Origin: Actinophytocola xanthii
GTDB taxonomy: Bacteria > Actinomycetota > Actinomycetes > Mycobacteriales > Pseudonocardiaceae
Assembly (NCBI RefSeq): GCF_001921205.1
Contig: NZ_MSIE01000085.1
Coordinates: forward strand, 1 to 40,715
Length of the DNA stretch: 40,715 nucleotides
Direction of reading: 5' to 3'
Shown here: positions 1 through 40,715 of the stretch, one piece after another
Layout: the number at the start of each line of letters is the position of its first letter
Position numbering within the stretch: the stretch's first letter is position 1
The notes under the pieces: model-generated
What the model was told of the DNA's origin: nothing
Database searches by the model: none
The model's input: the letters and a program-made list of their open reading frames with translations, nothing else
Position numbers and translations under genes: made by a program

Positions 1-1
1 C

Positions 2-91
2 GCGCTGCAGGAGTTCCTCCGCAACCCGGACGACGTCGACGGCCTCACCAACAGCATCGAGGACCAGAAGGCATCCATCTTCGGAAGCTGA
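2..91 (+). CDS. C-terminal end of a gene, possibly an ABC transporter solute-binding protein
   Basis: The window opens inside an open frame whose last 29 residues run from ALQEFLRNPDD to KASIFGS before a TGA at 89-91. The acidic 'FLRNPDDVDG' tail resembles C-termini of extracellular sugar-binding proteins of ABC importers, but 29 residues are too few for a firm call. The stop lies only 6 bases before the ATG of the O-methyltransferase, so the two genes are probably co-transcribed. Confidence 0.4.
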   Translation, partial: ALQEFLRNPDDVDGLTNSIEDQKASIFGS

Positions 92-97
92 GGTGCC

Positions 98-1111
98 ATG
101 ACGACCAACCCGTCCCCCGACCCGGTCCGGCACGTCCTCAGCGAGGCGATGGGATACGTGTACGCGGCCGCGATGCGCGCCGCGGTGGAGCTCGAGATCG
201 CCGAGCGGCTGGCCGACGGGCCGCGTCTGCCCGAGGAGCTCGCCGCCGACGCCGGTGCGGACGCGCCGTCCCTGGCGCGGCTGCTCAGGTTCCTCGCCAC
301 CCGCGGCGTCTTCCGCGAGGACGCCGAGGGCCGGTTCCACCTGACCCCCTACGCCGATCCGCTGCGCGCCGACGCACCGAGGTCGATCAGGACCGGCGTC
401 CTCGCCGTGACCGCCGAGGTGTTCTGGACCTCCAGCAGGGACCTCGGCGAGGCGGTGCGGAGCGGCGAGCCCGCCTTCGACCGCCGGTACGGACGTCCGT
501 TCTTCGACTTCCTGGCCGCGAACCCGGACGAGGGCGCGATGTTCAACGACGGCATGGCGAACCTGTCCGCGATCGAGGTCGACGACATCGTCGCGAGCTA
601 CGACCTGCCCACGACGGGCACGGTCGTGGACGTCGGCGGTGGCCAGGGTGGGCTGCTGCTGGCGGCGCTCCGCGCACGCCCGGGGCTGACCGGCATCCTG
701 TTCGACCGCCCGGAGGTGTTGCCGGGCAACGTCCTGGCCGGGCTTGGCGAGGCCCGCTACGACCTGGTCGCCGGGGACTTCTTCGAGTCGGTCCCCGGCG
801 GGGACCTCTACCTGCTGAAGAACGTCCTGCATGACTGGTCCGACGAGCAGTGCGTGCGGATCCTGGAGAACTGTCGCCGCGCGATGCGCCCGGGCGGGCG
901 GGTGCTCGCCCTCGACGCGGTGATCGAGCCCGACAACCAGCCGCACTTCGGCAAGACGACGGACATGTTCATGATGCTGCTGGTGCCGGGCCGGGAGCGC
1001 GGGCGGCGGGAGTTCGAGGACCTGTTCGACCGGGCGGGGCTGCGGGTCACCCGGGTGCTGCCGACGCCCAGCGCCGTCGCCGTGGTCGAGGCGGTGGCCG
1101 CGGCGTCGTAG
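98..1111 (+). CDS. SAM-dependent O-methyltransferase (Methyltransf_2 family)
   Basis: This 337-residue protein has the layout of small-molecule O-methyltransferases of the PhzM/DnrK/plant COMT type: an N-terminal helical dimerisation domain (about residues 10-100) and a C-terminal Rossmann domain. The SAM loop VDVGGGQGG begins near residue 177, and the family's catalytic His is in LHDW (His245). These enzymes methylate phenolic hydroxyls on aromatic natural products. The length is typical and the ATG follows the previous stop by 6 bases. It lies about 4 kb from the exporter gene, so it could tailor the cluster product, but the chitinase and cupin genes between them make membership uncertain. 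The substrate cannot be read from the sequence. Confidence 0.88.
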   Translation: MTTNPSPDPVRHVLSEAMGYVYAAAMRAAVELEIAERLADGPRLPEELAADAGADAPSLARLLRFLATRGVFREDAEGRFHLTPYADPLRADAPRSIRTGVLAVTAEVFWTSSRDLGEAVRSGEPAFDRRYGRPFFDFLAANPDEGAMFNDGMANLSAIEVDDIVASYDLPTTGTVVDVGGGQGGLLLAALRARPGLTGILFDRPEVLPGNVLAGLGEARYDLVAGDFFESVPGGDLYLLKNVLHDWSDEQCVRILENCRRAMRPGGRVLALDAVIEPDNQPHFGKTTDMFMMLLVPGRERGRREFEDLFDRAGLRVTRVLPTPSAVAVVEAVAAAS

Positions 1112-1127
1112 GGCCCGTCCGGGCGCC

Positions 1128-2318
1128 TCAGCGCACCTGGACCAGGGCGTGCGTGCCGGTGGTCCGCCAGGGTTCGCCGTCAGCGTCGAGGTGGGTGAGG
1201 ACCTCGTCGGGGACGCCGACCACGACGTCGGACTTGAGCGTGCGCAACGCGGCGACCGGACCGGGGAAGTAGTCGGTCGCCGCCGCGAACGGGGTGGTCG
1301 GCGGCCACCAGCGGTCGCCGACGAGGCGGCGGTAGTTGAGGTCGCCCTTCATGATCGTCAGCGAGGCGGCGGCGAAGTCCTCCGCGAGGTCGGCCGGCAT
1401 GTGGTGGTAGGACCACGGCGCGCACGAGAACGGGTGGGCCCGGATCGCGACGACGCCGTCCACCACCCCCTGCCACAGCCGACGGCCGGCCTCCCCGGCG
1501 GCGCCGGAGGCGGCGACGAGCCGGCGCAGCGCGGCCGTCACGTCCGCGGGCGTCGCGTCCGAGACGAAGTAGGGCGTCGGCTTCACGTGCAGGAGGACGG
1601 TCGCCGCCCGGCCGGTGGCGAGCAGGTGGTCGGCGAGCAGCAGGTCGGGCACCAACTCGCGGGCCGCGTTGTCGACAACGAGACAGACCCCCGCGGGAGC
1701 GGCCTCCTCGAGCAGGGTCCACAGCCGCGCGCTCTGGTCGGCGACCAGCGGCGTGGACGGGTCCCGCTCGTCCGGGTCACGCCGAGCGGTGACCTGGAAC
1801 CCCAGGTCGGCCCGGTTTCCCCAGAGCGAGGCGGTCAGCAGCGCCGCGTCCTGCTCGGCGTCCGGCAGCGCGGCGAGCGGGTCGAGCGCGGCGAGGTCGC
1901 TCTCGAGCGCGCCGCCGAGCAGCTCCGCGGTCTTGAACGGCTCGAACGGGTCGACACCGCGCCACGGCCCGTCGGCGAAGTAGCCGACGGCGTGGAGCAG
2001 CTTGCGGTAGAAGTAGCTCTCCGCCCACAGGAACGGCACGTCCTGCCAGTGCGCGCCGAGGTACTCCCGACCCCACTCGGCCCAGAGGTCCCGATCGTGG
2101 GCGTCGGCCGGGAGTGGTCGGACGGGGCCGGTGATCTCCTCGGCGAGCTCGTCGAGCGCGCGCCGCCGGTCGGGCGGGTACGGCAGACCGGCCGCGACCT
2201 TCGCGATGAGCGCCGGGTGGCGCTCGCGCCAGACCCCCCAGGGCAGGGAGCCGGGCACGTTACTGAGGATCTGCGGCACGTCCGGCAGGGCCGGCGCCTC
2301 GACGTCGCGGTTGGTCAC
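1128..2318 (-). CDS. DUF89 / ARMT1-like damage-control phosphatase family protein
   Basis: A 396-residue cytoplasmic protein of the DUF89 (ARMT1-like) family. Diagnostic stretches are VDNAARELVPDLLLADHLL (about residues 217-235), KPTPYFVSDAT, and IMKGDLNYRRLVGD near residue 325. In characterised members the Asp/Asn residues of such motifs bind the metal. Family members are metal-dependent phosphatases proposed to remove damaged or overflow phosphometabolites; the substrate here is unknown. The gene is convergent with the O-methyltransferase, with 16 bases between the stops. The length is normal for bacterial members and nothing looks broken. Its role is probably housekeeping rather than biosynthetic. 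Confidence 0.8.
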   Translation of the reverse strand: MTNRDVEAPALPDVPQILSNVPGSLPWGVWRERHPALIAKVAAGLPYPPDRRRALDELAEEITGPVRPLPADAHDRDLWAEWGREYLGAHWQDVPFLWAESYFYRKLLHAVGYFADGPWRGVDPFEPFKTAELLGGALESDLAALDPLAALPDAEQDAALLTASLWGNRADLGFQVTARRDPDERDPSTPLVADQSARLWTLLEEAAPAGVCLVVDNAARELVPDLLLADHLLATGRAATVLLHVKPTPYFVSDATPADVTAALRRLVAASGAAGEAGRRLWQGVVDGVVAIRAHPFSCAPWSYHHMPADLAEDFAAASLTIMKGDLNYRRLVGDRWWPPTTPFAAATDYFPGPVAALRTLKSDVVVGVPDEVLTHLDADGEPWRTTGTHALVQVR

Positions 2319-2489
2319 AGCCGAGTCTCACACATCCGTCGGGGGCGTCGTGCTTCGGCAGCCGCGGACGCTGTTCGACCCGCACGCCTTGAGCACGGCT
2401 CGGGCGTGGTTCGTGATGAAGCGCCTGCTCGGGGCCGAGGACTCACGAAGAGCGTCGCCCTGCTCGGAGAAGGAGCGGCCGCCCGGCGA

Positions 2490-2590
2490 GCACCACCGCT
2501 GCCGCGCTGAACCTCCAGCAGCCAAACCCCACCCGCAGGGCACCACCGCTCCCGCGATTGAGCGTCCAGCCCCCAGTGAACAACCCCCGC
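2490..2590. repeat. Imperfect direct repeat, 50-base period, two copies
   Basis: GCACCACCGCT at 2490-2500 recurs at 2540-2550. Both copies continue with a C-rich stretch (CCGCG, then TCCAGC, then CCA and C runs), so the period is 50 bases. It lies in non-coding DNA upstream of the DUF89 gene. Confidence 0.5.
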
Positions 2591-2712
2591 CCGTTCCCGG
2601 GGGCGTCCCGCCTTGCCAGCGTATCGGCCGGTGGGGCTCCGTGCGGGGTGGGGCGCGAACTGTGGACAACTCCCGGCTGCGAACGGAAGGTTCGGTCGCG
2701 AGGGGACGGTTC

Positions 2713-2738
2713 CCGGCGGCTACTGGAGGGGCCGCCGG
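2713..2738 (-). terminator. Hairpin downstream of the chitinase gene
   Basis: CCGGCGGC (2713-2720) pairs perfectly with GCCGCCGG (2731-2738) around a 10-base loop, and flanking TTC/GAA bases can extend it with a bulge. It lies 16 bases past the stop of the minus-strand chitinase gene, as expected for a factor-independent terminator. There is no long T tract, which is usual in actinobacteria. Confidence 0.55.
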
Positions 2739-2753
2739 AAACCGTACCGCCGG

Positions 2754-4130
2754 TCAGCCGGGCAGGCGCCAGACCTGGTTGCTCGCCCCGGCGCAGTCCC
2801 AGATCTGCAGTCGGGTGCCGTCCGCGGAGCTGGGGCCGGTGGCGTCCAGGCAGCGGCCGGACGCGGGGTTGCGGAGGGTGCCGTTCGACTGGGGCTGCCA
2901 GACCTGGGCGCCGGTGCCGTTGCAGTCCCAGAGTTGGACGACCGTGCCGTTGGCGGTGCCTGCGCCGGACACGTCCAGGCACTTGCCGAGGGCACGCAGG
3001 GTGCCGCCGGCGGCGACGGTCCAGCTCTGGGCGCCGGTGCCGTTGCACGTCCAGAGCTGGACAGCGGTCCCGTTGGCGCTGCTGGCACTCGCGACGTCGA
3101 CGCACTTGCCCGCGATGCCGGTGATCGGTCCGGTCTGCCCGCCGGGCGGGGGCGTGCCGCCCGTCGCCACCTCGTAGATCGCGCTGACCAGCGACGTGCT
3201 GCCGGTGGTGTCCTGGGACAGCTCCCAGTTCATGATGCCACCGGCGTTGGCCATCGCCCACTGGGTCTTGCGCCGGATCGTCGGCAGACCGTTGTAGCAC
3301 TGCGAGACGCCGTTGACCGTGGCGCAGTCGCGGTTGGCGTTGGCCGGGTCCATCGCGACGAGCTGAGCATAGGTGTAGTAGTCGGGGCGGCTGTAGAACG
3401 GCACGCCGAGCACGGTCTTGGCGGCCGGCAGACCCCGACTCTTCCAGTACTCGGCCGAGGCGATCGACCAGTCGTAGTTGGCGTGCGGGCTGCCGCCGTC
3501 GTAGGCCATGACGTTGAGGAAGTCGACGTAGCCGAACACCGCCGGCTGGACGCCGCCCGCGGTGTTGCCGCCGGAGACCACGGCCGCGGTCAGCAGCTTG
3601 CCCCGGCTGTGCATGGCGTCGGCCAGCTCCCGCATCAGCGCGGTGAAGTTGTTGCCCGAGGTCCCGGGATCCGGGTACTCCCAGTCGATGTCCACGCCGT
3701 CCAGGTTGTACTGGTTGACCACGCCGACCACGCTGTTGACGAACGTGGTGCGGCTCCCGGCGTTGGCGGCCAACGCCTCGAACGCGGAGTCGTTCCCGTC
3801 GTTCCAGCCGCCGACGGCGAGCGAGACCTTCACGCCGTTGGCGTGGCCGAGGGACACCAGCGAGGACAGCTTGCCCGGGTCGGGTACCGCCTGCAGGGTG
3901 CCGTTGGAGTTGGGCAGGACGAACGCGTAGTTGATGTGCGTGAGCTTGCCGTACTGGACGGAGTTGACGCTGCCGGACCAGGACGGCAGGTAGCCGACGC
4001 TGCGGAAGCCGTTGGGCAGCGCGGCGGCCGCCCCCACCTCGGGGGCGGCGGCGGCCGTGGCTGTGGGGACGAGGGCGGGAAGAGCGAGGAGGAACGCCAG
4101 GAGCACGGCGAACACACGGGACGTACGCAA
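2754..4130 (-). CDS. Secreted GH18 chitinase with C-terminal ricin-B lectin (CBM13) domain
   Basis: A TTG start at 4130 is preferred over in-frame ATGs upstream. It follows GGAAGG by 8 bases and gives a clean signal peptide (MRTSRVFAVLLAFLLALPAL with cleavage near ATAAAAP); starting at 4205 would add 25 unlikely residues before the signal. The mature protein has a GH18 barrel with the strand-3 motif VGGW and the catalytic motif DGVDIDWEYP (Glu151 as acid/base). A linker rich in G, T and P follows, then a ricin-type beta-trefoil with three QxW-like repeats (AQSW, AQVW, NQVW). It should hydrolyse chitin outside the cell. A DasR-like box lies 52 bases upstream of the start, so induction by N-acetylglucosamine is likely. 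Confidence 0.93.
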   Translation of the reverse strand: MRTSRVFAVLLAFLLALPALVPTATAAAAPEVGAAAALPNGFRSVGYLPSWSGSVNSVQYGKLTHINYAFVLPNSNGTLQAVPDPGKLSSLVSLGHANGVKVSLAVGGWNDGNDSAFEALAANAGSRTTFVNSVVGVVNQYNLDGVDIDWEYPDPGTSGNNFTALMRELADAMHSRGKLLTAAVVSGGNTAGGVQPAVFGYVDFLNVMAYDGGSPHANYDWSIASAEYWKSRGLPAAKTVLGVPFYSRPDYYTYAQLVAMDPANANRDCATVNGVSQCYNGLPTIRRKTQWAMANAGGIMNWELSQDTTGSTSLVSAIYEVATGGTPPPGGQTGPITGIAGKCVDVASASSANGTAVQLWTCNGTGAQSWTVAAGGTLRALGKCLDVSGAGTANGTVVQLWDCNGTGAQVWQPQSNGTLRNPASGRCLDATGPSSADGTRLQIWDCAGASNQVWRLPG

Positions 4131-4181
4131 CGGAACCACCTTCCGAGGCAGGGGGTGAAGGTGCTGGCTCCTATGCATTAT

Positions 4182-4195
4182 TTGGTCTAGACCTA
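4182..4195. promoter_or_regulatory. DasR-like operator (dre) upstream of the chitinase gene
   Basis: The sequence TTGGTCTAGACCTA contains the palindromic core GGTCTAGACC. It matches the known DasR element (consensus ACTGGTCTAGACCACT), through which this GntR regulator controls chitin and aminosugar genes in Streptomyces and relatives. It lies at -52 to -65 relative to the proposed chitinase start, within the expected promoter zone. Binding is inferred from the match. Confidence 0.75.
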
Positions 4196-4226
4196 TTCGC
4201 CGCAAGCCCCTGGCGTTCCCAGTGCC

Positions 4227-4763
4227 TCAGGCCTCGGCCGGCTCGGCGTACTGGCGCGCGGCGATCTCCTCCGCCCGGCGCACGTCGGCGTTGGTGAGCC
4301 GCGGCGCCGGGCGGCCCGGCTCGGCCGGTCTCGCGATGTCCATGAAGAACCGCTCCATGCCGCCCGGCGTGTAGATGCGGATCATTCTGGCCGTCCCCTC
4401 GCCGACGTTCTTCCAGATGTGCCGCGTGCCGCGCGGGATGAAGGCGTAGTCGCCGGGCCGGATCACGAACCTCCGACCGCCGGCGGACACCTCGAACTCG
4501 CCGTCCAGCACGAAGAAGGACTCGTCGGCGTCGCGGTGCAGGTGCTCCGGTGGGCCGTTGAGCGGCGGGACGACGGTGTCGACCACGGCCAGCGCGCCGC
4601 CGGTGGTGTCGGCCGTCGCCTTGAACGTGTAGGTCGACATGATGGGACCGGCGCCGTCGACCAGATCGGCCGGCGCCTCCTCGGGCACCCACAGGGCGAT
4701 GCCCTCGCCCGCGGGGACGTGCACGACCTGCGGCGTGTGGTGGGTGGTCTCGGTCGTGGACAT
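4227..4763 (-). CDS. Cupin-domain protein
   Basis: A 178-residue single-domain cupin. Motif 1 shows the metal-binding pattern in PPEHLHRDADESFFVLDGEFEV (two His and a Glu, near residues 75-95), and motif 2 is in PGDYAFIPRGTRHIWKN (His near residue 118). The start at 4763 is set by GGAGGTAGCC just upstream; a longer frame beginning at 4859 has no such site. Such small cupins can be quercetinase-like dioxygenases, isomerases or binding proteins, so the activity is open. It diverges from the exporter gene across a 297-base spacer that carries the shared cluster motif, so a link to the cluster is possible. Confidence 0.75.
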   Translation of the reverse strand: MSTTETTHHTPQVVHVPAGEGIALWVPEEAPADLVDGAGPIMSTYTFKATADTTGGALAVVDTVVPPLNGPPEHLHRDADESFFVLDGEFEVSAGGRRFVIRPGDYAFIPRGTRHIWKNVGEGTARMIRIYTPGGMERFFMDIARPAEPGRPAPRLTNADVRRAEEIAARQYAEPAEA

Positions 4764-5060
4764 GGCTACCTCCGGTGTACGCGGGGAACTGAAGTGGAAC
4801 GGACGGTTGGGGAACCGGACCCGCGCTGCTGGAGTCCGAATTTTCGATTGTCCAGGCACCGCTTCATGTTGCGCCTCGCACGTTTACGCGAAAATCGGCC
4901 TTTCCCGACCCCGCCCGGCTGTCCGCGGGAATTCCTGACCGTGCACAGGATCCCGTGAAGACGTGATACCGGCAGCCGGCGCCCCGCCGCATTCTCGTGC
5001 TCGGAGGAAGTGCTCCCGCGGTGTGGCCGCGGGGGGCAGTAGAGATGTGGGGATCACCGA
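4764..5060. promoter_or_regulatory. Divergent spacer between cupin and exporter genes
   Basis: Divergent promoters must lie here. The left half holds a near-perfect inverted repeat, CCGAATTTTCG (4836-4846) against CGAAAATCGG (4889-4898), in a relatively AT-rich stretch. The right half holds the 16-base cluster motif at 4954-4969. No open frame in the spacer looks real. Confidence 0.5.
4954..4969 (+). promoter_or_regulatory. Shared 16-base cluster motif, copy 1
   Basis: CGTGAAGACGTGATAC is identical to the copy at 20981-20996 in front of the second FAD monooxygenase operon, and both are followed within a few bases by GC-rich leader sequence. This copy ends 91 bases before the exporter ATG and reads in the same direction as the gene. 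A 16-base identity between two distant promoter regions is not expected by chance, so this is a good candidate binding site for a cluster regulator. The LAL regulator encoded nearby is one candidate (inference). Confidence 0.6.
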
Positions 5061-6539
5061 ATGACCGGGACCGGTTCCAGCCCGTGGCGAACCTTCACCC
5101 TGCTCGCGGCGACCCAGTTCATGGTCGTGCTGGACGCCGGCATCGTCTACGTGGCACTGCCCTCGATCCAGCGCCAGATGGACTTCTCCCCCGCCGGCCT
5201 GGCCTGGGTGATGGACGCCTACATGCTCGCGTTCGGCGGGTTCATGCTGCTCGGCGGCCGGGCCGCCGACCTGCTCGGCAGGCGGCGGGTGTTCCTCGTC
5301 GGCCTGGTCGTGTTCGCCGCGGCCTCACTGGCCTGCGGGTTGTCCACGCAGGCCTGGCAGCTCGTCGGGGCCAGGGCGGCGCAGGGGCTGGGGGCGGCGA
5401 TCGTGTCGCCCGCGGCGATGGCGCTGATCATCGAGCTGTTCGAGGGCGAGGACCGGCACAAGGCACTGGGTGTCTTCGGCGGGATCGGGGGACTCGCCGG
5501 CGCCACCGGGGTCCTGTTCGGCGGACTGCTCACCTCGGTCGGCTGGCAGTGGACCTTCCTCGTCAACGTGCCGGTCATCCTCGTCGTCCTGGTCCGGAGC
5601 CTGCGCGTGCTGCCCTCGACCGGTCACCGCGCCGAGGGCGGCCTCGACCTCGTCGGCGCGCTGACCAGCACCGGCGGGCTCTGCCTTGCCCTGTACGGGA
5701 TCCTGCGCCTCGGTGGCGATGGCTGGGGCACCGGGGCCGCCGCGGCACTGGCCGGCTCCGCCGCGCTGCTGCTCGCGTTCCTGGCCAGGCAGCTCCTCGC
5801 CACCGCACCGCTGATCCCCCGCACGCTGTTCCGGGTCCGCGCCGTCGTGCTGGGCAACCTGGCCAACACCGCGGTAGGCGGGCTGATGTTCGGCGTGTTC
5901 TTCCTCGTCACCCTCTACCTCCAGTCCGTCCGCGGGTACTCCCCGCTCGTCGCGGCCCTGGCCACGGTGCCGATCAGCCTCGCGTTGTTCGCCGGCTCGC
6001 AGCTCGCCATCCGCGCCTTCGGCAGGATCCGGCCGGTGGCCGCGCTCGCCGGTGGCCTTCTGGTCCAGGCGTTCGCCCTCGCCGACTGGGCGCTGGTCCT
6101 GGCGCCGCGCGGAAACCTCCTCACCTCGTTCGTCCTGCCGGGGATGGTCTGGGGTGCCGGTCTCGGCGCCTCGGTCGTCGCCGCCTTCGTCGTGTGCACG
6201 AGCGGGTTGCACGGTCCGGTCCAGGGCGCGGCCTCGGGCATGGTCTCGACGACCCTGCAGGTCGGCGGCGCGGTGGGGTTGGCGGTGTTCAGCGCGACAG
6301 CCGCCCGCCACACCGAGACCGCGCTCGCCGACGGCACGGGTCCGGTGGAGGCGATGGCGGCCGGGCACGCGCTCGCCCTGTGGGCGGCGGCCGTGCTCGC
6401 CGTGCTCGCGATCCCGGTCGTGGTCTGGGCACGCCACACCCGAGGAGGGCGGGACGACGCTCCCGCGGCGCCCCCGGCCCAACCCCGGCCCGCAGCCGAC
6501 CGACCCACCGCCACGCACGCAGAAGGGGACCGACCGTGA
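5061..6539 (+). CDS. MFS multidrug exporter, DHA2 (14-TM, EmrB/QacA) family
   Basis: A 492-residue integral membrane protein with about 14 predicted helices. The DHA2 landmarks are QFMVVLDAGIVYVALPSIQ in helix 1 (the family's conserved D in TM1), motif A GGRAADLLGRRR at residues 65-76, and motif C-like small residues near residues 140-155 (GGIGGLAGATGVLFGG). The C-terminus is a Pro/Ala-rich cytoplasmic tail. Relatives export antibiotics and dyes using the proton gradient, so it probably exports the cluster product and gives self-resistance. The stop overlaps the GTG start of the nitroreductase (GTGA), so translation is coupled. The shared motif upstream suggests co-regulation with the core operon. 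Confidence 0.92.
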   Translation: MTGTGSSPWRTFTLLAATQFMVVLDAGIVYVALPSIQRQMDFSPAGLAWVMDAYMLAFGGFMLLGGRAADLLGRRRVFLVGLVVFAAASLACGLSTQAWQLVGARAAQGLGAAIVSPAAMALIIELFEGEDRHKALGVFGGIGGLAGATGVLFGGLLTSVGWQWTFLVNVPVILVVLVRSLRVLPSTGHRAEGGLDLVGALTSTGGLCLALYGILRLGGDGWGTGAAAALAGSAALLLAFLARQLLATAPLIPRTLFRVRAVVLGNLANTAVGGLMFGVFFLVTLYLQSVRGYSPLVAALATVPISLALFAGSQLAIRAFGRIRPVAALAGGLLVQAFALADWALVLAPRGNLLTSFVLPGMVWGAGLGASVVAAFVVCTSGLHGPVQGAASGMVSTTLQVGGAVGLAVFSATAARHTETALADGTGPVEAMAAGHALALWAAAVLAVLAIPVVVWARHTRGGRDDAPAAPPAQPRPAADRPTATHAEGDRP

Positions 6540-7150
6540 CGACACAGCTCGCGAAGGACTACATCACCATCGACGAGGGCGCGCAGGACCAGCTGTTCCG
6601 CCGAGCCCGGACGGCGAACTCGTTCACCGACGAACCGGTGACCGAGGCACACGTCCGCGCCATCTACGACCTCGTGAAGTGGGCACCGACCTCGTTCAAC
6701 CAGCAGCCGCTTCGGGTCGTACTGGTCCGCTCGCCGCAGGCCCGCGCCCGGCTGGTGGAACACATGTGGGACAACAACAAGGCGAAGACCGCCGGCGCGC
6801 CGCTGGTGGCCGTCCTCGCCGCGGACACCGAGTTCCACCACGAGCTGCCGGCCCAGTTCCCGGTGTTCCCGGAGGCCAAGGACGCCTTCTTCGCCGACCC
6901 CGAGGTGCGCCGGGACTCCGCGGTGCTCAACGCGGCGTTACAGGTCGCGTACTTCCTGATGGGGGTCCGCGCGGCCGGGCTCGCCGCGGGACCGATGAGC
7001 GGGTTCGACGCCGTGGGGGTGGCGAAGGAGTTCTTCCCCGACGGGATCCACCGGCCGCTGGTCGTCATGAACATCGGGCTGCCCGGCGAGAACGCGTGGT
7101 GGGACCGGTTGCCCCGGCTGGCCTACGACGAGGTGTTCGCTTCGGTGTAG
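6536..7150 (+). CDS. Nitroreductase-family flavoprotein (malonic semialdehyde reductase RutE-like)
   Basis: The GTG at 6536 overlaps the exporter stop (GTGA) and gives a 204-residue protein. It is a typical FMN-dependent nitroreductase fold of the RutE/HadB type: RTANSFTDEPVTEAHVRAIYDL at the N-terminus, WAPTSFNQQPLR (FMN phosphate region), and AGLAAGPMSGFD near residue 160. Family members reduce malonic semialdehyde, nitro groups or quinones with NAD(P)H. In this cluster a quinone or imine reduction is conceivable, but nothing proves it. Leu135 is encoded by TTA (6938-6940), a rare codon that makes translation depend on the bldA tRNA in actinomycetes. The 3' end overlaps the convergent LuxR gene by 28 bases. 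Confidence 0.87.
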   Translation: MTTQLAKDYITIDEGAQDQLFRRARTANSFTDEPVTEAHVRAIYDLVKWAPTSFNQQPLRVVLVRSPQARARLVEHMWDNNKAKTAGAPLVAVLAADTEFHHELPAQFPVFPEAKDAFFADPEVRRDSAVLNAALQVAYFLMGVRAAGLAAGPMSGFDAVGVAKEFFPDGIHRPLVVMNIGLPGENAWWDRLPRLAYDEVFASV

Positions 7151-9975
7151 GCGCCGGGAGCGTGCGCGGGGTCGGCCGACGCGGCCCGCACGTCCTGCTC
7201 GACCACCCAGCGGGTGAGCGCCACCCGGCTGGAGACCCCGAGCTTGCCGAAGATGTGCCGCAGGTGGCTGTCGACGGTGTGCGGCGAGAGGAACAGCTCC
7301 TCGGCGACCTCCCGGTTCGTCTTGCCGCGCGCCACGATCCGGGCGACCCGCATCTCCGACTCGGTCAGCACGCTCCGCCCCGCCGCCCTGGTGGCGGGCC
7401 GCTGCTGGCCGCGGCGCACCCCGAGGTCGGCCAGCCTGCGGTTCACCCGCTCGAGGTCGCGGCGCGCGCCGCTGCTCGAGTAGAGCCCGGCGGCCTCCCT
7501 GAGCAGCGCGACCGCGCCGTCTCGGTTGCCGGCGCGACGCTCGGCGTCGCCGGCGTCCTCCAGCGCGGAGGCGCGGCCGAGCAGCCGAGGGCTGTCCCGG
7601 AAGGCCGCCACCGCGGCTTGCAGCGCGGCCCGGTCCTCCCGCAGCAGCCCGAGGGCGTGCTGGGCCGCCCCGGTGATCGACCGGACGCCCGGGTTGTTCC
7701 TGGCCAGCGCGGCCGACGCGGCGACGACGACCTCAGCCGGCTCGACGGCTCCCGCCCGCAGGCACATCCGCACCAGCACCGGCGCCGAGCATGGCTCCTG
7801 GGTGAGCAGCAGTGGGCGGCGTGGGATCGCGGCGAACAGGGGGGCGAGCGACTCCATTGTCCCCGCGGGGTCGCCGCACGCCTCCTGGTACAGCGCCGAA
7901 CGCCAGGCGAGGTCCTCCATCCGGGAGCCGATACCGGTCATCCGCAGCTGTCGGGCCCGCTCGACGCAGTCGCCGGCCACCGCAAGCTCGTTGCGCCGCA
8001 CGGCCAGCGCGGCCAGCGTGCCGAGCAGCGGGACGACCATCGCCATCGCGGTCAGCTGCTCGGCGATCGCGACACCGGCCTCGGCCTCGGCCTGCGCGTC
8101 CACGAGCATGCCGGACGCCATCAGCAGCTCGGCCCGGTAGTAGTGCCACAGCGGCTGCGACCAGGCGGTGCCCAGCTCCACCGCCTCCCGCTGCCCCATC
8201 TCGTAGACGGTGGACGCCTCGGTGAAGCGGTCGGCCGCGGCCAGCGCGTGGCCGAGCCACACCCCCGGGTGCTGGTACCTGGTCTCCCCGCCCACCGAGT
8301 CCGCGATCCCCACGGCGTCCCTGGCCCGGGCCACGGCACCCGCGATGTCGCCCCTGGCCTGCTCCACCATGCTCTGCGCGGCGAGGCCGAGCACCAGGGC
8401 GGACTGCTCGCCGGCGGCGTCGCTGAGTCGGACCGCCTCGTCCGCGGCGTGCCCGGCGTCGTCGATGTCGCCCGCGTTGAGCAGGGCGTGCGCCCTGATC
8501 GCCCAGAGCTGGGCGCGGACCTGCACCGGGGCGTCCTTCCTGGTGAGCACCCGGCCGGTGTACTCGACGGTCGCGGTGTCCTGGCCGGCGTGCTTGAGCG
8601 CCTCGGCCATGCCGAGCAGCAGGGTGGCCTCGGTGTGCGCGTCCAAACCGGCCCGCAACGCGGTCTCACCGAGCGCCTGGGCCTCGGCCAGCCGCCCGAC
8701 GCTCGCCAGCAGCCGGACCGCGTCGGCCACCAGCCGCGGCCGGGCGGGGTCACCGGGCTCGAGCAGGGGCAGCGTGCGGGTGATCAGGTCGGCCGCGGCG
8801 CCCGGCGCGGTCACCGCCACCCGGGCGACGGCGTTCTGCACCACGCCGACCGCGTCCTGGTTGCCGCGCAGCCCGCAGCGCAGCAGGTGCTCGGCGATCT
8901 CGGTCGGCGGCCGGCCCTCGTTCCTGAGCACCTCCGTGGCCTCCCGGTGCAGGACCTGGCGCACCGGGCCGGGCAGGTTGCTGTAGACCGCCTCGCGGAT
9001 CAGGTCGTGCCGGAAGGCGAGCTCGGAGCCGAGGTCGACCAGCGTGTCCACCCTGATCGCCTCGTCGGTAGCCGGCACCAGCTCGATCGCGGAGCGGCCG
9101 AGGATCCGGGCGGCCTCGTGCAGGGTGAACGGCCGACCGAGCACGCTGCCGGCCTCGAGCAGCCGCCGGACGTCCTCGGACAGGGCCCGCAGCCGGTGCT
9201 GGACCGAGGTCAGGAAGCTCGGCGGGAGGTCCTCGGCCACGGCGGTCGCCGTCTCACCGGAGATCACGATCTGTCCCTGCTCACGCAGGCCGGTGAGCAC
9301 CTCCTCGAGCAGGAAGGGGTTGCCGGCGCTGCGCTCGGCGAGGGCCAGCACCGTGTGGTCGGGCCGCGCCCCCAGGATGGCGGTGGACAGCTCCACGACC
9401 TCGGCCGGCCGGAGCGGGCCGAGGGTCAGGCGCGGGTAGTCCGAGGCGATGAGCCGGCTGATCGCCTCCTGGGCCGGGGTGTCGGCCGGGGTCGGCCGCC
9501 GCGCGAGCACCCACAACACCGGTGAGGAGGACAACGCCGGCACCAGGATGCGCAGGGCGAGCGCGGTGAGCTCGTCGGCCCACTGCAGGTCGTCCAGGAT
9601 GATCGTCAGCGGTCGGCTCCGGACGTACTGCTCCACCAGGTCGCCGAGGTGGTCGACGAGCCAGAACCGGCTCCCGGCCGGGTCGCCGAGCCGGCCGAGG
9701 TCGGTCAGGACCGGCGGCGTGCTGGCGCGCAGCGCGCCGAGCAGCGCCGCGAGCGGGGCCATGTGGTCCAGCTCGGTCGCCGCGCCCGCGGCCACCGCGA
9801 CCCGGGCGGCCGCCGCCTCGCCGGCGAACGCCTCGAGCAGCCGGCTCTTGCCGATGCCGGCGGGCCCGTCGACGATCACCAGGCCACCACTGCCCTGCGC
9901 CACCGCGGTCAGCGCCGAGCGCAGCTCGGTCAGCTCGGTCCGCCTGCCGACGAACGCGGACCTCGCGGCCTGCAT
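7123..9975 (-). CDS. LAL-type LuxR-family transcriptional regulator (large ATP-binding)
   Basis: About 950 residues. The N-terminus has an AAA/ATPase domain with Walker A GPAGIGKSRLL near residue 38 and Walker B-like LTIILDDLQWADE near residue 125. A long helical, TPR-like middle follows (rich in Ala/Leu, about residues 330-850). The C-terminus is a LuxR helix-turn-helix, from LTESEMRVARIVARG to the recognition helix in SPHTVDSHLRHIFGKLGV. Members are pathway-specific activators in many actinomycete clusters. The ATG at 9975 follows GGGGGACAGGAAC; a GTG at 9999 is an alternative that adds 8 residues. It lies between the two left-arm operons and is the only obvious pathway regulator in the window. 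Confidence 0.92.
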   Translation of the reverse strand: MQAARSAFVGRRTELTELRSALTAVAQGSGGLVIVDGPAGIGKSRLLEAFAGEAAAARVAVAAGAATELDHMAPLAALLGALRASTPPVLTDLGRLGDPAGSRFWLVDHLGDLVEQYVRSRPLTIILDDLQWADELTALALRILVPALSSSPVLWVLARRPTPADTPAQEAISRLIASDYPRLTLGPLRPAEVVELSTAILGARPDHTVLALAERSAGNPFLLEEVLTGLREQGQIVISGETATAVAEDLPPSFLTSVQHRLRALSEDVRRLLEAGSVLGRPFTLHEAARILGRSAIELVPATDEAIRVDTLVDLGSELAFRHDLIREAVYSNLPGPVRQVLHREATEVLRNEGRPPTEIAEHLLRCGLRGNQDAVGVVQNAVARVAVTAPGAAADLITRTLPLLEPGDPARPRLVADAVRLLASVGRLAEAQALGETALRAGLDAHTEATLLLGMAEALKHAGQDTATVEYTGRVLTRKDAPVQVRAQLWAIRAHALLNAGDIDDAGHAADEAVRLSDAAGEQSALVLGLAAQSMVEQARGDIAGAVARARDAVGIADSVGGETRYQHPGVWLGHALAAADRFTEASTVYEMGQREAVELGTAWSQPLWHYYRAELLMASGMLVDAQAEAEAGVAIAEQLTAMAMVVPLLGTLAALAVRRNELAVAGDCVERARQLRMTGIGSRMEDLAWRSALYQEACGDPAGTMESLAPLFAAIPRRPLLLTQEPCSAPVLVRMCLRAGAVEPAEVVVAASAALARNNPGVRSITGAAQHALGLLREDRAALQAAVAAFRDSPRLLGRASALEDAGDAERRAGNRDGAVALLREAAGLYSSSGARRDLERVNRRLADLGVRRGQQRPATRAAGRSVLTESEMRVARIVARGKTNREVAEELFLSPHTVDSHLRHIFGKLGVSSRVALTRWVVEQDVRAASADPAHAPGAYTEANTSS

Positions 9976-9999
9976 GTTCCTGTCCCCCGACGCAGTCAC

Positions 10000-10189
10000 C
10001 CGCCTTCGCTCCCACCCATATCACTCATCGGTAATTGGTAGGGATCGTAACGCGGCCTTTTGCCTGGGGGGCACCGGCAACAATTTTCTACTGTCCGTAG
10101 ATTTGAACCGAGATATTCTCCGGCGTTCACCCGAACGGGCAATGTTGGGAAATGGCGTGAAAACGGGACGCGGACGAAATTCCGCTCGC
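10000..10189. promoter_or_regulatory. Spacer upstream of the LAL regulator, with motif copy 4
   Basis: This stretch is relatively AT-rich for the window (10021-10140) and should hold the regulator's promoter. ATGGCGTGAAAACGGGA at 10152-10168 differs at one base from ATGGCGTGAAACCGGGA at 11083-11099, which in turn resembles the 16-base motif at 4954 and 20981. No gene is seen here. Confidence 0.45.
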
Positions 10190-10930
10190 TCAGCGCGGGA
10201 TCGGCAGTGCGGCCCGGTCCAGGTGGTCGAGCAGGTCCTCCGCCCAGCCGGCGTCGTAGTCGAGCAACCGCGGGAAACCGGTCGGCGGCCGGTTGGACCA
10301 CCGGTAGGTGACCCCCGGGTTGTGCACCTCGAACCCGTCGGCGGTGAACAGGTGCGGGCTGCCCTGGACCTGCTCCTGCTGGGCGGTCCGCCAGTCCCGG
10401 TAGACCTCGGCCCGCCCCCGGCCGTGGGCCAGCGCGTGGGCCAGCGCCTCCGCGTCCACCTGGGCGCACTGCCCCGCGACCTCGAGGATCACCGCGGGGA
10501 TGCTCACGCAGCGGCCCTGGGCGTAGAACGCGTCGCGCAGCGCGGCGTCCAGCTCGTCGCTGCCGGACAGGCCACCCACCTCCGGGTCCTTCGCGGCCTG
10601 GACGGCCTCCATGGCCGGCAGCATCGTCACCGGGTACGCGCAGTCCGGCCCCGGCCACATCCGCCACCCCATCGTCGCGTCGTACCCGCCGATCACGACG
10701 ATCTCGGCGTCGACGATGTGCTTGGGGGTCGGCATGCGGTTGAACAGCTCGAGCGGGAAGGCGCGGTGGTCGACCCGGAGCTCGCCGCCGCGCCGCGCCG
10801 CGGCCGCGCGGAGGGTGTGCAGCGCGAGCGAGGCCCACGGGCACCCGATGTCCGACCACACGGTCACCGTGCCCGGGTCCGCGTTCACCACCGGATCGTG
10901 CCCCCGGGCCGCCAACGGTGTCTCGGCCAT
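10190..10930 (-). CDS. DsbA-family (FrnE-like) protein
   Basis: The ATG at 10930 is set by AGGAGGCGAC directly upstream and yields 246 residues; the longer open frame to 11272 has no features in its extra part. The fold is a thioredoxin-like domain with a helical insertion, as in DsbA-like 2-hydroxychromene-2-carboxylate isomerase/FrnE proteins. The active-site region reads VWSDIGCPWASLAL: only the first Cys of the usual CPWC motif remains and the second is Ala, so classic dithiol oxidase activity is unlikely. FrnE homologues occur in aromatic polyketide clusters with unclear roles. It has no signal peptide and should be cytoplasmic. It diverges from the methyltransferase across a 262-base region. 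Confidence 0.85.
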   Translation of the reverse strand: MAETPLAARGHDPVVNADPGTVTVWSDIGCPWASLALHTLRAAAARRGGELRVDHRAFPLELFNRMPTPKHIVDAEIVVIGGYDATMGWRMWPGPDCAYPVTMLPAMEAVQAAKDPEVGGLSGSDELDAALRDAFYAQGRCVSIPAVILEVAGQCAQVDAEALAHALAHGRGRAEVYRDWRTAQQEQVQGSPHLFTADGFEVHNPGVTYRWSNRPPTGFPRLLDYDAGWAEDLLDHLDRAALPIPR

Positions 10931-11192
10931 GTCGCCTCCTCTGAGCAGGATCGATGCCCTGAACAGCACCGACGCCATCGTCACGTTCTCTTTGACCGGC
11001 GCGCATCGCTGCTTCTCGTGATCCCCGCTCCCCCGTTCGGGTGGCCGTGGCGGAGTTCGGGGTGACTCCGCGGTGGGCGGACATGGCGTGAAACCGGGAT
11101 ACCGCCGGGACAGACGGGAGGCGAGGCTGGTGCCCGTCGCGACCCACCGATCGGTGGGTGGGGATCGAGGATCGATCGATGGGGTGGAGCCG
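10931..11192. promoter_or_regulatory. Divergent spacer with cluster motif copy 3 and an 18-base palindrome
   Basis: This is the promoter region for the DsbA-like gene (minus) and the methyltransferase gene (plus). It carries the motif variant CGTGAAACCGGGATAC at 11087-11102 (13 of 16 matches to the copies at 4954 and 20981). A perfect palindrome, ACCCACCGATCGGTGGGT, lies at 11142-11159, about 33 bases before the methyltransferase ATG, where a repressor could sit over the transcription start. Confidence 0.55.
11142..11159. promoter_or_regulatory. Perfect 18-base palindrome, candidate operator
   Basis: ACCCACCGATCGGTGGGT is identical to its own reverse complement. It lies 33 bases upstream of the methyltransferase start and 40 bases downstream of motif copy 3. 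Its size and symmetry suit a TetR- or MarR-type dimer, but no such regulator gene is in the window. Confidence 0.5.
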
Positions 11193-12008
11193 ATGAGCAC
11201 CGTAGCCGGGAACGTCGCGGAGTTCACCGCCGTCGACGAGGCACCCGACGCGGCCTGGTTCATCGACTTCATGGACGCGGCGAACTCGCTGCCGGCCTAC
11301 GGCGAGATCCGGGCGCGGCTCGCCGGCGAGCTGGGCGAGCTGACCGGACGAGCCGTGCTCGACGTCGGCTGCGGCACCGGCGACGACACGCGCGAGCTCG
11401 CCTCGCTCGTCGGCGACGGAGGCCGGGTAGTTGGCGTGGACCTCAGCGTCGCGATGGTCGCCGAGGCGCGCCGCCGCGCCGCGGGGACGCGGCTGCCGAT
11501 CGAGTTCCGGGTCGGCGACCTCGCCCGGCTCGAGCTCCCGGACGGCTCGTTCGACCGCGTCCGCGCCAAGCTCGTGCTGATGCACTGCGCCGACATCGAG
11601 GCGGCGGCGGCAGCCCTGGTCCGGGTGACCCGGCCCGGTGGACGCCTCGCCGTGTTCGACTACGACTTCGACACCGCGACCGTGGACCACCCCGACGTGG
11701 ACGCCACCCGCGAGGTCGTCCGCTGCGCCTCCGACGGCCATCCCAACAACTGGAGCGGCCGGCAGCTGGCGCGCCGGTTCCGGGACCTCGGCCTGCGGGA
11801 CGTGCGGGTGACCCCGCTGACGGCGCTGCTTCCGTTCGAGTTCTTCCACAGGTCGCTGAGTGGGAGGCTGGCCTCCGCGCAGGCCGGTGGCGACCTGCGG
11901 ATGTCGGCCGGCGAGCTCCGCGCCTGGTGGCGTCCCTTGGCGAGGGCCGCGGACGAGAACCGGTTCTTCGGGTCCCTGACCGGTTTCGTCCTCGGGGGGA
12001 CGCGGTGA
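11193..12008 (+). CDS. Class I SAM-dependent methyltransferase
   Basis: A 271-residue cytoplasmic methyltransferase. Motif I VLDVGCGTGDD lies near residues 53-63, the acidic loop after strand 2 (GVDLS) near residue 84, and post motif I continues with FRVGDLARLELPDGSFDRVRAKLVLMH, typical of UbiE/COQ5-like small-molecule enzymes. The ATG at 11193 follows GGAG by a short 3 bases; an in-frame GTG at 11184 is possible. The stop overlaps the GTG start of the hydrolase (GTGA). It could methylate N, O or C of the product; the acceptor is unknown. The upstream motif copy and palindrome suggest regulation with the cluster. Confidence 0.85.
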   Translation: MSTVAGNVAEFTAVDEAPDAAWFIDFMDAANSLPAYGEIRARLAGELGELTGRAVLDVGCGTGDDTRELASLVGDGGRVVGVDLSVAMVAEARRRAAGTRLPIEFRVGDLARLELPDGSFDRVRAKLVLMHCADIEAAAAALVRVTRPGGRLAVFDYDFDTATVDHPDVDATREVVRCASDGHPNNWSGRQLARRFRDLGLRDVRVTPLTALLPFEFFHRSLSGRLASAQAGGDLRMSAGELRAWWRPLARAADENRFFGSLTGFVLGGTR

Positions 12009-12739
12009 GACGGGCCGACGGGAACGAGGGCACCCCGTTCACCGGCCCGGCCACCTCGCCGCGTCCCACCCTCGTGTTGGTGCACGGCGCCTGGCACGGC
12101 GCCTGGTGCTGGTCACCGCTCGCCTCGGCCCTGCGCAAGCGGGGCATCGAGACCCGGGCCGTCGAGCTGACCAGCCACGGAACCGACCCGGCCGTCGTCG
12201 GCGACCTGCGCAGCGACACCGAGCTGGTGCGGGAGACCGTGCGGGCCGTACCGGGTCCGGTGGTGCTGCTCGGCCACTCCTACGGCGGGGTCGTGGTGAC
12301 CGAGGCGGCCGAGGGACTGGACACCGTGTCGCGGCTGGTCTACCTGGCCGCGTTCGTGCCGGACAAGGGCGACACGATGCGGAGCCTGACCGGCGGAGGG
12401 GACGCGCCGTGGATCCACTTCGAGAACGGCCTGCTGAGCGTCGAGCGGGGGTGGGGGCGCCGGCTGTTCTACAGCGGCTGCGGCCCGAGGACCGCGCTGG
12501 ACGCCGAACGCAGGCTCCTGCCCCAGTCGGCCGCGTCCTTCGCCCAGGAGGTGCGCGGGACCGCCTGGCGCACCATCCCCTCGACCTACGTCGTCTGCGC
12601 CGAGGACCGGGCGATCGCGCCCGGCGTCCAGCGCCGGATGGGCGCCGCGGTCGGGGAGGTGGTCGAGCTGCGGTCCGGCCACTCGCCGTTCCTGTCGCAT
12701 CCGGTCGCCGTCGCCGACCTGCTCGACAGCCTGGTCTGA
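12005..12739 (+). CDS. Alpha/beta hydrolase (EstC / methyl-esterase-like)
   Basis: The GTG at 12005 overlaps the preceding stop, so translation is coupled; the protein is 244 residues. The fold is marked by the oxyanion-hole segment LVLVHGAWHGAWCW near residue 27, the nucleophile elbow GHSYGG (Ser about residue 96), an acid in VVCAEDRAI near residue 200, and a catalytic His in SGHSPFLSHP near residue 226. It resembles small esterases related to plant methyl esterases and hydroxynitrile lyases. Coupling to a methyltransferase suggests it acts on an ester or amide of the pathway, but the substrate is unknown. Confidence 0.87.
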   Translation: MRRADGNEGTPFTGPATSPRPTLVLVHGAWHGAWCWSPLASALRKRGIETRAVELTSHGTDPAVVGDLRSDTELVRETVRAVPGPVVLLGHSYGGVVVTEAAEGLDTVSRLVYLAAFVPDKGDTMRSLTGGGDAPWIHFENGLLSVERGWGRRLFYSGCGPRTALDAERRLLPQSAASFAQEVRGTAWRTIPSTYVVCAEDRAIAPGVQRRMGAAVGEVVELRSGHSPFLSHPVAVADLLDSLV

Positions 12740-12800
12740 TCGCGTCGGGGGAACGCGATCGCGGAGCAGGGCCCCGGTCCGAGCCCGCCGGGGCCCGCTC
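12738..12800. terminator. Double hairpin between convergent operons
   Basis: Two hairpins separate the hydrolase stop from the isochorismatase stop. GATCGCGT (12738-12745) pairs with ACGCGATC (12753-12760) around a 7-base loop. The second pairs GAGC-A-GGGCCCCGG (from 12764) with CCGGGGCCCGCTC (ending 12800) with one bulge. Together they should terminate transcription from both sides. Confidence 0.75.
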
Positions 12801-12805
12801 CCGCG

Positions 12806-13453
12806 TCATCCGCGAGGAGCGCCGAGCTCCTCGCGCACCCGCGCCGTGGACAGCACCCGCGCGCAGCTACGCGCCGCGTAGCCGAGCGCCCGGCGGTGCT
12901 CCTCGAGCGAGAAGTCGGCGAGCGCGTCGGCGGCCAGGAACGGCTGGATGTCCAGCGTGAACGCGTCGACCGCGGTCAGCAGGCAGCCGAGGTTGGCGTA
13001 GACGCCACAGACGATCACCTGGTCGCGCCCGAGCCGGTCGAACAGCTCCCGCAGCCCGGTGCGGTGGAACGCGCTGTACCGCCACTTGGTCACGACCGTG
13101 TCGCGCCGGCGCGCGGCCAGCGGCTCGACGATGCGCCGGTGCTCGGGGCTCGTGCTCATCCCGGGCCCCCAGAAGTCCCGCAGCAGACCACGTTGCTCCC
13201 GGCTCATCCCGCCGGGTTGGGCGGTGTAGACGACCGGGACGCCGTGCGCGTCCGCGGTGTGCCGCAGCAGCGCGATGTTCTCGACCAGAGTGGTCACCGG
13301 CTCCTGCCCGGGGCTGAACGGGTCCACGAAGTACTGCTGCATGTCGTGCACCAGCAGGACCGCCCGGTGCGGGTCGGGCGACCACCCCACCCGGTTCTCG
13401 GGCAGCTCGGGCTCGGTCGGCATCGGGTACCCGGCGATCGGCGCCACGGCCAC
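12806..13453 (-). CDS. PhzD-like isochorismatase (ADIC hydrolase)
   Basis: A 215-residue isochorismatase-family hydrolase, close to PhzD in length and active site: Asp37 in [10 protein letters not shown], Lys123 in TKWRYSAF, and [18 protein letters not shown], where PhzD has a near-identical stretch. The family enzyme removes pyruvate from 2-amino-2-deoxyisochorismate to give trans-2,3-dihydro-3-hydroxyanthranilate. There is no extra carrier domain as in EntB/DhbB, so it works on free substrate. The GTG start follows GGAGGAGATC. It is the last gene of the eight-gene minus operon, 12 bases behind the dehydrogenase. With the PhzE-like gene on the opposite operon it completes a 3-hydroxyanthranilate route. 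Confidence 0.92.
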
Positions 13454-13465
13454 GATCTCCTCCTC

Positions 13466-14242
13466 TCAGCCGCCCAGCGCGGCGCCGCCGTCCACGTACA
13501 GGTCGTGCATGGTGATGTGGCCGGCCAGCTCGGAGGCGAGGAACACCACCGCGTCGGCGACCTGCTCGGGCCGCGCCAGCCGGCCAAGCGGGATGCCGAC
13601 CCGGAAGGCCTCCGGCGAGCCCGCGACGACCGCGCGTGCCCCGTCCGCACCGTCCCACATGGACCGCTGCATGGGCGTGTCGGTCGAGCCGGGCGAGACC
13701 ACGTTGCACCTGATCCCGTGGGACGCCAGCTCGAGACCGAGGCACTTGGTGAACGCGACGGTCGCCGCCTTCGACGCGGCGTAGGCCGCCATGTCGACCC
13801 GCGGGACGCCCGCGGCGTTGGACGCCACGGTCACGATCGCGCCGGACCTGCGCCGCACCATCCGGCGCGCCACGGCACGGGACACGTGGAACACCCCGTC
13901 GGCGTTCACGGCGAACACGGCCCTCCAGTCGGAGTCGCTGAGCTCCACGACCGGTCCGGTGCGGAGCACGCCGGCCGCGTTGACCAGGATCCCCACCGGC
14001 CCCAGCGCCGCCTCCACGGTGGCGACGACCTTCTCGACCGCGTCGGCGTCCCGGACGTCGGCCGGGAACGCGAGCAGCCGCCCGGGCAGCCGGGTGGCCA
14101 GCCGCCGGAGCGCCTCGCCGTTGACGTCCACGCCGGCGACGGTGACGCCGTTGGTGCAGAGCGCCTCGCTCACCGCGGCCCCGATTCCCTGTGCCGCACC
14201 GGTCACCAGCGCGACCTTGCCGGCGATCCCCAGCTCCCTCAT
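13466..14242 (-). CDS. SDR dehydrogenase, DhbA/EntA-like (dihydro-3-hydroxyanthranilate dehydrogenase)
   Basis: A 258-residue classical short-chain dehydrogenase: TGAAQGIG (cofactor loop, residues 14-21), VNAAG (about 90), catalytic Ser in VASNA (about 143) and YAASK (Tyr/Lys near 155-159), ending [12 protein letters not shown]. It most resembles 2,3-dihydro-2,3-dihydroxybenzoate dehydrogenases. Next to a PhzD-like enzyme the expected reaction is oxidation of trans-2,3-dihydro-3-hydroxyanthranilate to 3-hydroxyanthranilate, as established in the nataxazole and A33853 pathways. The ATG overlaps the stop of the FAD monooxygenase (ATGA). The substrate assignment rests on context. Confidence 0.88.
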
Positions 14243-15447
14243 CTCCGCGCCCCGTCGGTCCGGCCGACCGCCGCCGCGACACGCTCGGCGTCGTGACCGA
14301 AGAGCCATGCCCGGCTGTCCAGCTCCCAGTCGTCGTCCAGTGTTCGGTCCCGGGCGTGTTGGCCGGGACCGTCCAGGAGGTGGTGGTCGCGCTGGTTGTC
14401 CGCGACGAAGCGGCGGACCCTGGCCACCCGGGGGCGCCGGATCCGCTCGTAGCGGCGCAGCGCGTGCGGCACGGTGTCCGCTGAGGACCGCGCGAGGAGC
14501 GCGGCGAGCGTGACGGCGTCCTCGACGCCTTGGCTGAGCCCCTGGGCGCCGAACGGCAGCATCGGGTGGGCGGCGTCGCCGACCAGCGTGGTGCGGGCGC
14601 CACTCCAGCGCGCCGGCTCCGGCCGGTCGTGCAGCGCCCACCGGGAGACGCTCTCCGGCGCGGCCAGCAGGGCGCGCAGGACCGGGCTCCAGCCGGTGTA
14701 GGCGGCGAGCAGGTCGGACACCTCGCCCCGGACCGACCACGACTCCTCCCGCCAGTCCCCGGCCGGCGTGCTGGCGGCGAAGCTGAGCCGCCGGCCGGCC
14801 GAGATCGGGTAGCACACGCAGTGCCGGCCGGGACCGACCCAGATGCTCACGTCGCCACCGGAAATCCCGGGCACCGCGGCGATGTCGACGACGCCGCGGA
14901 AGACCGCCTGGCCGGAGGGGCGCGGGGCGTCCTCGACCAGGCACCCGCGCACCACCGAGCGGATCCCGTCGGCGCCCACGACCACGTCGGCCTCCGCCAC
15001 CGAGCCGTCGGCGAACTCCACCCGCGCCGTCCCGTCCAGCTCGCGCACCCCGACACAGCGTCGGCCCAGCCGCACGACCCCGGCCGGTACCGCGTCCAGC
15101 AGGCACCGCTGCAGGTCGGCGCGGTGCACGGTCAGGTAGGGGGCGCGGTAGGCGCGTTCGCAGTCCGCGCCGAGCACCGTCGAGGTGAGCAGGCGGCCGT
15201 CGTCCCACCGCCGCACCTCGATCGCTCCCGGCCGGGCCGCCACCCGGTCCAGCGCGGGCCCGAGGCCCAGCTCCAGCAACGGCCGCGTTCCGTTGGGAGA
15301 CAGCTGGATTCCCGCGCCGACCGCGGCCAGCCCGCCCGTCTGCTCGAACACGCGACACTCGATTCCGTGCCGCGCCAACGCCGCCGCCAGGGTCAGACCC
15401 GCCATGCCGGCGCCGACGACGGCCACCCGGAGACTCCGCTGGGCCAC
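14239..15447 (-). CDS. FAD-dependent monooxygenase, salicylate hydroxylase-like
   Basis: A 402-residue group A flavoprotein hydroxylase: [13 protein letters not shown] (FAD ADP-binding, residue 12 on), [10 protein letters not shown] (about 155-165, the DG motif) and [16 protein letters not shown] (about 287, FAD ribityl binding). It matches the salicylate 1-hydroxylase / 3-hydroxybenzoate 6-hydroxylase branch, whose members hydroxylate para or ipso to a phenol, sometimes with decarboxylation. On 3-amino-4-hydroxybenzoate an ipso attack at C1 would give an aminohydroquinone; this is inference. The GTG start is preceded by GAGGAGGATC. It is the sixth gene of the minus operon, with the ligase stop 26 bases upstream. 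Confidence 0.88.
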
Positions 15448-15473
15448 ACCGATCCTCCTCGCCTCCGCACCGC

Positions 15474-16757
15474 TCAGTGGTAGAGCAGCGCCTTGCCCCA
15501 GTCCTCGTCGGCACCGAACAGGCTGCGCGGCTTGACCACGTCGTGCGAGGCGGTGAGCACCTCGGTCGGGACCAGGGTGCCGGGCTCGACACCGGTCACC
15601 GCCACCTCGACGCCGTAGGCGGCGCGGACCGCCGCGGTGAGCGCCGAGACCGCCGCCCTCCGGTGCGCCGCGGCGACCTCGATCTCGACGGTCAACCGGT
15701 CCGGCTCGGCCCTGGCACGCCAGAAAAGCACCCCGTAGTGCGCCGGGAGCTCGAAGACCAGCTCCTCCAACCGGTTCTGGGTGACCGTCGCCGAGCCGAC
15801 CGGGTAACCGAAGGCGGACCGGCCGAGCACCCGCACGGTCGGCAGCGGCGAGCCGCAGTCACAGCCGGCGTAGCTGACCTCCACGGTGTCCTCGAGGTTG
15901 TACCGCAGCAGCGGCATCGCCTCGCGGAACAGCGGGGTGACCACCAGCTGGCCGCGGCCCTCCCGCCCGGTCCGGCCGGTGGCGGGGTCGTGGACCTCGA
16001 ACAGCGCCCGGTCGGCCCACAGGTGCAGGCGCTGGCACCGGCACTCGCCGGCGAGGCTTCCCGTCTCGGTCGAGCCGTACTCCTCCACCACCGGCACGTC
16101 CCAGATCTCGGTGATCCGGCGTCGGCGGGCTGGGGTCAGCGGCTCGCCTCCGACGAACAGCGCGCGCAGCGCGGGGAAGTCCGCACCCGGCCGGCGTCCG
16201 GCGGCCTCCGCCGCGGCCGCCCACAGCAGCGTCTCGGTCGGCATCGACCAGGTGAGCGTGACCTCGAGGTCGTGCAGTACCCGTACGACCCGCGAGTACG
16301 GCATGGCCAGCGAACGGTTGTCGCCGGGCACGACCGTGGCGCCGTGGCGGCGGGCCGCGGCCTGCGCCAGGTGACCGGTGATCATCAGCGCGTACGGCGT
16401 GCGGACCAGGAACACGTCGGACTCCTCGATCGGGATCCGCTTGCGCGCGTAACGCTCCGCCAGGTCCACCCAGTCGCTCTCGGTGTAGTAGGAGGGCGTC
16501 GGGGTGCCGGCGGTGCCGCTGGACTCGTGGTAGGTCGCCAGCTGCCGCTTGGGCACCGCGAGCATGCCGAACGGGTAGGCCTCGCGCAGGTCCTGCTTGG
16601 TGGTCAGCGGCAGGGTCGCCAGGTCCGCCCGGCAGCGCAGGCCGGACAGCGCCGTGCCGAACCGCTCGCGGTAGAACGGCGAGCGGCCCGCGGCGGCCAG
16701 CACCTCCGGGATCCGACTGTCCTGTAAGTGCTCCAGCTCCTCGCCGGTTCCGAACAT
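15474..16757 (-). CDS. Phenylacetate-CoA-ligase-like adenylating enzyme
   Basis: A 427-residue member of the PaaK-type branch of the ANL superfamily. Visible motifs are the phosphate loop [15 protein letters not shown] (about residue 75), [15 protein letters not shown] (about 225) and [12 protein letters not shown] (about 283, with the conserved Asp), then a short C-terminal domain. Such enzymes activate aryl acids as acyl-AMP and often as CoA thioesters; homologues activate 3-hydroxyanthranilate in benzoxazole pathways. The substrate here is probably 3-hydroxyanthranilate or 3-amino-4-hydroxybenzoate. A Cys cluster (GECRCQ and CDCGS) resembles the zinc site of some PaaK relatives. Codon 11 is TTA (16725-16727). 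The ATG follows GGAGGAGTGAGC and starts 3 bases after the amidohydrolase stop. Confidence 0.9.
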
Positions 16758-16759
16758 GC

Positions 16760-17512
16760 TCACTCCTCCCCCAGCAGCCGCAGCGCGTTGCCCGCGGAGA
16801 TCAGCCGCCAGTCGCGGTCGGCCAGGCGCAGCGCGGCGAACTTGGCCAGTTCGACCCGCGGGTGCTGCAACGGGTACTCCGTGCCGAACACGAGCCGGTG
16901 GGCACCGAGCCGGTCCAGTGCGACCCGGAGCGTCGCGGTGTATCCGCCCGAGGTCTCGACGGAGATGTTGGGTTCGCCGGCGACGAGGCCGACGCCGAAG
17001 GTGTCGATCAGGGTCACGCCCAGGTGCCCGAGGACGAACCGGACGGCGGGGAACCTCCTGGCCAGCGCGACCAGGTCGGCCACCCTCGCTCCCGGCCGGG
17101 GCAGGCACACGACGTAGACCGGGTGCGCGGCCCGCTCCGCGACCGCGACCAGCCGGACCGTCCGGGGGTCGGTCAGCGCGACGCCGTGCACGGCCGGCGA
17201 GAGCTCGAGACCGCGGAACTCGCCGGTACGGGCGCGGTAGTCGTCCGGGTCGCGGTGGGGGTTGGCGAAGAAGAAGGGCAGCAGCCGCCCGGCGGACCCG
17301 GCGCAGGCGGCGAGCACGGCGTCGTTGTCCGCGTCCTCGTCCGCGTGGCCGCCCTCGACGACCTGCCGGGAGAGCCTGTCCAGCTCGATCACACCGCCGG
17401 CCGACACGGCGGCGCGGCCGATGCCGTTGTCGTCCATCGCCGCGAGCAGCCGGTCGAGGGCGTCGGGTCGCGGCACGAACCTGGCGTGGAAGTCGATGAC
17501 GGGCGTACGCAC
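16760..17512 (-). CDS. Atypical amidohydrolase-2 family protein
   Basis: A 250-residue TIM-barrel protein of the amidohydrolase_2 family. The first strand reads VIDFHARF instead of the usual DxHxH, so the second His is Arg. After strand 5, HPVYVVCLP lacks the family's metal-binding His at the usual place. Strand 6 keeps its His in VLGHLG, and strand 8 has FGTEYP with Glu instead of Asp. Normal zinc hydrolysis is therefore doubtful. Homologues in benzoxazole pathways (BomN/NatL2 type) act in reverse, closing the heterocycle by condensation, so a cyclase role fits the context. The GTG start is 5 bases from the upstream gene's stop and is led by GGAGCGG. Confidence 0.82.
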   Translation of the reverse strand: MRTPVIDFHARFVPRPDALDRLLAAMDDNGIGRAAVSAGGVIELDRLSRQVVEGGHADEDADNDAVLAACAGSAGRLLPFFFANPHRDPDDYRARTGEFRGLELSPAVHGVALTDPRTVRLVAVAERAAHPVYVVCLPRPGARVADLVALARRFPAVRFVLGHLGVTLIDTFGVGLVAGEPNISVETSGGYTATLRVALDRLGAHRLVFGTEYPLQHPRVELAKFAALRLADRDWRLISAGNALRLLGEE

Positions 17513-17517
17513 GGCGG

Positions 17518-18618
17518 CTACCGCTCCAGGCAGAACTCGTCGATGGGGTAACCGACGTGCCGGTCCGCGGTGGGCAGGTACCCGAGCACGCGGTCTCCCG
17601 GCTGGAGCTCGGTGCTGTTCAGCACCGTCCCCTGTGGACCCAGGACGCGGACGTGCCAGTCGTCCTGCAGGATCAGGTTCACCCGCTGCCCGTCCGGCGC
17701 CACCGCGTCGATCGACAGCAGCGGGCGAGTCTCGATCTTCACCCGGCCCACGGTCACGGCCCTGGTCTGCCCCTTGACGTCGACCGCCAGAACCGTGCTC
17801 CCGGCGGCCAGCTCGCTCAGGTAGCTCGTGCGACCGTGCTCGGCGACGGTGTAGGAGTGGATGGCTCCGGCGTTGACCCGGAAGGGCCGGGTCGGCATGT
17901 ACGGCAGCGGGTGGGTCTCGCTGACGCAGAGGATCATCCCCTTCGAGTGGGAGCCGACCAGGATCCCCTCGTCCTCCCGCAGGTACGAGCAGGTGTCCAC
18001 ACAGGCCCGCTCACCCATGCCGGCGTGCTCGGTCGCGACGACCTCCAGCTCGACCAGCTCGAGAGGGCCGGGCCGGGTGGTCGCGGCGGCCTTGAGCGCG
18101 GTGGCGTCGCCGACCGCTCGCGGCGCGAGCAGCACGCCGTCGGAGCCGTGTTCGAGCACCCCGAACACGATCCGCGCCTCCGCCACGTCCGCCACCGCGC
18201 TCACCGTGCTCCCGGTGGCACCGCTGGCCGCGGCGAGCACGATCTCGAGAGGGATCTTGGTCGGGTCACGGAACTCGAGCACGCTCCACCGTTCCGAACG
18301 GGCCGCCGCGCAGGCGAGGTCGAGCGTTGGCTTGTCCACGATCTCGACGTACCGGCCGAGTTCGAGCTCGGGGTGGGCCGCGGCCAACGGCTCCGGGAGC
18401 ACCTCCCCCGGGCCGAGCAGGACGATGTCGACGCCGTCGAGCCGCTCGGGGAGCCCACCGGTCGGCGCGAGCAGCACCTTCCGGACGGTCGGCGGCAGAC
18501 CGCGCAGCACGCCGGGGTCGGCGGCGACGACCGCGTCGACCCGCTGGTGCACCGCCTCTTCGAGGATCGCGTCCAGTCCGGACCGGACGGCACGCACGTC
18601 GAGCCAACAGAGTTTCAC
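17518..18618 (-). CDS. 3-Dehydroquinate synthase II family, GriH-like (3,4-AHBA synthase)
   Basis: A 366-residue protein of the archaeal-type 3-dehydroquinate synthase II family, starting KLCWLDVR (expected first strand) and continuing with VVATEHAGMGERACVDTC, GILVGSHSKGMILCVSETHPLPYMPTRPFRVNAGAIHSY and YLSELAAGSTVLAVD. In the grixazone pathway GriH converts the GriI product into 3-amino-4-hydroxybenzoate. The canonical shikimate pathway in actinobacteria uses an unrelated AroB, so a copy beside an aldolase and an aspartate kinase strongly points to 3,4-AHBA. The GTG start at 18618 follows AGGAGACCTGAC. It lies between the GriI-like aldolase and the amidohydrolase in the same operon. Confidence 0.92.
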   Translation of the reverse strand: MKLCWLDVRAVRSGLDAILEEAVHQRVDAVVAADPGVLRGLPPTVRKVLLAPTGGLPERLDGVDIVLLGPGEVLPEPLAAAHPELELGRYVEIVDKPTLDLACAAARSERWSVLEFRDPTKIPLEIVLAAASGATGSTVSAVADVAEARIVFGVLEHGSDGVLLAPRAVGDATALKAAATTRPGPLELVELEVVATEHAGMGERACVDTCSYLREDEGILVGSHSKGMILCVSETHPLPYMPTRPFRVNAGAIHSYTVAEHGRTSYLSELAAGSTVLAVDVKGQTRAVTVGRVKIETRPLLSIDAVAPDGQRVNLILQDDWHVRVLGPQGTVLNSTELQPGDRVLGYLPTADRHVGYPIDEFCLER

Positions 18619-18653
18619 GTCAGGTCTCCTTGTCGAAGCCGGGTGTCCGCGCC

Positions 18654-19466
18654 TCAGGTGGCGGGCACGGACTCGAGCCGGCCGCGCGGCCCGCCCAACC
18701 GGCCGTGGACGAGCGCGGCCACGCGGCGGGCCAGCAGCGCCGGGTCGGCCGCCCGGAAGATGTTGCGGCCCATGGCGAGGCCCGCCACCCCGCCGCGCAG
18801 CGCCTCCCCGACGAACGCGACAACCTCGTCGTCGGACGCCAGCTGCGGCCCGCCGGCGACCAGCAGCGGGATCGGGCACGCCCGCGTGACCTCGGCCATC
18901 TCCGCGGCCGTGCCGGCGAACGGGGTCTTGACGATGTCCGCGCCGAGGTCGGCGGCCAGCATCGCGGCGTGCAGCACCAGCTCCGGGTCCCGCGGGTCGG
19001 TGATGCGCGGGCCGCGCGGGTACATCATCGCCAGCAGCGGCACGTTCCACCGGTCGCAGACGTCGGCGACAGAGCCGAGGTCGGCCACCTGGCTCCGCTC
19101 GTCACGCGAACCCAGGTTCACCTGCACGCTCACCGCGTCCGCCCCCAGCCGCAGCGCCTCCTCCACCCCGCTCACGAGGTACTTGGCGTCGGGGTCGGGC
19201 GCGTGCACGGTGCTGGCACTGAGATGGATGACCAGCGACAGCCGGCTGAAGCACTCGTGGCGCACCCGGCGCAGGCTTCCCTTGTGCAGCACCACGGCGT
19301 CCACCCCGGTGCCCGCCAGGGCGGCCACCACGTCGTCGAGGTCACGCCCCGGGACAAGCCGACCCGCGCTGACCGAGTGGTCCAGCGGGACGACGAACAG
19401 CCGCTCGCCGCTGTGCCGGTAGAGCCGGCGCAGCCTCAGCTCGCGGGCGAAGTGGTTGACCGACAT
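18654..19466 (-). CDS. GriI-like aldolase (C7 precursor of 3-amino-4-hydroxybenzoate)
   Basis: A 270-residue class I aldolase of the DeoC/FbaB superfamily. Key features are the N-terminal PLDHSVSAG, the Schiff-base Lys180 in GADIVKTPF, LLVAGGPQ, and the phosphate-binding end VAGLAMGRNIFRA. GriI in Streptomyces griseus joins L-aspartate semialdehyde and dihydroxyacetone phosphate to make the C7 amino sugar acid precursor of 3,4-AHBA; length and motifs agree with that group. An archaeal-type ADH synthase reaction is the alternative. The ATG is preceded by GAGGGGGAAGC and lies 9 bases past the aspartate kinase stop. It forms a substrate-channel-like gene order with aspartate kinase and the GriH homologue. 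Confidence 0.93.
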   Translation of the reverse strand: MSVNHFARELRLRRLYRHSGERLFVVPLDHSVSAGRLVPGRDLDDVVAALAGTGVDAVVLHKGSLRRVRHECFSRLSLVIHLSASTVHAPDPDAKYLVSGVEEALRLGADAVSVQVNLGSRDERSQVADLGSVADVCDRWNVPLLAMMYPRGPRITDPRDPELVLHAAMLAADLGADIVKTPFAGTAAEMAEVTRACPIPLLVAGGPQLASDDEVVAFVGEALRGGVAGLAMGRNIFRAADPALLARRVAALVHGRLGGPRGRLESVPAT

Positions 19467-19475
19467 GCTTCCCCC

Positions 19476-20786
19476 TCAGACGGCGATGTCACGGGCCGCG
19501 GCGTCACGGTCCACGGCGGTGCGGTACACGGCGTCACGGTCCACCGCCTCGCCGCCGGCCGGACCGAGCCCGAACTCCTCGTGCAGCAGGGTCACCGCCT
19601 CACACACCCGCTCGCGCGGCACGGTGGCCGAGGCACGCAGCTGGGAGGTGGACACCCAGCTCGTCGCGATCCCGGCCGCGGCGAGGACGGCGATCATCCG
19701 CGCCACGTACGCCGGCCGGTTCAACAGCCCCATCCCGATCAGCGACACCTTCCCGACGCCGTCGTCGACCCGCACGTCACCGCCGCGGCTGCCGGCCGAC
19801 TTCTCCAGGGCTGCCCGCACGTCGGCCACGTCGCTGCGCCGGATGGTGAACCCCATCCGGAACTCGTCCTCCTGCGGCCCCGACCGGGCGACCAGGTCGA
19901 CCGGTACCGCGTTGTGCGCCAGGATCTCCAGAATCTCCGCGGCGAGGTCGGCCCGCCCTCGGCAGTGCACGAGAACCCTGGCCACGTCCAGGTCGTGGCT
20001 GACCGCGACCACCGCTCCGCTCGTCTCCAGCAAACCCACGCCTCCCCGCCTCGAAACGACCGTTCCCGCACCGGGTCCGGTGGCGCTGCGCACCCGCAGC
20101 TCGACTCCTGTCATCGCGGCGAGCTCCACCGCACGGGAGTGGAGCACCCCCGCGCCCGCGAACGACATCTCGGCCATCGCCTCCGGGGTGATCCGCGGCA
20201 GCTGCCGGGTCCGGGGCACGACCCGCGGGTCGGCCGAGCGGACCCCGTCCACGTCGGTGAACACCTCGCAGCGGTCCGCCCCCATGGCCGCCGCCACCGC
20301 GACGGCCGTGGTGTCCGAGCCGCCACGGCCCAGCGTCCGCACGTCCCCCGCCCGGTCGGCCCCGTGGAACCCGCCGACCACGGCCACCCTGCCCGCCTCG
20401 AGCAGCTCGGCCATCCGACCGGTGTCGATCCGGTCGATCATGGCGCCGCCGTGCCGGCCGGTTACCCGGATGCCCGCCTGCGGACCGGTCAACGAGACCG
20501 CCGGGACACCCAGCCGGGCCAGGGTTATCGCCAGCTGGGCGGCCGCCGCGCACTCGCCGGTTGCGAGGAGCTGGTCGACCTCGCGGGCGGCGAAGGAGCC
20601 CACCGCGCCGCCCGCGACCTCCTCGGAGAGCCGCAGCAGCTCGTCGGTGGTGTCGCCGCGGGCGGAGACGACGACCACCAGCCGGCGCCAGCGGCGGTGC
20701 GAGTCGGCGACGCGACGCGCGACCGACCGAAGTTTGTCCACAGTCGACAACGAGCTGCCACCGTACTTCTGCACCAGGACCGCCAT
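19476..20786 (-). CDS. Aspartate kinase (cluster-borne, precursor supply)
   Basis: About 436 residues from the ATG at 20786 (MAVLVQKYGGSSL, the expected start); an ATG 42 bases upstream is also open. The kinase domain shows KYGGSSL, VVVSARGDTTDELL and LGRGGSDTTAVAVA (aspartate/ATP site), and the C-terminal half has two ACT-like domains. It phosphorylates aspartate on the way to aspartate semialdehyde, the GriI substrate, and is the first gene of that operon. The C-terminus has an unusual tail in which VDRDA is repeated (30-base DNA repeat at 19501 and 19531). Whether feedback inhibition by Lys/Thr is lost cannot be judged without alignment. Confidence 0.92.
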   Translation of the reverse strand: MAVLVQKYGGSSLSTVDKLRSVARRVADSHRRWRRLVVVVSARGDTTDELLRLSEEVAGGAVGSFAAREVDQLLATGECAAAAQLAITLARLGVPAVSLTGPQAGIRVTGRHGGAMIDRIDTGRMAELLEAGRVAVVGGFHGADRAGDVRTLGRGGSDTTAVAVAAAMGADRCEVFTDVDGVRSADPRVVPRTRQLPRITPEAMAEMSFAGAGVLHSRAVELAAMTGVELRVRSATGPGAGTVVSRRGGVGLLETSGAVVAVSHDLDVARVLVHCRGRADLAAEILEILAHNAVPVDLVARSGPQEDEFRMGFTIRRSDVADVRAALEKSAGSRGGDVRVDDGVGKVSLIGMGLLNRPAYVARMIAVLAAAGIATSWVSTSQLRASATVPRERVCEAVTLLHEEFGLGPAGGEAVDRDAVYRTAVDRDAAARDIAV

Positions 20787-21057
20787 GTGCATCACTATCG
20801 CCGCCTGTTCCGGACCGTAAGGGGCCATGACCCGATCGGGGCGGATGGCCGACCCGATCAGGTAGAGCCAGGCTGCTATGCCGCCCGAATCGGGGCATCA
20901 CCTGATCACGGGATGTTCCACCAGTACCCGATCAGTCCCTTCTGGACGTGCACTGTGGACTAACAGTCGGAAGCGAATGACGTGAAGACGTGATACGCGC
21001 ACGGGACCGGTGGCGCGACGATCGGTGCTGCGTCCCGGCGGGAGGAAGAGGTGCGAG
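20787..21057. promoter_or_regulatory. Divergent core promoter region with repeated CCCGATCAG-type sites
   Basis: This 271-base region drives both core operons. Five related sites cluster in 105 bases: CCCGATCGGG (20831-20840), CCCGATCAGG (20853-20862), CCCGAATCGGGG (20884-20895), CCTGATCACGGG (20901-20912, inverted) and CCCGATCAG (20928-20936). Several are palindromic around GATC. The 16-base cluster motif follows at 20981-20996. The pattern looks like a multi-site operator that controls both directions. Confidence 0.6.
20981..20996 (+). promoter_or_regulatory. Shared 16-base cluster motif, copy 2
   Basis: CGTGAAGACGTGATAC is identical to 4954-4969. It ends 61 bases before the proposed TTG start of the FAD monooxygenase and reads in the same direction as the plus operon, similar to copy 1 and its exporter gene. 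Confidence 0.6.
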
Positions 21058-22668
21058 TTGAGCGTGCGACAGCTGCCCGGAAGACCCGCCCTCGACGAGC
21101 GGGTACTTGTCGTCGGCGCGGGCCCGGTGGGGTCGGTCCTCGCGCTGGAGCTCGCCAGGCACGGCGTGGGCAGCACGGTCGTCGACCGGTCCACCGCGGC
21201 GCCGGCGTTCCCGAAGATGGACTACCTCAACGGCCGGACGATGGAGCTGCTCCGCCGGCTCGGGCTCGCCGACGAGGTCCGGCGCGGCGGCGTGGACACC
21301 CGGCTGAGGTCCGACTTCATCTGGACCGACACCCTCACCCGCCCACCGATCGCCACCTGGCACTACCCGGCGCCGGACACGCTGGCCGGGGAGCTCGGCG
21401 AGGTCGACGACGGGTCGGCGCCGCTCGAGGTGTACCAGCGGATCCCCGGCTCCCTGCTCGAGAACCTGCTGCGCCGCCGGCTGCGCGAGCACCCGCTGGT
21501 GGACCTGCGGGAGGGCTGGACGTTCACCGACCTCGACGAGCGGCCCTCGGGGGTGGTCGCCTCACTGGTCGCGCGGGACGGGGGCGCCAGACACACCCTC
21601 CACGCCCGGTACCTCGCCGGCTGCGACGGGGCCAACAGCGTCGTGCGCCAGTGCCGCGGCATCCCGATGCCCGCGGCGGGACCGGTCACCAGCCGCTGCT
21701 CGGTGTACTTCACCTCCGCCGACCCCCTGCTGCGCCGCCACGGCCGGGCGTTCGTGACCGTCGGTGCCAAGGGCATCACGCTCGTGTCGCGGGACGAGGA
21801 GGACACCTGGACCGCCTCGTTCCAGGTCCCGACCGACGAGCCGTTCGTCGGCGACCCGGTCGAGGTCATGCACGACATGCTCGGCGCCGAGTTCACCGTG
21901 GACGAGGTGATGGGGGTCGGCCAGTGGCAGGGCTCGCTCGCCGTCGCCAGCCGTTACCGGGTCGGCCCGGTGTTCCTCGCCGGGGACGCGGCGCACCAGT
22001 TCTATCCGTTCGGCGGACACGGCGCGAACACCGGAATCGCCGACGCGGTCGATCTCGGCTGGAAGCTGGCGGGGGCCGTACACGGCTGGGGCGGCGACCG
22101 GCTGCTCGACAGCTACGAGGCCGAACGACGCCCGGTGGCGCTGTTCAACCGCGAGATGTCCGCGGACCTGCTCGAGGTGTGGGGCCGGTTCGTCCGGCTG
22201 GCCGCCGACGGCGCCTCCCGCGGCCACATCGGGGGCTTCCTCGACCGCGAGTCCCACCAGCTCGACAACCTCGGTGTCCACTTCGGATACCGGTACACCT
22301 CGTCCCCGGTCGTGGTGCACGAGCCGGGCCCGGCACCCCGCTGGGACTGGCACCGGATCGAGCCCACCACCTGGCCCGGTGGTCGCGCGCCCTCGGTGCG
22401 GCTGTCGTCCGGTACCGCACTGTTCGACCGGTTCGGCACCGGATTCACGCTCGTGGACCTCACCGGAACCGGCGCGGGCGAGGTCGCGGTGAAGGAGGCC
22501 CTCGGGCAGGGGATTCCGATGGAGCGCCTGGCCGTCGACGAGGCCGCCGTCCGGGCGGTCTGGGAACGCGACCTCGTGCTCGTCCGTCCCGACCAGCACG
22601 TCGCCTGGCGCGGCGACACAGTGCCGGACGACTGGTCTGCCGTCCTCGACGTCGTGTGCGGCCGTTGA
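21058..22668 (+). CDS. FAD-dependent aromatic hydroxylase (MhpA / polyketide hydroxylase type)
   Basis: About 536 residues from a TTG at 21058 (a GTG at 21064 is also possible; GGAGGAAGAGG lies at 21041-21051). The order of motifs is that of group A hydroxylases: VLVVGAGPVGSVLALELA near the N-terminus, GCDGANSVVR (about 190), and FLAGDAAHQFYPFGGHGANTGIADAVDLGWKLA (about 305). A C-terminal thioredoxin-like domain follows, as in MhpA, phenol hydroxylase and OxyS-type enzymes. It probably adds a hydroxyl ortho to a phenol on one of the aminophenol units. It leads the plus operon and is 40 bases before the PhzE-like gene. The exact substrate is unknown. Confidence 0.9.
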   Translation: MSVRQLPGRPALDERVLVVGAGPVGSVLALELARHGVGSTVVDRSTAAPAFPKMDYLNGRTMELLRRLGLADEVRRGGVDTRLRSDFIWTDTLTRPPIATWHYPAPDTLAGELGEVDDGSAPLEVYQRIPGSLLENLLRRRLREHPLVDLREGWTFTDLDERPSGVVASLVARDGGARHTLHARYLAGCDGANSVVRQCRGIPMPAAGPVTSRCSVYFTSADPLLRRHGRAFVTVGAKGITLVSRDEEDTWTASFQVPTDEPFVGDPVEVMHDMLGAEFTVDEVMGVGQWQGSLAVASRYRVGPVFLAGDAAHQFYPFGGHGANTGIADAVDLGWKLAGAVHGWGGDRLLDSYEAERRPVALFNREMSADLLEVWGRFVRLAADGASRGHIGGFLDRESHQLDNLGVHFGYRYTSSPVVVHEPGPAPRWDWHRIEPTTWPGGRAPSVRLSSGTALFDRFGTGFTLVDLTGTGAGEVAVKEALGQGIPMERLAVDEAAVRAVWERDLVLVRPDQHVAWRGDTVPDDWSAVLDVVCGR

Positions 22669-22708
22669 CCCCTCCCCCGCTCTCCACCGTCCCACCTGGA
22701 GCTACCGC

Positions 22709-24682
22709 ATGCCCGAACCCGCACCCACCACCGACGCCGACGCCACCCTCCGCGCCCTGGCCTCGGCGCCGGGCCAGGCCTTCGCCCTGCTGCACCGGCC
22801 CGAGGCGACCGGGGCCGGACGGCTCGAGCTGCTGCTCGGCGAGGCGTCGACGGCGCGGTGCCTGGCGGACCTCCCCGTGCCGGCAGCGCCCGGCCACGGC
22901 GCCCGCCACGACCTGCTGGCGGTCGTCCCGTACCGCCAGCTGACCGAGCGGGGCTTCGCCTGCCACGACGACGGCGAACCCATCCTGACCCTGCGGGTGC
23001 GGCGGTGCCAGCGGCTGGACCGGGCGGACGTGCTGCGCTGCCTTCCCGACATCCCGGTCAGCGTGCGCGACGGGCGGTTCGACCTGGACGACGACGCCTA
23101 CGCCGAGGTCGTCCGGCGCGTGCTGGCCGAGGAGATCGGGCGCGGCGAGGGGGCAAACTTCGTGATCCGCCGGGAGTTCCTCGCGACCCTCGACGACTAC
23201 TCGGTCGCGACGGCGCTCTCGGTCTTCCGCCGCCTGCTGGCCGTCGAGCCCGGCGCGTACTGGATCTTCTGCGTGCACCTCGGATCCCGGACCTTCCTCG
23301 GCGCCACCCCGGAACGGCACGTCAGCCTCGCGGCCGGCGAGCTCGTGATGAATCCGGTGAGCGGCACCTACCGCTACCCCCCGTCGGGACCTCAGCTCGC
23401 CGAGGTGGTCCGCTTCCTCCGCGACCGCAAGGAGACCGACGAGCTGTACATGGTGGTCGACGAGGAGCTCAAGATGATGGCCGCGCTGTGCGAGGGCGGA
23501 GGCCGGGTGCGGGGGCCGTTCCTCAAGCAGCTGGCCCGGGTGGCGCACACCGAGTACCTGATCACCGGGAACAGCGGGGCCGACGTGCGGGAGATCCTGC
23601 GGCAGACCATGTTCGCGCCCACGGTGACCGGCAGCCCGCTGGAGAACGCCTGCCGGGTGATCGCCCGGCACGAGCCGACCGGCCGCGGCTACTACAGCGG
23701 CGTGCTGGCACTCCTCGGCCGGGACGCCAGCGGCGGGCCGGCACTGGACTCGGCGGTGCTGATCCGGACCGCGGACCTCGACGCGGGTGGCCGGCTGCGG
23801 CTCGGCGTCGGCGCGACGCTCGTGCGGGAGTCCGACCCGCGGTCGGAGGCGGCGGAGACGCGGGCCAAGGCGGGTGCCCTGCTCGCCGCGCTCGGGATCG
23901 GGGAACCGGGCCACCGGGCGGCGCCGGGCCGGACCGCCCTGGCCATCGGCGACCACCCGCTGGTCCGCTCGGCGCTGGGCAGGCGCAACGCCAACCTGGC
24001 GCGCTTCTGGGTCGACCCCGGGCAGGGCCGGACCGGCCGGCAGCGGCTGGTCGTCCCCCGGCTGCTCGGCAGACGTGTCCTCGTCGTCGACGCCGAGGAC
24101 ACGTTCACCGCGATGCTGGCCCACCAGCTGGCCGCGCTCGGCACCACGGTCACCGTCCGGTCCTGCCACCGCCGGCCGGAGCTGACCGGGTTCGACCTCG
24201 TGGTGCTCGGCCCCGGCCCGGGCGACCCGCGGGACCGGCGGCTCCCCACGGTCGCGGCGCTGCACGGGATGGTGGAGGAGCTGCTGGCGGCGGGCACCAG
24301 CTTCCTCGCGGTGTGCCTGGCCCACCAGGTGCTGTGCTCGGCACTCGGTCTCCCGCTGGTCCGCCGGGAGCGGCCGCACCAGGGCGTGCAGCGGGAGATC
24401 GACCTGTTCGGCCGGGCGGAGCGGGTCGGCTTCTACAACAGCTTCGCCGCGGTCGGCGACCGGTCCACGCTCGTCCGCTCGGCCGCCACCGGGCCGGTCG
24501 AGCTGAGCCGGGACCCGGTCGACGGCCAGGTGCACGCGCTGCGCGCGGCGCGGTTCGCCTCCACCCAGTTCCACCCGGAGTCGGTGCTGACCCGGCACGG
24601 CCCCGAGATCCTCGCCGGGCTGCTGGTCGCGACGCTCGGCGAGGAGAGCACGGCGCTGGCGGCCGGCGGAGTGGGGAGCTGA
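22709..24682 (+). CDS. PhzE-like 2-amino-2-deoxyisochorismate synthase (fused synthase and glutaminase)
   Basis: A 657-residue fusion. Residues 1-430 are a chorismate-binding domain with GATPERH at 198-204, ETDELYMVVDEELKMM (about 245) and the SGAD/GSPLENACRVIARHEP region. Residues about 450-645 are a class I glutamine amidotransferase with LGPGPGDPRD, nucleophile Cys536 in AVCLAHQ and His622 in QFHPES. This architecture is shared with PhzE, which aminates chorismate at C2 without pyruvate loss. An anthranilate synthase is the alternative, but the PhzD-like gene in the same locus, and the absence of other tryptophan genes, favour 2-amino-2-deoxyisochorismate. The ATG follows GGAGC, and the next gene starts 2 bases after the stop. 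Confidence 0.92.
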   Translation: MPEPAPTTDADATLRALASAPGQAFALLHRPEATGAGRLELLLGEASTARCLADLPVPAAPGHGARHDLLAVVPYRQLTERGFACHDDGEPILTLRVRRCQRLDRADVLRCLPDIPVSVRDGRFDLDDDAYAEVVRRVLAEEIGRGEGANFVIRREFLATLDDYSVATALSVFRRLLAVEPGAYWIFCVHLGSRTFLGATPERHVSLAAGELVMNPVSGTYRYPPSGPQLAEVVRFLRDRKETDELYMVVDEELKMMAALCEGGGRVRGPFLKQLARVAHTEYLITGNSGADVREILRQTMFAPTVTGSPLENACRVIARHEPTGRGYYSGVLALLGRDASGGPALDSAVLIRTADLDAGGRLRLGVGATLVRESDPRSEAAETRAKAGALLAALGIGEPGHRAAPGRTALAIGDHPLVRSALGRRNANLARFWVDPGQGRTGRQRLVVPRLLGRRVLVVDAEDTFTAMLAHQLAALGTTVTVRSCHRRPELTGFDLVVLGPGPGDPRDRRLPTVAALHGMVEELLAAGTSFLAVCLAHQVLCSALGLPLVRRERPHQGVQREIDLFGRAERVGFYNSFAAVGDRSTLVRSAATGPVELSRDPVDGQVHALRAARFASTQFHPESVLTRHGPEILAGLLVATLGEESTALAAGGVGS

Positions 24683-24684
24683 GG

Positions 24685-26724
24685 ATGGAGATCCGCACCT
24701 CGGTCCTGGGGTTCCTGTCGGCCCGGCTGCTCGACCGCGAGGCGGGCGGGGCGTTCACCGCCACCGACGTGACCGGGCGCCGGCCGCTGTGCCGCGACAA
24801 GCGGCTGGTCGACCAGGCCGCCGCCGTGTTCGCCCTCGCCGAGCACGAGCACGAGGACCTCGGGGTCGCGCTGACCGGCCTGCACCGGCTGCTCGACCCC
24901 CACGGCCAACCCGGGTTCGTCGAGGTGACCGACCGGTACTGGCGGGTGCTCCCGGCCGGGCGCACCCGCACCCTGCGGCTCCAGCTCCTCGCCTCCACCG
25001 CACTGCTGACCGCCGCCCACCGCCGCGACGACGACGAGCTGCGGGTCCACGCCGTCGACCTGCTCAACCGCTGCCTGAGCACGGCCCGGGACGGCAGGCT
25101 TCCCGAGGCGGTCACCGAGGACTGGCGCGCGGTGCGCGGCAACCCCTCCTCGCCCCGGGCCGGCGCCGCCGCGGTCCGGGCCCTGGCCGTCGCCGACCTG
25201 CTCGGCGAGTCCGACGTGGACACGGCGGTGCTGCCGCTGGTCGCCGACCGGCTCCGCGAGCTGGCCGAGGTCCCGCGGCCCGAGCACCTCACCGACTGCG
25301 CGGGGCTCACCCGGACCGCGATCGCACTCGCCCACGCCGGCCGGCTGCTCGCCAGGACCGCCGACCTCGCCGTCGCCCAGCGCGTGCTGCGCTCGGCCGT
25401 GGACAACTTCCACGACCCCGAACTCGGCGGCTTCTGGGACCGCCGACCGTGCCCCGGCGCGGTGCTCCCGCCGGTCAAGCGGACAGCCGACGCGGCCGAC
25501 CTCCTGCTGGCCGGGCGGCTGGTGCGCTCGTGCGGGCTCGACGACCACGGCGTGGCCCGGCTGGCCGAGTCGGCCCTGCGCGAGCTCGCCGACGAGGACA
25601 ACGGCGGCTTCTACGCCGGCGTCGGCTACCACTGGGCCACGCCGAGCGACCCGGTCGCGCCCGCCGTCCAGCAGCTGCTGCCCGCTCCGGCCGGGAGCGC
25701 CGCGCACGGCGGCGACGACCGAGGCTCGCTGCCGCTGCACCGCAAGACCACGCTGGTGCACGCCCGCCTGGCGCGGGTGGCCCGGGACGCCCCGGCCCGT
25801 CCGACACGTGAGCGGGGCGAGGACCGGAAGCGGCCGAGCCACCTCGCCGGTGCGCTGCCCGGCGACGGGGCGGCCTGCCCGGTGCCGACCGTCCCGCGGG
25901 TGGACCCGACCGTCGCGCTGCCGGTGGACCGGGAGCGGCACCTCAACGCGATCCGGTCGGGGGCGCGGCGCATCCGCCGGGTCAGCGCCGCCTACCGGCT
26001 GATTGCCGACACCTGGCTGCTCGCCCGAGGGCTGCCGCGCAGCTGGCCGCCGGTCGCGCTGGTGTGCGCCGCACAGAACGGGGACGGCGGGTTCGGCGAA
26101 TGCCCCGGTCAGGACAGCGACGTGGCCAGCACCCACGGGGGTGTGGTCGGGCTGCTCCTGGCCGGCGCGCTCGGCCAGCTCTCCCCGGCCGTGGCCGACT
26201 ACCTGCACGCCTGCCGCCGGCCCGACGGCGGGTTCGGCGCGGTGCCCGGCATGCGCTCCGACGTCTCGCACACCCACCTCGCGGTGGCCGCGCTGCACGC
26301 CCTCGGCCTGGACGGGCGGTGGCCCACGGACGGGTGCGCGGCGTTCCTGGCCTCCTGCCGGGTCGGGTCGGGCGGGTTCGGCGCGCGGCCGGGACACCCG
26401 GCGAACACGCTCGCCACCCGGCGGGCGGTGGCGACCCTGCGGCTGCTCGGTGCCGAGATCCCCGACCGGCAGGGCCTGGTGCACTGGCTGCGGGCGTGCG
26501 AGACCGGGACCGGGGCCTTCGCCCATCGCCCCGGCCACGCCGCGAGCACGCTCGGCACCTGCCACGCGCTGGCCGCGCTCGCCCTGCTCGACGCGCCCGA
26601 GGGCCCGACCGGCCGGTCCCCCGAGGGCGACCCGGGAGCGGTCGAGGACGGGTTCCACTACCTCCAGTCGGTCGCTGTGCGCAACGGCGCGGTCGGCCAG
26701 GACTGGATCGCCCTGATCAGCTGA
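24685..26724 (+). CDS. Alpha/alpha-toroid protein with prenyltransferase/squalene-cyclase-type repeats, function unknown
   Basis: A 679-residue protein with no recognised catalytic signature. The C-terminal 240 residues hold four regular repeats about 48 residues apart, with glycine-rich turns at about 465 (DGGFGECPG), 513 (DGGFGAVPG), 561 (GSGGFGARPG) and 608 (GTGAFAHRPG), each followed by a Thr/Ser-rich helix start and a small-residue helix. This is the pattern of protein prenyltransferase beta subunits and squalene-cyclase-like toroids. The N-terminal half has looser turns (PELGGFWDR near 249, DNGGFYAG near 309), suggesting a second toroid. No class II DxDD motif is present. DGC near 547 and TCH near 625 faintly recall the zinc-site region of prenyltransferases, without a clear zinc His. 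It lies between the PhzE and DAHP synthase genes and is tightly coupled to PhzE, so it belongs to the pathway. Confidence 0.7.
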   Translation: MEIRTSVLGFLSARLLDREAGGAFTATDVTGRRPLCRDKRLVDQAAAVFALAEHEHEDLGVALTGLHRLLDPHGQPGFVEVTDRYWRVLPAGRTRTLRLQLLASTALLTAAHRRDDDELRVHAVDLLNRCLSTARDGRLPEAVTEDWRAVRGNPSSPRAGAAAVRALAVADLLGESDVDTAVLPLVADRLRELAEVPRPEHLTDCAGLTRTAIALAHAGRLLARTADLAVAQRVLRSAVDNFHDPELGGFWDRRPCPGAVLPPVKRTADAADLLLAGRLVRSCGLDDHGVARLAESALRELADEDNGGFYAGVGYHWATPSDPVAPAVQQLLPAPAGSAAHGGDDRGSLPLHRKTTLVHARLARVARDAPARPTRERGEDRKRPSHLAGALPGDGAACPVPTVPRVDPTVALPVDRERHLNAIRSGARRIRRVSAAYRLIADTWLLARGLPRSWPPVALVCAAQNGDGGFGECPGQDSDVASTHGGVVGLLLAGALGQLSPAVADYLHACRRPDGGFGAVPGMRSDVSHTHLAVAALHALGLDGRWPTDGCAAFLASCRVGSGGFGARPGHPANTLATRRAVATLRLLGAEIPDRQGLVHWLRACETGTGAFAHRPGHAASTLGTCHALAALALLDAPEGPTGRSPEGDPGAVEDGFHYLQSVAVRNGAVGQDWIALIS

Positions 26725-26747
26725 GATCGGCGACGGGAGGCAGAGGA

Positions 26748-27872
26748 GTGCGGGTCTCGACGAGGACGGCGCCGGCGTGGGCGGGCCTGCCGGCGGCCCA
26801 GCAGCCGCACTGGCTGGCGCACCCGGCGCGCTCACGCGTACTGGACACGCTCGCCGGCCTGGAGCCCCTGGTCACCCCGGCCGAGCTGGACACGCTGCGG
26901 GGTGCGCTGGCGGAGGTGGCCGCCGGGCGTGCGAGGGTGCTGCAGGCGGGCGACTGCGCGGAGAGCTTCCACGGGTGCACCCCCGGCGCCACCGCCGCCA
27001 GGCTCGAGGTCCTCGACCGGCTCGCCGACGCCCTCGCCGAGCGGACCGGTGCCCCGGTGGTGCGGGTAGGCCGGATCGCCGGGCAGTTCGCCAAGCCCCG
27101 GTCGAGCCCGACGGAGCTGTGCGGTGGGGTCACGCTCCCCGCCTTCCGCGGACACATGATCAACTCTGAGGTGCCGACGGCCGCCGCCCGTGCCCACGAC
27201 CCACGCCGGATGGTGTGGGCGTACCAGGCGAGCGCGCGGACGGGTGCCTGGGTCGCCTCGGCCAGGGTCGGGCGGGCCGGCCCGTGGACCTCCCACGAGG
27301 CGCTCGTGCTCGACTACGAGGCCGGGCTGGTGCGGACCGACCCGGCGAGCGGGAAGCCGTTCCTCGGTTCGACCCACCTGCCCTGGGTCGGCGAGCGGAC
27401 CCGGCAGCCGGAGAACGCGCACGTCCGCCTGCTCGGCGCGGTGACCAACCCGGTGGGGTGCAAGGTCGGGCCCACCGTCGCACCGCCGGACCTGGTGCGG
27501 CTGTGCGCGCTGCTCGACCCGGAGCGGCTGCCGGGGCGCCTGGTGCTGATCGCCAGGATGGGGGCCGGCAGCATCGAGCGGGTGCTTCCCGGGCTGGTCG
27601 CGGCGGTGGCCGGCGGTGGGCATCGGCCGGTGTGGCTGTGCGACCCCATGCACGGCAACACCGTCACGGCGGCGAGCGGCCGCAAGACCCGGTACGTGGC
27701 GACGATCATCGCCGAGGCGGCGGGGTTCGCCAGGGTGATGGAGCGGACCGGGCAGTTCGCCGGCGGCCTGCACCTGGAGACGGCACCTGGGGTGACCGAG
27801 TGCGTCGGGGGCGCGGTACCGGACGAACGGCGCTCACGGCTCACTACACGACACTGTGCGATCCGAGGTTGA
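26748..27872 (+). CDS. Class II DAHP synthase, 3' end out of frame
   Basis: The GTG at 26748 is 7 bases after GGGAGG and gives a 374-residue reading. Class II DAHP synthase motifs are clear: LQAGDCAESF (metal Cys), VRVGRIAGQFAKPRS, GSTHLPWVGERTR, NPVGCKVGP, WLCDPMHGNT (metal His), and HLETAPGVTECVGG (metal Glu). The enzyme joins phosphoenolpyruvate and erythrose 4-phosphate and supplies chorismate to the PhzE-like enzyme. After VGG the reading becomes unrelated residues and stops at 27872, while the expected end YTTLCDPRLN continues in another frame to 27916. That missing segment carries the family's metal-binding Asp (Asp441 in the M. tuberculosis enzyme). A one-base loss or sequencing error between about 27813 and 27844 is the simplest reading; repaired length would be about 389. 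Confidence 0.88.
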   Translation: MRVSTRTAPAWAGLPAAQQPHWLAHPARSRVLDTLAGLEPLVTPAELDTLRGALAEVAAGRARVLQAGDCAESFHGCTPGATAARLEVLDRLADALAERTGAPVVRVGRIAGQFAKPRSSPTELCGGVTLPAFRGHMINSEVPTAAARAHDPRRMVWAYQASARTGAWVASARVGRAGPWTSHEALVLDYEAGLVRTDPASGKPFLGSTHLPWVGERTRQPENAHVRLLGAVTNPVGCKVGPTVAPPDLVRLCALLDPERLPGRLVLIARMGAGSIERVLPGLVAAVAGGGHRPVWLCDPMHGNTVTAASGRKTRYVATIIAEAAGFARVMERTGQFAGGLHLETAPGVTECVGGAVPDERRSRLTTRHCAIRG

Positions 27873-27916
27873 ACACCGAGCAGGCGCTGGAGTGTGTTGA
27901 GGGGTTGGTGGGCTAG
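27845..27916 (+). other. Frame-displaced C-terminal segment of the DAHP synthase
   Basis: In the -1 frame relative to the gene, 27845-27916 encodes YTTLCDPRLNTEQALE and then CVEGLVG before TAG. This is the normal end of class II DAHP synthases, including the CDP motif with the metal-binding Asp at 27860. Its TAG overlaps the stop of the convergent aldo/keto reductase gene, which supports 27916 as the ancestral end. Confidence 0.85.
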
Positions 27917-28941
27917 CGGCGGCGCAGGGCGGGGTCCTCCAGGGCCGGTGGAAGGTAGTAGCTGTCGGCGCGGTTGAGGTCGGTGCCCGGGGGGACGATC
28001 TCGTCGATGCGGTCGAGGACGTCGGCGGTGAGGGTGGCCTCGGCGCCGTCGAGCAGGCTCTCGAGTTGGTCCATGGTTCGGGGGCCGATGAGCACCGAGG
28101 TCACCGCGGGGTGGGCGCGCACGAAGCCGACCGCGAGGTGCGGGAGCGACAGGCCCGCGTCGGCGGCGAGCTTGGTCAGGGCGCCGACCGCCTCCAGCTT
28201 GCGGGCGTTCTCCGGGAGCGACGGATCGAACTTGTGACCCTCGGTGCTGACCCGCCCGCCGCCGCGCTCGGTGACGTCGGACGCGGTGGTGTACCGGCCG
28301 GACAGCCAACCGGCCGACAGCGGGCCCCAGGTCAGCACGCCCATGCCGTACTTCTGCGCGGTCGGCAGCACCGCCGCCTCGACACCGCGGGCCAGGATCG
28401 AGTACGGCGGCTGCTCGGTGCGCATCCGGACGTGGCCGCGCCGCTCCGACACCCACTGCGCCTCGACGATCTGCTCCGCCGGGAACGTCGAACTGCCGAC
28501 GGCGCGGATTTTGCCCGCACGGACCAGGTCGGTCAGCGCGCCGAGCGTCTCGTCGATGTCGGTCGTCGGGTCGGGACGGTGGATCTGGTAGAGGTCGACG
28601 TGGTCGGTGCCGAGCCGGCGCAGGCTGTTCTCCAGCTCCCGCACCAGCCAGCGGCGGGAGTTGCCGCCGTGGTTGGCGTCCGGGCCCATCGAGCCGTGTG
28701 CCTTGGTGGCGAGCACGACGTCGTCGCGGCGGCCCTTGAGCGCCTTGCCGACGATCTCCTCGGACTCGCCGTCGGAGTAGATGTCGGCGGTGTCGACGAA
28801 GTTGATGCCCGCGTCCAGCGCGCGGTGGATGATCCGCACGCTGTCGTCGTGGTCGGGGTTGCCGATGGCGCCGAACATCATGGCGCCGAGCGCGTACTCG
28901 CTCACCGAGATGCCGGTGCCGCCGAGAATCCTGCGCTTCAT
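27913..28941 (-). CDS. Aldo/keto reductase
   Basis: A 342-residue TIM-barrel oxidoreductase. The ATG at 28941 (MKRRILGGTGISVSEYALGAMMFG) follows GGAGGCATCACCC. The catalytic tetrad is visible: Asp in NFVDTADIY (about 50), Tyr in IYSDGESE (about 55), Lys in LATKAHG (about 83) and His in YQIHRPD (about 124). NADPH-binding segments SVLIGPRTMDQLE are near 290. It reduces aldehydes or ketones, of unknown identity. It is convergent with the DAHP synthase, with overlapping stop codons, and probably marks the right edge of the cluster. The length is normal. Confidence 0.9.
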   Translation of the reverse strand: MKRRILGGTGISVSEYALGAMMFGAIGNPDHDDSVRIIHRALDAGINFVDTADIYSDGESEEIVGKALKGRRDDVVLATKAHGSMGPDANHGGNSRRWLVRELENSLRRLGTDHVDLYQIHRPDPTTDIDETLGALTDLVRAGKIRAVGSSTFPAEQIVEAQWVSERRGHVRMRTEQPPYSILARGVEAAVLPTAQKYGMGVLTWGPLSAGWLSGRYTTASDVTERGGGRVSTEGHKFDPSLPENARKLEAVGALTKLAADAGLSLPHLAVGFVRAHPAVTSVLIGPRTMDQLESLLDGAEATLTADVLDRIDEIVPPGTDLNRADSYYLPPALEDPALRRR

Positions 28942-29041
28942 GGGTGATGCCTCCAGGGGGTCGTCTGCCTGCACCCTCCGTCGTCGGGCCGGCGCGTACC
29001 AGGCCCGGTCCAACCTGGGTCTCCCAGAACCACCCTCGTTG

Positions 29042-29431
29042 TCAGAGGAGCCCCAGTGGACGGATCACCACAGGGGAAGGAAGCCCGGCGGGCAGCAGAC
29101 ACCGCCGGATCGGGACCTCCGGCTGGAGCACGACTCCGGGCGTGCCGGGATCAGGAAGAGCGTATACCGCTCGAAACGTCCAGTAGGCATTCGCGTGGTG
29201 GAACTGCCATGCCACGATCTCGGGGCGAAACATGTTCCGCTCGTCGAAGTAGAGCGTCCGATACGCGGTGGCCGAGCCGTCCTCGCGCAGGAGCAGCACA
29301 TCAACGTAATTTCCTGGCCAGCGGAAAACCGCCGCGAAGTGCTCGGGATTTCCCCGCGGACCCCACAGATAAAGGGTCCAATGTCGGCGACGCAGCTCCT
29401 CGATCAGGAAGTCGAGTTCTTGTTCAGCCAC
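29042..29431 (-). CDS. Hypothetical protein divergent from an XRE/DUF397 pair
   Basis: A 129-residue protein that I do not recognise. The GTG at 29431 follows GAGGACACC; an upstream extension to 29686 would run antisense into the XRE gene and is rejected. The sequence is a compact acidic/aromatic domain (LIEELRRRHWTLYLWGPRGNPEHFAAVFRW and later AWQFHHANAYWTFRAVYAL) with a Pro/Leu-rich tail, no signal peptide and no membrane helix. It diverges from the XRE-family gene across 91 bases, so the XRE protein may control it. Confidence 0.6.
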   Translation of the reverse strand: MAEQELDFLIEELRRRHWTLYLWGPRGNPEHFAAVFRWPGNYVDVLLLREDGSATAYRTLYFDERNMFRPEIVAWQFHHANAYWTFRAVYALPDPGTPGVVLQPEVPIRRCLLPAGLPSPVVIRPLGLL

Positions 29432-29522
29432 ACGGTGTCCTCGATTGTTCCTTCGGATAGTTCGGACGCTACCGTACTTTTCGGCAACGCGATCAGCGTT
29501 CCGAGGTCCGGAAAGGATGGGG
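29432..29522. promoter_or_regulatory. Short divergent promoter between the hypothetical and XRE genes
   Basis: This 91-base spacer must hold both promoters. TACCGTACT at 29470-29478 is a -10-like candidate for the plus direction, and GGAAAGG at 29510-29516 is the ribosome binding site that sets the XRE start at 29523. Confidence 0.35.
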
Positions 29523-30341
29523 ATGTCCGAACGAAACCCGGAAGCACGCGACCGGTTCAGGGGAATGCGGCTGCGCGCGATACGTACCCAGCGTCTTCGC
29601 CTGGGCCTCAAAGCGGCCGCGACGATGGCCGGTTGGCATGCCTCGAAGCTCAGCCGTACCGAACGCGGTCTACGCACAGTGGCCATTCACGAGTTCGCGA
29701 TGCTGCTCACGGCGTGGGGACTGGCGGCCGACGAGCGCGACCAGATCCTTCGGGATCTGGCCGAGGGCTCGTCGAGCGGCTGGTGGGATCGGCCCATCGC
29801 CGGGGTGCCGATCGACGTCGGCACCCTCGCCGCGTACGAGGCGGAGGCAACCGAATTGATCACGGTGGTCGTCGCCGTCCTGCCCGGCCTGCTCCAGACC
29901 CGGGAGACAGCGGCGGCCGTGATGGCCGCGGACGGTGTTCCGCGCGAGGACATCGACCGGCGGTGGATGGCACGGCTACAGCGACAGCAGATTCTCACCA
30001 CGATCGACTACGCGGCCTTCGTCTCGGAGACGGCGTTGCGGACCCGTTGGGGAGGGCCCCGGGTGTGGCGGGAGCAGCTGGCCCACCTGCTGCAACGGGA
30101 CGAGCTGGGCCTCGCTCGGATTCGGGTCATCCCCCGGGAGCAGACCGATGTCGTGTTGCTGAACACCTGGCACTACATGCGGTTCCCCGAGGCCCCGCCG
30201 GTCGTGCACGTCGAGCTCGGCTCGGGGGTGACCTACATCCACGAGGCCGAGTGGTACACGGACCTTCTGGATCGAATGGATCGGATAGCTGTTTCGAGGG
30301 ACGGAACCCGTAGACTCATCAGGGACATGATGGAGGGTTGA
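29523..30341 (+). CDS. XRE-family regulator with DUF5753 domain
   Basis: A 272-residue protein with the layout common in actinobacteria: an N-terminal helix-turn-helix (about residues 12-70, with LGLKAAATMAGWHASKLSRTERGLR) and a C-terminal DUF5753 domain (about residues 90-265, including VLPGLLQTRETAAAVM, RLQRQQIL and the E in EAEWYTDLLDRMDRIA). The second ATG (29523) is preferred over 29517 because GGAAAGG is then 6 bases away. The stop overlaps the start of the DUF397 gene (TGATG). Such regulators often act with small DUF397 partners in developmental or secondary-metabolism control; the target here is unproven. Confidence 0.88.
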   Translation: MSERNPEARDRFRGMRLRAIRTQRLRLGLKAAATMAGWHASKLSRTERGLRTVAIHEFAMLLTAWGLAADERDQILRDLAEGSSSGWWDRPIAGVPIDVGTLAAYEAEATELITVVVAVLPGLLQTRETAAAVMAADGVPREDIDRRWMARLQRQQILTTIDYAAFVSETALRTRWGGPRVWREQLAHLLQRDELGLARIRVIPREQTDVVLLNTWHYMRFPEAPPVVHVELGSGVTYIHEAEWYTDLLDRMDRIAVSRDGTRRLIRDMMEG

Positions 30342-30508
30342 TGATCACTTGGCGTAAGTCTTCGAGGTCGGAATCGGCCGGTCAGTGCGTCGAGGTGCGC
30401 GGTGACCTGGCCGCGCTTCGCGACAGCAAGGATCCCGCCGGTCACCCCCTGTGCCTGGCCCTGGGTCGCCTGCTGACCGAGGTCAAGGCCGGTCGCTTCG
30501 ACCGCTGA
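30341..30508 (+). CDS. DUF397 protein (short partner of the XRE regulator)
   Basis: A 55-residue protein starting MITWRKSSRSESAGQCVEV and continuing with LRDSKDPAGHPLCL and EVKAGRFDR, the DUF397 pattern (W-KSS, CVEV, RDSKDP). The ATG shares its A with the XRE stop codon, so the two are translationally coupled. DUF397 proteins are typically encoded next to XRE-DUF5753 regulators and are thought to modulate them. Nothing appears truncated. Confidence 0.9.
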   Translation: MITWRKSSRSESAGQCVEVRGDLAALRDSKDPAGHPLCLALGRLLTEVKAGRFDR

Positions 30509-30543
30509 GCGAAGCCGGTCGCGCGGAACCGCCCTTGTGGATA

Positions 30544-31407
30544 ATGGCGCGCATGGGCCACGTCGACGAGATCACGCCGTTCCTCAAGGCACGGCGCGCG
30601 GCACTGGACGCCGCCGCGCTGGGTCTGCCGGACGGGCTCGGGCGTCGGCGGGTGCGCGGGCTGCGCCGCGAGGAGGTCGCCGCGCTCGCCGGCATCAGCG
30701 TCGACTACTACACGCGCATCGAGCAGGGCCGCGCTCCCGCGATCTCCGACAGCGTGCTCGACGCGGTGGCCCGCGCGCTGCGGCTCACCCCGGACGAGCA
30801 CACCTACCTGCGCAACATCACCCAACCGGGTCGACGGGCCGCCTCCGGTAGCTGCGGGACCACCCCGCCGCTGGTCCGGCCCCAGCTGCTGGAGCTGCTC
30901 GACGCGATGGCGGACACCGTCCCCGCGATCGTCTACGGCCCGGGCACCGACGTGCTCGCGTGGAACCGGCTCGGCGCCCGGCTCTCCTTCGACTTCGACG
31001 CGCTGCCGGCGCTCGAGCGCAACGCGGCCCGGCTGCTCTTCCTGCACCCCGACGCCCGCGACCTCTACCCCGACTGGGAGCAGAACGCCGAGGCAACCGT
31101 CGCCGCCCTGCGGGCCGAGGTGGGCCGGTTCCCCGACCACGGCCGCCTGCAGCGCGTGGTCTGCGAGCTCCAGGAGGCGAGTGCGGACTTCCGCCGCTTC
31201 TGGGAGACCCAGGACGTGGTCGACCGCGACCACGGCGTCAAGCGGATCAACAACCCCGAGGTCGGCGAGCTGGTCGTGACGTTCGAGGCGTTCACCCTCC
31301 CCGCCGAGCCCGACCTGCGCCTGTGCACCTACACCGCTCCCCAGGGCTCACCGACCGAGGAGCGGTTGCGGCTCTTGGCGGCCGGGCTGGCCGCCGGGGT
31401 GGGTTAG
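30544..31407 (+). CDS. MmyB-like XRE-family transcriptional regulator
   Basis: A 287-residue regulator. Residues about 10-85 form a helix-turn-helix (RVRGLRREEVAALAGISVDYYTRIEQGR), and the rest is an MmyB-type ligand-binding domain (PAIVYGPGTDVLAWNRLGARL, ERNAARLLFLHPDARDLYPDWE, then a PLTV-like end). The gene starts at ATG 30544 or 30553; neither has a clear ribosome binding site, so leaderless translation is possible. Proteins of this group usually control a neighbouring oxidoreductase; the aldo/keto reductase on the other side of the XRE module is a candidate target. Confidence 0.87.
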   Translation: MARMGHVDEITPFLKARRAALDAAALGLPDGLGRRRVRGLRREEVAALAGISVDYYTRIEQGRAPAISDSVLDAVARALRLTPDEHTYLRNITQPGRRAASGSCGTTPPLVRPQLLELLDAMADTVPAIVYGPGTDVLAWNRLGARLSFDFDALPALERNAARLLFLHPDARDLYPDWEQNAEATVAALRAEVGRFPDHGRLQRVVCELQEASADFRRFWETQDVVDRDHGVKRINNPEVGELVVTFEAFTLPAEPDLRLCTYTAPQGSPTEERLRLLAAGLAAGVG

Positions 31408-31425
31408 GCGATACCGGGCTTCGGG

Positions 31426-32340
31426 TCAGCGCAGTCGCGGCAGCAGCAGGGTCGCGACGTCCAGCGCTCGGGTCGGTGTCGACGCCGGGTCCGGAGGTCG
31501 CAGGGTCTCCACCTCCGACAGCACCGCGGTGACGAAGCCCCAGGCCACGGTCCGGTCCAGGGGCATCGCCAGCATGTCGGAGAGCTGTTCGACCCGGGCC
31601 GGCACCAGCCGGGTGAGCGACTCGGCCCTGTCGGCCGGCTCCGGGTTGTAGAGCAGCGGACCGATCTCGTAGCCGGGGTCGCCCACGATGCCGTGCGGGT
31701 CGATCGCCAACCACGGTTCCCGGGTGGCCCGCAGGACGTTGTCGTGGTGCAGGTCGCCGTGCAGCACGACGCGCTCCGTGCTCGACTCGCACAGCTCGCG
31801 CATGAGCCCGGCCGCCCGGCCCACCAGGCCGGCGGGCAGCGGTACGTGGTCGCCGTGGGTTCTCAGGTGCTCGTCGAACACGGCGATCCGGCTCGCCACG
31901 TCGGGCAGCGGGCAGCCGGGGGGCGCCGGGAGGTGCAGCCGACGGACCAGCGCCGCCACCACCGCGGTGGCCTCGGTGTGCCGAGCCGGGACCAGGTCGC
32001 GCAGCCGTCGGCCGGGGACCGCGCGTTCCAGGAGGACCGCGCCGCGAGCCGGATCGGCGCGCAGCACCTGGACCGCTCCCCGGCCGTCGAAGGCCAGCAG
32101 CGCGGGAACCTCGGTACGCAGGCCCTCGCCGCCGGGAACGCCGAGCTTGAGCACCGCCGGGGTGCCGTCGGCCAGGGTCACCGCGGTGACGAAGTGGAAC
32201 GTCAGGTCGAACGGCGTGTCGAGGACCAGGTCCCAGTTACGGGCCAGGTCCGCGAGCAGCCGCGGCAGGCGCTCCAGCCACTGAGCGCCTGCCGCACCCC
32301 ACACCCGGACGGCGTTGCGCGCGAGCGCGGCGTTGATCAC
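31426..32340 (-). CDS. Aminoglycoside 6-phosphotransferase (APH(6)-like) family kinase
   Basis: A 304-residue protein of the streptomycin 6-kinase / hydroxyurea kinase family. The Brenner-type catalytic motif VVLHGDLHHDNVL (about 190-202) and AIDPHGIVGDPGYEIGPLLYNP (about 213, metal-binding Asp) are diagnostic, with the N-terminal FDLTFHFVTAVTLADGTPAVLKLG lobe. The start is GTG at 32340 without a strong ribosome binding site. Some relatives phosphorylate streptomycin, many have no known substrate. A role in self-protection is possible but unsupported. It is convergent with the MmyB-like regulator and lies 23 bases beyond the rhamnogalacturonan lyase stop. Confidence 0.82.
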   Translation of the reverse strand: MINAALARNAVRVWGAAGAQWLERLPRLLADLARNWDLVLDTPFDLTFHFVTAVTLADGTPAVLKLGVPGGEGLRTEVPALLAFDGRGAVQVLRADPARGAVLLERAVPGRRLRDLVPARHTEATAVVAALVRRLHLPAPPGCPLPDVASRIAVFDEHLRTHGDHVPLPAGLVGRAAGLMRELCESSTERVVLHGDLHHDNVLRATREPWLAIDPHGIVGDPGYEIGPLLYNPEPADRAESLTRLVPARVEQLSDMLAMPLDRTVAWGFVTAVLSEVETLRPPDPASTPTRALDVATLLLPRLR

Positions 32341-32363
32341 CCGCCCAGGGTAGGGCGCGGCGC

Positions 32364-34184
32364 TCAGCCGATCGCGAAGCTCGGGTGCGGTGGCTGGTTG
32401 TAGCCGGTGTTCTGCCAGGCCACCGCCAACCGGTACTGGCGGTCCTGCATGAGCGACGGCCGGTTGATGTTCGTGCTGTCGGTCGTGGAGTAGATGCGCA
32501 GGGCGCGGTTGTCCGACGTCCGCCAGATCACCTCCTCGCGCCAGTCGCCGAGGATGTCGGCCGAGAGCGCGGGGGTGGACTTGGTGCCGTTGTTGGACGC
32601 GACGCCGGAACCGGTCAGCAGGCGGGTGTCTCCGCCGGTGCCGTACTTGTCGATGTTCGTCCCGTCCAGCAGTTCGCGCTGGGCGTCGCCGTCCCACCAG
32701 ATGACGAAGTTGGTGGACCCGGGTTTGCGGGCCGCGACCTGCGAGCCGTTGGTGCCGCTGCGCAGCCCGGCCACGCACGAGGACCAGGCCTCGGCACCGG
32801 CGTTGCCGGACCAGACGTCCGCGGCGACACCGCGGCCGTTGTCGCTGCCGCAGGAGGGCGCGCTCCAGATGATCTGACCGGTCCTGGCGTCGCCCATCCA
32901 GTGTGCCGGGTCGGAGGTCGACTCCGACGGCTTGAACACCTCGAGGCCCGCCCGGGACGGGATCAAGTCGCTGACGTGGTAGGCGTCGCCATGGTGGGTG
33001 TTGTTCTGCCACAGCCCGGCGCCGTTGTCGTCGATCGCCATCGAGCCGTACATGATCTCGTCCCGGCCGTCGCCGTCCACGTCGGCGACCGACAGCTGGT
33101 GGTTGCCCTTGCCCGTCCAGGCCGAGCCGTTGGTCGAGGAGTTGGAGTCGAACGTCCAGCGCCGGGTCAGCGAGCCGCCCCGGAAGTCCCAGGCGGAGAT
33201 GACGCTGCGCGTGTAGTAGCCACGGGCCATGATGATGCTGGGTCGCGAACCGTCTACATAGGCCGTTCCGGCGAGGAAGCGGTCGACCCGGTTGCCGTAG
33301 CTGTCACCCCAGCCGCCGACGTTCCCCCGCGGGGGCACGAAGTCCGCGGTGGCCAGCACCGCGCCGTCGGTGCCGCGGAAGACCGAGAGGAACTCGGGCC
33401 CGGCCAGCACGTAGCCCGACGAGTTGCGGTGGTCGGCGTTCGCGTTCCCGATCACCTGGCCGGTGCCCGACCGGGTGCCGTCGGCGGTCTTGACCGCGAC
33501 CTCGGCTCGGCCGTCGCCGTCGTAGTCGAACACCTGGAACTGCGTGTAGTGCGCGCCGGAACGAATGTTGCGCCCGAGGTCGATCCGCCACAGGCGGGTG
33601 CCGTTGAGCTGGTAGGCGTCCAGGTAGGTGTTGCCCGTGTAGCCGGACTGCGAGTTGTCCTTGGCGTTGGAGGGATCCCACTTCAGCACGATCTCGTACT
33701 GCCCGTCGCCGTTCAGGTCTCCCACGCTCGCGTCGTTCGCGGTGTAGCTGTAGCTCTCGCCCGAGGGCGTGGTGCCGCCGGGCGGGAGCTGCAACGGCAC
33801 GTCCCGGGACTCGGCGAAGGGGATCGCCCGCTCCTGGTCTCCGGCGCGTTCCACCCCGCCGGAAACCGTCCGGACCGTGTAGACCGCGTCCGCGGCCGCG
33901 GCCCGGTCCCGGTAGTTCGTCGCCCCGCTGATCGGAGCCGCGTTGACCTTCGTCCCGTCCCGGTAGAGGTTGAACGCGATGTCCGCCGGGTCGCTCACCA
34001 ACCGGCGCCAGCTCAGGAAGTTGCCGTCTCCGGCTCGGATACTGACCAGTCCGCGGTCCAGAGCGTCCACAGTGGCCAGCGGCGCTCCGGCACGGTCGGC
34101 CTGAGCCGGCGGCGTGACCACCAGCGCGCCCAACAGGGCCCCGATCGCCGCGACGGCAGAACATGCACGAGGGTTGACCCGCAT
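32364..34184 (-). CDS. Secreted rhamnogalacturonan lyase, PL11-like
   Basis: A 606-residue precursor. The ATG at 34184 follows GGAAG and gives a signal peptide (MRVNPRACSAVAAIGALLGA, cleavage near AQA). The mature part is an eight-bladed propeller typical of PL11: RGLVSIRAGDGNFLSWR at the start, repeated metal-binding loops such as DLNGDGQYEIVLKWDP, DYDGDGRAEVAVKTADG, DVDGDGRDEIMYGSM and GDWREEVIW, and the ending INRPSLMQDRQYRLAVAWQNTGYNQPPHPSF. It cleaves the rhamnogalacturonan I backbone of pectin outside the cell. A perfect CebR/CelR-type operator and a TTGACA promoter lie upstream. Confidence 0.93.
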   Translation of the reverse strand: MRVNPRACSAVAAIGALLGALVVTPPAQADRAGAPLATVDALDRGLVSIRAGDGNFLSWRRLVSDPADIAFNLYRDGTKVNAAPISGATNYRDRAAAADAVYTVRTVSGGVERAGDQERAIPFAESRDVPLQLPPGGTTPSGESYSYTANDASVGDLNGDGQYEIVLKWDPSNAKDNSQSGYTGNTYLDAYQLNGTRLWRIDLGRNIRSGAHYTQFQVFDYDGDGRAEVAVKTADGTRSGTGQVIGNANADHRNSSGYVLAGPEFLSVFRGTDGAVLATADFVPPRGNVGGWGDSYGNRVDRFLAGTAYVDGSRPSIIMARGYYTRSVISAWDFRGGSLTRRWTFDSNSSTNGSAWTGKGNHQLSVADVDGDGRDEIMYGSMAIDDNGAGLWQNNTHHGDAYHVSDLIPSRAGLEVFKPSESTSDPAHWMGDARTGQIIWSAPSCGSDNGRGVAADVWSGNAGAEAWSSCVAGLRSGTNGSQVAARKPGSTNFVIWWDGDAQRELLDGTNIDKYGTGGDTRLLTGSGVASNNGTKSTPALSADILGDWREEVIWRTSDNRALRIYSTTDSTNINRPSLMQDRQYRLAVAWQNTGYNQPPHPSFAIG

Positions 34185-34248
34185 CTGCGCCACTTCCTTG
34201 TGGTGATGGGTCGTCGGGTCGTCGGAGCGCGACCCTGGAAGGGCGGCC

Positions 34249-34262
34249 TGGGAGCGCTCCCA
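34249..34262. promoter_or_regulatory. CebR/CelR-type LacI-family operator
   Basis: TGGGAGCGCTCCCA is a perfect 14-base palindrome and matches the established operator of the cello-oligosaccharide repressors CebR (Streptomyces) and CelR (Thermobifida). It is 65 bases upstream of the rhamnogalacturonan lyase start and just downstream of a promoter-like sequence, where a repressor would block transcription. Confidence 0.85.
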
Positions 34263-34275
34263 AAGCCGCCACGAC

Positions 34276-34306
34276 ATTGGTAGCACTGAAGTTCGGCCAC
34301 TGTCAA
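34276..34306 (-). promoter_or_regulatory. Candidate promoter of the rhamnogalacturonan lyase gene
   Basis: Reading the minus strand, TTGACA (34306-34301) is followed after 18 bases by TACCAA, a plausible -35/-10 pair. The CebR-type operator begins roughly 14 bases further on. The -35 overlaps one arm of an imperfect inverted repeat, TGTCAACG (34301-34308) with CGTTAACA (34320-34327). Confidence 0.5.
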
Positions 34307-34361
34307 CGTTTCTTGTGAGCGTTAACAGCCCAACGGCCGCACCGGTCTCGGCGACGCAATA

Positions 34362-34390
34362 GTCCACGTCCTGCCCACGATCGTCCACGT
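34362..34390 (+). promoter_or_regulatory. Direct repeat GTCCACGT, 21-base spacing, upstream of the pectate lyase gene
   Basis: GTCCACGT occurs at 34362-34369 and at 34383-34390. The 21-base offset places both on the same helix face, as for AraC-type or response-regulator activators. It is 62-90 bases before the pectate lyase ATG. Confidence 0.4.
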
Positions 34391-34451
34391 GCTCCGGGCG
34401 TAGCGTTGACGCCGGGGAGGGCCCGGCCGACCGCACGTGAAGGGAGACCCC

Positions 34452-35657
34452 ATGGGTCATCGGTGGAACGCCCGGCGGTTGCTGCCCATGCTCGGTACCG
34501 CTGTCTGCCTCACCCTCGCACCCGCCGCAGTCGCCGAGCCCGCCCCCGCCGAGCCGACCCTGGTCGTCGCACCGGACGGCGACGACAGCGCTCCCGGAAC
34601 GCTCGCCCAGCCACTGCGCACCATCCAGCGTGCGGTGGACCTGGCCGGGCCGGGGGACGTCATCGCCGTGCGCGGCGGTACGTACGCCCCGACGGTCAAC
34701 ATTCAGCTCCGCACGAGCGGCACCCCGGCCGAACCAATAACGCTGACCGCCTACCGCGGCGAGCACGTGGTCGTGGACGGCGAGCAGATGCCCCACACAC
34801 CGGCACCGCTGGGCGGCAGCATCCCCCGCGCGGAGCGGGGCGCGATCCACCTGGCGGCGTCCCACTGGCACCTGGTCGACCTCGAGATCGCCAACGGCCC
34901 CTACGGGATCTTCGGCATCGACAGCAGCAACAACACCTTCGAGCACCTCGTCACCCGGGACAACTACGAGAGCGGGCTGCACCTGCAGGGCGCCTCCGGC
35001 GGCAACCTCATCCTCGACCTGGACAGCTCCGGCAACCGGGACCCGCGCAAGAACGGGGAGAGCGCGGACGGCCTGGCCATCAAGGAGGGTTCGGGAACCG
35101 GCAACGTGGTGCGCGGCGCCCGCCTGTGGAACAACGTCGACGACGGTTTCGACGCCTGGGAGTTCCTTTCCCCCGTCACCATCGAGGACAGCGTCGCCTG
35201 GGGCAACGGGGTCAACCGGTGGGGCTTTCCGGACTTCGCCGGTGACGGCAACGGGTTCAAGCTCGGCGGCGGCGACGAGGACCTGCCGGCCGACCACGTC
35301 GTGCGCAACAGCATCGCGTTCGACAACACCGCCGGCGGGTTCATCGACAACGGCAACCCGGGCTCGATGACCCTCGACCGCAACACCGCCTGGCGCAACA
35401 CGGGAACCGGGTTCGACACCGAGGACTCGACCTCGCGGCTGACCCGCAACCTCGCCGTGAGCAACGGCACCGACGTGCGGCTCGGCTCCTCCACCGGCAG
35501 CGGCAACTCCTGGGACCTGGGTGGCGACTGGGACGACTCGTCGCTCGTGAGCACGGACCCGAGCACGATGGCCGGCCCGCGTGAGCCGGACGGGGACATC
35601 CCGCACTCCGACTTCCTGCTACCCAAAGGCGGTCTCGAGATCGGAGCCAGGCTGTGA
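34452..35657 (+). CDS. Secreted PL9-like pectate lyase (right-handed parallel beta-helix)
   Basis: A 401-residue precursor with signal peptide (RRLLPMLGTAVCLTLAPAAVAEP). The body is a beta-helix with the PL9 pattern: an N-terminal GTLAQPLRTIQRAVDLAGPGDVIAVRGGTY, then ESADGLAIKEGSGTGNVVRGARLWNNVDDGFDAWE, GDGNGFKLGGG and AFDNTAGGFIDNGNPG, where Asp and Lys residues are likely calcium-binding and catalytic. It should cut polygalacturonate outside the cell. The ATG at 34452 follows AAGGGAG. It diverges from the rhamnogalacturonan lyase and its stop overlaps the next gene's GTG, so it is co-translated with the BNR-4 protein. Confidence 0.9.
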   Translation: MGHRWNARRLLPMLGTAVCLTLAPAAVAEPAPAEPTLVVAPDGDDSAPGTLAQPLRTIQRAVDLAGPGDVIAVRGGTYAPTVNIQLRTSGTPAEPITLTAYRGEHVVVDGEQMPHTPAPLGGSIPRAERGAIHLAASHWHLVDLEIANGPYGIFGIDSSNNTFEHLVTRDNYESGLHLQGASGGNLILDLDSSGNRDPRKNGESADGLAIKEGSGTGNVVRGARLWNNVDDGFDAWEFLSPVTIEDSVAWGNGVNRWGFPDFAGDGNGFKLGGGDEDLPADHVVRNSIAFDNTAGGFIDNGNPGSMTLDRNTAWRNTGTGFDTEDSTSRLTRNLAVSNGTDVRLGSSTGSGNSWDLGGDWDDSSLVSTDPSTMAGPREPDGDIPHSDFLLPKGGLEIGARL

Positions 35658-37075
35658 AGGCGGTACTCGCGGCCGTTCTCACGGCCGCCGCCGTCCTCGT
35701 GCCAGTCAACGTCCCCTTGGGACAGAGCGACCCCGGGGCGGCCGCCGCGCCGACGGTGACCCGGCTGCGGGACACGCAGCTCGACGCGACCGCGCTGTAC
35801 TTCGTGTCCTACGACGGCCTGGTCAACAACGAGTCGTTCCAGTTGGACGCGCTGCTCACGCACCAGGGCTACCAGTACACGGCCTGGTACACCGCGGACC
35901 GCAGCGCCGTGCTCGCCCGTCGACGGCTGCCCGACGCCGCCTGGGAGAAGGCGGTCCTGCCGCACCGGCTGACCGTCGACGACTCGCACAACGTGATCTC
36001 GCTCGGCATCTCACCCACCGACGGTCGCCTGCACGTCGCCATGGACACCCACGACACGCCGGTGTTCTACGTGAAGTCCGCCGCCGGCCTGGTGTCCACA
36101 CCGGCCTCGCAGTCCTGGTCGGCGTCCCGGTTCGGCCCCGTACAGCGGACGTTGGACGGGGTGGACCTCGGCGGGATCAGCTACCCGCAGTTCGTCCTGA
36201 CGCCCGAGCGCCGGCTCCAGCTGAGCTACCGAACCGGTCGCTCCGCGAACGGCACGAACGAGCTGGCCGAGTACGACGGGGCGACGTGGCGCAAGCTGGG
36301 CAGGTGGACCTCCGCGACCGGCTCGTGGACCGCGCCCAACGGCGTCACCAGCACGACGCGCAACATGTACCTGCACGGGCTGACCTACGGCCCGGGCGGC
36401 CGGCTGCACGCGGCGTTCACCTGGCGCGAGGGCAACGCGGGGGTGCTCTGTGCCTCGGGCGGCCTCACCAACCACGACACCGGCTACGTCTACAGCGACG
36501 ACCGCGGCCGCACCTGGCGCACCCCCGCCGGTCAGCTCGCCGGCACCACGGGCGGAACGCCGGTGGGCGTCTCACCCTCGCTCGTGGTCGACCCGCTCGA
36601 CCCCAACCACGGCCTGATGAACCAGGAAAGCCAGGCCGTCGACTCGACCGGCGCGCCCCACGTGGTGATCAGCTACGTCCCCGGCCGGTTCACCCAGTGC
36701 GTCACGAGCTATGCCGCGGACCGCACCCGGTGGGGCCGAGCGTTCCACCTCTTCCGCCAGGCCAACGGGTCCTGGACCAAGCGCGAGGTCCCGGTCCAGC
36801 CCGGCGCCACCGGACGCACCAGGATCGTGTTCGACCGGGCCGACAACGCCTACCTGGTCATGCCGTTCGGCCGGATCGTGAGCGCCTCCAGGGCCAGCGG
36901 CTGGACCGACTGGACCCTCGTGTTCGACGCCGCCGGGATGAACGCCTTCGGCGAGGTCACCGTCGACTACTCCCGGGTCGCCGCCGAAGGCGTGCTGTCG
37001 GTGCTCTACCAGCGCAGGTCCAGCGGGACGACGCCCTCCCCCATCCACGTCGCAGACTTCCGGCTCGGCGCCTGA
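35654..37075 (+). CDS. Secreted BNR-4 repeat protein, probable polysaccharide-active enzyme
   Basis: A 473-residue protein with a signal peptide (KAVLAAVLTAAAVLVPVNV) and a BNR-4 propeller (DSHNVISLGISPTDGRLHVAMDTHD, ISYPQFVLTPERRLQLSYRTG, GNAGVLCASGG, YVYSDDRGRTWRTP, NQESQAVDSTGAPHVVISY). The GTG at 35654 overlaps the pectate lyase stop (GTGA). BNR-4 proteins include PL24-type ulvan lyases and others of unknown specificity. Because it is coupled to a pectate lyase, an action on pectin side structures or on unsaturated galacturonates is plausible. The active residues cannot be named from the sequence alone. Confidence 0.8.
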   Translation: MKAVLAAVLTAAAVLVPVNVPLGQSDPGAAAAPTVTRLRDTQLDATALYFVSYDGLVNNESFQLDALLTHQGYQYTAWYTADRSAVLARRRLPDAAWEKAVLPHRLTVDDSHNVISLGISPTDGRLHVAMDTHDTPVFYVKSAAGLVSTPASQSWSASRFGPVQRTLDGVDLGGISYPQFVLTPERRLQLSYRTGRSANGTNELAEYDGATWRKLGRWTSATGSWTAPNGVTSTTRNMYLHGLTYGPGGRLHAAFTWREGNAGVLCASGGLTNHDTGYVYSDDRGRTWRTPAGQLAGTTGGTPVGVSPSLVVDPLDPNHGLMNQESQAVDSTGAPHVVISYVPGRFTQCVTSYAADRTRWGRAFHLFRQANGSWTKREVPVQPGATGRTRIVFDRADNAYLVMPFGRIVSASRASGWTDWTLVFDAAGMNAFGEVTVDYSRVAAEGVLSVLYQRRSSGTTPSPIHVADFRLGA

Positions 37076-37113
37076 GGCGCGCGGTACCGGGCCGCGTCGT
37101 GTGAGATGGGGTC

Positions 37114-37617
37114 ATGGCGATTTCCCTTCCGCGCGTCCCGGGGCCGCGTGACCTGGTTCAATGGACCTTCCGGACGACGACGACCCTGGCGTCCGTGCCG
37201 GGGCGGCTGCTGGCGCTGGTGGAGGCGGTCGAGTCGGTGGCCGCCCGCGCCGACGAGCTGGTCGGGCGCACCGGCCGCGTGGTGACCGCGGCGGAGGAGG
37301 CGGTGGCCCACTCCCGACGGGTGATCGCGTCGGTCGAGGCCCAGGTGGAGGCGGCCCGACCCCTGCTCGAGTTCGTCGAGGAGTTCAGCCAGCACGAGAT
37401 GCAGGCCGCGATCAAGCTGGTCGACGAGCTGCCCCGGCTGTCCAGGCACCTCACCGAGGACGTGATGCCGATCCTCACCACCCTCGACCACGTCGGCCCG
37501 GACCTCCACGAGCTGCTCTCGGTGGTCAACGACGTCCGCCAGGCCATCCTGGGCGTCCCCGGCTTCGAGTTCCTGCGCCGCCGCGGGGAGGACAAGGACG
37601 AGAAGCGCGAGGACTGA
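37114..37617 (+). CDS. Hypothetical actinobacterial coiled-coil protein
   Basis: A 167-residue protein with no catalytic motif. It is mostly helical, with long Ala/Glu/Val heptad-like stretches from about residue 25 to 140 (LLALVEAVESVAARADELV, VVTAAEEAVAHSRRVIASVEAQVEAARPLLEFVEEF, then LPRLSRHLTEDVMPILTTL) and a charged tail, RRGEDKDEKRED. No signal peptide or strong membrane helix is seen. Such proteins occur singly in many actinobacteria. It is not obviously linked to the pectin genes 38 bases upstream. Confidence 0.75.
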   Translation: MAISLPRVPGPRDLVQWTFRTTTTLASVPGRLLALVEAVESVAARADELVGRTGRVVTAAEEAVAHSRRVIASVEAQVEAARPLLEFVEEFSQHEMQAAIKLVDELPRLSRHLTEDVMPILTTLDHVGPDLHELLSVVNDVRQAILGVPGFEFLRRRGEDKDEKRED

Positions 37618-37693
37618 CGCGGGCGTTCCGGAATTATCGGCCGTTTCCACGTGGGCACCCAGCCGGAAATGTCCACACCTCGAGCATTGATAT

Positions 37694-37706
37694 CGGAAAA
37701 CTTCCG
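37694..37706. promoter_or_regulatory. Inverted repeat upstream of the esterase gene
   Basis: CGGAA (37694-37698) and TTCCG (37702-37706) form a short inverted repeat 45 bases before the esterase ATG, and a second palindrome, TTCCGGAA, occurs at 37626-37633. The region is AT-richer than its surroundings. This might be an operator. Confidence 0.35.
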
Positions 37707-37750
37707 AAAGAAGATGGAGGGCACGACACCTCCCTGCTCGAGGAGACCTC

Positions 37751-38674
37751 ATGAGGATCGGGAAACTCGTCCTGGGCTGCCTGGGGATGGCGGTGGTCCT
37801 GCTCGCCGCACTCGTCCGGCTGGCCACACCGGCGGCGGCCGCGACGCTGGTCGAGGTGACGAACTTCGGCGCGAACCCGAGCAACCTGCGGATGCACCTC
37901 TACGTGCCGGACTCCGTCGCCTCCCGCCCGGCCGTCCTGGTCGCCGTGCACTACTGCACGGGGTCGGGCCCGGCCTTCCACAGCGGGACCGAGTTCGCCC
38001 GGCTCGCCGACCAGCACGGCTTCGTCGTGATCTACCCGTCGGCGACCCGCAGCGGCAACTGCTTCGACGTCTACACGCGGGAGGCCCTGCGGCGTGACGG
38101 CGGCAGCGACCCGGTCGGAATCAGGTCGATGGTCGGCTACGTCCAGCAGCGGTACGGCGCGGACCCGGACCGGATCTTCGTCACCGGCGCCTCGTCCGGG
38201 GCCATGATGACCAACGTCCTGCTCGGCAACTACCCGGACGTCTTCCGGGCGGGCGCGGCGTTCATGGGGGTGCCGTTCGGCTGCTTCGCGACCACGCCGC
38301 CGAGCACCTGGAACAGCGAGTGCGCGAACGGGCAGGTGGTCCGAACGCCCCAGCAGTGGGGCGACCTGGTCCGCGCCGCCTACCCCGGCTACACCGGCCC
38401 CCGCCCGCGCATGCAGGTCTGGCACGGCACGCAGGACACCACCCTCCGCTACCCGAACTTCGGCGAGCAGCTCAAGCAGTGGACGAACGTGCACGGGGTG
38501 AGCCAGACACCGGTGTCGACCGACACCCCGCAGGCCAACTGGACCAGGACGCGCTACGGCGCCACCGGCACCACCCCGCCGGTGGAGGGGATCAGCCTGC
38601 AGGGCGTCGGCCACAACCTGCCGAGCGGTGGCATGGCGGCGATGGCCCTCGCCTTCTTCGGCCTGACCGGCTGA
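37751..38674 (+). CDS. Secreted CE1-type esterase (PHB depolymerase / feruloyl or acetylxylan esterase family)
   Basis: A 307-residue precursor with a signal peptide (GKLVLGCLGMAVVLLAALVRLATPAAAA). The mature enzyme has the esterase-PHB fold: VAVHYCTGSG (oxyanion), nucleophile Ser in GASSGAMMTN (about 155), acid Asp in WHGTQDTTL (about 225) and His in VGHNLPSGG (about 293). Relatives remove acetyl or feruloyl groups from plant polysaccharides. Close to pectin lyase genes, an accessory role in plant cell wall breakdown fits. The ATG follows GAGGAGACCTC. No binding module is attached. Confidence 0.87.
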   Translation: MRIGKLVLGCLGMAVVLLAALVRLATPAAAATLVEVTNFGANPSNLRMHLYVPDSVASRPAVLVAVHYCTGSGPAFHSGTEFARLADQHGFVVIYPSATRSGNCFDVYTREALRRDGGSDPVGIRSMVGYVQQRYGADPDRIFVTGASSGAMMTNVLLGNYPDVFRAGAAFMGVPFGCFATTPPSTWNSECANGQVVRTPQQWGDLVRAAYPGYTGPRPRMQVWHGTQDTTLRYPNFGEQLKQWTNVHGVSQTPVSTDTPQANWTRTRYGATGTTPPVEGISLQGVGHNLPSGGMAAMALAFFGLTG

Positions 38675-38710
38675 GGCGCGGCAGGGCTCGGCCGACAACC
38701 GTCCGCCCGT

Positions 38711-38733
38711 GCCCGGCGGTTACCCCGCCGGGC
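38711..38733. terminator. Bidirectional hairpin terminator
   Basis: GCCCGGCGG (38711-38719) pairs perfectly with CCGCCGGGC (38725-38733) around a 5-base loop. It sits between the esterase and the convergent methyltransferase, overlapping the latter's stop codon (TAA in the loop region). Confidence 0.75.
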
Positions 38734-39328
38734 GCAGGAGGGCGACGAGGAAGCCCGCGTCCTCGGTGAACGGGCGCAGGTCCCAGGTGGACAGCAGCAG
38801 GTCGGGTTCGAGGCCGGCGGCCGCGGCGTCGGCGAGGAACTCGCGGAACTCGTAGCCTCGGCCGGCGCCGAAACCCACGGCGGCGCGGCCCTCCTCCGCG
38901 AGGTGGGCGCGGAAGGCGCCGAGGACGGCGCCGCGGGTGCTGGGCGCGAGGAAGGTCATCACGTTCCCGGCGCAGACGATCGCGTCGAACGGGGCGCTCT
39001 CGCCGCGGGCCGGCAGGTCCAGCTCGGCCAGGTCGCCGACCAGCCAGCGCGGCCCGGGGTGGTCCTGCCTGGCGGCGTCGATCAGGGCCGGGTCCACGTC
39101 GACGCCGACGACGTCGTGGCCGGCGGCGGCCAGGGCACCGCCGACGCGGCCGGGCCCGCAGCCGGCGTCGAGGACCCGTGCGCCGCGCGGCAGCATCGCG
39201 TCCACCAGGCGGGCCTCCCCGGCGAGGTCCTCACCGGCGCGCGCCATGGCGCGGAAGCGCTCGACGTACCAGGTGGAGTGACCGGGGTCGTCGGCGACCT
39301 TCCGCATCCACATGCTCTGCTCGACCAT
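38720..39328 (-). CDS. Class I SAM-dependent methyltransferase
   Basis: A 202-residue methyltransferase of the methyltransferase-11/25 type. Motif I VLDAGCGPGRVGGAL is near residue 54, the acidic end of strand 2 VGVDVDP near residue 76, and the strand-4 segment AIVCAGNVMTF near residue 118. The end FTEDAGFLVALLRPAG is complete. The start ATG at 39328 has no strong ribosome binding site. The substrate is unknown and there is no neighbour that suggests one. Confidence 0.85.
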   Translation of the reverse strand: MVEQSMWMRKVADDPGHSTWYVERFRAMARAGEDLAGEARLVDAMLPRGARVLDAGCGPGRVGGALAAAGHDVVGVDVDPALIDAARQDHPGPRWLVGDLAELDLPARGESAPFDAIVCAGNVMTFLAPSTRGAVLGAFRAHLAEEGRAAVGFGAGRGYEFREFLADAAAAGLEPDLLLSTWDLRPFTEDAGFLVALLRPAG

Positions 39329-39421
39329 GCCGCCATTATCGCCGCGGGCAGGGCCGCCCACCCGCCCGATCGGGCTACCCCGAGGTGACCGGATGGCCGG
39401 GTGCCCTCCCGCTGCCTAGGG

Positions 39422-39436
39422 TGACCACTGTGGTCA
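39422..39436. promoter_or_regulatory. Perfect 7-1-7 palindrome upstream of the hypothetical gene
   Basis: TGACCACTGTGGTCA is a perfect inverted repeat around one central T. It lies 26 bases before the GTG start at 39462 and immediately after TAGGGT, a -10-like hexamer, so it could be a repressor site over the transcription start. Confidence 0.5.
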
Positions 39437-39461
39437 TCGCGCCTCGACGTCTGGAGTGGCC

Positions 39462-39998
39462 GTGCGCAGGTCAGGCAGCAACACCATGGCACGGCTGCGC
39501 GAGCAGCTGTGCCTCGCGGCAGGCGACAACGAGGTCCCGGTGCACGTCGCCCCGCGGATGATGATGTTCATCGGCGAGGAGGTCGGCGGCCTGTCCTGGT
39601 TGGATGCCGCCAACCAGCCCGCGGACCACGGCGGGTTCCGGGGCCAGGCCGTCGCGTTCACGAGCTCGCTGGTCGTGTACGCGACGTGGGGCTCCCGGTC
39701 CGGGGCGGTCGGCTCCCCGACGAACTCGAGCGCCAGCGTGGAGGCGTGGTCGCGCCGTTCCCTGTGCGCGGCCGCCATCGTCGCCGCGCCACCCCGGGGC
39801 GGAGCGGTCAACCTGGACGACTCGTGGGCGGCCTCCGACGGCGACTGGCCGCGCTCGGGTCAGCTGTCGCTGACCTACGCCCACCGCCAGGAGAGCCTGC
39901 GGGTGCCGTTGGACCCGGATCGCGAGCTCATGAAGGACGCCCTCATCCGGCCGTTCATCCACTCCCTGATGACCGACCTGCGGGAGCCGCACCCCTGA
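39462..39998 (+). CDS. Hypothetical protein
   Basis: A 178-residue protein that I do not recognise. The GTG at 39462 is chosen because GGAG lies 5 bases upstream; ATG 39486 is an alternative. The sequence is mixed alpha/beta (VPVHVAPRMMMFIGEEVGG, FTSSLVVYATWGSR, AAIVAAPPRGG, SLTYAHRQESLRVPLD) with no signal peptide or transmembrane helix. A terminator-like hairpin follows 18 bases after the stop. Confidence 0.6.
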   Translation: MRRSGSNTMARLREQLCLAAGDNEVPVHVAPRMMMFIGEEVGGLSWLDAANQPADHGGFRGQAVAFTSSLVVYATWGSRSGAVGSPTNSSASVEAWSRRSLCAAAIVAAPPRGGAVNLDDSWAASDGDWPRSGQLSLTYAHRQESLRVPLDPDRELMKDALIRPFIHSLMTDLREPHP

Positions 39999-40015
39999 CC
40001 TGAGCGGGACGACCC

Positions 40016-40034
40016 GGCCGGAAAAAGTCCGGCC
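40016..40034 (+). terminator. Hairpin terminator after the hypothetical gene
   Basis: GGCCGGA (40016-40022) pairs with TCCGGCC (40028-40034) around AAAAG, 18 bases after the stop at 39998. It ends the small transcription unit before the DoxX gene. Confidence 0.55.
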
Positions 40035-40109
40035 CGGGGTGTCGATCAGAGCGTCTCCCGCTCGACGAGGTGGTGAACGAGCGTTCCGCGCCCACGGGAG
40101 GACACAGTC

Positions 40110-40568
40110 ATGACCTCGCCCCTGCACACCAACGAGCTCACCACCCCGCCGGCCAGCGGGCCGCTCTCGGCAGTCGTCGGCCGGCTGCCCAACGCCGCGC
40201 TCGGCGCGACCCGCGTCGTGGTGTCGTTCCTGTTCGTCTGCCACGGCCTGGTCGGCCTGTTCGGCACCTTCGGCGGTGTCGACGGCCAGGGCGGCACCGT
40301 CGAGCCGCTGAGCTGGCCCGGCTGGTGGGGGTCGGTGATCCACCTCGTCGCCGGCGCCCTGGTGCTGGTCGGCCTGTTCACCCGCCCCGCGGCGCTGCTC
40401 TGCTCCGGCTCGATGGCCTACGCCTACTTCACCGTCCACCAGCCGATCGCGCTGTTCCCCATCCCCAACGGCGGCGAGCCGGCCGCGCTGTTCAGCTGGA
40501 TCTTCCTGCTGGTCGGCGTGCTCGGACCGGGCGCGTTCGCCCTGGACGCGCTGCGCCGCCGCCGCTGA
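40110..40568 (+). CDS. DoxX family membrane protein
   Basis: A 152-residue protein with about four transmembrane helices (VVVSFLFVCHGLVGLFG, VIHLVAGALVLVGLF, LLCSGSMAYAYFTV, FSWIFLLVGVLGPGAFAL) and the DoxX pattern of a Gly-rich first helix and a Thr/Arg-Pro loop (FTRPAALL). The ATG follows GGGAGGACACAGTC. DoxX proteins are small membrane proteins linked in some actinobacteria to thiol or oxidative stress control, but a function here cannot be assigned. Confidence 0.87.
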   Translation: MTSPLHTNELTTPPASGPLSAVVGRLPNAALGATRVVVSFLFVCHGLVGLFGTFGGVDGQGGTVEPLSWPGWWGSVIHLVAGALVLVGLFTRPAALLCSGSMAYAYFTVHQPIALFPIPNGGEPAALFSWIFLLVGVLGPGAFALDALRRRR

Positions 40569-40586
40569 GGCGCACTGCCCGACGTG

Positions 40587-40624
40587 GACGTGGGCCTGCC
40601 GGGAGGACACGGCAGGCCCACGTC
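40587..40624. terminator. Strong bidirectional hairpin terminator
   Basis: A perfect 15-base stem, GACGTGGGCCTGCCG (40587-40601) with CGGCAGGCCCACGTC (40610-40624), with an 8-base loop. It separates the DoxX gene from the convergent gene that ends at 40631. Confidence 0.88.
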
Positions 40625-40630
40625 GGGGTG

Positions 40631-40715
40631 TCAGCTCACGGTGCAGGTGGCGAACCGGGCGAGGTCCTGGGGCCGGTCGGCGACCCGGTCGATCGCGATC
40701 GCGATCCGATCCAGC
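40631..40715 (-). CDS. C-terminal end of an unidentified gene
   Basis: On the minus strand an open frame enters from the right edge and ends at TGA (40633-40631). The visible residues are LDRIAIAIDRVADRP followed by QDLARFATCTVS. There is not enough sequence to assign a family. The adjacent terminator hairpin supports a real gene end. Confidence 0.5.
   Translation of the reverse strand, partial: LDRIAIAIDRVADRPQDLARFATCTVS

Follow-up and report, generated by a model that had tools for sequence, protein, structure and literature searches.

The window analyzed here, an entire contig of 40,715 bases, carries a cluster that combines the genes of two aminophenol routes, one to 3-hydroxyanthranilate (3-HAA) and one to 3-amino-4-hydroxybenzoate (3,4-AHBA), and we favor, with moderate confidence, a dibenzodiazepinone without a farnesyl tail as its product. 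This structure is preferred over a benzoxazole because the same ordered eight-gene operon lies near an ABBA prenyltransferase gene in eight loci of diazepinomicin type. Diazepinomicin (BU-4664L, ECO-4601), whose cluster is from Micromonospora, is a trial anticancer compound with a dibenzodiazepinone core. This tricyclic core has been described as structurally unique in nature (PMC3871700).

Gene content and layout

Two divergent operons, 12806-20828 on the minus strand and 21010-27872 on the plus strand, encode PhzE, PhzD, DhbA and DAHP synthase (3-HAA), aspartate kinase, GriI and GriH (3,4-AHBA), two FAD monooxygenases, a NatL2-like ligase and an amidohydrolase (AmH). Intergenic gaps across both operons are -4 to 40 bases and therefore reflect organization, not chance. 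Thirty window proteins were scanned with Pfam. The left edge of the cluster is probably at about 4.2 kb, because copies of the cupin, MFS, nitroreductase, LuxR, DsbA-like, methyltransferase and hydrolase genes turn up again at some of the related loci.

4227-4763, minus: cupin, possible tailoring or regulatory protein (Pfam Cupin_2; copy with 69% identity next to the G773 cluster)
5061-6539, plus: MFS transporter, probable exporter (Pfam MFS_1; 63% identical copy at G773)
6536-7150, plus: nitroreductase-family flavoenzyme (NF003768, 250.6 bits, cut-off 152; copies 67-70% identical at three loci, Gandjariella, EFPC_2 and G773)
7123-9999, minus: LuxR-family regulator of 958 aa with an AAA domain (Pfam AAA_16 and GerE; present at 21 of 40 two-route loci, window included)
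10190-10930, minus: DsbA/FrnE-like protein (Pfam DSBA; start by translation; copies 60-69% identical at 5 other loci)
11193-12008, plus: SAM methyltransferase, possible tailoring (Pfam Methyltransf_25; start by translation; copy with 70% identity next to the Gandjariella cluster)
11981-12739, plus: alpha/beta hydrolase, start uncertain (Pfam Abhydrolase_6; 65% identical copy at G773)
12806-13453, minus: PhzD-like isochorismatase, ADIC to DHHA (Pfam Isochorismatase; best PDB match PhzD 1nf9, E 1.5e-66)
13466-14242, minus: DhbA-like dehydrogenase, DHHA to 3-HAA (NCBIfam TIGR04316, 349.5 bits, cut-off 300; start by translation; overlaps the next gene, FMO1, by 4 bases)
14239-15447, minus: FMO1, FAD monooxygenase (PDB, best first: tropone 2-monooxygenase 8rqh, decarboxylative vanillate 1-hydroxylase 8x38, 4-hydroxybenzoate decarboxylase 8gsm)
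15474-16757, minus: NatL2/AjiA1-like (PaaK-like) aryl-acid ligase (PDB 6siw, E 2.5e-163, residues 6-426; AjiA1 6wuq, E 1.1e-162)
16760-17512, minus: amidohydrolase AmH, candidate ring-closing enzyme (Pfam Amidohydro_2, PF04909; structure model, pLDDT 94.6, nearest to aromatic-acid decarboxylases and 2-pyrone-4,6-dicarboxylate-type hydrolases, 12-20% identity)
17518-18618, minus: GriH-like 3,4-AHBA synthase (Pfam DHQS, 358 bits; NCBIfam BagC/FevH, 596 bits, below the cut-off of 750)
18654-19466, minus: GriI-like DhnA-type aldolase (Pfam DeoC, DeoC/LacD aldolase; BagB/FevI, 379.5 bits, below the cut-off of 500)
19476-20828, minus: aspartate kinase, proposed to supply aspartate semialdehyde (Pfam AA_kinase; above the cut-off for TIGR00657)
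21010-22668, plus: FMO2, class A FAD monooxygenase (Pfam FAD_binding_3 and Rng_hyd_C, the aromatic-ring-hydroxylase C-terminal domain; PDB RebC and other phenol/polyketide hydroxylases)
22709-24682, plus: PhzE-like ADIC synthase, chorismate to ADIC (PDB PhzE 3r74, E 6.7e-201, residues 23-646)
24685-26724, plus: 679-aa two-domain alpha/alpha protein between PhzE and DAHP synthase (Pfam Prenyltrans)
26748-27872, plus: class II DAHP synthase (Pfam DAHP_synth_2, 390 bits; profile match ends at position 406 of 438)

The DAHP synthase gene seems to change frame for its last ~40 codons, which run to 27916, and so appears frameshifted as assembled (reading frames judged by eye). The earlier note had located the seven route enzymes, the ligase and the amidohydrolase, and Pfam, NCBIfam and PDB matches find all of them where it placed them; the gene families likewise bear out its claim of two aminophenol precursor routes in a single cluster. 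FMO1, FMO2, the 679-aa protein and the leftward extension did not figure in it.

Related loci and the comparison with diazepinomicin

Among 70 related loci, 40 (window included) have genes for both routes, 22 only the 3,4-AHBA genes (GriH/GriI without PhzD/E) and two only the 3-HAA genes. AmH is found at all 40 two-route loci, FMO1 at 38 and FMO2 at 33; both 3-HAA-only loci lack all three. Pseudonocardiaceae, Micromonosporaceae and Streptomyces globisporus all share the order of the eight-gene operon. In eight Micromonosporaceae loci, an ABBA prenyltransferase gene lies 10.3-13.7 kb from the ligase gene, and all eight show PhzD-DhbA-FMO1-ligase-AmH-GriH-GriI-AK in the window's order, with PhzE divergent. 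Judged by gene content, the union of the two routes, which the earlier note regarded as unusual and new, occurs at these 40 loci, all eight with a linked ABBA gene among them; it is therefore not new, and the claim that it is unusual finds no support.

Gene content, neighborhood and protein length are the grounds on which we assign these eight loci to the diazepinomicin type and equate them, provisionally, with the published cluster. At one of them (G541), the ten proteins scanned comprise a polyprenyl synthase, two GHMP kinases, diphosphomevalonate decarboxylase, HMG-CoA reductase, HMG-CoA synthase, the ABBA enzyme, a multicopper oxidase, a sensor kinase and a response regulator. Published dzmP is flanked by an HMG-CoA synthase gene and a sensor gene, according to PMC3871700; unlike in that neighborhood, the G541 sensor gene does not adjoin the ABBA gene. 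At another locus (G677), the ABBA protein counted from an internal Met has the published DzmP length of 296 aa, with Arg51, and the second published DzmP arginine (64) falls at 65. Diazepinomicin shares with the window the PhzE/PhzD/DhbA/DAHP synthase route from chorismate to 3-HAA, as given in PMC5958127; the ORF numbers printed there (33, 19, 27, 26) agree with the gene order at G677 only when 19 is read as PhzE and 26 as DhbA, the listing order of the paper giving the reverse.

The diazepinomicin type and the window differ in their farnesylation genes. The farnesyltransferase DzmP is an ABBA enzyme acting on a dibenzodiazepinone, as stated in PMC3871700, and the UbiA prenyltransferase for which the earlier note proposed a search is thus the wrong kind of enzyme. 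ABBA prenyltransferase (PF11468) has 0 matches in the window's whole draft genome (97.7% complete), HMG-CoA reductase was not found in that genome, and no mevalonate-pathway family occurs among the 30 window proteins scanned. Since the draft genome lacks both the ABBA gene and HMG-CoA reductase, the product is probably unfarnesylated, and the earlier prediction of no farnesyl tail stands. A linked ABBA gene is missing from 32 of the 40 two-route loci. The genes for the core thus seem to be widespread and mostly unaccompanied by farnesylation genes; we know of no product from this strain or from the loci without a farnesylation set. The window further differs from the diazepinomicin type in having nitroreductase, cupin, MFS, methyltransferase, DsbA-like and two-domain toroid genes, and its FMO2 shares 41-45% identity with its counterpart in the ABBA loci, an FMO2-like gene on the opposite side of the cluster.

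Ring B of diazepinomicin is published as deriving from 3,5-AHBA; its assignment in PMC3871700 is speculative. Because GriI/GriH are present at all eight ABBA loci and no DegT-family gene lies within 30 kb of their ligases, gene content suggests 3,4-AHBA, not 3,5-AHBA, as its precursor, offering a testable route from aspartate semialdehyde and DHAP.

Coupling enzymes and proposed pathway

The ligase, proposed to adenylate 3-HAA and join both units, is of the NatL2/AjiA1 type, supporting the earlier suggestion of a PaaK-like ligase as the joining enzyme. Compared with NatL2, it conserves the donor residue Glu235, which binds the 3-HAA hydroxyl (residue roles from PMC7204872), the Zn ligands C248/H254/C308/C310, and Lys418. 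Glu at this position is found in 34/34 two-route and 8/8 ABBA ligases and in 1/6 from loci with neither route. Four of the six acceptor-pocket residues (T128/T135/R156/W178/A211/A212) are kept, with Ala211/Ala212 replaced by Gly/Gly. Gly212 is general (74 of 75 ligases); Gly211 occurs in 34/34 two-route, 8/8 ABBA, 11/25 AHBA-only, 1/2 3-HAA-only and 1/6 ligases with neither route. All 75 ligases retain Arg156, which orients the acceptor, and the acceptor may therefore still bear its carboxylate.

FMO1, which has decarboxylating 1-hydroxylases among its PDB relatives, is likely a decarboxylative 1-hydroxylase of 3,4-AHBA or of its conjugate, and FMO2 likely a second ring-B hydroxylase. FMO1 also matches salicylate hydroxylase (PDB 6bz5), and its best NCBIfam model is 3-hydroxybenzoate 6-monooxygenase, below cut-off; we take its best single matches, tropone 2-monooxygenase and 3-hydroxybenzoate 6-monooxygenase, to be non-decarboxylating enzymes.

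Gene content, gene order, family membership and the conserved ligase donor residue are read directly from the sequence; from them we infer substrates, the order of coupling and oxidation, ring closure and product. PhzE, PhzD and the DhbA-like dehydrogenase would convert chorismate, its supply raised by the extra DAHP synthase, to 3-HAA, supplying ring A and the amide carbonyl, while aspartate kinase, GriI and GriH would provide 3,4-AHBA as ring B. The ligase would adenylate 3-HAA and then link it, through an ester or amide bond, to the aminophenol; FMO1 would replace the ring-B carboxylate, para to its OH, with OH, losing CO2, and FMO2 would place a second OH ortho to the ring-B OH. Attack of the 3-HAA amine on the resulting quinone, perhaps with help from the amidohydrolase, would close the seven-membered ring. 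With C3-N becoming N10, C4-OH C5a, C5 C6-OH and C1-COOH C8-OH, this scheme would account for every heteroatom of the 4,6,8-trihydroxy-dibenzodiazepinone core, and it picks out the ligase and the amidohydrolase as the enzymes that would join two unlike aminophenols. Tailoring of the core may fall to the nitroreductase, methyltransferase, cupin and DsbA-like proteins.

Alternative products and known systems

We count several observations against a dibenzodiazepinone: NatL2 forms esters, not amides, Arg156 is universal, 22 of the 70 loci are AHBA-only, FMO2 differs in sequence and position from that of the ABBA loci, the best FMO1 matches are as described, and the DAHP synthase looks frameshifted. 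Of the two scaffolds ranked best by the earlier note, the dibenzodiazepinone gained support and the benzoxazole is disfavored. In the latter, which we consider unlikely, the ligase would esterify 3-HAA (acyl) with 3,4-AHBA, AmH would close the oxazole like NatAM or ClxD/PfxB, and the monooxygenases would only decorate. The closest ligase relatives, NatL2 and AjiA1, do belong to benzoxazole pathways, the closoxazole and nataxazole clusters likewise place a ligase beside an amidohydrolase, and Arg156, for the acceptor carboxylate, is retained. However, AmH has 250 aa, half the length of NatAM (~494 aa, zinc on His75/His77), and no NatAM match in a PDB sequence search (informative only if NatAM is among the entries), where its sole match up to E 0.01 was 2,3-dihydroxybenzoate decarboxylase (E 0.004). 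Its family has His-x-Arg in place of His75/His77 in 12 of 15 aligned members. AmH thus appears not to be of the NatAM condensing type, a distant NatAM- or ClxD-like function being conceivable, if disfavored. Also against a benzoxazole, the same gene set stands beside ABBA and mevalonate genes, where the known ABBA farnesyltransferase uses a dibenzodiazepinone, and a simple benzoxazole offers no obvious task for the two monooxygenases. The nataxazole type (NatL2, AjiA1) shares ligase type and 3-HAA with the window, which differs in Gly/Gly at 211/212, in its short amidohydrolase, and in adding 3,4-AHBA and two monooxygenases. The closoxazole pathway (ClxA-E, PfxA-E) shares GriI/GriH-type 3,4-AHBA synthesis, a PaaK-like ligase and an amidohydrolase, whereas the window has one ligase, not two, and also makes 3-HAA; its ligase is far closer to NatL2 than to 9s3l (E 8.4e-52), which we take to be the closoxazole ligase ClxA.

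Still less probable is an open-chain or phenoxazinone-type product, the aminophenols being coupled as ester or amide, or oxidatively, with no seven-membered ring. The best NCBIfam ligase model, the proposed ester-forming bagremycin/ferroverdin synthetase BagE/FevW (562 bits, below the cut-off of 800), speaks for it; the constancy of AmH at two-route loci argues against it, and no phenoxazinone-synthase (including the copper type, GriF) or tyrosinase family occurs among the 30 window proteins scanned. Grixazone and bagremycin/ferroverdin have GriH/GriI (BagC/BagB) in common with the window by family profiles, and bagremycin further shares a DAHP synthase and, in BagE, a PaaK-like synthetase, but the window adds the 3-HAA route, shows no tyrosine ammonia-lyase family among those 30 proteins and scores below the BagE, BagB and BagC cut-offs. 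That two independent neighboring pathways give two products is very improbable: each route does occur alone (22 and 2 of the 70 loci), but here one packed minus-strand operon (gaps of -4 to 35 bases) mixes genes of both and holds only one ligase gene, in an order shared by the taxa named above.

Building on the dibenzodiazepinone, a bolder joint reading, which we offer tentatively and think rather doubtful as a whole, is that a large, chemically unknown actinobacterial family makes dibenzodiazepinones from two aminophenols, with the 250-aa AmH as a new diazepine-closing condensing enzyme, farnesylation as a late addition in one clade, and ring B of diazepinomicin from 3,4-AHBA, the published 3,5-AHBA origin being wrong. 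The low-confidence model of the 679-aa protein (pLDDT 68) combines an N-terminal epimerase-like barrel with a C-terminal prenyltransferase-beta-like toroid, matching sugar 2-epimerases and RabGGTase beta, and this toroid beside PhzE might substitute for the missing farnesylation in the window's branch.

Gene content and limits of the cluster

The host draft genome comprises 8.34 Mb in 204 contigs, and the window is one entire contig of 40,715 bases. Two divergent operons make up its core region. The minus-strand operon encodes PhzD, DhbA, an FAD monooxygenase (FMO1), the PaaK-type ligase, a 250-aa amidohydrolase (AmH), GriH, GriI and aspartate kinase (AK), neighbouring genes being spaced by -4 to 35 bases. 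The plus-strand operon encodes a second FAD monooxygenase (FMO2), PhzE, a 679-aa two-domain protein and a DAHP synthase, here with a spacing of 2 to 40 bases. Gene families were set by Pfam, NCBIfam and PDB sequence matches, which bear out the earlier note's observation that genes of both the 3-hydroxyanthranilate (3-HAA) and the 3-amino-4-hydroxybenzoate (3,4-AHBA) routes lie in two divergent operons. For GriH, GriI and the ligase, the best NCBIfam models are those of bagremycin/ferroverdin biosynthesis, with scores under the model cut-offs, so that these proteins are relatives of those exact families rather than members. The C-terminus of the DAHP synthase seems to run on in another frame (27750-27916, + strand), through either a genuine frameshift or a fault in the assembly. 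A PADLOC scan of three proteins gave nothing relevant, and a search of a viral structure library yielded no useful match.

Several accessory genes of the window have relatives that adjoin the core at related loci, namely those encoding the nitroreductase (67-70% identical), the DsbA-like protein (60-69%), the methyltransferase (70%, at one related locus), the cupin (69%), the MFS protein (63%) and the hydrolase (65%). Because these relatives adjoin the core in Gandjariella, the genome G773 and a few others, the cluster may begin near 4.2 kb and reach as far as 27.9 kb. The genes to the right of 27.9 kb look unrelated to it, and polymer-degrading genes occur on both flanks.

Features in and around the cluster
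2754-4205, minus strand: GH18 chitinase carrying a ricin-type lectin domain, left flank
24685-26724, plus strand: 679-aa protein, epimerase-like alpha/alpha barrel and prenyltransferase-beta-like toroid
Right of 27.9 kb: aldo-keto reductase, two regulators, beta-helix, BNR and esterase proteins
29445-31407, plus strand: two HTH regulators (ligand-binding domains of DUF5753 and MmyB-like type), immediately to the right of the cluster
34437-38674, plus strand: beta-helix, BNR_4 and PHB-esterase family proteins, right flank

Relation to diazepinomicin and distribution of the two routes

The cluster is most likely an unfarnesylated version of a known and widespread cluster kind; it is the unfarnesylated version that is most likely new. 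The interpretation in the earlier note stands with respect to the two precursor routes and the probable lack of a farnesyl tail, but not with respect to the union of the routes being unusual: genes of both routes were found in 40 of 70 compared loci, the window included, a Micromonosporaceae-weighted set in which divergent copies are undercounted and close relatives are not independent.

We compared 78 loci gene by gene, drawing on several sets of genomes; the set of 59 ligase-bearing genomes contributed all but G465, G565 and G782. Class counts use the 70 loci with at least 8 kb on each side, leaving out 8 with less than 8 kb on one side. The 3,4-AHBA route was scored by GriH or GriI and the 3-HAA route by PhzD or PhzE, either gene sufficing when it passed the identity threshold. 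Only the 3,4-AHBA route was present in 22/70 loci, only the 3-HAA route in 2/70 and neither in 6/70, and half of the two-route loci (20/40) carry the full set of PhzD, DhbA, FMO1, AmH, GriH, GriI, AK and PhzE. At E 1e-60, ligase matches occur class-wide in at least 9 of 394 genomes and in at least 4 of 60 host-family genomes, the window's own genome counted in both; at E 1e-50 they occur in at least 59 of 354 Micromonosporaceae genomes. All are lower bounds, since scoring was limited to a few candidates in each genome. Scanning named genomes for the gene pattern recovered 14 loci, in Gandjariella, Actinokineospora, Glycomyces, Phytoactinopolyspora, Blastococcus, Rhodococcus, Actinacidiphila, Saccharothrix, four Streptomyces and two MAGs; no ligase relative was found in the plasmid collection at E 1e-40.

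The link to diazepinomicin comes from its farnesyltransferase, DzmP, an ABBA enzyme whose gene has as its neighbours in the producer the genes for an HMG-CoA synthase and a two-component sensor (PMC3871700). The ABBA family, PF11468, is present in 10 of the 59 ligase-bearing genomes and lies 10.3-13.7 kb from the ligase in 8. In 8/8 of these ABBA loci, the window's order PhzD-DhbA-FMO1-ligase-AmH-GriH-GriI-AK with a divergent PhzE is kept, and an FMO2-like gene lies on the PhzD side; DAHP synthase was seen in the stretch in 5/8. Ten proteins scanned at one of these loci (G541) comprise the ABBA enzyme, five isoprenoid-pathway families (polyprenyl synthase, GHMP kinase in two copies, diphosphomevalonate decarboxylase, HMG-CoA reductase and HMG-CoA synthase), a multicopper oxidase and a sensor kinase with a response regulator. 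In the genome G677, the ABBA protein measures 296 aa from an internal Met, equal to the published DzmP length, with Arg51 as published and the second published Arg (64) falling at 65. PMC5958127 gives diazepinomicin orf33, 19, 27 and 26 as homologues of lim3-6. Reading PhzE as 19, DhbA as 26, PhzD as 27 and DAHP synthase as 33 reproduces the gene order of G677 without exception, six genes separating 19 from 26 and five separating 27 from 33; however, the lim3-6 listing order would make orf19 the dehydrogenase and orf26 the PhzE homologue. Since this fit needs two of the four numbers swapped, we discarded it as proof that G677 holds the diazepinomicin cluster and treat it as a hint of little weight. 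Mycemycin, a dibenzoxazepinone, was rejected as the closest system, being built from anthranilate and salicylate in the accessible portion of its literature; ahbamycin was also set aside, the accessible portion of its literature mentioning neither an amidohydrolase nor 3-hydroxyanthranil-.

The expectation of a product with no farnesyl tail held at the level of the draft genome (97.7% complete), which has no match to PF11468 or to HMG-CoA reductase (PF00368). These two families replaced the UbiA check beyond the window that had been proposed earlier: UbiA has five matches over the cut-off and one weak match under it, each lying on a contig other than the window, but the enzyme family to which DzmP belongs is ABBA. 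Together, these results make prenylation by a gene elsewhere in the genome appear unlikely. The toroid C-terminal domain of the 679-aa protein resembles the RabGGTase beta fold (27-28% identity over ~184 columns), but prenyl transfer by this protein was rejected, as it has neither the D-x-C-Y/F zinc motif nor the DxDD motif and its structure model is weak (pLDDT 68). A full-length relative (41%) lies at L036:17125-19290, and at two further loci, L032 and L039, relatives of its N-terminal half sit between PhzE and DAHP synthase. In the ligase tree, built from 75 of 76 extracted ligases after a length filter, a single branch (support 88/97; found in 90% of 200 bootstrap trees) sets the 8 ABBA-locus ligases apart, and the window ligase lies outside that group, with no well-supported partner, so that farnesylation seems to have been added once, inside a broader family.

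A sister species in the window's genus (G424, L056/L057) has a cluster of the AHBA-only class, its ligase being 62% identical, indicating that cluster type varies within the genus. The genome G787 has two clusters of the wider family (L084/L085 and L096), of which one has an ABBA gene linked to it and the other has none. The AHBA-only loci L095, L109, L114, L115, L117-L119, L123-L129 and L131-L133, which with five from other sets make up the 22/70, combine GriH/GriI and ligase, mostly with FMO1/FMO2 and a LuxR regulator, and have no PhzD/PhzE within about 10 kb. Two 3,4-AHBA-only loci, L041 (Streptomyces typhae) and L042 (S. huiliensis), have FMO2, AmH, ligase and methyltransferase-like matches, and their ligases form their own branch of the tree. 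At L093 (G745) and L024/L025 (G142), the ligase occurs with DhbA, PhzD and PhzE, and GriH/GriI, AmH and FMO1 were not found there; these are possible 3-HAA-only, benzoxazole-like clusters.

The ligase and the amidohydrolase

The nearest PDB entries to the ligase are 6siw (E 2.5e-163) and AjiA1 (6wuq); we infer that 6siw is NatL2 from its kinship to AjiA1, the NatL2 paper and the fit of residue numbers. AjiA1 dimerises 3-HAA (PMC11497795, available part), and NatL2 adenylates one 3-HAA and esterifies it to the 3-OH of another, with Glu235 binding the donor hydroxyl and Arg156 holding the acceptor carboxylate (PMC7204872, available part). In the window ligase, Glu235 is conserved, as are the zinc ligands and Lys418. 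Across the 75 ligases, Glu235 is kept in 34/34 two-route, 8/8 ABBA, 2/2 3-HAA-only and 22/25 AHBA-only ligases (Asp in 3) and in 1/6 of the neither-route group. Of the two acceptor-pocket alanines of NatL2, position 212 is Gly in 74/75 ligases and hence uninformative, and position 211 is Gly in 34/34 two-route, 8/8 ABBA, 11/25 AHBA-only, 1/2 3-HAA-only and 1/6 neither-route ligases; the L093 and L024/L025 ligases have Ala in one of two at each position. On these residues, the pocket pattern fits an unchanged donor, 3-HAA, with an acceptor perhaps changed relative to NatL2, although shared descent alone could produce it. The 3-HAA-binding Glu persists in 22/25 AHBA-only ligases, so that those loci may draw 3-HAA from another source. 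Arg156 is invariant in 75/75, and coupling may thus precede decarboxylation.

AmH is present in 40/40 two-route, 13/22 AHBA-only, 0/2 3-HAA-only and 1/6 neither-route loci. It keeps its position next to the ligase, and benzoxazole pathways use condensing amidohydrolases; on these grounds AmH may be the ring-closing enzyme, although a PDB sequence search gave no match of AmH to NatAM. The alternative is that AmH acts by decarboxylation or hydrolysis. Its structure model is confident (pLDDT 94.6), and its highest-ranked fold matches are decarboxylases of dihydroxybenzoate and carboxyvanillate, followed closely by 2-pyrone-4,6-dicarboxylate-type hydrolases. The decarboxylase matches have only 12-20% identity and mostly 6-8 A rmsd; a closer superposition, about 4 A, is reached by the 2-pyrone-4,6-dicarboxylate-type hydrolases and by uncharacterised amidohydrolases. 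A plain decarboxylase is one possible reading of AmH. The literature search gave no paper on a condensing amidohydrolase in connection with benzoxazole and decarboxylation. Candidate metal ligands of AmH are H9, H109 or H130, H163 and E212; in a conservation table of 57 of 59 sequences, H109, H130, H163 and E212 are kept in 55-57 of 57 and H9 falls under the 95% limit. The L041/L042 enzymes have Arg at the position where most have His9.

Origin of ring B

The most useful result is a testable revision of the origin of diazepinomicin ring B, which the gene content suggests to be 3,4-AHBA. The published proposal (McAlpine 2008, as given in the available part of PMC3871700) is 3,5-AHBA. The accessible text of the diazepinomicin/AHBA literature (PMC3871700, PMC7692728, PMC5765111) contains no statement of ring B arising from 3,4-AHBA, and PMC11093986, considered for diazepinomicin with 3-amino-4-hydroxybenzo-, is unrelated in its accessible text. 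We found no literature that treats diazepinomicin together with grixazone. Since 3,5-AHBA would map onto ring B chemically too, gene content decides between the two acids. In 8/8 ABBA loci, GriI and GriH lie within the operon. The 3,5-AHBA synthase belongs to the DegT family, and none of the 8 ABBA loci has a DegT-family gene less than 30 kb from its ligase, the nearest lying about 35-36 kb away, in the genomes G783 and G787.

To become ring B of the 4,6,8-trihydroxy core, 3,4-AHBA would have to be hydroxylated at two carbons, C1 (with decarboxylation) and C5. The best PDB match of FMO1 is tropone 2-monooxygenase, and its solved relatives include the decarboxylative vanillate 1-hydroxylase, 6-hydroxynicotinate 3-monooxygenase, salicylate hydroxylase and an enzyme deposited as 4-hydroxybenzoate decarboxylase.
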